A DNA stretch of 36,627 nt from a virus. The DNA is taken from positions 1-36,627 of the IMG/VR virus record IMGVR_UViG_3300021438_000043. The stretch is one strand, 5' to 3'. Below the pieces are notes generated by a model. The model was not told the origin of the DNA. It made no database searches and was given only the letters and a program-made list of their open reading frames with translations. Below, one piece after another: positions 1 to 36,627 of the stretch (position 1 is the first letter of the stretch; every line of letters starts with the position of its first letter). The position numbers and the translations under genes are program-made.

Positions 1-100
1 GCTAATAGATACCGATAAATCAATAATAACATGTAAAAAATGCAATAGTTTTATTTTTGATGAATTTGGTAAATGTGCGCAATGTGGCGAGTGGGCTTAA
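1..100 (+). CDS. 3' part of zinc-ribbon cassette gene (truncated by window start)
   Basis: This is the last 32 codons of a gene whose complete copy is at 35678-35917; the two copies are identical here. It carries two CxxC pairs (CKKC and CAQC) typical of a small zinc ribbon. The stop codon at 98-100 is followed eleven bases later by TAAC (108-111), the array crossover sequence. In this copy the next base enters the array-end sequence directly, whereas in the copy at the right end a further cassette is present. It is a partial duplicate caused by the circular overlap, not a second gene. Confidence 0.9.
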   Translation, partial: LIDTDKSIITCKKCNSFIFDEFGKCAQCGEWA

Positions 101-107
101 TTGCGTA

Positions 108-131
108 TAACTACATTGTAAACGCATAAAT
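108..131. other. Array B terminal junction (attI-like landing site), cassette-free state
   Basis: TAAC (108-111) is joined to TACATTGTAAACGCATAAAT (112-131). The same right half follows the last gene at 36513, and a near copy (17 of 20 bases) follows array A at 26323. TACA-T-TGTA here and TATA-T-TATA at array A are both small palindromes, so the differences are compensatory. I infer that this is the site at which cassettes join the phage genome. No protein binding can be shown from sequence. Confidence 0.6.
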
Positions 132-189
132 ACACATATAATAACTTTTGGCAGAATATACGCAATAAAAATTAATTCAAAAATAAGCT

Positions 190-522
190 ATGAAAATACT
201 AAAAATTTTAGCAATTATTTTATTAATTGAGAGTAGTTGCAAAAAAGAAAACGAAAGTAATATCACTATTGAGTTTAAAGCGTATGCTTTTGAAAATTAT
301 ACGGTAAATGTCAATTCAAATTCAAAAGTAATATTCAGCGACCAGTTGAGTAAAATTAACAAAGTAGTAAGCTTTTATTGCAAAGAAGGCGATAAGTTTT
401 CGATTCAAACAATTGGAAAGAATGTAAACTTTAAAGCAACAATAACGAATAGTTTTAACACGAATAGTTACTGGTTCGATAAGGAAACTGTGAGAGTATT
501 TTATAATAGAGTAAATAATTAA
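190..522 (+). CDS. Putative lipoprotein, 110 aa
   Basis: The N-terminus is a short lysine-containing leader followed by a hydrophobic stretch (LAIILLI) and then SSC at residue 17, with KKEN directly after it. This resembles the lipoprotein signals of Bacteroidota, although glutamate at the -3 position of the lipobox is atypical. The rest is a small soluble domain, probably beta-rich, with no motif I recognise. It lies immediately after the array B landing site and reads away from it, separated from the next gene by 10 bases. A phage lipoprotein at this position could alter the infected cell surface (for example superinfection exclusion), but that is a guess. Confidence 0.7.
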   Translation: MKILKILAIILLIESSCKKENESNITIEFKAYAFENYTVNVNSNSKVIFSDQLSKINKVVSFYCKEGDKFSIQTIGKNVNFKATITNSFNTNSYWFDKETVRVFYNRVNN

Positions 523-532
523 TTTAAAATCC

Positions 533-763
533 ATGAATTACGTAGTTTTAAAAGTAAACAAGGGTAAAAGCATTGAAAAGGTTCATTATCAATTGAATAT
601 TGCAATGAATAGATTTAATTGCAACGGATTTAAAATTGGGAATGTCGGTAACGATTTTATTAACAATAAATTAACTGTTATTTTGTTCGATAAAGATTGT
701 CTTTTGAAGAATAAGAAACAAATTGAACAAACCGGGATTGAAAATATTAAGAAGCTTATTTGA
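533..763 (+). CDS. Hypothetical protein, 76 aa
   Basis: The ATG lies 10 bases after the stop of the lipoprotein-like gene, so the two are probably co-transcribed. The protein is small, basic and without membrane segments. Alternating hydrophobic residues near the start (YVVLKV) and a second strand-like segment (KLTVILF) suggest a small alpha/beta fold. I do not recognise the family. Confidence 0.6.
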   Translation: MNYVVLKVNKGKSIEKVHYQLNIAMNRFNCNGFKIGNVGNDFINNKLTVILFDKDCLLKNKKQIEQTGIENIKKLI

Positions 764-793
764 ATTAATGAAAAATTAATAAACAATATTTAG

Positions 794-801
794 TATATTT
801 G
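794..801 (+). promoter_or_regulatory. Bacteroidota -7 promoter element TATATTTG
   Basis: TATATTTG matches the TAnnTTTG element of Bacteroidota sigma-factor promoters. It lies 33 bases before the start of a 41-aa gene and about 300 bases before the terminase genes. It could therefore drive the small gene and the packaging genes. No clear -33 TTTG was seen at the expected distance. Confidence 0.45.
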
Positions 802-833
802 CATTATAAAACAACAATTATATTTAATTAAAT

Positions 834-959
834 ATGAAAATAGTTACAATTTATTATTATCAAGAAAAAAGAATAATTTTTTGCGATAAAGTCGAAAGCA
901 AAGGAACGCATTTTGAAGCAACAAAAAACGATGGCACTTTGGTTGCTATTATTTCGTAA
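834..959 (+). CDS. Small hypothetical protein, 41 aa
   Basis: The reading frame starts at an ATG just downstream of the TATATTTG element and ends at TAA 957-959. The product begins MKIVTIYYYQ and ends TLVAIIS. Short proteins of this kind, apparently a single beta-hairpin domain, are common in Bacteroidota phages. There is no motif to assign a function, and the spacing to the promoter is the main support for calling it a gene. Confidence 0.5.
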   Translation: MKIVTIYYYQEKRIIFCDKVESKGTHFEATKNDGTLVAIIS

Positions 960-1095
960 ACGCAGTTATTGAATTTAATAATTAATTAATGAAAATTCTT
1001 TATAAAAATATATATTGTTTTTTATTAATAGAATTTTCGATAATAGTATTGTTATCTATTGTTTTCTATGTAGTTTTTTGTTTAAATCGTTAATT

Positions 1096-1539
1096 ATGGC
1101 GGCTCCACTTGGTAATATAAACGCAAAAAAATGGACAATTAGAAAGGCTGTTAACATATTCAAAAAGGCTATTGAATTAACTAAGCAAAAAGAATTATAC
1201 GACTTTGGAATTAATGGCAAAAAGACTGGATATTCATACGATTTTATTGGAGAAATCGCAGCAGAATTGGGTATATACAAAGACCTTTTTATTTATCTTA
1301 AAGATACATACCCAAGTCTAAAACGACTTGATAATGAACTTCATACTAACATTGAGCGAAATTGTTTTTCGAACACAAAAAAAGGAATTATAAAAGAAGC
1401 TACTGGAATAGTCAATTTAAAAGCTAATTATCGATGGTCAGATAGGGTTGACCTTTCAACAAACGGCAAAGACATAAACACAACTATCCCGATTACACTA
1501 ACAAAGGAACAAATTGATAAAGCCCTCGAGCAATATTAG
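1096..1539 (+). CDS. Terminase small subunit
   Basis: The 147-aa product begins MAAPLGNINAKKW, an opening typical of small terminase subunits in Bacteroidota phages, followed by charged helices. I chose ATG 1096 over an upstream in-frame start at 1015 because the extra 27 residues are hydrophobic and unlike the family. It would bind phage DNA and present it to the large subunit. It overlaps the large terminase gene by 26 bases, the usual order. The family is assigned from N-terminal pattern, length and position, not from a catalytic motif. Confidence 0.75.
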   Translation: MAAPLGNINAKKWTIRKAVNIFKKAIELTKQKELYDFGINGKKTGYSYDFIGEIAAELGIYKDLFIYLKDTYPSLKRLDNELHTNIERNCFSNTKKGIIKEATGIVNLKANYRWSDRVDLSTNGKDINTTIPITLTKEQIDKALEQY

Positions 1540-2914
1540 TGAAATTGACAAATTGATTATTCGAGCCGGGGCGACTTCGCATTTTTGGTTATTTTGCCTT
1601 CACTATGATTACGAATTTTTCAATAAAAGGCGATTTTTAAAACAAATTGCAATTGCATTTCAGGATGTAATTGACAAGTACAAAAACGGAATTGCAATTA
1701 GCATATCTGTATCATTGCCGCCTAGAGCTGGTAAATCTTATATTACTTCACTGTTTGCAGCGTATTGGATTGGTAGATTCCCAGAATTATCTGTAATGAG
1801 AAATACATGCACAGCAACTCTGTATGATAAATTTAGTTATGACACTCGCGCAATCGTTCGGAGCGAAAAATATAAAGATGTATTTCCTAATATAAAACTT
1901 GCAGGTGATAAACAAAACCTCGGAGGGTGGAATTTAGAACAATCAAAACAAGTTGGGTATTTCGGTTCTGGGGTTGGTGGCTCTATAATTGGATTTGGTG
2001 CTAATTTGGCAATAACCGACGACCTTTATAAATCAATGTCAGACGCGCTTAGTGTTACTACTCGCGAAAATGTTGAGATGTGGAAGCAATCAGCTCACGA
2101 TTCGAGAAAAGAAAAAAACTGCCCTGAAATATTTATCGGAACACGATGGGCAGTAGATGACATAATAGGCAAAGCAATTGAAAGTAATAAACTAACTCAC
2201 TCTATCATAGTTGCTGCTATGGTTGATGACCGTTCATTTTGTGAAGATGTAAAAAGTACAGAAGAATATCAAAAAATTAAATCAGAGATTGACGAAAGTA
2301 TTTGGAGTGCAGAATATATGCAGAGTCCTTATGAGGTTAAAGGGTTATTAATTCCATTAGGGCGATTAAGACTAACTCAACAAATGCCAATTGAAAGTAC
2401 ATTTAGATTTGCAGTAGTTGACCCGGCTGATATGGGAGGAGACAAACTAGCGGCCATATTCTGCAATTGCATTATCATTGGTAAGTTGGTAAATATTTAC
2501 CTCGAAGATGTAATTTGCAATAAGGATGGGATAGAAGTAAATAACGAAAACATAATTTCAAAACTTCAAAAAAATAAATCTGAAAATGTGTTTATTGAAT
2601 CGAACGGGGTTGGACTTGCTTCAGCTCTTTTACTAAAAAAGACAATAAACAGCTTGCAGTTGTCAACTAAATTAAGTCCATTCAATAGCTCCGAAAATAA
2701 AGAGGTTAGAATACTTTCAAACTATGAATTTGTAAGAGATAAGTTTTTATTTAATCAGAACTACAAAGAGATAAAAGACTACAATACGTTCATTACTGAC
2801 CTTACAACTTATTCAAGTGAAGGAGATAATAAGCACAAAAAGGATGCAATGGACGTTATTTGTATGGCTGCAAAAGTTATTAAGATTAAATATAATTCAA
2901 TTTTATACAGCTAA
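1514..2914 (+). CDS. Terminase large subunit (packaging ATPase-nuclease)
   Basis: The N-terminal ATPase has a Walker A-like SLPPRAGKS near residues 67-75 and Walker B LAITDD near 165-170. The C-terminal nuclease has VVDPAD near 302-307, IESNGVG near 362-368 and KKDAMDV near 443-449, giving the expected acidic residues of an RNase H-like metal site. The protein pumps DNA into the prohead and cuts it. The start is TTG at 1514, preceded by AAAGGAA at a good spacing, one of the few clear Shine-Dalgarno sequences in this genome. It overlaps the small subunit. The length of about 466 residues is normal. Confidence 0.93.
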   Translation: MIKPSSNISEIDKLIIRAGATSHFWLFCLHYDYEFFNKRRFLKQIAIAFQDVIDKYKNGIAISISVSLPPRAGKSYITSLFAAYWIGRFPELSVMRNTCTATLYDKFSYDTRAIVRSEKYKDVFPNIKLAGDKQNLGGWNLEQSKQVGYFGSGVGGSIIGFGANLAITDDLYKSMSDALSVTTRENVEMWKQSAHDSRKEKNCPEIFIGTRWAVDDIIGKAIESNKLTHSIIVAAMVDDRSFCEDVKSTEEYQKIKSEIDESIWSAEYMQSPYEVKGLLIPLGRLRLTQQMPIESTFRFAVVDPADMGGDKLAAIFCNCIIIGKLVNIYLEDVICNKDGIEVNNENIISKLQKNKSENVFIESNGVGLASALLLKKTINSLQLSTKLSPFNSSENKEVRILSNYEFVRDKFLFNQNYKEIKDYNTFITDLTTYSSEGDNKHKKDAMDVICMAAKVIKIKYNSILYS

Positions 2915-2932
2915 ATAATTTAGTAAAACGGT

Positions 2933-2976
2933 TGTATAATAAAAATATTTGTATATTTGCTAAAAATATTAGCAAA
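2933..2976 (+). promoter_or_regulatory. Promoter and 8-bp palindrome before the portal gene
   Basis: TATATTTG at 2952-2959 fits the -7 element, with TTG at 2933-2935 as a possible upstream element. TTTGCTAA (2956-2963) and TTAGCAAA (2969-2976) form a perfect 8-bp inverted repeat with a five-base spacer. It overlaps the -7 element and ends on the A of the portal ATG. It could be a repressor operator or an mRNA hairpin that affects translation. A related palindrome lies beside a second promoter at 18142-18154. Confidence 0.5.
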
Positions 2977-4241
2977 TGTCAATTCTTGAAAGAATTCCAT
3001 TTTTAAGAAAGAAAGAATTTGATTTAAAGAAAGAAGCCGAATATTCTCAAGAACGAATCGGACAACTTCGCATCCCTGAAAATTTAACAGACCAAAACGC
3101 ATTTATATTAGCAAACTCAGTAGCTGAAATATTTTGGCCTATCGATTTTCACTCCGATAGAGCCTCTAAGCTAAGATTTTACATATCAAAAAACGGCAAA
3201 GAGATTGTTAATACAGAATTAAACAGATTTATTGGGGACAAAATAAACCCTTTCTATTCATTTTCTGACTTGTTTTATCAAGCTGTTTTCTCGTATTTGG
3301 CAAGCGGAAATATTATAGCTTACCCAACCAGACCTAGCGCATACGACGCTGTTTTATCGGCCTCAAATATTAATAGGATTGACATTCTTTCACCCGACAG
3401 TTTGCGAATTGATGAATTTACAAGCATGTCGATTTTAAAGGCGAATAGTCTTAATTCATTAATAAAAAAGGCGCAATACTGTCAGTCGTATCTTAACGAA
3501 TATTTAGAAGTCGAAAATTTGGTTATAAAAAATATAGATTCTACTCGTCAACAATATTCAAATATTCTTTCAAAAAGCCCATTATTTAAGTGCCAGAAAT
3601 CAATTGACACTCTTTTATCTGTTTATTCAGCTCGTTTTAATGTTTATGCAAACAATGGATTTGCCGGATATTTGGTGAAAAAATCTTCAGCAAATCAAAA
3701 TGGATTGGCCGATATAGTTAATGACCCAATAAACAGAGATAGCATATTAAAAGACATTAACGAGCGTGGAGGATTGACTGGAAAGCGTCATCTTTGGGGT
3801 ATTTCGTCAGTTCCCTTAGAGTTTATAAATACATTGGTTTCGATTAAGGATTTATTGCCACTCGAAGAAACTCTCGAAAACTCTATAAAAATAGCCTCAG
3901 TTTATCAAATTCCGCCCGGATTAGTTCCAAGAAAAGATGGTCAAACATTCGACAATCAGGGGGTATCTGAAAAAACAGTATGGGAAAACTCAACTAAAAG
4001 TATTGTTCAGACTGTTTGTGAATTGTTCACAAAGGCTTATAGATTAGATGTTTTAGGGTATTCGATAGGCGCAGACTATTCGGGAGTTTCAGCATTTGAA
4101 CAAAATGAAGACGCAAAAGAAACAAGCATTTCAAAACGACTTGACAATTTAAAGAAAATAAAAGATATTTCTCCAGAAAAAACAGATTTTGTTAATTCTG
4201 AAATTGATAAAATATTAAACGGCTATGGAAAAGAAAATTGA
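2976..4241 (+). CDS. Portal protein
   Basis: This 421-aa protein has the features of HK97-type portals: an N-terminal segment (LANSVAEIFWPIDFHSDRAS) then a region rich in aromatic residues around YQAVFSYLASGNIIAYP, and a C-terminal segment with YQIPPGLVP and DNQGVSEKTVW resembling the clip/stem part. Twelve copies would form the ring at the packaging vertex. It sits between the large terminase and the prohead protease, the canonical place, and overlaps the protease gene by 17 bases. Length and order are typical. Confidence 0.88.
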   Translation: MSILERIPFLRKKEFDLKKEAEYSQERIGQLRIPENLTDQNAFILANSVAEIFWPIDFHSDRASKLRFYISKNGKEIVNTELNRFIGDKINPFYSFSDLFYQAVFSYLASGNIIAYPTRPSAYDAVLSASNINRIDILSPDSLRIDEFTSMSILKANSLNSLIKKAQYCQSYLNEYLEVENLVIKNIDSTRQQYSNILSKSPLFKCQKSIDTLLSVYSARFNVYANNGFAGYLVKKSSANQNGLADIVNDPINRDSILKDINERGGLTGKRHLWGISSVPLEFINTLVSIKDLLPLEETLENSIKIASVYQIPPGLVPRKDGQTFDNQGVSEKTVWENSTKSIVQTVCELFTKAYRLDVLGYSIGADYSGVSAFEQNEDAKETSISKRLDNLKKIKDISPEKTDFVNSEIDKILNGYGKEN

Positions 4242-4824
4242 TAATAAATCCAGAGAAGAAAACTTAATCATTCGTGCAAAGATTAAACCAAGCGAATCTA
4301 CAGACTATGATTTTGAAGCAATTGCGGTTCCTGTCGATAATAAGCAACTAAGATATTCATTTTCAAATGGTGAATATTTTTATCAAGTTCTGAAAACTGA
4401 CCCATCGAATGTCAAATCTGAAAGGTTAGATTCTGGTCTTCCGTTGTTCGACAATCACCCAGAACCAGAAGACCAATGCGCTTTAGAAATACTCGGGATA
4501 ACAGTTTCATACGAATTTACTACTGAAGGTATTTTGATACGTGCAAAGTTGGGGGCTAGGGCAGACGATGCGTTAAGAAGCGATATTAAAAATAGAATTG
4601 TAAAAACAGTATCAATTGAGGGCGACATATTGCAGTATGAAGTATCTCGTACAAATGGGCAAATTCCTATATACAATGCAACTTTATGGGAGCCAACATC
4701 ATTAAGTTTTGCTCCAATACCGCAGGACATTTCGTCTCAAATTTCAGTACAACGAGCTTTAAAGGCACAAATCGAAAAGATAGAGCCAAAGTCAATTATA
4801 AATAATTTAATTCAAAAATTTTAA
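4225..4824 (+). CDS. HK97-type prohead serine protease
   Basis: The product contains LPLFDNHPEPED near residues 72-82 and IVKTVSIEGD near 125-134, matching the catalytic histidine (about H78) and serine (about S130) of the U35/HK97 prohead protease family. Between them lies a conserved type of segment (GILIRAKLGARADDALRSD). The enzyme would trim the N-terminal region of the capsid protein during maturation. It starts inside the end of the portal gene and stops two bases before the capsid gene, so the three are one operon. Confidence 0.9.
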   Translation: MEKKIDNKSREENLIIRAKIKPSESTDYDFEAIAVPVDNKQLRYSFSNGEYFYQVLKTDPSNVKSERLDSGLPLFDNHPEPEDQCALEILGITVSYEFTTEGILIRAKLGARADDALRSDIKNRIVKTVSIEGDILQYEVSRTNGQIPIYNATLWEPTSLSFAPIPQDISSQISVQRALKAQIEKIEPKSIINNLIQKF

Positions 4825-4826
4825 CG

Positions 4827-6077
4827 ATGAAAAAAGATGATTTTTTAAAGATTTGTCGTTCGGCTGCAAAATCGCAGCTTTCCGACAGCGAAGAAAACTT
4901 CTTAGGCTCTATCGGCGAAGCTATCGAGGGGGCATTTAAGAACGACCAAGTGGAAAGAAATAAACAGCTTTCTGAAATTGTAGAAGGTAAATTGGGTGTT
5001 TTCGAAGGCTCTGAAACTGTTGCTGGAGTTATCCGTGCGCTTGCTACCAAGGTTGATGACGTTGAAAACAAATTCAAACGTAACCTAAACGAACAAGAAA
5101 AATCAGTGCTTCGTAAAGCATTGGAAGCAAAGAAAGAAGAAATTCTTAAAATTGCTCGCCACCAATCGACCTCCCCATGGCAAATCGAATTTAAGTTGAA
5201 GCGTGCCGCTTCTGCATTAATGACAACTGCAACTGTTGTAACTGGGGCAACTGCCATTAACAATGACAACGTTTTCGACGACATGGAAATTGAAGTTATT
5301 CGTTACCCGAAAAACTTCATTATCGATGCCATTGCAAGCCGATTAGTTTCTATTGTTCCTCAATTTTGGAAATGGAAAGAGCAAGAAACCGCCGGAGTTG
5401 GTGTTCCAACCGCTGTAAGCGAAGGCTCTGAAAAACCTTTGGTAGACAAGAAATTTGTTTGGAAATCTTCTGAGCGAAAAAAATATGCTGGTCGTATTGA
5501 ATTTACCGAAGAGGTTGAAATGGACTTTCAGCAACTCTCTTTGGACATTATCAATATGTTTGAAGAAGATGTACTTCGCGCATACAATGCAGGCGTATTG
5601 GCTGACATTTTAGCTTGGGCTCCAAGTTATGCAGGCACTGCTTTGGATTTAACTATTACAAAACCAACAGTGATGAACGTTGTTAATGCCGGTAAATTGC
5701 AGTTATCTAACTATAACTACGCAGCCGACACGTTGGTTATTAATCCTTCTGATTATGCATCAACCCAAAACATGCAGAACGTAAACGGCGACCCTATCTT
5801 TATACCTGATGCTGTTTTATTTCCCGGCCTTCGTTTGTTCGTAACAAACAAAATAGACGCTGGTACAATTTTATTGGGCGAAGGTTCGATAATCAAAGAG
5901 CAGCACTCAAACTACATCGTTCGTCAAGGCGTGTACGGGAATCAGTTCATCGAAAACGAAAAAACAATTGTTGGTGAAATTTTCTCGAACTTAAAGCTTA
6001 CAACTGAAAGCAAAAAAGGATGGGTAAAACTTGACGTAGCAACTGTTTTAGGTTCTTTAAAGAAACTTCAAAACTAA
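4827..6077 (+). CDS. Major capsid protein (HK97 fold) with scaffold-like N-terminus
   Basis: The 416-aa product has a highly charged, helical first 120 residues that resembles the delta/scaffold domain removed by the neighbouring protease. It is followed by a body with ATVVTGATAINNDNVFDDMEIEV and a later segment around DTLVINPSDYASTQNMQNVNGDP, typical of HK97-fold capsid proteins in Bacteroidota phages. GC content and codon use are visibly higher than in the neighbours, as expected for the most abundant structural protein. The position directly after the protease supports the call. Confidence 0.9.
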   Translation: MKKDDFLKICRSAAKSQLSDSEENFLGSIGEAIEGAFKNDQVERNKQLSEIVEGKLGVFEGSETVAGVIRALATKVDDVENKFKRNLNEQEKSVLRKALEAKKEEILKIARHQSTSPWQIEFKLKRAASALMTTATVVTGATAINNDNVFDDMEIEVIRYPKNFIIDAIASRLVSIVPQFWKWKEQETAGVGVPTAVSEGSEKPLVDKKFVWKSSERKKYAGRIEFTEEVEMDFQQLSLDIINMFEEDVLRAYNAGVLADILAWAPSYAGTALDLTITKPTVMNVVNAGKLQLSNYNYAADTLVINPSDYASTQNMQNVNGDPIFIPDAVLFPGLRLFVTNKIDAGTILLGEGSIIKEQHSNYIVRQGVYGNQFIENEKTIVGEIFSNLKLTTESKKGWVKLDVATVLGSLKKLQN

Positions 6078-6080
6078 AAT

Positions 6081-6272
6081 ATGGTTGAATTAGTTACAGT
6101 GTACGGTTCTAAAAAATCCGTACACTTAAAACAAAACCAAGCCTATACGGTAGCAAAAAAAGTAGCCGAGGCTTTATTAAACAACGGAGAGGCCGTTACT
6201 GAAATTTCCGAAGATGTTGAAGACAACGGAGAGGCCGTTACTGAAAAAAGAAAGTATAACAAAAAAAATTAA
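6081..6272 (+). CDS. Small protein with duplicated NGEAVTE motif, 63 aa
   Basis: The ATG lies three bases after the capsid stop codon. The C-terminal half holds two copies of NNGEAVTE/DNGEAVTE, followed by a basic tail (KRKYNKKN). The repeat is exact at DNA level over 24 bases, so it is a recent duplication. The N-terminal part (MVELVTVYGSKKSVHLKQNQ) recalls small capsid-associated proteins found after capsid genes in many phages, which decorate or fill the head lattice. That role is inferred from position only. Confidence 0.65.
   Translation: MVELVTVYGSKKSVHLKQNQAYTVAKKVAEALLNNGEAVTEISEDVEDNGEAVTEKRKYNKKN
6181..6246 (+). repeat. 24-bp direct tandem repeat, 42-bp period
   Basis: The 24 bases at 6181-6204 recur exactly at 6223-6246. 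The period of 42 bases keeps the reading frame and duplicates 14 codons of the small gene. Perfect identity suggests slippage or a recent duplication. Confidence 0.9.
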
Positions 6273-6276
6273 AACA

Positions 6277-6732
6277 ATGAAAAAATTAGGATTATTACTC
6301 GCACTTCTAATTAGTGCATTTGCATTCACAACTTTGAAAGCCGCAGACCCCACGCTTTCATTAGATTTAAATAGTGGGTATGTTTATTATGCTGGGGTTG
6401 CATCCGATACTTGTGGCATTGGCGATACTGTTCAGTACGTAACCATTCAACCGAATAAGCTTAACAAAGTATTTTATTCATTTAAGGTCAGCTTGCATAA
6501 AGTTTCCGGCACAGGCATTAATAGAACTATTTTACAAGCTCGAAAACACTCCACAGACACATGGACTAATATTGCAACTGTACGAACATGGCAGACAAGT
6601 GCAGACACGGCATTTATAACGAATCAAACAAGTACTTTACAAACTTATCGAGAATACCGATTGCAAATTTCAAAAACAACCGGGACATTAAAAACAAAGA
6701 TTAATTACGTCGAGGCAATTTTTCAATATTAA
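6277..6732 (+). CDS. Putative secreted or head-associated protein with signal peptide, 151 aa
   Basis: The product begins with KK and a hydrophobic run (LGLLLALLISAFAFTT) ending in LKAAD, a standard signal peptide with a likely cut after KAA. The mature part looks beta-rich, with many threonine and serine residues. I chose ATG 6277 because it begins this signal sequence; upstream in-frame codons at 6214 lie inside the previous gene in another frame. A signal peptide in the middle of the head operon is odd. It may act in the periplasm during infection, or the hydrophobic segment may serve a structural role. I do not recognise the family. Confidence 0.65.
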   Translation: MKKLGLLLALLISAFAFTTLKAADPTLSLDLNSGYVYYAGVASDTCGIGDTVQYVTIQPNKLNKVFYSFKVSLHKVSGTGINRTILQARKHSTDTWTNIATVRTWQTSADTAFITNQTSTLQTYREYRLQISKTTGTLKTKINYVEAIFQY

Positions 6733-6774
6733 ACGCTAATGGAGCCGTCCGAGGTTCAAGTCCTCGGAGCGTTC
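6732..6774 (+). other. tRNA-like minihelix (T-arm plus acceptor stem)
   Basis: CCGAGG (6749-6754) and CCTCGG (6762-6767) form a stem closing the seven-base loop TTCAAGT, an exact tRNA T-loop pattern. The flanking AACGCT (6732-6737) and AGCGTT (6768-6773) pair as an acceptor-like stem. D and anticodon arms are absent, with only about 11 bases in their place. It occupies the gap between two structural genes. It may be a tRNA 3' end kept as an attachment site, a relic, or an RNA processing signal. No complete tRNA is present. Confidence 0.55.
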
Positions 6775-6786
6775 AAAAACAAAATT

Positions 6787-7296
6787 ATGTTAATAGACGA
6801 AACATATTTCTTAAAAAGCGAAACTAAGTTAGATACTAGCTCAGATAGCTTTATTGAGCTAATCGAACCAGACTACGATAAGGCATACAGAAAATATTTA
6901 ACTTATTTGTTTGGCGCTGAGGAATTTTTCAATTTCAAAAAGATGGTTGAAGAAAATTCTTTAACTGTATTTGTTCCTGAATTTTTTGAAGGGAAACCAG
7001 ATGAGTTAATAGAATACGAAGGATTCAAATTTGAATACACGGGAATTTTAGATATGCTTGCTTGCTTTACTTTTTACGAGTATGTAACTAATAGGCTTAT
7101 TTCAAATACTGTTAAAGGTTCATTTATCCCTAAAAACAACATAGGCGAATACGTGATACCTCGTGAACAGCTTTGCATTGCTTTTAATAGAGGCGTTGAT
7201 TTATATGCAGAGGCGGCAGCATACTTACTGCAAAGTGGGTTATTCCCAAACATACAAATTACAGAACTAAAGCACATTAATCCGCTCGGAATATGA
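6787..7296 (+). CDS. Head-tail connector-like protein
   Basis: The 169-aa product is acidic and mostly helical (for example YDKAYRKYLTYLFGAEEFFNFKKMVEEN). It resembles the connector or adaptor proteins found two or three genes after the capsid gene in Bacteroidota siphoviruses. I chose ATG 6787 (MLIDETYF) because an upstream in-frame ATG at 6739 would translate the tRNA-like minihelix. The gene overlaps the next by four bases (ATGA). Family assignment rests on position and general character. Confidence 0.6.
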   Translation: MLIDETYFLKSETKLDTSSDSFIELIEPDYDKAYRKYLTYLFGAEEFFNFKKMVEENSLTVFVPEFFEGKPDELIEYEGFKFEYTGILDMLACFTFYEYVTNRLISNTVKGSFIPKNNIGEYVIPREQLCIAFNRGVDLYAEAAAYLLQSGLFPNIQITELKHINPLGI

Positions 7297-7787
7297 TAAA
7301 ATCAATGTCACTGAGCGAAATATTAACTGAATACTCAAATAAAATGGGTGTTCCTTTCATATTTGCGACATGGGACGAGCTTGTAAAAATTGCACTTGTT
7401 AAAGGCGAATTGGGTAAAAAGAAATTTCCTTTTTTCGCATTGGAACCAAATATTAAGATAAAAGAAGGCGAATCGTATTACTGGAATGAATTGGATTTCG
7501 TTCTTTATTTTATGGCCGAATGCAAATCGAATGACTCAAGTGCAAAGAAGCAAGAAATATTTGTAAATAGTGTATATCCTATAATAGATAAGTTTTTTAA
7601 GTGCATTCAAAAATCAAACTATTTTGAAACCATAAAAGACGACGGGTTAATTAAATATACTAAGGAAAATATTTACAACCCATCGACGACGGCCAATGAT
7701 TTAAGTGACCATTTCGTTTGCTCGAAGTTGGATTTTAAAAATGTTAAGTTGAAAAAAGATTTACCCGGACATGATTATAAATTGTGA
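7293..7787 (+). CDS. Probable head-tail joining or tail completion protein, 164 aa
   Basis: It follows the connector gene with a four-base overlap and overlaps the next gene by 17 bases, so it is translated as part of the structural operon. The sequence has an alpha/beta character (SLSEILTEYSNKMGVPFIFATWDEL, then an acidic middle section). Its place before the large tail proteins fits a neck or tail-terminator role. There is no diagnostic motif, so another connector component is equally possible. Confidence 0.5.
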   Translation: MIKSMSLSEILTEYSNKMGVPFIFATWDELVKIALVKGELGKKKFPFFALEPNIKIKEGESYYWNELDFVLYFMAECKSNDSSAKKQEIFVNSVYPIIDKFFKCIQKSNYFETIKDDGLIKYTKENIYNPSTTANDLSDHFVCSKLDFKNVKLKKDLPGHDYKL

Positions 7788-9633
7788 AAATACAGCCCCT
7801 GTTTTAACTTTCAAAAAGCAAAGTGAAATAAACCCACTAGCTTTTCGGACGGTTGTATTTTGTCCAGAGGGTACATATTTTGACGACGTTGACGATTTTA
7901 ACGACGTAGCAAAATGGGTAGAGAAAAAAGCTTCTTTGACAATTGTAAATAACATTGTTGAGGTTGCCGAAAAATTTGAGCCAACACAGATGTTAAAATC
8001 GTTTTTAGGCTTTAGTTATGTGGGTAAAGAGGCTCGTCCCGGATGGCAGTTTTCAGTTTACAGCGATATTGATAATTACAAAGAACTCGAAAAGCTTACA
8101 AATAATGGATATGAATGCTATTTTATTGACGAAAACAATAATAAATACGGCCAATTGGGAATATCGGATAGGATTTACCCATTTAAAACGAGCTGCATAA
8201 GTTTTGAAGCACCGAAATATGGATTGCCTACTTTACAATTTGGTCAGTTGTATGTTGAACTGTCGGATAATTTCAGCAATTTAATTTGTGAAAACTCGTT
8301 CGATTTGGAAGATTTGAACTTAGACGAAAGCTATATAACAAATATTACTTATCCAAATGACAATGAAGTAAAGTTCAAATTGCAGTACTTAAATGGTATT
8401 GGTATTGAAAATTACGAGTTTGATAAGGTGTATATAAATGATTCTGTAAATGGATATTTAGAAGCAACGGTAACAGAGCAAACCGATGGTTTTTATTTGG
8501 CAACGTTCGCACATGCTTTAAATGAAGGATTAATTTACTTTGACAAGTTTTGTATAGGCTATAAAAACACAGTTACAAATAACTTTGCGTTTATTTTTGA
8601 CAGCAATTATCAATTAAGGTTAACAGTCGGTATAAATGGTTATCAATTCAACAAAGACCTTATTAAATTCTACGACAATAAAGTAATCGACATTGATACG
8701 ATTGAAGAAATTAACGACGGTGTTTATTTGATTTCGGTTAACGGATTTATATCGGTAGGTTCGGTTAAGTTTGAGCAACTTGGAATAAGTGTCGGATACA
8801 AAAACGAATTATACGTAGCTGACCAACCAGATTATTATTTTGATATTTATTCAAAAACTGATACTGAGTTAGTTCTGTCAGTTATCGACCGTAGCGGGTT
8901 CTTTGTTCCTGTCGAAGCTATTAACCTAACTAGTTTTTCAAATACTCACGAAGGCACAACAATACACGAATGTGCTGCGACACTAGACGAAGCAAATCAA
9001 AGAGTATCATTTGTAATTACTGATTCTATTTTTGGAATTGGCTCAATATCAATATTATTAAACAATTTTGAAGTACACTATAATTTTGACTATACAATGG
9101 AAACTGATATTTTTGACCAATATAATAAAGTTGGGACATATGTATTTTTTAATAGGTATTCAAAAAACAACGCAGCAATAAGTCCCATACTCCATGCTTC
9201 GATAATTGACAATATTTACGGAGCTTCTGAAAATGTTTCAATCGGAGGTAGTGTTGGTGATTTAAGTTGGTTTTCAATTAGTTGTTCAGATTTTACACCG
9301 ACAAGCGGCTCTATTTCTATTGTAGATGAAACAAACGAAGTACATACACTGTCTTATAAATCTTCTGACTTATTTTATTTAAGTCAGTGTTTAAAATTTG
9401 ATTCAACATCAATTAAGTTTAAGATTAGAAAATACGGACAATTTGCTCCTATAACAAACTTGACAGGCTTAACATTTAAAGCATTTAGCTATGACGATAC
9501 TGAGTTGACAATTACAAATGTTCAAGTAATTTCAGGTAGCTATATTAAAATAACACTTTCGAGCGCGATTGACGCAAATGGATATGTAGTAATGAGTGGT
9601 GGTTTAGAAGGTTCAATAAATTTCGTTAATTAA
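7771..9633 (+). CDS. Large structural protein, probably tail sheath-free tube or neck component, 620 aa
   Basis: The protein is 620 residues long, beta-rich, acidic and almost without cysteine clusters or membrane segments. Repeated segments of the form Y-I/V-x-D-x-V-x-G suggest several stacked beta domains. It sits between the neck genes and the probable major tail protein. Tail sheath was considered, but nothing else suggests a contractile tail. I do not recognise a named family, so it is a structural protein of unknown exact place. Confidence 0.55.
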   Translation: MIINCENTAPVLTFKKQSEINPLAFRTVVFCPEGTYFDDVDDFNDVAKWVEKKASLTIVNNIVEVAEKFEPTQMLKSFLGFSYVGKEARPGWQFSVYSDIDNYKELEKLTNNGYECYFIDENNNKYGQLGISDRIYPFKTSCISFEAPKYGLPTLQFGQLYVELSDNFSNLICENSFDLEDLNLDESYITNITYPNDNEVKFKLQYLNGIGIENYEFDKVYINDSVNGYLEATVTEQTDGFYLATFAHALNEGLIYFDKFCIGYKNTVTNNFAFIFDSNYQLRLTVGINGYQFNKDLIKFYDNKVIDIDTIEEINDGVYLISVNGFISVGSVKFEQLGISVGYKNELYVADQPDYYFDIYSKTDTELVLSVIDRSGFFVPVEAINLTSFSNTHEGTTIHECAATLDEANQRVSFVITDSIFGIGSISILLNNFEVHYNFDYTMETDIFDQYNKVGTYVFFNRYSKNNAAISPILHASIIDNIYGASENVSIGGSVGDLSWFSISCSDFTPTSGSISIVDETNEVHTLSYKSSDLFYLSQCLKFDSTSIKFKIRKYGQFAPITNLTGLTFKAFSYDDTELTITNVQVISGSYIKITLSSAIDANGYVVMSGGLEGSINFVN

Positions 9634-9657
9634 GTTTCACAATTAAAAATAAAAACA

Positions 9658-10539
9658 ATGACAAAATTAGTAGGAAATCTCAGTGTTACGCCAGTAGGCC
9701 AATCACTGGAAAAAGGTAACACGTTCATCGAGGATAAGGGGCTTCTACTTTTCCGCCCCGGTACTTCAATTGCAACAAAAGTAGCTTTAGCAAGTAAGGC
9801 GACTTTCGACGCTCTTATTGCTTCAAAGAGCCTATTTATTATTCCCGGCCTAAAAGAAGTCGAAGCAAAAGACGTTGAGGCCGACTATTACACAAGCCCA
9901 TCAAAAGACAAGATTAAGCTTCGAAACGGAAAACGTGGCAAGATGTTTAAATTCAATCTAACAAAAGACCAATCAAATCTTTTGTTTACTTTGCAAGGTA
10001 AAGGCTGGGAGGCAATGACATACGATGGCAATAACAACCTTAAATGCACTTTTAAAAACAGTGTTTATTGCGGGTTTAAATTATCTTACTTCGATGTAAT
10101 TTTAAACGAATTTTCTGGAGACAAACCCGAATTTTCTGTTATTGAAATTCAGTACCAAGACAACAACGAGTGGGATAAGAACGGATTTACAATTTGCCCT
10201 GAGTTCTTATTCAGCGAATTAGAGCCACTCACAAAACTTGTAATTACGCCCGGCACAGTTTCAAGTAATTCAGTACCTTTCTCTGTTGCTTATGTTTATG
10301 AAAGTTCTGCCAATGCTGACGGTTCTGTGAAATCAGAGCCTGCCAGTGGCATTGTAGCAGCTAACTTACAATTTAAGAATGGCGCTGGTGCAGTTGTAAC
10401 TCCAACAGGTATAACAGAAAGCGCGACAAGCCCGGGCGACTATGTTGCTGCATTTACTACATTTACTACTGGTTCGGTTGAACAAATACCAAGTGCAACA
10501 AGCTTATTTTATTCTGATAAAACAGTTATTGGTTCTTAA
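9658..10539 (+). CDS. Probable major tail tube protein with C-terminal Ig-like domain
   Basis: The first roughly 190 residues (MTKLVGNLSVTPVGQSLEKG onward) have the size and character of a tail tube protein. From about residue 195 (LVITPGTVSSNSVPFSVAYV) the sequence looks like an added Ig-like domain with threonine/serine/valine-rich strands. Such surface domains are common on major tail proteins. Codon use is GC-richer than in neighbours, as for the capsid gene, which suggests high expression. It is followed directly by the tail chaperone genes and tape measure gene, supporting the assignment. Confidence 0.7.
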   Translation: MTKLVGNLSVTPVGQSLEKGNTFIEDKGLLLFRPGTSIATKVALASKATFDALIASKSLFIIPGLKEVEAKDVEADYYTSPSKDKIKLRNGKRGKMFKFNLTKDQSNLLFTLQGKGWEAMTYDGNNNLKCTFKNSVYCGFKLSYFDVILNEFSGDKPEFSVIEIQYQDNNEWDKNGFTICPEFLFSELEPLTKLVITPGTVSSNSVPFSVAYVYESSANADGSVKSEPASGIVAANLQFKNGAGAVVTPTGITESATSPGDYVAAFTTFTTGSVEQIPSATSLFYSDKTVIGS

Positions 10540-10971
10540 ATGACACCTTCACAACTTTTGCAAAATATGCGTAGTATTGACATTGTTGATACTACGCTAA
10601 CTATTGCAAAAGAGAATGAATCTTTAATAATCGACTTAAACCACGAACAGCTAAGACACGGTAAAGATGCAAATAATGAAGACATGCCAGAATATTCGCC
10701 TCGCACACTCGTTAAAAAGAAACAAGAAGGCAGCATAAGCAATGGCAAGTATGATTTGTATGATACTGGGGATTTTTACGAAGGTTTTTTTACTGAGAAG
10801 AAAACAGATTATTTAAAAGTTTCTTCAAAAGACAGTAAGCTAAGTAAAATACTTAAAATTACAAGTGGTTATAAAATATTTGGGTTAATTAAAGAAAACA
10901 TGTCAGAATTATTACGAGAAGTTAAACCAGAGTTAATAAAACGATTGAATGAAAAACTTAAACGAAGCTAA
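10540..10971 (+). CDS. Tail-associated protein, 143 aa
   Basis: Its ATG is the base after the stop of the tail tube gene. The product contains DMPEYSPRTLVKKK and KYDLYDTGDFYEGFF, a pattern I associate with a tail completion-like family found near this position in Bacteroidota phages. The C-terminus is basic and helical. It overlaps the next small gene by 23 bases. Its role is inferred from gene order. Confidence 0.55.
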   Translation: MTPSQLLQNMRSIDIVDTTLTIAKENESLIIDLNHEQLRHGKDANNEDMPEYSPRTLVKKKQEGSISNGKYDLYDTGDFYEGFFTEKKTDYLKVSSKDSKLSKILKITSGYKIFGLIKENMSELLREVKPELIKRLNEKLKRS

Positions 10972-11155
10972 AATATTAGCACAGCAAAAAGCAAACGAGA
11001 CAGGAATAGTGCAAGTAATTACAGATTCTTTGAAAATTTATCCAATTAAAAATTGGTCAGGAACAGTATTAGAAACTATCAAACCTCAACTCGATGAAAT
11101 TGAAACTGAAAAGCCTACTAAAGTCAATAAAGACAAAGATAAGGCAAAAGATTAA
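10949..11155 (+). CDS. Probable tail assembly chaperone, short form (G-like), 68 aa
   Basis: This small gene lies just before the tape measure module, where siphoviruses encode the two-part tail assembly chaperone. The C-terminus is strongly lysine/aspartate-rich (VNKDKDKAKD). Its stop codon (11153-11155) lies ten bases before a perfect 12-bp hairpin. The long downstream frame is in the +1 (or -2) register and overlaps this gene. The pair could be made by programmed frameshifting, as for lambda G and GT, although the shift needed here is not the usual -1. Confidence 0.5.
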   Translation: MKNLNEAKILAQQKANETGIVQVITDSLKIYPIKNWSGTVLETIKPQLDEIETEKPTKVNKDKDKAKD

Positions 11156-11753
11156 TCAATTAAGATTTGGCCTTTATTGTGACTTAGACATAAAGGCCAA
11201 ATATTTTTTTACTTCACTTGAAAAAAACGATTTGCGTTATTTGGTTATCGGTAGACATTGCGACTATCCGAATGATAAACTTGTGGCTGCATGGGAGCAA
11301 ATTTATTCAGACTATCAAAAACTAACAGGTAATAACAAGTATTACGAATCACTAACTAACACGGTTAACGACATTAAAAAGAATAACAAACTAAATTCTT
11401 TAATTATTGGTTACTACCTTTTGAAACTTCGAAGAAAAGAAGCTTTTGAGCCATTAAAGATATTTGGCATTGACATAAACGAAATTACCGATGAAAATAT
11501 TAATTCTGTTAAATTACGACTTGACCAAGAACTAACAAAACATCGAATCCGTAACGCTAAAAAAGAACAAGCAAAACAAGGACCAGAGGAAAGAATGTCA
11601 TGGGATGCATTAAAATGGACAATTTCAATCAATTCAGAGATAACAATTGACGACAATATAACCCTAAAAAGTTTTTGCTATCTACTAAAATCTATTGAAG
11701 AAAAAAACAAAAAAACACAGGAATACATTAATAAAATAGGTAAAAATGGCTGA
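11094..11753 (+). CDS. Probable tail assembly chaperone, second part (T-like)
   Basis: The frame opens at ATG 11094, inside the previous gene, and continues to 11753. Its first 20 codons are only lysine-rich antiframe of that gene and have no visible ribosome-binding site, so true entry may be by ribosomal frameshift near 11150. The downstream part (LYCDLDIKAKYFFTSLEKND onward) is a helical, charged protein with EERMSWDALKW near the end. It overlaps the tape measure gene by eight bases, the expected position. No other start codon of the ATG/GTG type is available until late in the frame. Confidence 0.5.
   Translation: MKLKLKSLLKSIKTKIRQKINQLRFGLYCDLDIKAKYFFTSLEKNDLRYLVIGRHCDYPNDKLVAAWEQIYSDYQKLTGNNKYYESLTNTVNDIKKNNKLNSLIIGYYLLKLRRKEAFEPLKIFGIDINEITDENINSVKLRLDQELTKHRIRNAKKEQAKQGPEERMSWDALKWTISINSEITIDDNITLKSFCYLLKSIEEKNKKTQEYINKIGKNG
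11166..11209 (+). promoter_or_regulatory. Perfect 12-bp hairpin followed by T-run
   Basis: TTTGGCCTTTAT (11166-11177) and ATAAAGGCCAAA (11190-11201) are perfect reverse complements with a 12-base loop, and seven T residues follow at 11204-11210. It lies ten bases after the short chaperone stop codon, inside the following frame. It fits either a frameshift-stimulating structure or an intrinsic terminator/attenuator that lowers tail gene expression. Confidence 0.7.
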
Positions 11754-14343
11754 CGATAAACTAGAGATTGACGGGTTAAAAGACTTAGACAAAGAGTTTA
11801 AAGGCTTAACAACTACTGTTGAGGTATTCGTTAATGAATTAATTAAGCTGTCTGGTGTTGTCAAAGAAATAAGTTCCGTTAATGCCAATTCTGTAAAAAG
11901 TCAGGTCGATGTAAATGTCTTATATGTAAAAAGCAAAGAGGCTACAAAAGACTTAGTAGATGCAGAGCAAAAATTATTAGATGCTCAAGCGGCATTGGCA
12001 ATAAAACAAAAAGAAATACTAACACAAAAGCAAGAAGAAAAAAAGTCTAGAGACGACGCTAAAAAAGGAATTGAGGCAGAAGAAAATAGCATTAATAAAT
12101 TAAAAGAAGCAAATAAAAATCTTTTAATTGCTAGGAATAATATAAACACTGCAACAAAAGAAGGTCAATCGCAAATAAGTAAAATAAATAAAGAGATTGA
12201 CGACAACAATAAAAAGATTGCAGAAAATTCATCAGCATTAGAAAAACAAAAAATAAACATAGGAAATTACGGCTCCGCTATCGATAAACTAATACCTGGA
12301 TTTGGTGGAGTGGTTGAAGGAATTCAATCTATGATTAAAGCTTCATTGGCTTTTATTGCTACCCCGATAGGAGCAGTTATTGCGGCTGTTGCTGTTGCAA
12401 TACTGGCAGTAAAAGAAGCTTTCACAAGTTCAGAAGCTGGTCAGGATAGGTGGACTAAAATTATGGATGTTATCGGAACAGTTCTTAAAGGCATAATGGA
12501 CGTGCTTTCAGAAATTGGCAATGTCATTATAGATGCTTTTTCAAGTCCAGTAGAAACTTTAAAAAGCTTTGGGAATTTAATAAAAGAACAAGTAGTTAAT
12601 AGAGTAGTTGGATTAATCGAACTACTACCAGAACTAGGTAAGGCTATTTGGTCAGCATTTAAAGGCGATTTTAAAGAAGCTGGTAGAATAGCTGCCGATG
12701 CATTGTTAAAAGTTGGAACAGGGGTAGACCATGCTTTAGAAAAAACAGATGCGTTAATAAAAAAGGGGAAAGAATGGGCGGAACAGCAATTAAAAAACGC
12801 AGAAATATCAGCAAAGATAGCTGAAATGAGAGACGAGGCTGATGACAAAGAACGTGAAGATATTGAATTGAAGGCAAAATCAGAGGCTCGCATTGCTGAA
12901 CTTAGATTAAAAGCTCGTGAAAAAGACAAGTATTCGATAAAAGATCGAATGGCTTTTATGAAAGAAGCTTACAACCTAGAAGATGAGCTTGAAAAAAACG
13001 CTTTAGATATTGCTAAATTAAGACAAAATGCTGAGATACTAGAATTTAGCTTGTCAAAATTTCATACAGAAGAAAAATTAATAGAGCAAAAAAATCTTAA
13101 TGCTGCAGTTTATAAAATAGAAGCTGAAAGGGATGCAGCAAAAAAAGGCTTACTCAGAGAAATGACAAAATTAGAAAAAGAAGCCAAGCAGCAAGAAAAA
13201 GAAAACATAGATAATGAAATAGCTTGGAATAAAGAAATGACTGATAATGACATCAAAAATCGTAAAGAGGTTAATGATGTCGGAGCTACTTTGATGAAAA
13301 ATGAGTTAGATAGAAATAAACAGTTGGCCGACGATAAGCTAAAACAATTAAATGATATAGATGCCGCAATAAACGAAACTTATTTAAATGAAGTAGATGC
13401 CGCAAATAGTGCTTATAATGAAAAAAGTAAAACATTTGCTAATAATTATGATACCGAAATTGCATATATATCAGAACTTCACATCGCAAAACAAAACTTC
13501 TTAGATGCTGAACTGACTAATGAAAAAGCAAAATATGAGGCCGGCATTACAAGTCAAAAAGAATATAATGCAAAAATATTTGCACTAACAAAGCAAAAAG
13601 CAGACGACAATAACAATTATGAAGATACTGTAGAAGATAAAAAACGAGAAAAAACGTTAAAATACTTATCATTTACAAAACAAGGGTTAGCAGAAGTTTC
13701 AAATTTTGGAAATATGCTTTATGCTAGGGAGCTTCAAGAATTAGACAAAAGCTATAAATATAAGATTGACAAAGCTAAAAAATCAGGCAAAGACACTACA
13801 AAATTAGAAGAGCAGTACGCAAAAGAAAAATCAGAAATACAGCGGAAACAAGCAATATTTGATAAAATATTAAAAGTTGCTCAAGCAGGAATTGATATAG
13901 CCTCGGCAATTGTTGCAGCATTGAAAACACCTTGGATGGTACCAATAATAGCTGCAATTGGAGCAATACAAATGGCAGCAATCATAGGAACTCCGATTCC
14001 CGAATACTGGAAAGGCGGTAAAAATTTGTCAGGACTTGCAATTGTAGGTGATAGATACGGTGAAGAAATAATTAAAACAAGCGATGGTAGAATGTACGAA
14101 ACACCTAACGTTTCAACTCCTGTAGTTTTGCCAAACGGTTCAGAAGTTATAAACCACTGGGATACTTTAAAAATTAAAAAAGATTCGCAATTAAATATCG
14201 AGCCACTTATCGCAGAGCAAAGAGCAACAAGAAAAGCAATATCTAGTAGACCTACGCAAATATGGACACCAAACGCACTAGTTGAACTAAACAGTGAAAG
14301 CAATTCAAGAAAATATTACACCGATAAATATTTCAGGAGCTAA
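11746..14343 (+). CDS. Tail tape measure protein
   Basis: The 865-aa product is mostly coiled coil, rich in lysine, glutamate and alanine. It has a hydrophobic, glycine-containing region near residues 180-225 (IKASLAFIATPIGAVIAAVA) and another near 715-745 (IDIASAIVAALKTPWMVPII), as in tape measure proteins that enter the membrane during DNA delivery. The length would set a tail of roughly 120-130 nm by the usual scaling. It follows the chaperone genes and precedes the distal tail genes. The C-terminal end after GTPIPEYWKGG is a globular domain common in this family. Confidence 0.88.
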   Translation: MADDKLEIDGLKDLDKEFKGLTTTVEVFVNELIKLSGVVKEISSVNANSVKSQVDVNVLYVKSKEATKDLVDAEQKLLDAQAALAIKQKEILTQKQEEKKSRDDAKKGIEAEENSINKLKEANKNLLIARNNINTATKEGQSQISKINKEIDDNNKKIAENSSALEKQKINIGNYGSAIDKLIPGFGGVVEGIQSMIKASLAFIATPIGAVIAAVAVAILAVKEAFTSSEAGQDRWTKIMDVIGTVLKGIMDVLSEIGNVIIDAFSSPVETLKSFGNLIKEQVVNRVVGLIELLPELGKAIWSAFKGDFKEAGRIAADALLKVGTGVDHALEKTDALIKKGKEWAEQQLKNAEISAKIAEMRDEADDKEREDIELKAKSEARIAELRLKAREKDKYSIKDRMAFMKEAYNLEDELEKNALDIAKLRQNAEILEFSLSKFHTEEKLIEQKNLNAAVYKIEAERDAAKKGLLREMTKLEKEAKQQEKENIDNEIAWNKEMTDNDIKNRKEVNDVGATLMKNELDRNKQLADDKLKQLNDIDAAINETYLNEVDAANSAYNEKSKTFANNYDTEIAYISELHIAKQNFLDAELTNEKAKYEAGITSQKEYNAKIFALTKQKADDNNNYEDTVEDKKREKTLKYLSFTKQGLAEVSNFGNMLYARELQELDKSYKYKIDKAKKSGKDTTKLEEQYAKEKSEIQRKQAIFDKILKVAQAGIDIASAIVAALKTPWMVPIIAAIGAIQMAAIIGTPIPEYWKGGKNLSGLAIVGDRYGEEIIKTSDGRMYETPNVSTPVVLPNGSEVINHWDTLKIKKDSQLNIEPLIAEQRATRKAISSRPTQIWTPNALVELNSESNSRKYYTDKYFRS

Positions 14344-17300
14344 TGGATAAAGAATATAGGTTTTATTTAATAAGTATGCGTGTTCCGGCAGGAATTGAAC
14401 TTGACCACGCCCCTGCCGGATGGGACAATATTGGAAAAACGTACAATAGAAGTGAGTATTACGACTCTGTTATGAGGTCGTACACATTAAGTTTGAGATT
14501 TCCAGTTGCAAGCGGGTATGGTGGTGACTTCATAAAAGAAGAGCTCGATTTATATGGAGTTTATTCAGATATTAAAATTATAATTCGAAAAAAGAATCAC
14601 AATACAGATGACTACTACACTTGGTTCGAAGGAAAATTAGATGTAAGCGCAGAGAGCGGAGTGAATCAAATAATAGATGTTTCAGGCGATTACATAACAT
14701 GCGGATGTGTAGAAGATTCTGTTTTGTATAAATTTTCTTCACGAGACGAAATTGAGGTTGATTTGTTTAATAATAAATCGTTAGACAACGTAACTATTAA
14801 TGCGACTTCCACAGAGCCTGTAACATTTACACGAATTGACCTATACATGGGTAATTCAGCTACTATGCAAACGGTTGATAGCGAGAAAATCGAGATAAGC
14901 AAGCAGGAAAACGAAGTTAACGAAAAGAAAATACGAATTAAAGAAGGTGTTGGTTCTAACGATGTACTTAACGAGGAGTGGTATTCGGAAAATGACATAG
15001 GGAAAAATTTTGATTATACATATAAATATAATGGCAGCAAAACAATTTGGGAATGTGAATTACCTTTAGGAACGGTATCAGCCAATAGTTTAATTTCAGG
15101 AGAAAAATTTACAATTAGTTCTTATGCTTCTGGTTCAAAAACTAAATTGCATTTTAATTCGCCTCATGGAATTGAAGATAATGATATTTTATTTATTTCA
15201 GTATCTGATATAACGTCTCCATATTATGGTTATTTTATTCCAAAAGTACTTGACAAATGGAATTTAATAATAAATGCTATTTATGTTAGCGAAAATACAG
15301 AAAATTGGGAATTAGAGTATAACTCAAAGATTTCTCAAGTTGTTGCTGAGTGCAAAAAATTTTATTGTGAATACAATTTTTATGACATACTTGGAGGAAC
15401 TGCAACGCTTAGATATGAATTAATGCTTAGGATGTACGACGACGATGGAGAAAGCAATTTTTCACAGGTTTGGTCAAAAGAATATTTACTACTTCAGGGG
15501 CAAAACGAACATTCGGAAACAATAACTGACGCACATACTTTTATTATAACTCAACTTGGTGATTTAACTAGGCGCGTTAGTCAAAAACTATCTTTAAGAG
15601 CGAGGATAGTTCTTTATAACAAAACAGGAAGTTTTAGGTTTGCAAGTCACAACATGGAATTTATTGTAGGAGCCGATGATACTATGAAAGCTGGCTTACT
15701 AACACTAGTTCACGAAGAAACTTTATTAAGTCCAAATGTTGTTACTATTTCAAAAAAAGAAGACGAAAACGACTTTAAACTATCAAAAGATTCTGAAAGT
15801 ATTTACGAAAATACGAACAATACAGATTCTACGGTAACTTTACAAATCAATCCTATTAGTTCGCTTACAAATACTAAAATATTACCTACTTCGCCACTAT
15901 TTGACGAACACGACGACGCGTACATAAATTTTGAAACTGGACTTAAAATATATCATTTAGACGCAAAAGATAAAGAAATTGCCGTACATGAAATTTCTCA
16001 AGAAGTTCAGTCAAATTTTTCAAATGGCGAAGAAATTACAATACCGTACGATTCGCAAACGTTAAATTTAGAATTAACAGTTAAACCAACTGAAAAAATA
16101 AACGCTCAGTACTTTTTAAGAGTGCCTTTAACTATTTATGGAAAAGAATATATACAATTTATTAACGCAAATTGCACGAGCGTAATATTAAAGGAAAGTC
16201 AGCGATACGTAGTAGTTTGTAATGTGATTTCAAAAGGAGTTGACGATGAAGAAATAGACTGTATAAGCCAATATAGTTTGATAAATTCTACTTTAGCAAG
16301 AATTTGCTCAGAAAACAATCTTTTAGGAACCAGTTCTTTTAGTAAGCTTCTTTACTTTATAAAAGGCGATAGGATAAGAGGCTTTCAAAATCAACACGTA
16401 GTTTCTTTTAGAAATTTATTCAGATCGTTGTCATCAATTTATTGCTACGGACTAGGATTTAATTATTCAACGAACAAATTTTATTTGGCCCCAAAATCAG
16501 AATTTTACAAAAAAGAGCTTCTTTTCGAATTTGGCGAAGTAAGTAATTTTAAAGAATCGATAAACGCAAAGGCGTATTTTCCCCAAATAAATACTGGTTA
16601 TCCTAAATCCTCATTTGAGAGGTTTAACGGCACAAACGAGTATAATTGTTCGATGTCTTTTTCTTCGCCTACTCAAATTAAATCAACAGTTGATATATCT
16701 AGTAGCTTTAGTGCGAGTTCGGTAGAAGCTGAATTTTTACGTCGATATAATATTACGAGATATGGGAAAACAGATACCCGCCACGACCAAACGACATACG
16801 TATTCGAATGCGAAGATATTGACGGCGATAAAAAAATTAAACAAAACGGTTCTGGAACTACTGGGTTTGATGGTATTGAAAAATTTTATAACATATCAAT
16901 TTCGCCTCGTGAGAATTTAAAAAGATGGCTGAACTATCTACTAACAACACTTCATTTATACCCATCAACTAAGTTTTTCAAATTTTTGTCAAAAGATAAA
17001 CAAAATATTGTTCAAAATTCGAGTTTATTTGGCACTGGAGTTAAAGATATAGACGACATTACAACAGAATTAGTAGGAAAAGAAGAAATATTTGTACCTA
17101 AATTTTATGATTTTGACTATATTTTTACCAAGGAAATTCAGGATGCGATAGAATTAGACCCGCATAGATATTACAAGTTTTATATTTATGGCGTTGCAAA
17201 ATATGGAGAAATTGAAGTAGTTCAAACAAAAGAAAACAACGATACAGCTCATTATAAGCTGAAAGCAATTTCAATTGAAGAAAGTCAAGATATTATTTTA

Positions 17301-18134
17301 GGAACTAATAGCGGATACGTATATAGATTAAAATCAGATGGTAGTAATACATGGGGTGGTACATATTTCTCTACTAAAGTTACTAGCCTGATTATAGATT
17401 CTTTGGGTAATATATGCGCTGGAAACTATGGTATAGGAAGTTCCTTTCATGCTATAAATCCATTAAGTAGTTATGTTATAGCATACTACCCTGTTCCTAA
17501 GGTTAATTGCCTAGCTTTGCAGTCTGATGGTAAGATTCTGATAGGCCACTCAAATGGAATTTTAAGATTAAATACAGATTATTCTTTAGATGATACTTTT
17601 GGAACTGATTTTGGGGGCTATTCTATTTCATCAATATTAGTTCTTTCTGATGATACATTTTGGATTGGTTCTAACAACGCTACTATAGATACATTGTATT
17701 ATTTTGATAAAGATGGGCAATCTCCAATTATTAGTAATATATTTTCTGTTTCTATAAATTGTTTAGCTAAACAACTAGATGGTAAAATATTAGCAGGAAC
17801 GCCTCAAGGTGCATATAGATTTAATTCGGATGGCAGTGATGACAGTTCGTTTACTCAATACTACACAGAGTGTGTAAATAGTATATGCATTGATTTTACG
17901 AATAAAATAATTAGCGCACAAAATGGCGATGCACTTATTTTAAATTTGGATGGATCGTACAACTCGTCAATATCAGGTTCAGACCCATTTAATGTTGTAA
18001 AAATGCAATCCGACGGTAAGTTGTTATTTGGCGAATCACCATCAATTATAAGGCATAATGCAGATTACTCAGTTGATAGTTCTTTTTCAAGTTCAATAAA
18101 TTCAACAGTAACAGCGATAGCATTAATTAATTAA
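14343..18134 (+). CDS. Large tail tip protein with C-terminal delta-60-type repeats
   Basis: The 1263-aa protein follows the tape measure gene by a one-base overlap and is the largest in the genome. Residues 1 to about 980 are beta-rich tail-tip sequence. The last 280 residues hold repeated units such as QSDGKILIG, QLDGKILAG and QSDGKLLFG, each followed by R(L/F)N-x-D-G/Y-S-x-D-x-x-F. This is the delta-60/beta-propeller repeat pattern of secreted Bacteroidota proteins. The propeller probably projects from the tail tip and may bind a surface polysaccharide or protein. The join suggests acquisition of a host-derived binding module. Confidence 0.75.
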   Translation: MDKEYRFYLISMRVPAGIELDHAPAGWDNIGKTYNRSEYYDSVMRSYTLSLRFPVASGYGGDFIKEELDLYGVYSDIKIIIRKKNHNTDDYYTWFEGKLDVSAESGVNQIIDVSGDYITCGCVEDSVLYKFSSRDEIEVDLFNNKSLDNVTINATSTEPVTFTRIDLYMGNSATMQTVDSEKIEISKQENEVNEKKIRIKEGVGSNDVLNEEWYSENDIGKNFDYTYKYNGSKTIWECELPLGTVSANSLISGEKFTISSYASGSKTKLHFNSPHGIEDNDILFISVSDITSPYYGYFIPKVLDKWNLIINAIYVSENTENWELEYNSKISQVVAECKKFYCEYNFYDILGGTATLRYELMLRMYDDDGESNFSQVWSKEYLLLQGQNEHSETITDAHTFIITQLGDLTRRVSQKLSLRARIVLYNKTGSFRFASHNMEFIVGADDTMKAGLLTLVHEETLLSPNVVTISKKEDENDFKLSKDSESIYENTNNTDSTVTLQINPISSLTNTKILPTSPLFDEHDDAYINFETGLKIYHLDAKDKEIAVHEISQEVQSNFSNGEEITIPYDSQTLNLELTVKPTEKINAQYFLRVPLTIYGKEYIQFINANCTSVILKESQRYVVVCNVISKGVDDEEIDCISQYSLINSTLARICSENNLLGTSSFSKLLYFIKGDRIRGFQNQHVVSFRNLFRSLSSIYCYGLGFNYSTNKFYLAPKSEFYKKELLFEFGEVSNFKESINAKAYFPQINTGYPKSSFERFNGTNEYNCSMSFSSPTQIKSTVDISSSFSASSVEAEFLRRYNITRYGKTDTRHDQTTYVFECEDIDGDKKIKQNGSGTTGFDGIEKFYNISISPRENLKRWLNYLLTTLHLYPSTKFFKFLSKDKQNIVQNSSLFGTGVKDIDDITTELVGKEEIFVPKFYDFDYIFTKEIQDAIELDPHRYYKFYIYGVAKYGEIEVVQTKENNDTAHYKLKAISIEESQDIILGTNSGYVYRLKSDGSNTWGGTYFSTKVTSLIIDSLGNICAGNYGIGSSFHAINPLSSYVIAYYPVPKVNCLALQSDGKILIGHSNGILRLNTDYSLDDTFGTDFGGYSISSILVLSDDTFWIGSNNATIDTLYYFDKDGQSPIISNIFSVSINCLAKQLDGKILAGTPQGAYRFNSDGSDDSSFTQYYTECVNSICIDFTNKIISAQNGDALILNLDGSYNSSISGSDPFNVVKMQSDGKLLFGESPSIIRHNADYSVDSSFSSSINSTVTAIALIN

Positions 18135-18141
18135 TTTTATG

Positions 18142-18171
18142 CTAAAATATTTAGTAATTTATATAAATTTG
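18142..18171 (+). promoter_or_regulatory. Promoter and palindrome before distal tail genes
   Basis: TAAATTTG at 18164-18171 fits the -7 pattern and lies 14 bases before the next start codon. Upstream, CTAAA-ATA-TTTAG (18142-18154) is a palindrome resembling the one before the portal gene (GCTAAAAATATTAGC). The pair might be sites for one late regulator. Confidence 0.4.
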
Positions 18172-18184
18172 TAAAAAACAAAAT

Positions 18185-18949
18185 ATGTTTTTCCCGTTAA
18201 CAAATCCGATACGATTCACAAAAAACTCGACACTGGCGAGTAGTTCGGTTTTTCCTTCAATAGACAATCAATTACAACGAGTTGAATATTACGGAGATAA
18301 TAAAAAATTAAGTTATTATAAAGAGTTTTTTGCAGGAAAAACTTTAATTTTTCAATATAATAATTCAGCTTCCGTGACTGTTACACCTTATAAAGATGGC
18401 GCAGCGCAAACAACTATCTCGGCGACTGAAATAACACCGTCTGGGTGGGTGTCAGGTAAAGTATTTAAACATTCTATTACATTAACGAAAGGCGTTTGGT
18501 ACTTCATAACAGACAACGGATATACGAGTGATACTATTTTCGTAACTGACAAAATAAAAAACATAGTCGAAATAAGCTATTTCAATTCATATAACGATTT
18601 TGATACTGTGTTTTATTCAGGAACGACAAAGGTTTTTAACCCGGTGAATTACTTTTCAGGTTCATTTGTTGAGGGTATCCCATTTGTCGAATACGGCGCA
18701 TATAAAAGCGATGAAAATATAGAGCAAAAAATGAGAGCTACTTCAGTTAGAGAGTATGCTGTTAATTTATTTGCTGTACACAAAACGCTTATTGCAAGTG
18801 TAATTGACATGTTTAATTGCGACAATATCACTATTAACGGGGTTGAATGCAGTAACGCAGTACCAACAATAGAAAATATCGAAGGTGTTGACTGCGTGAA
18901 TATTTCAGCTAAATTAAGTCAGAAAACCAATAACCATCGGACAAGATGA
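18185..18949 (+). CDS. Minor tail protein, 254 aa
   Basis: The product starts MFFPLTNPIRFTKNSTLASS and is a beta-rich protein of the kind found just after the tail tip gene in Bacteroidota siphoviruses. It contains a small jelly-roll-like region (KDGAAQTTISATEITPSGW) and a C-terminal cysteine-containing segment. It has its own probable promoter and overlaps the following gene by four bases (ATGA). The exact role in the baseplate is not known. Confidence 0.55.
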   Translation: MFFPLTNPIRFTKNSTLASSSVFPSIDNQLQRVEYYGDNKKLSYYKEFFAGKTLIFQYNNSASVTVTPYKDGAAQTTISATEITPSGWVSGKVFKHSITLTKGVWYFITDNGYTSDTIFVTDKIKNIVEISYFNSYNDFDTVFYSGTTKVFNPVNYFSGSFVEGIPFVEYGAYKSDENIEQKMRATSVREYAVNLFAVHKTLIASVIDMFNCDNITINGVECSNAVPTIENIEGVDCVNISAKLSQKTNNHRTR

Positions 18950-19293
18950 ACCAAATAATAATAATACAAGGGGAATCATATACAAAATCATTTGCTCGGT
19001 CAATTGATAGTCGTTCTTTTGACATATCTTCACAATATGAATCTATTAAGTTTTTTATAGTTGATAAAAAAAATGTTGTTTATAAGTTTGCATGGCCTTT
19101 AACAACTGGTTTTTTGGAATTAAAAATAAATAGCACTTTTTTTGGTTTCTTAGACTATAAATTAACTAGCGAGCAAACAAAAGCAATGCAACTAATTGAT
19201 TACACTGCCGAGTATATCTATACAGATAAATCGGGCGAAGTAAAAAGATTTGTTGATAAAGATATATTTCACGTTTATAAATTTATAGAGTGA
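18946..19293 (+). CDS. Baseplate-type protein, 115 aa
   Basis: The sequence opens with MNQIIIIQGESYTKSFAR, close to the pattern 'ITQGDTYxxxF' of the N-terminal domain of baseplate upper proteins and fibre attachment proteins. It continues as a short Ig-like beta sandwich with a central KINSTFFGFLDYKLTSEQ. It would anchor the following fibre protein to the baseplate. The gene is coupled at both ends by overlapping start and stop codons. Confidence 0.55.
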   Translation: MNQIIIIQGESYTKSFARSIDSRSFDISSQYESIKFFIVDKKNVVYKFAWPLTTGFLELKINSTFFGFLDYKLTSEQTKAMQLIDYTAEYIYTDKSGEVKRFVDKDIFHVYKFIE

Positions 19294-20720
19294 TGGACAA
19301 AATAATTTATAGAGACCAAGATAGGTTAGATTTAGGTAAAATACCAAGCATTCCAGAAAATATTGTTATTGACGCGAATTACGTGCATACAGATAATAAC
19401 TACACGATGTCCGAAAAGCAAAAATTATCTAATTTGAATGAATTTGATAAAGGTGCATTTACTACATCGGAAGCTTTAATTTTAGCTTATCCATCTGGTC
19501 AATTAGGATGGAAAGCTATTGTCGGAGAAACTGATACATTATGGGTTTGGGATGTAGAAACATCACAATGGGTAGATAGTGGAGCAAAAGTGATTTTTCC
19601 TACAAAAACGAGTGATTTGATAAATGATTCGGAATTTATTTCTATTTCTTTAATAAGACGAAATATAAATTTTACTGGTACAATATTACTCGATATTTTA
19701 GCAACAACATACAATAGAATACAAATAACGACAAATACTACACCAACAACGCCAAGTCAAAGCAGAGTAGATATGAGTTGTGCAGGAATTGAAGCGGTAG
19801 GGGATGGTTCGCACGATTTGTTGTTGACTAATTATGTTAATGATGGAAATTTAGAGTATGATAAAACAAATGGCATAGTTAATAATATTCTTTTTGCTGC
19901 AAAAGGTTCTAAAAACTATTTTCGAATAATTGAACAGTATTCTATGGTATTATCAACTCCTTCCAATTTCACAGCAACCGCAAATGGACAAACACAAATT
20001 GATTTAGCATTTACAAGAAATTCAACTTTCGGGAATTTACAAATTGAGATTAGCGACAATGGAACTATCGGGTGGTCAATACTTGGCACAGTCGCAAGCG
20101 GAGTTACAACTTATATTCATACTGGACTTACAGCTAATACAACAAAATATTATCGTATTAAAGAGTTAGGTGATAATGGTACAACATATTACGATAGTAG
20201 TTATGTATCTGCAAATGCTACTACGTCTAATGCTCAATTAGTTTATTCTAATATATTCAATATGAATGTAACCGGTGGGCAATTTTATAGCACACTTAAT
20301 AGTGCCAGTTTAAATAATAAAATATGTAGTAACGAAGCGTTTTCTGGTGATTTTGAAATCAGAGGTATATTGTACAGGAATGGTGGAAATGGTCATTCTC
20401 TATTTTTTGGAATAGGGTTGACAAGTGATTTCCCAACATATGTTAATCAGGATTCTCAATATGGTAGCTTCTTATATTCAGTTTATACATATGATTTGAG
20501 CGTATTTAATGGACCAACAACGATACAATCTGGTACAGGGGCTGCTCAAATTGGAGATATTATTAAAATAAAACGAGTAAGTGGAGTAGTTACATTTTCG
20601 TACATAAGGAGCGGGGCTGAAATAATATTGAAATCTGTATCAGGAATAAATAGTACAGTATACTTTAAATGTACAGTTGAGGATTATTTAGTCGGAATGT
20701 CAAGCGTAATAAAATACTAA
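19293..20720 (+). CDS. Tail fibre-like protein with fibronectin type III domain
   Basis: I chose ATG 19293, which overlaps the previous stop codon (TGATG). Residues 1-120 form an attachment region (MSEKQKLSNLNEFDKGAF, WVWDVETSQWVDSG), a pattern seen in phage fibre N-terminal parts. Around residues 225-310 (TPSNFTATANGQTQIDLAFT to YYDSSYVSANATT) is a fibronectin type III domain. The remaining C-terminal 160 residues look like a lectin-like or adhesin beta sandwich (FSGDFEIRGILYRNG). It probably takes part in receptor binding. Confidence 0.7.
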   Translation: MDKIIYRDQDRLDLGKIPSIPENIVIDANYVHTDNNYTMSEKQKLSNLNEFDKGAFTTSEALILAYPSGQLGWKAIVGETDTLWVWDVETSQWVDSGAKVIFPTKTSDLINDSEFISISLIRRNINFTGTILLDILATTYNRIQITTNTTPTTPSQSRVDMSCAGIEAVGDGSHDLLLTNYVNDGNLEYDKTNGIVNNILFAAKGSKNYFRIIEQYSMVLSTPSNFTATANGQTQIDLAFTRNSTFGNLQIEISDNGTIGWSILGTVASGVTTYIHTGLTANTTKYYRIKELGDNGTTYYDSSYVSANATTSNAQLVYSNIFNMNVTGGQFYSTLNSASLNNKICSNEAFSGDFEIRGILYRNGGNGHSLFFGIGLTSDFPTYVNQDSQYGSFLYSVYTYDLSVFNGPTTIQSGTGAAQIGDIIKIKRVSGVVTFSYIRSGAEIILKSVSGINSTVYFKCTVEDYLVGMSSVIKY

Positions 20721-21385
20721 TGATAATTAATTTTATAAAAAATAGAGGGTTATCTTTAAATAATTGCAATATAGTTTGTGATGGAAATTCATTAACTAGT
20801 GGTGTAGGCGGCACATCATATCCTTCGCAGTTAGCGTTATTATCACCATTTAATACCCTGCAAAAAACAATTAGTAATGTTGGTATTTCTGGTAGACAGA
20901 CATCTCAATTAATTAGTGAAGCGCCAACAAAAGTAGATACTTTATATAATTCAAATTCACAATTTAATTGTGTGCTGTTTTATGAGATACATAATGATAT
21001 TTATTTTAATGGAAATGCAAGGGCGGCTGTTGATCGTGCGTGGGTTTACTGTGATGCCAGAAGATTTGCGAAATGGAAATTGGGCATATTTACTTGCGCT
21101 GACGCTTCACTAATTAACTCAAATCCATCAGTTGATGAAACTATATTTCGTGGAAAGTTAAATGAAGCAAATGGTTATATAAAATCAGAATGGAAAAATC
21201 ATGCTAATTTTATAATTGATATATCAAGTAATGCTCATTTATCGATAAATCAAACAGCAGATGTTAATTTATTTAATTGTCACAATCCTGCATACTATTC
21301 AGATAAAGAGCATCATACAACGTACGGATATGCTATTATTGCAAATTATGTAAAGAATGCAATTTTAGAATATACAAAAAAATAA
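20720..21385 (+). CDS. SGNH/GDSL-type hydrolase
   Basis: The SGNH blocks are visible: VCDGNSLTSG near residues 19-28 with the nucleophile serine about S24, a glycine block near NVGISG, EIHNDI near 89-94 with the asparagine about N92, and DKEHHTTYGYA near 195-205 with the catalytic aspartate and histidine. Such enzymes remove acyl groups from polysaccharides. Coming directly after the fibre gene with a one-base overlap, it is likely a tail-borne depolymerase or deacetylase acting on the host surface glycan. The block III glycine is replaced by histidine, which is a variation from the usual GxND. Confidence 0.75.
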   Translation: MIINFIKNRGLSLNNCNIVCDGNSLTSGVGGTSYPSQLALLSPFNTLQKTISNVGISGRQTSQLISEAPTKVDTLYNSNSQFNCVLFYEIHNDIYFNGNARAAVDRAWVYCDARRFAKWKLGIFTCADASLINSNPSVDETIFRGKLNEANGYIKSEWKNHANFIIDISSNAHLSINQTADVNLFNCHNPAYYSDKEHHTTYGYAIIANYVKNAILEYTKK

Positions 21386-21400
21386 AATACATAGTATTTT
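21384..21400 (+). terminator. Short hairpin after the tail genes
   Basis: AAAATAC (21384-21390) and GTATTTT (21394-21400) form a perfect 7-bp stem with a three-base loop at the end of the hydrolase gene. The T-rich 3' arm makes it a weak terminator candidate. Confidence 0.4.
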
Positions 21401-21459
21401 CGATTAAATAAATGCAAAACTATTATAGATGAAGAAAAATTCATTTAAAAATCATTATT

Positions 21460-21684
21460 ATGAAAGCAAAAGAAATTTACCTTTATTCATTCGCAGCTCT
21501 TTTCGTAATTGGGTATTTTGTTCAATCGTACCTTTTAAAAGGTGTTGAAGCGAATAGTTTTACAGTTGGAGTTATTGAAACCACTAAAATGGGCGTAATT
21601 CTTATTTTAGGGTATTTTTTTGGAAGCTCAAAAAGCAGTAGTGACAAAAACGAATTGTTGAAAAAAGACGATAAATCAAATTAG
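21460..21684 (+). CDS. Probable holin, 74 aa
   Basis: The protein has two hydrophobic segments (residues about 6-24, YLYSFAALFVIGYFVQSYL, and about 43-55, KMGVILILGYFFG) joined by a short loop, and a charged C-terminal tail (KSSSDKNELLKKDDKSN). This size and layout are those of small two-segment holins. It lies between the tail genes and the endolysin. It would form the hole that releases or activates the lytic enzyme. Confidence 0.7.
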   Translation: MKAKEIYLYSFAALFVIGYFVQSYLLKGVEANSFTVGVIETTKMGVILILGYFFGSSKSSSDKNELLKKDDKSN

Positions 21685-21724
21685 TGTTAATTCTATTTAT
21701 TTTAAAAACTCAAAAACTCAAAAA

Positions 21725-21967
21725 ATGATTTCATTTCAATGGCTAGCAGGATTACTACTGTGTGCATTTGGCTCAGTAGTAATTATCTTACTTAAAATGA
21801 TTCTAAATAAGTTAGAGTCATTAAATAAAACATTAGTTGAAAAAGGAGAAATAATTGCACGGCACGACAGCGAGATAATTGACCATGACAAAAGGATAGG
21901 TTCTTTAGAGAAAGAAATTTTTTCATTGTCAAAGGAGCATTATATGTATTGTAAAAATCACTCATAA
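21725..21967 (+). CDS. Membrane protein with coiled coil, lysis-associated, 80 aa
   Basis: One N-terminal membrane segment (about residues 4-27, FQWLAGLLLCAFGSVVIILL) is followed by a heptad-type helix (NKLESLNKTLVEKGEIIARH through GSLEKEIFSLSK) and a cysteine near the end. It resembles either an inner-membrane spanin-like component or the small accessory membrane proteins that sit beside holins. It is separated from the holin gene by 40 bases. The lysis role is inferred from neighbours. Confidence 0.6.
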   Translation: MISFQWLAGLLLCAFGSVVIILLKMILNKLESLNKTLVEKGEIIARHDSEIIDHDKRIGSLEKEIFSLSKEHYMYCKNHS

Positions 21968-21983
21968 TTTTACTTTTTAATGA

Positions 21984-22018
21984 AAATCTAAAATAACATA
22001 GTATCTTATTTTAGATTT
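21984..22018. terminator. Bidirectional terminator between convergent genes
   Basis: AAATCTAAAATAA (21984-21996) and TTATTTTAGATTT (22006-22018) form a perfect 13-bp stem with a nine-base loop. It sits exactly between the plus-strand membrane gene and the minus-strand endolysin, whose stop codon is inside the stem. Confidence 0.75.
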
Positions 22019-22416
22019 GATAAAATATTTTTGTAGTATTTAGAATTATGCTTTGATATGCTGCCGCAATTCCAAAAATTAGCGGCCTTTTTTATATTAA
22101 AATCAGGGTTGTGTATTCGTTGCACGGTTAAAAATATCTTAATTGACTTTTTAACGTAAAAGCAGTCTGAATGCTTTAATTTTTCTCCAGTAATATTGTT
22201 GTATTCTTTTACCATTATTGGAGTGATTTGTAAAATTCCCCAATCGTTTTTTGCTCCTTTAGAAAAACACATTACAATTTCACCATACTTTTTTAAATAT
22301 TTAAAATTACTCTCTGTTTTTATAAATGCAATAAGAATTAAGTATTCTTTATTGTCTTGACTTTTAACATTCGTTACTACTATAAAAAATAGTAGTAAAA
22401 TTATTAATAATCTCAT
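22006..22416 (-). CDS. Endolysin: lysozyme/lytic transglycosylase-like, with signal peptide
   Basis: This is the only clear minus-strand gene. The N-terminus is a signal peptide (hydrophobic LLIILLLFFIVVT, cut near VKSQ). Motifs of the SLT/goose-lysozyme type follow: FIKTESNF with the likely catalytic glutamate about E35, DWGILQITP near 58-66, and AANFWNCGS near 111-119 in place of the common AYNAG. The protein would cut peptidoglycan glycan strands. A signal peptide implies export by the host Sec system, so the holin may act as a timer rather than a route. At 136 residues it has little beyond the catalytic domain. Confidence 0.72.
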   Translation of the reverse strand: MRLLIILLLFFIVVTNVKSQDNKEYLILIAFIKTESNFKYLKKYGEIVMCFSKGAKNDWGILQITPIMVKEYNNITGEKLKHSDCFYVKKSIKIFLTVQRIHNPDFNIKKAANFWNCGSISKHNSKYYKNILSNLK

Positions 22417-22465
22417 ATTGTTAAGTGTTAGTTAATTGTAAAATTAATTAATTTTTCTTGCTTTA

Positions 22466-22491
22466 CAAATTAAAATTTTATAATTTTACAA
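22466..22491 (-). promoter_or_regulatory. Possible minus-strand promoter for the endolysin
   Basis: On the minus strand TTAATTTG (22473-22466) resembles the -7 element, with TTG (22491-22489) upstream. It lies about 50 bases before the endolysin start. The spacing between elements is shorter than usual, so the call is weak. Confidence 0.3.
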
Positions 22492-22531
22492 TCACTTCAT
22501 ATTTATAGGTTAGTTAGTAAGTTGTTATTTG

Positions 22532-22557
22532 GCCTCGGAGAAATCTGAGGCTTTTTT
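22532..22557 (+). terminator. Strong intrinsic terminator
   Basis: GCCTCGGA (22532-22539) and TCTGAGGC (22544-22551) pair over eight positions, one a G-T wobble, closing a GAAA tetraloop, followed by six T residues. It terminates plus-strand transcription before the early region. No plus-strand gene precedes it closely, so it ends late read-through antisense to the endolysin or a short RNA. Confidence 0.8.
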
Positions 22558-22562
22558 ATTTA

Positions 22563-22904
22563 AGTTTTTTATAAAAAACACGTGTAATTAATAAAAATAT
22601 TTGTACATTTGATGAAATTTAATTTATAAGTGGAAATTTAGACGACACAGAACAATACAGCTATACCAAAACTACGCAAACCGATAAAACACGCTTGGAG
22701 TATAAGCGGATGTTAAAGATGTTTTTTTCATTTCGCTACCGATTTGCGTAAAAAATGACGTTTTTTTGATGAAAAAAAGTTGCTAAAAATTAAAAAACCT
22801 ATGAAAACCTTATAAATACTACAAAAAATAAATACGATTTTTCTTGCGAATGTTTACGCAAATGCGTACTTTTAAATTATAGAAACAAACAAATAATAAA
22901 CGCC
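22563..22904 (+). promoter_or_regulatory. Intergenic control region with TACGCAAA sites
   Basis: This 340-base gap has no gene. TACATTTG at 22604-22611 is a -7-type element. TACGCAAA at 22673-22680 and its complement in ATTTGCGTA at 22742-22750 belong to a long imperfect inverted repeat (12 of 14 pairs) spanning 22673-22754. A third site, TACGCA-AA-TGCGTA at 22855-22868, is a palindrome directly before TACTTTTA, a possible -7 element of the operon starting at 22905. Three copies of one motif around a promoter suggest operators of an unseen regulator. The loop also holds GTATAAGCGGATGTTA (22700-22715), close to the core of the mini-sites at 24158 and 29518. Confidence 0.5.
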
Positions 22905-23135
22905 ATGAAAATCATAAGAACAATATACAACAAAAACCACCAAATGAATGAAGTAAAATATGAATACTTCAATGTTATTGAAAGCGAAGAAGATACTATT
23001 TTAGTTTCAAATGGTTTTGTATGTGCAATAAATGAAGGTAAAGTACCTACAAATGAAATGACATCAGAATTTCACCACGTATTTGTTAAAGATGCTGAAT
23101 ACGGTTATAAAGCAATAAATGTAAATTTTAAATAA
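22905..23135 (+). CDS. Hypothetical early protein, 76 aa
   Basis: This is the first gene after the control region. The product (MKIIRTIYNKNHQMNEVKYE onward) is a small beta-rich soluble protein without recognisable motif. Its stop overlaps the ATG of the next gene (TAATG), so the two are translated together. It may be an early host-takeover protein, judged only from position. Confidence 0.6.
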   Translation: MKIIRTIYNKNHQMNEVKYEYFNVIESEEDTILVSNGFVCAINEGKVPTNEMTSEFHHVFVKDAEYGYKAINVNFK

Positions 23136-23311
23136 TGAAACCAGAAGATTTGCTCGACAAAACAAAAGTTTATCAATTTATTAAAGCTACCGAAAGCCGA
23201 AATACTATTGATAAAATTTCGTTGCTAAAAGATAAAAAAAGCCTTAAAAAACTTTTAAAATCTATTAAAAAGTGGATGAATTGGCACGAGGCTCAAAATA
23301 GCGAGTGTTAG
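23135..23311 (+). CDS. Small hypothetical protein, 58 aa
   Basis: The gene is translationally coupled to the one before. The product is helical and lysine-rich (KKSLKKLLKSIKKWMNWHEA). Its stop codon lies inside GTGTTAGCAAAT (23305-23316), twelve bases that also occur as the right box of the array A site at 25652-25663. This could be a relic of a cassette boundary. I do not recognise the family. Confidence 0.55.
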   Translation: MKPEDLLDKTKVYQFIKATESRNTIDKISLLKDKKSLKKLLKSIKKWMNWHEAQNSEC

Positions 23312-23347
23312 CAAATGTATTTTATTAATAATTAAATAATTATAAAA

Positions 23348-23683
23348 ATGAAAAATCAAATTAAAAAAGTACAAGACCACTTTAAAAAAAAGTTGTTATC
23401 AAAGGATTTTGAAATAACAAGAGTTGAAGAATATACATTAGAACTACTTATTGATTCCGAGTATAAATTTATTATTTGGACGGGGAGTGTTGATATACCT
23501 ACATCGAGAAAGCCATATTCTGGTAAACTTAGCTTTATGGATATTGAAATGACAGATGAAGATGCAATAAAATTTAACGAACTATTATTGCCAGCTATCA
23601 ATAAATTCAGAAAAGAAACACTATTGGCTGAAAAAAAGAAAGAATTAGAACGACTACAAAATGAACTCGAAAACGTGTCTTAA
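23348..23683 (+). CDS. Hypothetical protein, 111 aa, possibly the first array A cargo
   Basis: The product has an alpha/beta N-terminal part (FEITRVEEYTLELLIDSEYK) and a C-terminal coiled coil (ETLLAEKKKELERLQNELEN). It ends nine bases before CAAC (23692-23695), the left box of the first stem-loop of array A. GTTAGCAAA at 23308-23316 upstream is nearly complementary to its TTTTTGCAAC end, as in the cassettes, but no stem-loop is seen before it. It may be an old cassette that has lost its stem-loop. Confidence 0.6.
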   Translation: MKNQIKKVQDHFKKKLLSKDFEITRVEEYTLELLIDSEYKFIIWTGSVDIPTSRKPYSGKLSFMDIEMTDEDAIKFNELLLPAINKFRKETLLAEKKKELERLQNELENVS

Positions 23684-23691
23684 TATTTTTG

Positions 23692-23817
23692 CAACGTTTG
23701 AAGCTATATTTCAGTGCGGGAATTCAAAGCTGCGTACTTATCCCCAGTTGAAAATTTGATTAGAAGTACACGGCATAACCAACGCACTGCAACCCGCATT
23801 GAATATAGCGTGTATTA
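23692..23817. repeat. attC-like stem-loop A1
   Basis: The left arm GCTATATTTCAGTGCGGG and right arm CCCGCATTGAATATAGC (from 23793) pair with one extra T and one G-T wobble. The boxes are CAAC and ATTA rather than TAAC and GTTA, so this oldest-position site looks degenerate. The right box ATTAGCGACT matches the end of its gene segment (TGTTGCTAAC, 24136-24145) at 7 of 10 positions. Confidence 0.75.
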
Positions 23818-23844
23818 GCGACTGGCGTTTTATACTTATATAAA

Positions 23845-24144
23845 ATGGCAATAGAAATTTTAAAATGGGAAGATAAGCAATGGCATGAAATTCCGAAACA
23901 AGACAATCCAGCATTTGATTATAAATACAACGATGCAAGATTGCAAGAAAGACTAGTGGGAAGGCATAACCGTTGTTTGATGATTTGTAAGGTTGAAGAT
24001 TATGAATCAAAAGCAGTAGGTAAAGATGGATATGTAGTTATTGAAGTGCCATCAGAACCAAAAGATGTCATTCGTAGAGGATTATTTTGGCATATTGAAC
24101 ACGCTGAAGTATTCGCAGAGGCGTTTTCTAACGCTTGTTGCTAA
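23845..24144 (+). CDS. Cassette protein, 99 aa, unknown function
   Basis: The gene lies between stem-loop A1 and mini-site A2. Its TAA stop is the TAA of the TAAC box. The product is a soluble mixed-charge protein with tryptophan-containing patches (ILKWEDKQWHE, RRGLFWHIEHAE) and two C-terminal cysteines. The ATG follows an A-rich stretch 27 bases after the right box. I do not recognise the family. Confidence 0.7.
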   Translation: MAIEILKWEDKQWHEIPKQDNPAFDYKYNDARLQERLVGRHNRCLMICKVEDYESKAVGKDGYVVIEVPSEPKDVIRRGLFWHIEHAEVFAEAFSNACC

Positions 24145-24178
24145 CACCAGCAATAATGTATGAGCGGATATTAGCAAC
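24137..24178. repeat. Mini recombination-like site A2
   Basis: GTTGCTAA (24137-24144) and TTAGCAAC (24171-24178) are perfect reverse complements with only 26 bases between. It is much shorter than the other sites. The inner ATAATGTATGAGCGGATATTAGC is shared (31 of 33 over a wider span) with a solo site at 29513-29545. It therefore seems to be a second class of site. Confidence 0.6.
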
Positions 24179-24518
24179 TGTTTATATTTCTCATTTAACA
24201 GAAAGTGACTGGGGGAAATCAATTCTAATAATGAGAAAAGATGGATTAGCATTTGCTCGTATTTATTGGTTTAATGATGACAATACGACTGTTTATTTGG
24301 ATTGGCTAAGTGTATACGAAACAATTAGAAACTGCGGTGTTGGTACTGATTTACAAGAAATTCGTGAGAAAATAGGTAAATCAATGGGTGCTAAATATTC
24401 TTGTTTATGGGTTAAAAAAGACACATGGATGCGTGAATGGTACGAAAAAAGAGGATACGAATATTGGAAAGAATATAAAAATGAAGAAAATGCTATTTGG
24501 ATGCAGAAAGCAATTTAA
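24156..24518 (+). CDS. GNAT-family N-acetyltransferase (cassette cargo)
   Basis: The product has the GNAT core: a strand with VYLDWLSVYETIRNCGVGTDL, whose RNCGVG corresponds to the acetyl-CoA-binding R/Q-x-x-G-x-G/A loop, then a helix (LQEIREKIGKSMGAK) and a C-terminal segment WYEKRGYEYW typical of motif B. It would transfer an acetyl group to an unknown amine. The best ATG (24156) lies inside mini-site A2, so the site supplies the start codon. An earlier TTG at 24135 is unlikely. Acetyltransferases are common integron cargo. Confidence 0.75.
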   Translation: MYERILATVYISHLTESDWGKSILIMRKDGLAFARIYWFNDDNTTVYLDWLSVYETIRNCGVGTDLQEIREKIGKSMGAKYSCLWVKKDTWMREWYEKRGYEYWKEYKNEENAIWMQKAI

Positions 24519-24526
24519 ATATGTGC

Positions 24527-24648
24527 TAACGTTTCAGCTAAGTAAAGTGCAGGATTGCGGGCTGAAACGTATCAAGTTACAATGAATTTTAAGCGGTGAA
24601 ATACACTTGAATAACTGATTAAACCTGCATTTTATTTAGCTGATGTTA
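24527..24648. repeat. attC-like stem-loop A3
   Basis: TAAC (24527-24530) and GTTA (24645-24648) bound arms CAGCTAAGTAAAGTGCAGG (24535-24553) and CCTGCATTTTATTTAGCTG (24624-24642), which pair at 19 of 19 positions if two G-T wobbles are counted. An alternative 8-bp pairing, GTTTCAGC with GCTGAAAC (24531-24538, 24561-24568), exists on the left side. Confidence 0.88.
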
Positions 24649-24708
24649 TGTACTGTTTTATTTATAATCGTTTTAAATTACAAAATAAGTAAAAATAAAC
24701 ATGAATAA

Positions 24709-24752
24709 GTTTGCGAAATCAAAATAAAAGATATATCTTTACTTAGAATTTA
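24709..24752 (+). promoter_or_regulatory. Promoter inside a cassette
   Basis: TTTG near 24709 and TATCTTTA about 20 bases later (within GATATATCTTTACTTAG, around 24735) fit the -33/-7 pattern with one mismatch in the -7 element. The 55-aa gene starts some 25 bases downstream. This suggests that at least some cassettes carry their own promoter. Confidence 0.4.
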
Positions 24753-24765
24753 AAACATAAATAAA

Positions 24766-24933
24766 ATGAAAGCACAAATTTTAAAAAACCACGGTATCGA
24801 AACTAAGATTGAAGGTACATTTTTATTTGCATTAGAAGTAGTTTTTAACTGCAATACAAATACCGACGAAAGTAAATGGGTAAATATTTCTAATTGGTCA
24901 ACTGGTAAATTATATAATTGGTTAGGTTATTAA
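24766..24933 (+). CDS. Small cassette protein, 55 aa
   Basis: The frame runs from ATG 24766 to TAA 24931-24933. The product (MKAQILKNHGIETKIEGTFL onward) ends in a tryptophan-rich stretch (WVNISNWSTGKLYNWLGY). Small proteins of this pattern are frequent in Bacteroidota accessory DNA. It is the first of two genes in the A3 unit and is followed directly by a 14-bp hairpin that begins at its stop codon. Confidence 0.6.
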   Translation: MKAQILKNHGIETKIEGTFLFALEVVFNCNTNTDESKWVNISNWSTGKLYNWLGY

Positions 24934-25008
24934 AATACTGAAAGCCGCCAAAGCATACGAATTATAACTTTAATTATAATCATATAACGTAAGTCTTTTA
25001 GTATTTTA
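24931..25008. repeat. 14-bp inverted repeat between the two genes of a cassette
   Basis: TAAAATACTGAAAG (24931-24944) pairs with CTTTTAGTATTTTA (24995-25008) with one G-T wobble. A second perfect repeat, ATTATAA/TTATAAT (24961-24980), lies in the loop. It lacks TAAC/GTTA boxes and matched segment ends, so it is not an ordinary array site; it may be a terminator or a decayed site. Confidence 0.55.
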
Positions 25009-25019
25009 AAATATAAATA

Positions 25020-25175
25020 ATGAAAACAAAACATGGAGGCAAACGAAAAAACGCTGGTTCAAAACCTAAATATGCTGAACCTACGAAAACAATTTCATTT
25101 CGAATGCCAATAAGCAAAATAGAAGAAATAAAACTTTTGATAACGCAGAAACTTTCAGAGTGGCGTTTAAAATAG
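25020..25175 (+). CDS. Small ribbon-helix-helix-like protein, 51 aa
   Basis: The product begins MKTKHGGKRKNAGSKPKYAE and continues TISFRMPISKIEEIKLLI. This is the pattern of small Bacteroidota proteins with a basic N-terminal arm, one DNA-contacting strand (TISFRMP) and an amphipathic helix, probably a ribbon-helix-helix DNA binder. It ends four bases before TAAC. Because GTTATGTACT at 24645 pairs with AGTACATAAC at 25174, this gene and the 55-aa gene belong to one two-gene cassette. Confidence 0.65.
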   Translation: MKTKHGGKRKNAGSKPKYAEPTKTISFRMPISKIEEIKLLITQKLSEWRLK

Positions 25176-25179
25176 TACA

Positions 25180-25249
25180 TAACGATTCCGCAGCTATAAG
25201 CGATTGCGGGTGTGTACTGGAAATCCGCAACCGCTTATAGCTGCTGTTA
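25180..25249. repeat. attC-like stem-loop A4 (shortest full site)
   Basis: TAAC (25180-25183) and GTTA (25246-25249) bound arms CAGCTATAAGCGATTGCGG (25191-25209) and CCGCAACCGCTTATAGCTG (25225-25243), pairing at 18 of 19 positions. The terminal loop is only 15 bases. The right segment box GTTAGCGGGT matches the segment end GCCCGATAAC (25528-25537) at 8 of 10 positions. Confidence 0.88.
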
Positions 25250-25293
25250 GCGGGTCGGTTTTTATTACATTTGATTTTAAATTAAAATATATT

Positions 25294-25536
25294 ATGAAAC
25301 AAGAATTAGTTGATTTATCTCTATTTCTAAGCAAGAAAAAACCAAGTGGAATTATTGCTGTAAGTGAAATAATGAATTTGTTTGAAGAGTTTTCACAATC
25401 AAAAGAATGTACAAGAGATTTTATTGATAAAGAAGTTTTAAAAGATAAGATTGAGGATTATTCTTTAGATAAAACAGTACAGGGAATATTTGAGGATGGT
25501 GTAAAATTGGCAGAGGCTTATTTTACTGCCCGATAA
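25294..25536 (+). CDS. Cassette protein, 80 aa, helical
   Basis: I chose ATG 25294 because the upstream frame to 25204 would translate the stem-loop. The product is acidic and helical (IIAVSEIMNLFEEFSQSKEC, then DKEVLKDKIEDYSLDKTVQG) with a single cysteine. The TAA stop codon is the TAA of the next TAAC box. No family was recognised. Confidence 0.65.
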   Translation: MKQELVDLSLFLSKKKPSGIIAVSEIMNLFEEFSQSKECTRDFIDKEVLKDKIEDYSLDKTVQGIFEDGVKLAEAYFTAR

Positions 25537-25657
25537 CGATGGCCATACGCTACGTTGGCGATTAGAACGAACGAATTTATTAATTTATTAAAAACTTTAT
25601 AAAATGGCAGAAATTACGAATACCCACGAACACGCCAATGGAGTATATGGCGTGTTA
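25534..25657. repeat. attC-like stem-loop A5
   Basis: TAAC (25534-25537) and GTTA (25654-25657) bound arms GGCCATACGCTACGTTGGCG (25541-25560) and CGCCAATGGAGTATATGGCG (25633-25652), which pair imperfectly. The right box GTTAGCAAAT matches the segment end GTTTGCTAAC (25976-25985) at 9 of 10 positions. The start codon of the next gene is inside this site. Confidence 0.82.
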
Positions 25658-25972
25658 GCAAATCGGGCTTTTTTTGATGATGAATGGCAGTTTAAACAAC
25701 TTAATTTCACTCGAAAAGAATGGCTCGACAAAGATGGGAAAGATGATAAGTTTTATACTCTAAAATATGTGCAGTACGAAAAACAACTTGGCGATGAAGA
25801 TGCGGCAATTGAAGTATGTTATGGTTACAAAACGGTTGATGGCGAAAACTATAAGTTGTTTGAAACTTCGTGCGAATTGCGTATCGGAATTGATTATATT
25901 AAAATCAAAACGGATAAGGTTTACAAACTTCGAGAATTGTACAAAATTATCACAGGTCAGCGTCTTCTTTAG
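25604..25972 (+). CDS. Cassette protein, 122 aa, start codon within stem-loop A5
   Basis: The ATG at 25604, with TTTATAAA before it, lies in the loop of stem-loop A5. The right arm is translated as residues 10-18 (EHANGVYGV). No later in-frame ATG exists before the body of the protein (FFDDEWQFKQLNFTRKEWLD). The product is a soluble alpha/beta protein with many charged and aromatic residues, including EYKI-like helices at the end (KVYKLRELYKIITG). I do not recognise the family. Alternatively translation starts at a non-ATG codon after 25657. Confidence 0.6.
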   Translation: MAEITNTHEHANGVYGVLANRAFFDDEWQFKQLNFTRKEWLDKDGKDDKFYTLKYVQYEKQLGDEDAAIEVCYGYKTVDGENYKLFETSCELRIGIDYIKIKTDKVYKLRELYKIITGQRLL

Positions 25973-25981
25973 CCTGTTTGC

Positions 25982-26065
25982 TAACGTTGATGGTAAACGT
26001 AGCGGCAAAACGCACGAACCATCAACACAGGCGGACTTGTCAGCCGTTACGTTTACCATGTGTTA
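25982..26065. repeat. attC-like stem-loop A6
   Basis: TAAC (25982-25985) and GTTA (26062-26065) bound arms ATGGTAAACGTAGCGGC (25990-26006) and GCCGTTACGTTTACCAT (26043-26059), pairing at every position if one G-T wobble is counted. An alternative perfect 9-bp repeat, GTTGATGGT/ACCATCAAC (25986-25994, 26019-26027), competes on the left. Confidence 0.88.
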
Positions 26066-26080
26066 TAAACTGTTTTTATT

Positions 26081-26314
26081 ATGACCGATAAACAATTTTT
26101 TGCAAGTAAATGGAAGCCATTTGAAGTTATGACAGTTTTTATTAAAGAGCTAAATAGAAACTGTGAATGTTACCTTGTCGGAATTGAATTTGAAGATAAA
26201 ATAATGAAACTTCGACCATTAGATACTGATACTTATGAAGATGGTATTTACGAGGTCAAAATAAACATAATAAAACGGGGCAAAAGTGAACCGACGATGC
26301 GTGTCTTAAAATAG
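26081..26314 (+). CDS. Cassette protein, 77 aa, last gene of array A
   Basis: The small product starts MTDKQFFASKWKPFEVMTVF and continues as a beta-rich domain (CECYLVGIEFEDKIMKLRPL). It is probably a short SH3-like barrel, but I recognise no family. The gene ends five bases before TAAC 26319-26322, where the array joins the landing-site sequence. Confidence 0.65.
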   Translation: MTDKQFFASKWKPFEVMTVFIKELNRNCECYLVGIEFEDKIMKLRPLDTDTYEDGIYEVKINIIKRGKSEPTMRVLK

Positions 26315-26318
26315 TTTA

Positions 26319-26342
26319 TAACTATATTATATACGCATAAAT
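26319..26342. other. Array A terminal junction (attI-like landing site)
   Basis: TAAC is followed by TATATTATATACGCATAAAT (26323-26342), which matches the array B junction at 17 of 20 bases. Two of the differences keep the small palindrome TAYA-T-TRTA. The occurrence of nearly the same right half beside two unrelated genes, only at array ends, is the reason for calling it the landing site. Confidence 0.6.
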
Positions 26343-26345
26343 TAA

Positions 26346-26363
26346 ATTGAAAAATATTTCAAT
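26346..26363. promoter_or_regulatory. Palindrome upstream of an early gene
   Basis: ATTGAAA (26346-26352) and TTTCAAT (26357-26363) are perfect reverse complements with a four-base spacer, ending four bases before the next ATG. It may be an operator or a translation-control hairpin. Confidence 0.35.
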
Positions 26364-26366
26364 AAT

Positions 26367-26612
26367 ATGGAATTACTTGAAAAATCAAATAAAATTACTG
26401 AACGATTTGTGCAATTATTAATTGAAAATGATTTAGATTATTCAGATGAATTGAAAATATTTTCTAAAATTGCTGAAAAGTATAATTTGAAATATTTTCC
26501 AAGTTATATAAAAGAAAATAATTTGAATTATAATACGACGAATAAAAAAGTAGAACAAGGTATTATACCATCGGTTGAAATTGACGGAATAACATTTATA
26601 TTAAATTTTTAA
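26367..26612 (+). CDS. Hypothetical protein, 81 aa
   Basis: The product is acidic and helical in its first half (KITERFVQLLIENDLDYSDE) and has a short beta hairpin at the end (VEIDGITFILNF). It is the first gene after the array A junction and reads away from it. The next gene follows after 10 bases. No family was recognised. Confidence 0.6.
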   Translation: MELLEKSNKITERFVQLLIENDLDYSDELKIFSKIAEKYNLKYFPSYIKENNLNYNTTNKKVEQGIIPSVEIDGITFILNF

Positions 26613-26622
26613 AACTAAAATT

Positions 26623-26817
26623 ATGGGAGGAATAAACTCTGGAAGAACAAAAGGATCAATCGACAAAACAAAAAGAAGTCGAAAAAAAACTGGTAAAAAT
26701 AAAGAAAAAATGACCATTAGCATAGATAAAATTCTAAAATCAGAGGTTATGGAAAGATATAAAGGTAAGGCCACTAAAATGATAGAAAATTATTTTTTAT
26801 CAGAATTGAAAAAATAA
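26623..26817 (+). CDS. Small basic DNA-binding-like protein, 64 aa
   Basis: The N-terminus (GGINSGRTKGSIDKTKRSRK) is very basic, followed by MTISIDKILKSEVMERYKGK, a strand-helix layout like a ribbon-helix-helix protein. It resembles the 51-aa protein at 25020 in overall design. It may bind DNA as a small regulator. GGGAGGA-like purines before its ATG give a good ribosome-binding site. Confidence 0.55.
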   Translation: MGGINSGRTKGSIDKTKRSRKKTGKNKEKMTISIDKILKSEVMERYKGKATKMIENYFLSELKK

Positions 26818-26850
26818 TATAAATCATACGTGCATTTTAAAATAAATTCA

Positions 26851-26858
26851 TATCTTTG
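26851..26858 (+). promoter_or_regulatory. -7 element TATCTTTG
   Basis: TATCTTTG matches TAnnTTTG exactly and lies 15 bases before the next ATG (26874). It probably drives the replication/recombination operon. No distinct -33 element was seen. Confidence 0.5.
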
Positions 26859-26873
26859 ATAAAAATAACAACC

Positions 26874-27230
26874 ATGAAGGAAATATCTGATTTTGAAATC
26901 AAGCGCTTGTCTTTATTAATAGTTGAAAAACTTTACGAAGAATTTTCTCCTGAAACTGTCGACGAAGATGGTGTTTATGACAAAACTTTCGAAAACATGG
27001 TGAAAGTAGATACTTACGAAGTAGATTTTAAATACAAGTATAGCTATCGAGATTGGCTTCGAGATAAATACGGCGACGGGATAAAATGCGAGCGAAAATT
27101 CTTGCAGTTAGAAGAATTCGAGTTAACAATAATTGACCCAGCAACAGAGGATTTTATAAATATTTCGAAAGAATATATATCTTTAATTGGAAAAACGTTT
27201 TTTGAAAAAATAAAGTATTACTATTCTTAA
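26874..27230 (+). CDS. Hypothetical early protein, 118 aa
   Basis: I chose ATG 26874, since the earlier in-frame codon at 26856 overlaps the -7 element. The acidic N-terminal half (KEISDFEIKRLSLLIVEKLY) is followed by a segment with KYKYSYRDWLRDKYGDGIKC and a C-terminal helix. Proteins of this size precede recombination genes in Bacteroidota phages, but I do not recognise a named family. Confidence 0.6.
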   Translation: MKEISDFEIKRLSLLIVEKLYEEFSPETVDEDGVYDKTFENMVKVDTYEVDFKYKYSYRDWLRDKYGDGIKCERKFLQLEEFELTIIDPATEDFINISKEYISLIGKTFFEKIKYYYS

Positions 27231-27242
27231 AAACTTATAAAT

Positions 27243-27494
27243 ATGAAAATCATTGAAATGGCAACCGAAAGCAAGCTTAGTATTGAGCTTAAAGAAAACA
27301 AAGAAGAAATAAAAAGGCTCGAAACTGAAATAACAAGCTGGAAAAATACATTTGACTTCGCAGTAGAGCATAAAAGAACTTTTACGGCTAAATATGCATT
27401 TCAAAGAAAAGAAAATCTATCGAAACAACACGAAGGATTATTAAAATTAGTTGAACTGCAAGAACAGCAATTAAAATCCATTCAAAATGATTGA
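27243..27494 (+). CDS. Coiled-coil protein, 83 aa
   Basis: Almost the whole protein is a heptad-type helix (SIELKENKEEIKRLETEITS, then LLKLVELQEQQLKSIQ). Its end overlaps the next small gene by eight bases. It may oligomerise or act as an adaptor for recombination proteins. The function is unknown. Confidence 0.6.
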   Translation: MKIIEMATESKLSIELKENKEEIKRLETEITSWKNTFDFAVEHKRTFTAKYAFQRKENLSKQHEGLLKLVELQEQQLKSIQND

Positions 27495-27618
27495 AACTAA
27501 TTTAATATTAATTCGAAAAATTATTATAAAAACAGGTCAAAACAATTGCAATTCGCACTATATTATACTTGTGAAAACTATTGATAGGCCAATAATGTGT
27601 GAAGTAATTCAGAATTAA
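27487..27618 (+). CDS. Small hypothetical protein, 43 aa
   Basis: The ATG lies within the end of the coiled-coil gene. The product (MIETNLILIRKIIIKTGQNN onward) is short, with a hydrophobic first part and two cysteines. Translational coupling and gene packing are the only support. It could be non-coding. Confidence 0.4.
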   Translation: MIETNLILIRKIIIKTGQNNCNSHYIILVKTIDRPIMCEVIQN

Positions 27619-27637
27619 TAATCGAATACTATAAATA

Positions 27638-28216
27638 ATGGAAACTAAAAAAATAAGTGAAGAGCAAATTAAAAAGCTCAAAGAACCACTACCAAAAGAA
27701 GCTGTTAGTCAACACCCTACGAAAACATATTTAAGTTCAATAAAAGCTATTTTTGTTACAGAGCGATTAAGCGATGTTTTTGGTGTTGGTTCGTGGAGAA
27801 TAAATTCTGAAATAATTGAAAAAACAACTAATGGGATGGTTGTGGTAAAAGTAAAACTTACTATTCCAGAATATAACATAGAACTTGAAAGCTTTGGCGG
27901 TAACGATAACGGTGGCGAAGGAAATAAAAATTTTGACTTGGGAGATGCGTACAAGGGAGCCGTAACAGACGCAATAACAAAAATAGGTAGTTGGCTATAT
28001 ATTGGCATAGATGTTTTTAAAGGTCAAAAAAAACCAGACCAAAATAACACACAAAAACAAGATGAACAAAATCAAAAACCTTGGTTAAATCCTAAAACAA
28101 AAGAATGGTACGCTGCGATAAAGTTTTTAAGCGAAGGTGGATTGATTCCTAAAATTGAAGAAAAGTACAAAATAAGTAAAGAAAATAAAGAGAAACTAAT
28201 AAAAGAATCACTATAA
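27638..28216 (+). CDS. Rad52-like single-strand annealing protein
   Basis: The first 130 residues contain KTYLSSIKAIFVTERLSDVFGVGSW, then ESFGGNDNGGEGNKNFDLGDAYKGAVTDAITKIGSW in two parts, the pattern of Rad52/Rad22-type recombinases of Bacteroidota phages. These form rings that anneal complementary single strands. The C-terminal 60 residues are a charged tail, probably for SSB or partner binding. It starts the recombination block. Such proteins support concatemer formation and also promote gene exchange between phages. The length of 192 residues is typical. Confidence 0.85.
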   Translation: METKKISEEQIKKLKEPLPKEAVSQHPTKTYLSSIKAIFVTERLSDVFGVGSWRINSEIIEKTTNGMVVVKVKLTIPEYNIELESFGGNDNGGEGNKNFDLGDAYKGAVTDAITKIGSWLYIGIDVFKGQKKPDQNNTQKQDEQNQKPWLNPKTKEWYAAIKFLSEGGLIPKIEEKYKISKENKEKLIKESL

Positions 28217-28683
28217 TGGACACAATTAGCATAATGAATCAGTTCCCTATTACAAAGGAAAGTATGGAGCGTTTTTTTAATCAAACAAAAGATTTGATTT
28301 TGTCAGGTGAACGAAACCCTTTAGAACTTGCAGTAGTTCTAAAGGCAATTGAAGAAACAATCTCAAAACTTAGAAAAGATGAAGAAATTGAAAATTCAAT
28401 TCAAAAAGAATTTGAAAAACACTCTAAAAAAACAGTTGAAATATACGGGGCAAAAATGACATTAAAGGAAACTGGAGTACGATATGACTACTCTAACAGT
28501 TTAGTATGGTCAAAACTCGCTGAAACAAAAACTGAGGCAGAAAATAAAGTTAAAGAACACGAGGCGTTTTTGAAAACATTAAAAGATAAAACTATTATTG
28601 TTGACGAAACAAGTGGAGAAACAATTGAATTATGGCCGCCAGTAAAAACTTCATCAACTAAAGTCACTGTAAGTTTAATTTAA
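28216..28683 (+). CDS. Recombination-associated protein, 155 aa
   Basis: It starts on the last base of the annealing protein gene. The product is helical, with a segment ERNPLELAVVLKAIEETISK and a conserved-looking VEIYGAKMTLKETGVRYDYS followed by a coiled coil. Proteins with this pattern accompany Rad52-like genes in related phages. A role as annealing partner or nuclease modulator is possible but not shown. Confidence 0.6.
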   Translation: MDTISIMNQFPITKESMERFFNQTKDLILSGERNPLELAVVLKAIEETISKLRKDEEIENSIQKEFEKHSKKTVEIYGAKMTLKETGVRYDYSNSLVWSKLAETKTEAENKVKEHEAFLKTLKDKTIIVDETSGETIELWPPVKTSSTKVTVSLI

Positions 28684-29091
28684 ATGGACTCTTTAACTGA
28701 AATTACTGAATCAATTAACTGGTACAATAAAAATTACAAAACGGCAACAATCGACGTTTTGATTAATTTAAAAACCAAGTTAGTCACAGAAAATTTTTAC
28801 TTGGCCGAATTAGTAAGCGAAAATAATTGTTTTCAACTCCAATGGGAAAACGAAAAAAAGGTAAAATTTGCAAAAGAGCGTTACAGGCTAATTTCTGATA
28901 ACTGGACAGTTTCAAAAGCAGAGGCAAAAGCTGAAACTGAAATAGAAAACGAACGCAATCAATTTACGCAATACAAAATCGTATTTGATAGGCTAAAAAT
29001 CTTACATAATCAAACCAATGAAGTATGTAACGATATAATGCAAAGAATCGCAATTTTAAGGCACGAAAACGCAAATGCAGCCAAATTATGA
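28684..29091 (+). CDS. Coiled-coil protein, 135 aa
   Basis: The ATG follows the previous stop directly. The product is almost entirely helical and rich in glutamate and lysine (WENEKKVKFAKERYRLISDN, AEAKAETEIENERNQFTQYK). It overlaps the NinG-like gene by four bases (ATGA). Its role in recombination is inferred from the operon. Confidence 0.6.
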   Translation: MDSLTEITESINWYNKNYKTATIDVLINLKTKLVTENFYLAELVSENNCFQLQWENEKKVKFAKERYRLISDNWTVSKAEAKAETEIENERNQFTQYKIVFDRLKILHNQTNEVCNDIMQRIAILRHENANAAKL

Positions 29092-29465
29092 AAATAGACG
29101 AATCTATCAGAAATGTTTTTAACGAAATAATTCAAATTCGTGATAAAAATAACCCATGTATTATTTGCGGATATCCATTAGGAAACAACTCTATTAATGT
29201 GTGCCACTACATAAAAAAATCGCAAAGTTCGTTGCTTAAATTTAAGTTGTCGAATGCCCATCTAGGTCATCAGTGGTGCAATCAAAAAGAAGAGTACGAC
29301 GAAAATTTCAGTAGTTCACATGCGTTAAATGTACTTGAACGAGAGGGATTAAATGAATACATGCTATTAAATTCAATTAAACGGCAAACTATTAAGTTTG
29401 GAAGTTCAGAAAAAAAAGAATTGCTTTCGATGCTTAAAATTGAATTAAAAAATTATAAAAGATGA
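29088..29465 (+). CDS. NinG-like zinc-binding recombination protein (HNH-type)
   Basis: The protein has PCIICGYPL near residues 23-31 (CxxC), VCHYIKKSQSS near 38-48 and AHLGHQWCNQKEEYDE near 57-72. This arrangement of paired cysteines and histidines matches the NinG/Rap family of lambdoid phages, which resolves branched DNA. HLGHQWCNQ is the expected second zinc half. The order Rad52-like, accessory, NinG-like is a compact recombination module. At 125 residues it is shorter than lambda NinG. Confidence 0.75.
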   Translation: MKIDESIRNVFNEIIQIRDKNNPCIICGYPLGNNSINVCHYIKKSQSSLLKFKLSNAHLGHQWCNQKEEYDENFSSSHALNVLEREGLNEYMLLNSIKRQTIKFGSSEKKELLSMLKIELKNYKR

Positions 29466-29512
29466 TACAAAAACGCATAAAAGTGAAAGTTGAAAATATA
29501 GATAAAACGGCT

Positions 29513-29545
29513 ATAACGTATGAGCGGATGTTAGCAACTGTTTAT
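29513..29545. repeat. Solo mini-site resembling array A site A2
   Basis: These 33 bases match 24153-24185 at 31 positions. TAAC (29514-29517) and GTTA (29530-29533) are only 12 bases apart, enclosing GTATGAGCGGAT. The right box GTTAGCAAC pairs with GGTGCTACC (29734-29742), just past the following gene, at 7 of 9 positions. It looks like a single cassette sitting outside the arrays. Confidence 0.55.
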
Positions 29546-29734
29546 TCACAAAAAGGTAAAGACTTTGAAGGTCGTAAACTAAATGAAAATACATTAAATT
29601 CAGATGTATCGGTAATTTGGAGAAACAAAGAATATAAAATAGGTAATAGAAGGAACAATTTAGTTGAATTATGGTGGAATAATGAATTTATAAGGATAGT
29701 TAGTACATCTTATATTAGGTTGGCTAGAAAATAG
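29528..29734 (+). CDS. Cassette-like gene product, about 68 aa
   Basis: The ATG at 29528 reads GGATGTTAGC, so the start codon lies on the right box of the mini-site. A longer frame from ATG 29462 overlaps the NinG-like gene end and would translate the site as well. The product (MLATVYSQKGKDFEGRKLNE onward) has the shape of a small domain with WRNKEYKIGNRRNNLVELWW. I do not recognise it. The gene interrupts the recombination block and differs from its neighbours, consistent with insertion as a mobile unit. Confidence 0.6.
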   Translation: MLATVYSQKGKDFEGRKLNENTLNSDVSVIWRNKEYKIGNRRNNLVELWWNNEFIRIVSTSYIRLARK

Positions 29735-29770
29735 GTGCTACCGTTGGTTGTGAATAGTTAATTTTAAAAA

Positions 29771-29947
29771 ATGATGATACAAGATTTAATAAAAAAATGG
29801 GAAAATCAATTAAATATAATTGAAACCACAATAAAATCAGGTGGACTTAGTAAACAATCTGAATTTGAGCATAAAAGTAGGTTTATAACTATTCAGTAAA
29901 TAATCGAAGACCTTAAAAAATTGAACAGAGTTTTCGGTCAGCTTTAA
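29771..29947 (+). pseudogene. Interrupted small coiled-coil gene
   Basis: The frame from ATG 29771 gives MMIQDLIKKWENQLNIIETT and reaches a TAA at 29897-29899. It then continues in the same frame as IIEDLKKLNRVFGQL to a second stop at 29945-29947. The downstream peptide is a natural extension of the helix. I infer loss of a glutamine or lysine codon by mutation to TAA. A functional 42-aa short form cannot be excluded. Confidence 0.45.
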
Positions 29948-30005
29948 TTGCAACTGATAAAAAATTCAGGACCCAATATGAAAAACTTGAAAAACAAATA
30001 AAACA

Positions 30006-30152
30006 ATGGAAAACACAATGTCAACTAAAGAGGCTGTTAATATTTTAAAACAATTTAACGCATGGAGGCTTAGTGAAAGCGAATATTATCCGGGAGGGAT
30101 AAAAATTCAAGAAGCATTTGAAACTATTTTTAAACTTGACAAAAATGAGTAA
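30006..30152 (+). CDS. Small phage protein, 48 aa
   Basis: The product has KEAVNILKQFNAWRLSESEY followed by PGGIKIQEAFETIFKL. This layout (helix, NxWR, proline-glycine turn, helix) recurs in a family of small proteins carried by many phages, whose function is unknown to me. It ends eight bases into the next frame (ATGAGTAA). Confidence 0.6.
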   Translation: MENTMSTKEAVNILKQFNAWRLSESEYYPGGIKIQEAFETIFKLDKNE

Positions 30153-30333
30153 AAAGTTTGCTAGTATTAAACAAATACGAAACCCACAACGAGAAGTTTG
30201 GAGTGTTGGAAATTGTCATATGTATTGAAAAATTTACTTTTTAAATGGTCAACTCGAAACTGAATGTCAGAAATTAAAGTATTCTAAAAAAGAAAGTGAA
30301 TTCCAATTAAAAATTGAGTGCAATAATAAATAA
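30145..30333 (+). pseudogene. Small gene interrupted by an in-frame TGA
   Basis: The frame starts at ATG 30145 with MSKKFASIKQIRNPQREVWS and meets TGA at 30226-30228. It then continues for 34 codons (KIYFLNGQLETECQKLKYSK onward) to TAA at 30331. The intact downstream frame suggests recent damage or a sequencing error. A short 27-aa form could still be made. Confidence 0.45.
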
Positions 30334-30338
30334 TTTTA

Positions 30339-30437
30339 TACATTTGTAAAAATGTTGACTGCGACCAACATAAAGAAACTGGTGTAAAAACCTTAAATCC
30401 CTTCTTTAACTTGTCGCAGAGTTACTGAGGGGATTTT
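30339..30437 (+). ncRNA. Leader RNA 1: pseudoknot-like structure with terminator hairpin
   Basis: TACATTTG (30339-30346) is a -7 element. Downstream, CTGCGAC (30359-30365) pairs with GTCGCAG (30413-30419), and AAATCCCTTC (30395-30404) pairs with GAGGGGATTT (30427-30436). The order is A, T5, A', T3, so the pairs interlock as a pseudoknot or compete. The second pair ends in a short T-run, like a terminator. Leader RNA 2 has the same order and spacing with different bases. It precedes a 54-aa gene and may attenuate the downstream replication operon. Confidence 0.6.
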
Positions 30438-30450
30438 CAATTTAAAAAAA

Positions 30451-30615
30451 ATGACAATTGACGAATTAATAGAAAAATTGAATGAGATTAAAGAAACTCA
30501 TGTAATGGCTGGACGTGCCGAAATATACGAAAATACTGAAAGCGCAAAAACAATTTTAGGATTTGATTTTGATAACAGATACAACATGTTGCATTTTAAA
30601 TTTGGGCATAAATGA
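30451..30615 (+). CDS. Small protein, 54 aa
   Basis: The gene follows leader RNA 1 by 13 bases. The product starts with a helix (MTIDELIEKLNEIKETHVMA) and ends in a short beta part (DNRYNMLHFKFGHK). Its stop overlaps the next start (ATGA). No family was recognised. Confidence 0.55.
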   Translation: MTIDELIEKLNEIKETHVMAGRAEIYENTESAKTILGFDFDNRYNMLHFKFGHK

Positions 30616-30749
30616 CAACATTTAACTTTAAAGTCGTCAACAAGCAAAACGGCAACGATCGGTTATTAAATGGTCGAGCAAACGACCAAAAACACGCAAT
30701 AAATAAAAGTAAATTTTATTTAGAAGAAAACGAAACAATTGTGTATTAG
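30612..30749 (+). CDS. Small protein, 45 aa
   Basis: The gene is coupled to the previous one by a four-base overlap. The product (MTTFNFKVVNKQNGNDRLLN onward) is polar, with a basic centre. It ends 15 bases before the promoter of leader RNA 2. Its function is unknown. Confidence 0.5.
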   Translation: MTTFNFKVVNKQNGNDRLLNGRANDQKHAINKSKFYLEENETIVY

Positions 30750-30763
30750 TATCAGAAAATTTT

Positions 30764-30861
30764 TATATTTGTAGTGTCAAATCTGTGCAGAGATTAACAA
30801 ATTAAAAACATTACACCTCATTCCGAGTAGCCCTGCACGGCGAAAGGACTGAGGTTTTTTT
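30764..30861 (+). ncRNA. Leader RNA 2: pseudoknot-like structure with terminator hairpin
   Basis: TATATTTG (30764-30771) is an exact -7 element. GTGCAG (30785-30790) pairs with CTGCAC (30832-30837). ACCTCATTCC (30815-30824) pairs with GGACTGAGGT (30846-30855) with one mismatch, followed by seven T residues. The hairpin ends 11 bases before the initiator start codon. Promoter-to-A, T5-to-A' and A'-to-T3 distances are within one base of those in leader RNA 1. It is probably an attenuator or small RNA controlling replication initiator synthesis. Confidence 0.65.
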
Positions 30862-30871
30862 ATGCAAAAAT

Positions 30872-31564
30872 ATGAACACTTTTGAGCTTTCAAGAAATTG
30901 GTTTGATTTTAGTTTTCATAACCCGGATAAGGTAAAGCCAAATCATACAGCTATATATTTTTTTGCAATAGAACATTGTAATAGATTGGGCGGTAAGGAA
31001 AAATTTGGATTTCCTACAACTATGGTTATGGAGGCTTTAGGTATAAAATCTTATAATACGTACATTGATTCATTCAATGATTTGGTAATGTGGGGATTTT
31101 TTAAATTGATAGAAAAAAGCAAAAATCAATATTCTGCAAATATCATTGCTTTATCAAAAAATGACAAAGCACTTGACAAAGCACTTGACAAAGCAATGAT
31201 AAAGCACACTTCAAAGCAAAGTGAAAGCACTATACAAAGCATTGATAGTATAAATAAACAAGAAACAATAAACAATAAACAAGTAATAGTGGAAAATCAA
31301 AAACGATTTTCAGAACCAACAATTTTAGAGATAAAAAATTATTGTGAAGAAAGAAAAAATAATGTTGATTTTAATAAGTTTTACGACTTTTATAAATCAA
31401 AGGGATGGATGGTCGGTAAAAATAAAATGAAAGATTGGCAGGCTGCTGTAAGAACATGGGAAAAAGAATCTTCATTTAAAAAAACAGAACAGAAAACAAT
31501 TGAAATTGACCGTAAAAACCCAAATAGTTACTGGAATAATTTAAAACAAAATGGAACAAATTAA
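30872..31564 (+). CDS. Replication initiator-like protein, 230 aa
   Basis: The N-terminal 90 residues form a winged-helix-like domain (MNTFELSRNWFDFSFHNPDK, then GFPTTMVMEALGIKSYNTYI). A low-complexity linker with repeated DKALDKALDK follows, encoded by the iterons. The C-terminal 70 residues contain KFYDFYKSKGWMVGKNKMKDWQAAVRTWE in two parts, a domain usual in Bacteroidota phage replication proteins beside DnaC-like loaders. By analogy to lambda O it would bind the origin in its own gene. It overlaps the loader gene by 14 bases. Confidence 0.75.
   Translation: MNTFELSRNWFDFSFHNPDKVKPNHTAIYFFAIEHCNRLGGKEKFGFPTTMVMEALGIKSYNTYIDSFNDLVMWGFFKLIEKSKNQYSANIIALSKNDKALDKALDKAMIKHTSKQSESTIQSIDSINKQETINNKQVIVENQKRFSEPTILEIKNYCEERKNNVDFNKFYDFYKSKGWMVGKNKMKDWQAAVRTWEKESSFKKTEQKTIEIDRKNPNSYWNNLKQNGTN
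31163..31243. repeat. Seven phased iterons, probable replication origin
   Basis: AAAGCA occurs at 31166, 31178, 31190, 31201, 31213, 31224 and 31236. The spacing is 12, 12, 11, 12, 11 and 12 bases, about one helix turn, so all copies face one side. The first copies are TGACAAAGCACT. A run of AAACAAT-type AT-rich repeats follows (31255-31290) and could be the unwinding element. The arrangement inside the initiator gene resembles the lambda origin in gene O. Confidence 0.7.
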
Positions 31565-32213
31565 CATAGTTAAATCTTTGATTGAAGCACGTAAAAAGAA
31601 AATTATAAGACTTCAATATTTACCGTACTCAATTGAAATAGCCAAAAAGGTTTGGTACGGAATTGCGGCCGAACTTTTAGGAACTGTTAAAATAACAGAA
31701 TCTACAAAAGAATGCTGGACTTTGTTAATAAAATACATTCATTCAGATATTTCAGAACTATTTAATGAAAAAGGTATTTATTTATGCGGTAATACTGGAA
31801 GCGGAAAGACAAAAACAATGGAAATATTACTTCTTTATTCTGAAATTGACAATGTTAAATACATCGTTAATGAAGATGAAATAAAGAATTTTAGGTTTAA
31901 AATATTTTCGTCAATTCAAATAGTTTCAGACTATCAGGAAAAAGGGATTGAAGGTATTGAAAAGTACAAAAACTATACAAATTTACTTATTGACGACTTA
32001 GGTAGTGAACAATTAGAGGCTACACATTATGGAAGTAAATTAAATGTTATTGAGCATGTGATCGAACATCGTTACACAAAAATTGGATTTACTCATTTTA
32101 CAAGCAATTTACCAATGAAATCAGTCTCAAATATATACGGAGAGCGCGTTGGAAGTAGAATAAAAGAAATGTGTAACGAAATTCAATTGCAATGTGATGA
32201 TTTTAGGATTTAA
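31551..32213 (+). CDS. DnaC-like helicase loader ATPase
   Basis: Walker A GNTGSGKT is near residues 80-87 and Walker B NLLIDDLG near 144-151, with a sensor-like THFTSNLP near 190. This is the DnaC/IstB type of AAA+ protein, which loads the host DnaB-type helicase at the origin. It follows the initiator with a 14-base overlap, as in lambda O and P. It is the last gene before array B. The lack of a phage DNA polymerase or helicase implies reliance on host replication proteins. Confidence 0.85.
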   Translation: MEQINIVKSLIEARKKKIIRLQYLPYSIEIAKKVWYGIAAELLGTVKITESTKECWTLLIKYIHSDISELFNEKGIYLCGNTGSGKTKTMEILLLYSEIDNVKYIVNEDEIKNFRFKIFSSIQIVSDYQEKGIEGIEKYKNYTNLLIDDLGSEQLEATHYGSKLNVIEHVIEHRYTKIGFTHFTSNLPMKSVSNIYGERVGSRIKEMCNEIQLQCDDFRI

Positions 32214-32269
32214 TTAGTTTTGATATGAAATTACAATCTAAAAAAGATAGGCCGTTTTAAACTTGCGCA

Positions 32270-32355
32270 TAACGGGTTTTCGGCTATGCATAGCGGCTAT
32301 GGACGAACCTAGCAAAGGACGCTAACGCGTCCGCCGTTACGTATAGGTGCTGTTA
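32270..32355. repeat. attC-like stem-loop B1
   Basis: TAAC (32270-32273) and GTTA (32352-32355) bound arms CTATGCATAGCGGC (32284-32297) and GCCGTTACGTATAG (32333-32346), which pair imperfectly. The loop holds a perfect hairpin GGACGC-TAAC-GCGTCC (32317-32332). The left box follows a non-cassette sequence after the loader gene, so this is the left edge of array B. Confidence 0.78.
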
Positions 32356-32393
32356 GGTATAGTACGGATTTATAAACACAAAATATTGATTAT

Positions 32394-32618
32394 ATGAATT
32401 TTATAGATTTAAAAGAAGGACAAAAATTAAAGGTGTTAATACCTCAATTTTCTTCAGTAGCGAATGTAAAAGTTGAAGAATTTATCGTTTCCGGCACTGA
32501 AAATGATAAGACCCCGAAACTTTCATTTATGCTTAAAGGTCGATTGAAAGGGAAAGGTTTATTTGTTGAAATACCAATTAATTCACAATATGATTTGGAT
32601 AAATGGCAATTTCGCTAG
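32394..32618 (+). CDS. Cassette protein, 74 aa
   Basis: The product (MNFIDLKEGQKLKVLIPQFS onward) looks like a small beta barrel with VEEFIVSGTEND and a lysine/glycine-rich turn (KGRLKGKGLFVE). The stop codon is nine bases before the TAAC of stem-loop B2. The segment ends GTTAGGTATA and TATACCTAAC are perfectly complementary. No family was recognised. Confidence 0.68.
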   Translation: MNFIDLKEGQKLKVLIPQFSSVANVKVEEFIVSGTENDKTPKLSFMLKGRLKGKGLFVEIPINSQYDLDKWQFR

Positions 32619-32627
32619 TATTATACC

Positions 32628-32751
32628 TAACATTGAGCGTATGAAATGTTGGCGAGTACGAAGCTGCGAAAGTATCTACCGATACAGAGCTAACTACGAG
32701 CCACTAACCTACGCAAACCACTTAAACTCCAATATTTTATACGCTGTGTTA
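32628..32751. repeat. attC-like stem-loop B2
   Basis: TAAC (32628-32631) and GTTA (32748-32751) bound arms GAGCGTATGAAATGTTGG (32635-32652) and CCAATATTTTATACGCT (32729-32745), with two G-T wobbles. The loop contains GTATC-TACC-GATAC. The whole site is closely similar to B5, mainly in the left half. Confidence 0.85.
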
Positions 32752-32772
32752 TACGCTTTTATATTTTAAATT

Positions 32773-32982
32773 ATGGAAGATATTTTTAAACATTTAGGGA
32801 AAATAGTTAAAGTAGAGCAAGGCATAAAAATAGAGTTAAATTTTGAAGAAATATTATCATTTTATGATGCTTTGACAGTAATAAATGATAATAAACAACT
32901 ATTTAACGAAGAAACTATAACAATTTTAAATAAATTAAAGAATAAAGTACAAAATGAATTATACTTAAAACGATTAAAATAA
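32773..32982 (+). CDS. Cassette protein, 69 aa, first of a two-gene unit
   Basis: The product (MEDIFKHLGKIVKVEQGIKI onward) is acidic to neutral and helical at both ends, with no recognised motif. Its stop overlaps the next ATG (TAATG), so both genes are translated together. Both share one cassette, because there is no site between them. Confidence 0.65.
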   Translation: MEDIFKHLGKIVKVEQGIKIELNFEEILSFYDALTVINDNKQLFNEETITILNKLKNKVQNELYLKRLK

Positions 32983-33239
32983 TGGAAAGAACATTAACAA
33001 ATGAACAGGTAAAAAAGATTATGACCATTGAAAAAATGTATCATAAACAAAATGTAAGATTGAGAATTGAAGAAAATTCGATTAAAATAATGTGGAATGA
33101 TTCTAATACAACTCAAGAAAGTAAAATTAAAGGCAAAAGGATGCAACACAAATTAGATGTAGTTAGTCAAATTTTAGGAGACCGTTTTATTGAATTTTAT
33201 TGGTTAAATGGCGACCAAATGGTGTATGCTCGTTATTAA
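32982..33239 (+). CDS. Cassette protein, 85 aa, second of a two-gene unit
   Basis: The product starts MERTLTNEQVKKIMTIEKMY and continues with a short beta region (RLRIEENSIKIMWNDSN) and a helix. The stop lies seven bases before TAAC 33247-33250. A two-gene unit with overlapping codons resembles a toxin-antitoxin or partner pair, but no such family is recognisable. Confidence 0.65.
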   Translation: MERTLTNEQVKKIMTIEKMYHKQNVRLRIEENSIKIMWNDSNTTQESKIKGKRMQHKLDVVSQILGDRFIEFYWLNGDQMVYARY

Positions 33240-33246
33240 TTGCTTA

Positions 33247-33339
33247 TAACGATGGGGCTATGTTTTAGTTTTTGCCTTGCATAAACTCCATTATTTGAAC
33301 GAAACTTTATTAGGCAAAAATTAAATATAGCCCGTGTTA
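33247..33339. repeat. attC-like stem-loop B3
   Basis: TAAC (33247-33250) and GTTA (33336-33339) bound arms GGGCTATGTTTTAGTTTTTG (33255-33274) and CAAAAATTAAATATAGCCC (33315-33333), a long AT-rich stem with one extra base. The right box GTTATGCGTT (33336-33345) matches the end of the radical SAM gene segment perfectly. Confidence 0.85.
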
Positions 33340-33360
33340 TGCGTTGTTAATTATTTTTTT

Positions 33361-34725
33361 ATGGATCGAAATTTATTTACTCCAATAATAACAAAAAAAA
33401 CTAAAATCGCTTTCTTGTCATACCAACCAATAAAGGGTGATAGACATGATTTTAATTTTAAAAGCCTTAAAAACTTTGGAGCTTCAATGATAATTGATGT
33501 TTTATTTAATGCTGGGTATGATGTTAAAATTACCGATAAAGAAAATGCCAATAAATATGACATTGTATTAATTAGCTTAACATCTAATTTAGATATGATA
33601 GCATTAACAAGATATTTGAATAATTATATTGACTGGAAAAGAAGAAAATTTGTAGTATGTGCCGGTGGTTTTGGGATGCAAAATTATATACCTATTATGG
33701 AATATATTGATTATGCATGGTATGGAAGAGTTGAGAATGAAATATCTTGGCTAATTGAAAATAATTTTGATGTTGAGCATCAAAGCTTAATAAAAATAGG
33801 GAAGCATAAAAATGTTATAATTAACCAAAGTAATATTTTATATCCAAATGTATATACATTTGGAGGAGGGATGACTAAAGAACAAATCTATGGATGCCCA
33901 AATAAATGTTTTTTTTGTTACTATTCATTTTCAAGAAAATATATAAATACTGGTAATAATTTATATTCCTTTAATCAAGGATATACTTCAAGTATTGAAA
34001 TAGAACAATGCAAAAAAGAGCTTTATAAAAATTTTGCTATTCCTGAAATAACAAGTTCAATAGACGGATTTAGTGAAAGGTTAAGATTTGCCATGAATAA
34101 AAGAATACCAAATAATCAAATAATTGAATTTATAAAATATATAACATCAAATACAACATGCAAGGCTTTAAGATTAAAACTATATAACATAGTAGGAATT
34201 GAAACAGAAACAGAAACAGATTACAATGAATTTTTAGAAACAATTATAAAAATAGGGGAGTTGAAAAAAAATATATCTATTATTGTTCATTCAACGCCTT
34301 TAAACCCTTCAATATGTACCCCAGTTGCATACGCTCCTATAAATATTGAAAAAGACTATAATAAAAATAAAGCTTGTTTGGGGAAAAAAAATATACAACG
34401 GCTTTACGAAACGCCTTATTTAAAATTATTAAACGACTTTTTCACAGAGGATGCAAGTTCTCTATTGGAGCATACTATCCCAATTCGTACAACTTTTGAC
34501 AATATAGAAATATTTAAAATATTGTGCCATGATAAAAAATATAAGAATTTACGTACTGCTGAAAAAATTAATTTTATGAGTGGTATAAATGGGTTTAAAG
34601 ACATAATTAGGGAATATTCAATAAATGAATATTTACCAACTCAATATGTTAATTCATTTATCGGATATGACAAATTAAAAATAATGCGAAAAAAGATGCG
34701 AAATGCTCTTTATAATAACGCATAA
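33361..34725 (+). CDS. Radical SAM protein with B12-binding-like N-terminal domain (cassette cargo)
   Basis: The 454-aa product has GCPNKCFFCYYSF near residues 178-190, whose CxxxCxxC would hold the iron-sulfur cluster that cleaves S-adenosylmethionine. Residues 15-130 look like a Rossmann-type cobalamin-binding domain (KIAFLSYQP, DIVLISLTS, VVCAGGFG), but the DxHxxG cobalamin motif is missing. The class B methyltransferase type is the nearest comparison, and substrate is unknown. ATG 33361 is preferred to ATG or other starts inside the right box. The TAA stop is the TAA of the next TAAC. It is by far the largest cassette. Confidence 0.82.
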   Translation: MDRNLFTPIITKKTKIAFLSYQPIKGDRHDFNFKSLKNFGASMIIDVLFNAGYDVKITDKENANKYDIVLISLTSNLDMIALTRYLNNYIDWKRRKFVVCAGGFGMQNYIPIMEYIDYAWYGRVENEISWLIENNFDVEHQSLIKIGKHKNVIINQSNILYPNVYTFGGGMTKEQIYGCPNKCFFCYYSFSRKYINTGNNLYSFNQGYTSSIEIEQCKKELYKNFAIPEITSSIDGFSERLRFAMNKRIPNNQIIEFIKYITSNTTCKALRLKLYNIVGIETETETDYNEFLETIIKIGELKKNISIIVHSTPLNPSICTPVAYAPINIEKDYNKNKACLGKKNIQRLYETPYLKLLNDFFTEDASSLLEHTIPIRTTFDNIEIFKILCHDKKYKNLRTAEKINFMSGINGFKDIIREYSINEYLPTQYVNSFIGYDKLKIMRKKMRNALYNNA

Positions 34726-34848
34726 CGGCTGGCGGTATAAAATCGTTGGGGAATGCGAGCCACGAACCTATCAGCCAAAACTGAACTTTGCACGGGGTAC
34801 AAAGTTTGAATAACAGATTAAATCACAATGTTTTATTACCGCTTGTTA
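34723..34848. repeat. attC-like stem-loop B4
   Basis: TAAC (34723-34726) and GTTA (34845-34848) bound arms GCGGTATAAAATCGTTG (34732-34748) and CAATGTTTTATTACCGC (34826-34842), which pair with one or two unpaired bases. A second hairpin ACTTTG/CAAAGT lies in the loop. The right box GTTAGTAGCC matches GGCTACTAAC (35511-35520) perfectly. Confidence 0.85.
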
Positions 34849-34883
34849 GTAGCCGTTTTTTATTCATCTTTTAATCAATTTTT

Positions 34884-35507
34884 ATGATAGTGTTGATAAC
34901 ACACGAGGAAAGCCAAACAGTAATGGAAGCGTTTTTAAATGCCGGACATGATGCTTATAGTTGCGATTTATTGCCAGCAAGCGGAAAGCACCACGAAAGA
35001 CATTTGCAAATGGATTGTTTTGAGGCTATAAAACTAATTAAGCCTGAATTTTTGGGAATGCACCCTGAATGCACTCGACTTACAGTTGCAGCGAATAAAT
35101 ATTATAAGCCTGAATATGCTGAACGATTTCCAAACATACACGAACAAAGAGCCGAAGCAGTTCAGCGCTTTTTGAAATGTGCAGAAGCATTGGAGAGAAT
35201 TGGTAAAGGTTACATTGAAAACCCGATTGGAATAATGAGCAGACTTTATAAAAAACCAACTCAAATTATACAGCCTTACCAATTTGGACATACTGAACGC
35301 AAAAGCACTTGTTTATGGATTGAAGGATTACCAAAATTACAAGCCATAAACATTGTTGAGCCTGATATTATAGTGCATAAAAGTGGTAGAACTGACAGCA
35401 GATTGCATTATGAAACCTTTAAATTACCAAAAGAAGAACGAAGGAAAGCCCGTTCAAAAACATTTACTGGAATTGCCGAAGCGATGGCGTTGCAGTGGGG
35501 TTCTTAA
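34884..35507 (+). CDS. DNA methyltransferase-like protein (C5-MTase fold family)
   Basis: The 207-aa product matches a phage protein family by its opening (VLITHEESQTVMEAFLNAGH), then GMHPECTRLTVAAN near residues 58-71, YIENPIGIMSRLYKKPTQII near 112-131 and FTGIAEAMALQW at the end. In relatives the second block reads HPPCTxLT, like the catalytic PPC loop of cytosine-5 methyltransferases; here it is PEC. Whether it methylates DNA is uncertain. As a cassette gene it could protect phage DNA. The gene is followed by TAAC after nine bases. Confidence 0.7.
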   Translation: MIVLITHEESQTVMEAFLNAGHDAYSCDLLPASGKHHERHLQMDCFEAIKLIKPEFLGMHPECTRLTVAANKYYKPEYAERFPNIHEQRAEAVQRFLKCAEALERIGKGYIENPIGIMSRLYKKPTQIIQPYQFGHTERKSTCLWIEGLPKLQAINIVEPDIIVHKSGRTDSRLHYETFKLPKEERRKARSKTFTGIAEAMALQWGS

Positions 35508-35516
35508 AATGGCTAC

Positions 35517-35640
35517 TAACGTTGAGCGTATGAAATGTTGGCGAGTTCGGAGCTGCGAAAGTATCTACCGATACATAACTAACTGCGAGCTACAAAACTA
35601 AGCAAACAGCTAAAACGCCAATATTTTATATGCTGTGTTA
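35517..35640. repeat. attC-like stem-loop B5
   Basis: TAAC (35517-35520) and GTTA (35637-35640) bound arms GAGCGTATGAAATGTTGGCG (35524-35543) and CGCCAATATTTTATATGCT (35616-35634) with three G-T wobbles. The loop hairpin GTATC-TACC-GATAC is the same as in B2. The right box GTTATACGC pairs with GCGTATAAC (35920-35928). Confidence 0.86.
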
Positions 35641-35677
35641 TACGCTTTTATTTATAATTTAAAAAAAACTAAATTCA

Positions 35678-35917
35678 ATGACAATAGAAGAAAAATTCAA
35701 CATGCTTTTACCTGAACTTAATAAAAGTGAAATATTAAGCAATATAATTAAGCATGAAAATAAATACTATTTGGCTTATTGGGAAAAACATAAATGGAAC
35801 TTATCAAGTGAAATAAAGCTAATAGATACCGATAAATCAATAATAACATGTAAAAAATGCAATAGTTTTATTTTTGATGAATTTGGTAAATGTGCGCAAT
35901 GTGGCGAGTGGGCTTAA
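35678..35917 (+). CDS. Zinc-ribbon cassette protein, 79 aa
   Basis: The N-terminal half is a short alpha/beta segment (MTIEEKFNMLLPELNKSEIL) and the C-terminal half is a zinc ribbon with CKKC and CAQC about 20 residues apart. It may bind nucleic acid or act as a small regulator. The last 100 bases are repeated at the window start. In that copy the gene is followed directly by the landing site, in this copy by stem-loop B6 and another gene. Confidence 0.75.
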   Translation: MTIEEKFNMLLPELNKSEILSNIIKHENKYYLAYWEKHKWNLSSEIKLIDTDKSIITCKKCNSFIFDEFGKCAQCGEWA

Positions 35918-35924
35918 TTGCGTA

Positions 35925-36048
35925 TAACGGTTGACAATATGAAATGTACGGGATTAAAAGCGGTATCCTATCCCGATACACGACACTTAATTAAAGGTAG
36001 TACCGTAAAATTTGGCACGAACACCCGTATATTTTATATTGTGTGTTA
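35925..36048. repeat. attC-like stem-loop B6 (present in only one copy of the locus)
   Basis: TAAC (35925-35928) and GTTA (36045-36048) bound arms CAATATGAAATGTACGGG (35935-35952) and CCCGTATATTTTATATTG (36024-36041), which pair at every position if two G-T wobbles are counted. GTATC/GATAC again occurs in the loop. The site begins exactly where the two copies of this locus diverge. Confidence 0.9.
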
Positions 36049-36513
36049 CCTGCTGTAATTTATTCAGTATGAAAGCAAAAGATATTTTTATTCAGTTTGA
36101 AAAACAAGCTATTGAATGGGGGAAACAATATCAAATAGCTAAAGTTGGGGATATTGTTACTTCTAATTTAGGAGGCAAAAGACCTAAAAAGCTAAAAATT
36201 TCGTCCATATCTGTAACCATAGGACGAAACGCCATAAAAACAACTCAAAAAACTTTGGTATTACAATATACTGGAAGACGAATAAATTCAAACGGCGAAT
36301 TTATGGATGAGTTAGGAACGGGAAGATGGTTAACAGAATTTGTGACAGAAGACGGGAAAGTATATAATTATTCTGAAAACGAAGTAACAGAAACAGCTAA
36401 TGATATTGGGGTTTCATTTAATGTTGATTTCGACCCAGAAGCTAAAGAAAAATATCCACACGCCTACCATACGTACAAAGATAGCTACGACGGCTTTTAT
36501 TATAGCAGGTAAC
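35929..36513 (+). mobile_element. 585-bp cassette, present at the right end and absent from the left-end copy
   Basis: The unit runs from the base after TAAC (35928) to the end of the next TAAC (36513). Bases on either side are contiguous at 111/112 in the other copy. It consists of stem-loop B6 and the gene at 36069-36512. This defines, by natural comparison, the boundaries of one mobile unit: stem-loop first, gene second. Confidence 0.85.
36069..36512 (+). CDS. Cassette protein, 147 aa, presence/absence polymorphic
   Basis: I chose ATG 36069; an upstream frame to 36012 would translate the stem-loop arm. The product starts MKAKDIFIQFEKQAIEWGKQ, has a beta-rich centre (VGDIVTSNLGGKRPKKLKIS) and a C-terminal acidic segment (VSFNVDFDPEAKEKYPHAYH). 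I recognise no family. The TAA stop is the TAA of TAAC at the array end. The gene is present in one of the two copies of this locus in the window, which marks it as recently gained or lost. Confidence 0.75.
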   Translation: MKAKDIFIQFEKQAIEWGKQYQIAKVGDIVTSNLGGKRPKKLKISSISVTIGRNAIKTTQKTLVLQYTGRRINSNGEFMDELGTGRWLTEFVTEDGKVYNYSENEVTETANDIGVSFNVDFDPEAKEKYPHAYHTYKDSYDGFYYSR

Positions 36514-36533
36514 TACATTGTAAACGCATAAAT
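36510..36533. other. Array B terminal junction, cassette-containing state
   Basis: TAAC (36510-36513) joins the same landing-site sequence found at 112-131. Here the preceding bases are AGCAGG, from the 147-aa gene segment, whereas at 108 they are GCGTA, from the zinc-ribbon gene segment. Confidence 0.65.
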
Positions 36534-36591
36534 ACACATATAATAACTTTTGGCAGAATATACGCAATAAAAATTAATTCAAAAATAAGCT

Positions 36592-36627
36592 ATGAAAATA
36601 CTAAAAATTTTAGCAATTATTTTATTA
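36592..36627 (+). CDS. 5' end of the lipoprotein-like gene (duplicate by circular overlap)
   Basis: These 12 codons equal 190-225, the start of the lipoprotein-like gene, and are cut by the window end. They confirm that the sequence runs past its own start point. Confidence 0.9.
   Translation, partial: MKILKILAIILL

Follow-up and report, generated by a model that had tools for sequence, protein, structure and literature searches.

Integron-like gene-cassette arrays in a tailed phage

Background

Integrons are usually treated as bacterial devices that phages at most transport. Two regions of a phage genome, each a row of small genes separated by hairpins resembling the attC recombination sites of integrons, raise the question of whether a phage can possess a cassette system of its own, in which accessory genes are gained and lost at exact boundaries. 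An earlier note, made from the sequence alone, described the two regions as integron-like gene cassette arrays with twelve attC-like stem-loops, and stated that it knew of no description of paired arrays as built-in accessory loci of a tailed phage. However, integrase-free clusters of attC sites (CALINs) in virulent phages, including a Polaribacter phage, were already published, as was their use by IntI1 (Qi et al. 2023, PMC9892861).

Here we analysed the whole stretch of DNA containing the two arrays (hereafter "the window"), the 36,627-base virus record IMGVR_UViG_3300021438_000043. The window belongs to a tailed phage, with matches to terminase, portal and major head proteins, and its nearest cultivated capsid relatives are in Olleya and Cellulophaga phages, so that a Bacteroidota host is likely but not shown.

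Results and discussion

Hairpins and genes of the two arrays

A scan of the whole window for hairpins with AAC...GTT ends and an inner stem gave 11 sites scoring 30 or more, all inside the two arrays, against 1.0 expected per dinucleotide shuffle; at a score of 36 or more it gave 8 sites against 0. The twelve sites of the earlier note are thus close to what is present, most being clear and two not. Site A1 ends in GTATTA instead of GTTA, and site A2 is weak in every test (14.3 bits, E 1.7, with our attC model). A hairpin-like repeat at 24930-25012 is an AT terminator-like structure, not a site. The TAAC and GTTA boxes, the arm lengths of 14-22 bp and the stop codons lying next to TAAC are as the earlier note described. 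No hit was obtained with Rfam. The features of the two arrays, with hairpin-scan scores and attC-model bit scores, are as follows.

23692..23817 (+), attC-like hairpin A1, recognized by folding, with the atypical right box GTATTA
23845..24144 (+), cassette gene of unknown function, no Pfam or PHROG hit
24130..24172 (+), weak and doubtful attC-like site A2
24159..24518 (+), cassette gene, GNAT acetyltransferase (PF00583 over cut-off; phrog_3810)
24527..24648 (+), attC-like hairpin A3 (scan 48; 49.2 bits)
24766..25175 (+), two small cassette ORFs (24766-24933 and 25020-25175)
25180..25249 (+), attC-like hairpin A5 (scan 52; 33.9 bits)
25294..25536 (+), cassette gene, unknown
25534..25657 (+), attC-like hairpin A6 (scan 37), whose 3' arm overlaps the next ORF if the first ATG of that ORF is used
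25604..25972 (+), cassette gene, unknown, no family hit
25982..26065 (+), attC-like hairpin A7 (scan 44; 52.5 bits)
26081..26314 (+), cassette gene, unknown
26319..26342 (+), attI-like end site of array A (TAACTATATTATATACGCATAAAT), a repeat shared with the end of array B
32270..32355 (+), attC-like hairpin B1 (scan 31; 25.1 bits, although not in the training set)
32394..32618 (+), cassette gene, unknown
32628..32751 (+), attC-like hairpin B2, 89% identical to B5
32773..33239 (+), two cassette ORFs (32773-32982 and 32982-33239)
33247..33339 (+), attC-like hairpin B3 (scan 47; 52.2 bits)
33361..34725 (+), cassette gene, radical SAM-like protein (PF04055, E 9.5e-5, below the Pfam cut-off)
34723..34848 (+), attC-like hairpin B4, sharing a loop motif with a Bacteroidetes chromosomal site
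34884..35507 (+), cassette gene, DNA methyltransferase-like (phrog_757, E 2e-55)
35517..35640 (+), attC-like hairpin B5 (59.8 bits)
35678..35917 (+), cassette gene, zinc ribbon protein (weak Zn_ribbon hit; CxxC pairs in the sequence)
35925..36048 (+), attC-like hairpin B6 (scan 43), part of the unit missing in the variant described below
36069..36512 (+), cassette gene, unknown, part of the same missing unit
36510..36533 (+), attI-like end site of array B, the crossover point of the variant
1..225 (+), contig end, equal to 35818-35928 joined to 36510-36627 within TAAC, a version lacking B6 and its gene

An alignment of 19 sites from this phage, two other phages and one chromosome gave a covariation of 0.608 against 0.161 in shuffles, none of 500 shuffles being as high, and the value fell to about 0.1-0.2 when the pairing was slid by 1-3 columns. 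The alignment was assembled from sites chosen partly for having such stems. Two G.T positions are shared by the stems (13 of 19 sites each); these are wobble pairs on the plus strand and A.C mismatches on the other. The hairpins have conserved boxes rather than being ordinary terminators, and a relative (69% identical capsid protein) has an attC array with different genes at the same place. Thus, the interpretation of the earlier note is supported, although it missed the attI-like end sites, the polarity of the units and the deletion variant in the window's own ends.

The cassette unit and its recombining end

The bases right of each hairpin are the reverse complement of those left of the next hairpin, for example AGTACATAAC or AGCAGGTAAC on both sides of one gene. 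In total, 79 of 108 positions match, against 45 expected when partners are shuffled (P about 1e-5). Such complementarity of the ends is the arrangement established for integron cassettes.

Which end recombines is indicated by the window's own termini. Bases 1-111 equal 35818-35928, and bases 108-225 equal 36510-36627, so that the left end of the contig is a version of array B in which the zinc-ribbon gene is followed directly by the end site and 581 bases (hairpin B6 plus its gene) are missing, the join lying in a 4-base TAAC overlap. Although this variant rests on the ends of a single contig, without read data, it shows that the unit is a hairpin plus its downstream gene, with crossover at the 5' TAAC, mirrored relative to a classical cassette. 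In agreement with this, hairpins B2 and B5 share their right and not their left flank, so hairpin and downstream gene travel together. The canonical reading, a gene plus the following hairpin, was rejected because it leaves each array with a gene-less first hairpin and a hairpin-less last gene, and cannot give the observed join.

Both arrays start with a hairpin and end with a gene followed by a similar site (TAACTAYATTRTAWACGCATAAAT), as expected if this is the attI-like insertion point. With attI matrices from the integrase-bearing phages described below, the end of array A ranks 4 of 1488 AAC positions, whereas that of array B ranks 9 with a six-site matrix but only 127 with a 45-site matrix, and its identity as attI rests on the observed join. 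The 24-mer of the attI-like site was not found in other viral contigs, and a loop motif of B2 and B5 was absent from 84,980 genomes.

An integrase family in other phages

No tyrosine recombinase was detected in the window with PF00589, nor in a 57-kb phage (L008) that has two arrays ending in two identical sites, which also fit the larger attI matrix poorly. A search of viral contigs for one attC pattern gave 16 stretches, one of them in the L008 phage, and most carry further sites. Three of these records (L057, L058 and L062) hold a tyrosine recombinase, in each case just behind an array and an attI-like site on the same strand; in L057 the reading frame has an in-frame stop near its start.

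An alignment of six phage integrases found 133 related viral contigs. In 64 of these loci the attC model gives 89 hits, all on the integrase strand and nearly all upstream. The independent hairpin scan of 52 non-redundant loci gives 133 hairpins in 177 kb upstream against 4 in 185 kb downstream, and 48 of the 52 have at least one upstream. Between array and start codon lies a consensus AACTAYTATATGTA. These are short, Xer/IntI-like enzymes. Three of them score 102-170 bits on the integron integrase model TIGR02249, below its cut-off of 265 bits, and all six that were aligned with IntI1 lack the IntI-specific additional domain near patch III, a defining feature of IntI (PMC2426708). Several branches of the integrase tree are unresolved, and the tree did not settle whether the phage integrases form one clade.

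Cassette variation among cultivated Polaribacter phages

The Polaribacter phages Freya_1 to Freya_10 encode such an integrase, and provide a natural experiment. In seven compared records, the stretch from a conserved gene to the integrase is 1699, 2541, 3443, 3915, 5739, 6334 and 6641 bases long, and every join is at AAC, whereas genome length minus this stretch is 42,279 in all seven. Freya_1, Freya_5 and Freya_10 have no mismatch in 42,309 bases outside it. Most changes are additions beside the attI-like site, and Freya_8 against Freya_10 is an internal loss. The R1 model does not detect the Freya sites, and their hairpins were judged by eye. Similarly, Danklef_3 lacks exactly a 777-base unit with an adenine methylase, joined at CTAAC. 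The paper reporting these phages read the integrase as a sign of temperate life, and its main text does not contain the words integron, cassette or insertion (Bartlau et al. 2021, PMC8776804).

Gene polarity

In phages, ORFs beside attC-model hits read with the attC polarity 92 to 3, whereas in the chromosome of Bacteroidetes GWF2_41_31, where arrays lie beside a 683-aa IntI-like recombinase, the ratio is 1 to 10. This is a strong lead rather than proof, since only one host genome is involved and some sites trained the model. In both settings the same end of the hairpin faces the joint, so the hairpins look alike in action while the phage genes are turned round. A simple reason would be that the phage attI lies at the far end of a transcription unit, so that only cassettes inserted with genes facing attI are expressed.

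A model for the arrays

With high confidence, though without bench tests, we interpret each array as an integron-type cassette platform of a Bacteroidota tailed phage. A unit is a folded attC hairpin followed by its gene, and a tyrosine recombinase is inferred to join the TAAC end of the hairpin to the attI-like site at the promoter-distal end of the array, adding or removing units there, so that every gene reads in the phage's direction. Since the window phage carries platforms and cassettes but no detectable integrase, the enzyme is inferred to act in trans, from a host or from a co-infecting phage of the kind that encodes one beside attI, although no such enzyme has been identified for it. 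Catalysis by the phage integrase family, a single-stranded substrate, the active strand and the benefit (access to accessory and counter-defence genes) are likewise inferences.

It is probable, beyond this, that Bacteroidota tailed phages possess a separate, phage-dedicated class of integron, with its own short integrase, its own attI and cassettes whose genes are inverted relative to attC, used as a running accessory-gene loader, and that some phages such as the present one have dispensed with the integrase and are loaded in trans. In the papers searched, we found no description of a phage integrase family with attI and arrays, of the reversed gene polarity, or of cassette turnover among phage isolates, although this absence is only weak evidence of novelty. 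Cultivated isolates that differ by little or nothing but cassettes make the speed, enzyme, strand choice and fitness value of cassette exchange directly measurable in a short-generation system. The arrays also suggest a mechanism for the rapid turnover of small accessory genes (methyltransferases, GNATs, unknowns) in phage genomes, and a possible gene flow between phage and bacterial cassette pools.

Alternative explanations

It remains possible, but unlikely, that host XerC/XerD or a host integron integrase, not a phage enzyme, is the normal recombinase for these arrays in all such phages. The window and L008 phages have arrays but no tyrosine recombinase, Bacteroidetes GWF2_41_31 carries arrays beside its IntI-like recombinase, and IntI1 acts on other phage attC sites (PMC9892861). 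However, many phages place their own integrase directly behind the attI-like site, and the Freya isolates, which vary most, all encode an identical full-length integrase. A search for the attC pattern in 395 genomes of the phylum of the Bacteroidetes genome found nothing, so the host was not identified; one Paraburkholderia match is treated as chance.

It is very doubtful that the arrays are relics (CALINs) copied from bacterial integrons by illegitimate recombination and no longer mobile in the phage, the interpretation offered for the earlier phage CALINs (PMC9892861). The lack of an integrase in the window and the resemblance of hairpin B4 to a site in a Bacteroidetes chromosome favor this view, but the window contains an exact one-unit variant, both arrays end in similar sites, the gene polarity beside phage attC sites appears to be opposite to that in the Bacteroidetes chromosome, and relatives show exact turnover among isolates.

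Finally, a role of the hairpins as transcription terminators or RNA regulatory elements, with gene turnover by homologous recombination through the phage annealing protein, is least likely: although T-rich stretches follow many hairpins, the two conserved G.T pairs would be G.U in plus-strand RNA and the phage has a weak match to single-strand annealing proteins (27638-28216), the joins share only 3-11 bases yet always fall at AAC, a terminator role leaves the complementary flanks around each gene unexplained, and the structures occur upstream and not downstream of one integrase family (133 against 4 hairpins). A search with a DnaC-like protein found no relatives.

Comparison with known systems

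As in classical integrons (class 1 and chromosomal), the present arrays have hairpin attC sites with AAC/GTT boxes, a spacer and an imperfect inner stem, complementary ends around each gene, what appears to be a single attI-like insertion point, a tyrosine recombinase beside it in related phages, and exact cassette gain and loss. In contrast, the genes face attI instead of facing away, the integrase, where present, reads in the same direction and lies downstream of the array and lacks the IntI-specific extra domain, and strand asymmetry seems to be set by two G.T pairs rather than by extra bases in most sites.

The window also fits the definition of a CALIN, at least two attC sites without a nearby integrase, except that an attI-like site, which plain CALINs lack, appears to be present. 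The CALINs of virulent phages (PMC9892861) are likewise attC clusters without integrase in tailed phages, but were reported as bacterial-type attC acquired by phages, and in the parts of that report that we consulted no phage-specific integrase beside attI and no cassette variation among isolates is described. The Freya and Danklef phages have the same architecture with integrase, and the GWF2_41_31 locus has similar hairpins beside an IntI-like recombinase, but with its genes in the classical orientation. XerC/XerD recombination also employs short tyrosine recombinases, and the phage integrases score best or near best on XerA/XerC/XerD models, but no hairpin cassette arrays are part of that system.

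Within one core gene of the window, a 36-base stretch (29510-29545) is 92% identical to the start of the GNAT cassette (24150-24185) and contains a minimal TAAC...GTTA palindrome, which is possibly a trace of an old recombination. In the L008 phage, which has two arrays, some hairpins (L022, 1621-1820 and 8590-9005) seem to hold most of the ORF of the cassette inside the hairpin loop, with the 3' arm inside the coding sequence.

In L057, one of the integrase-bearing phages, the integrase frame has an in-frame stop codon near its start (1522-1561); either a downstream start is used, the gene is broken, or the stop codon represents an assembly error. The Danklef integrase (MT732458, Danklef_1, 40976-41491) matches only residues 96-271 of that of Freya and is annotated as a 132-base fragment, yet the isolates still differ by a cassette. 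The gene may be degraded, with an enzyme supplied in trans.

In Bacteroidetes GWF2_41_31, two unusually long IntI-like recombinases (683 and 578 aa), with extra N-terminal parts, were found at L034 8693-10744 and L026 1168-2904, respectively, and at least one of them lies directly beside an attC array. The chromosomal array (L024, 2291-4829) carries probable toxin-antitoxin pairs (PIN-like, Fic-like and RelE/HTH-like, as judged by eye) in the classical orientation.
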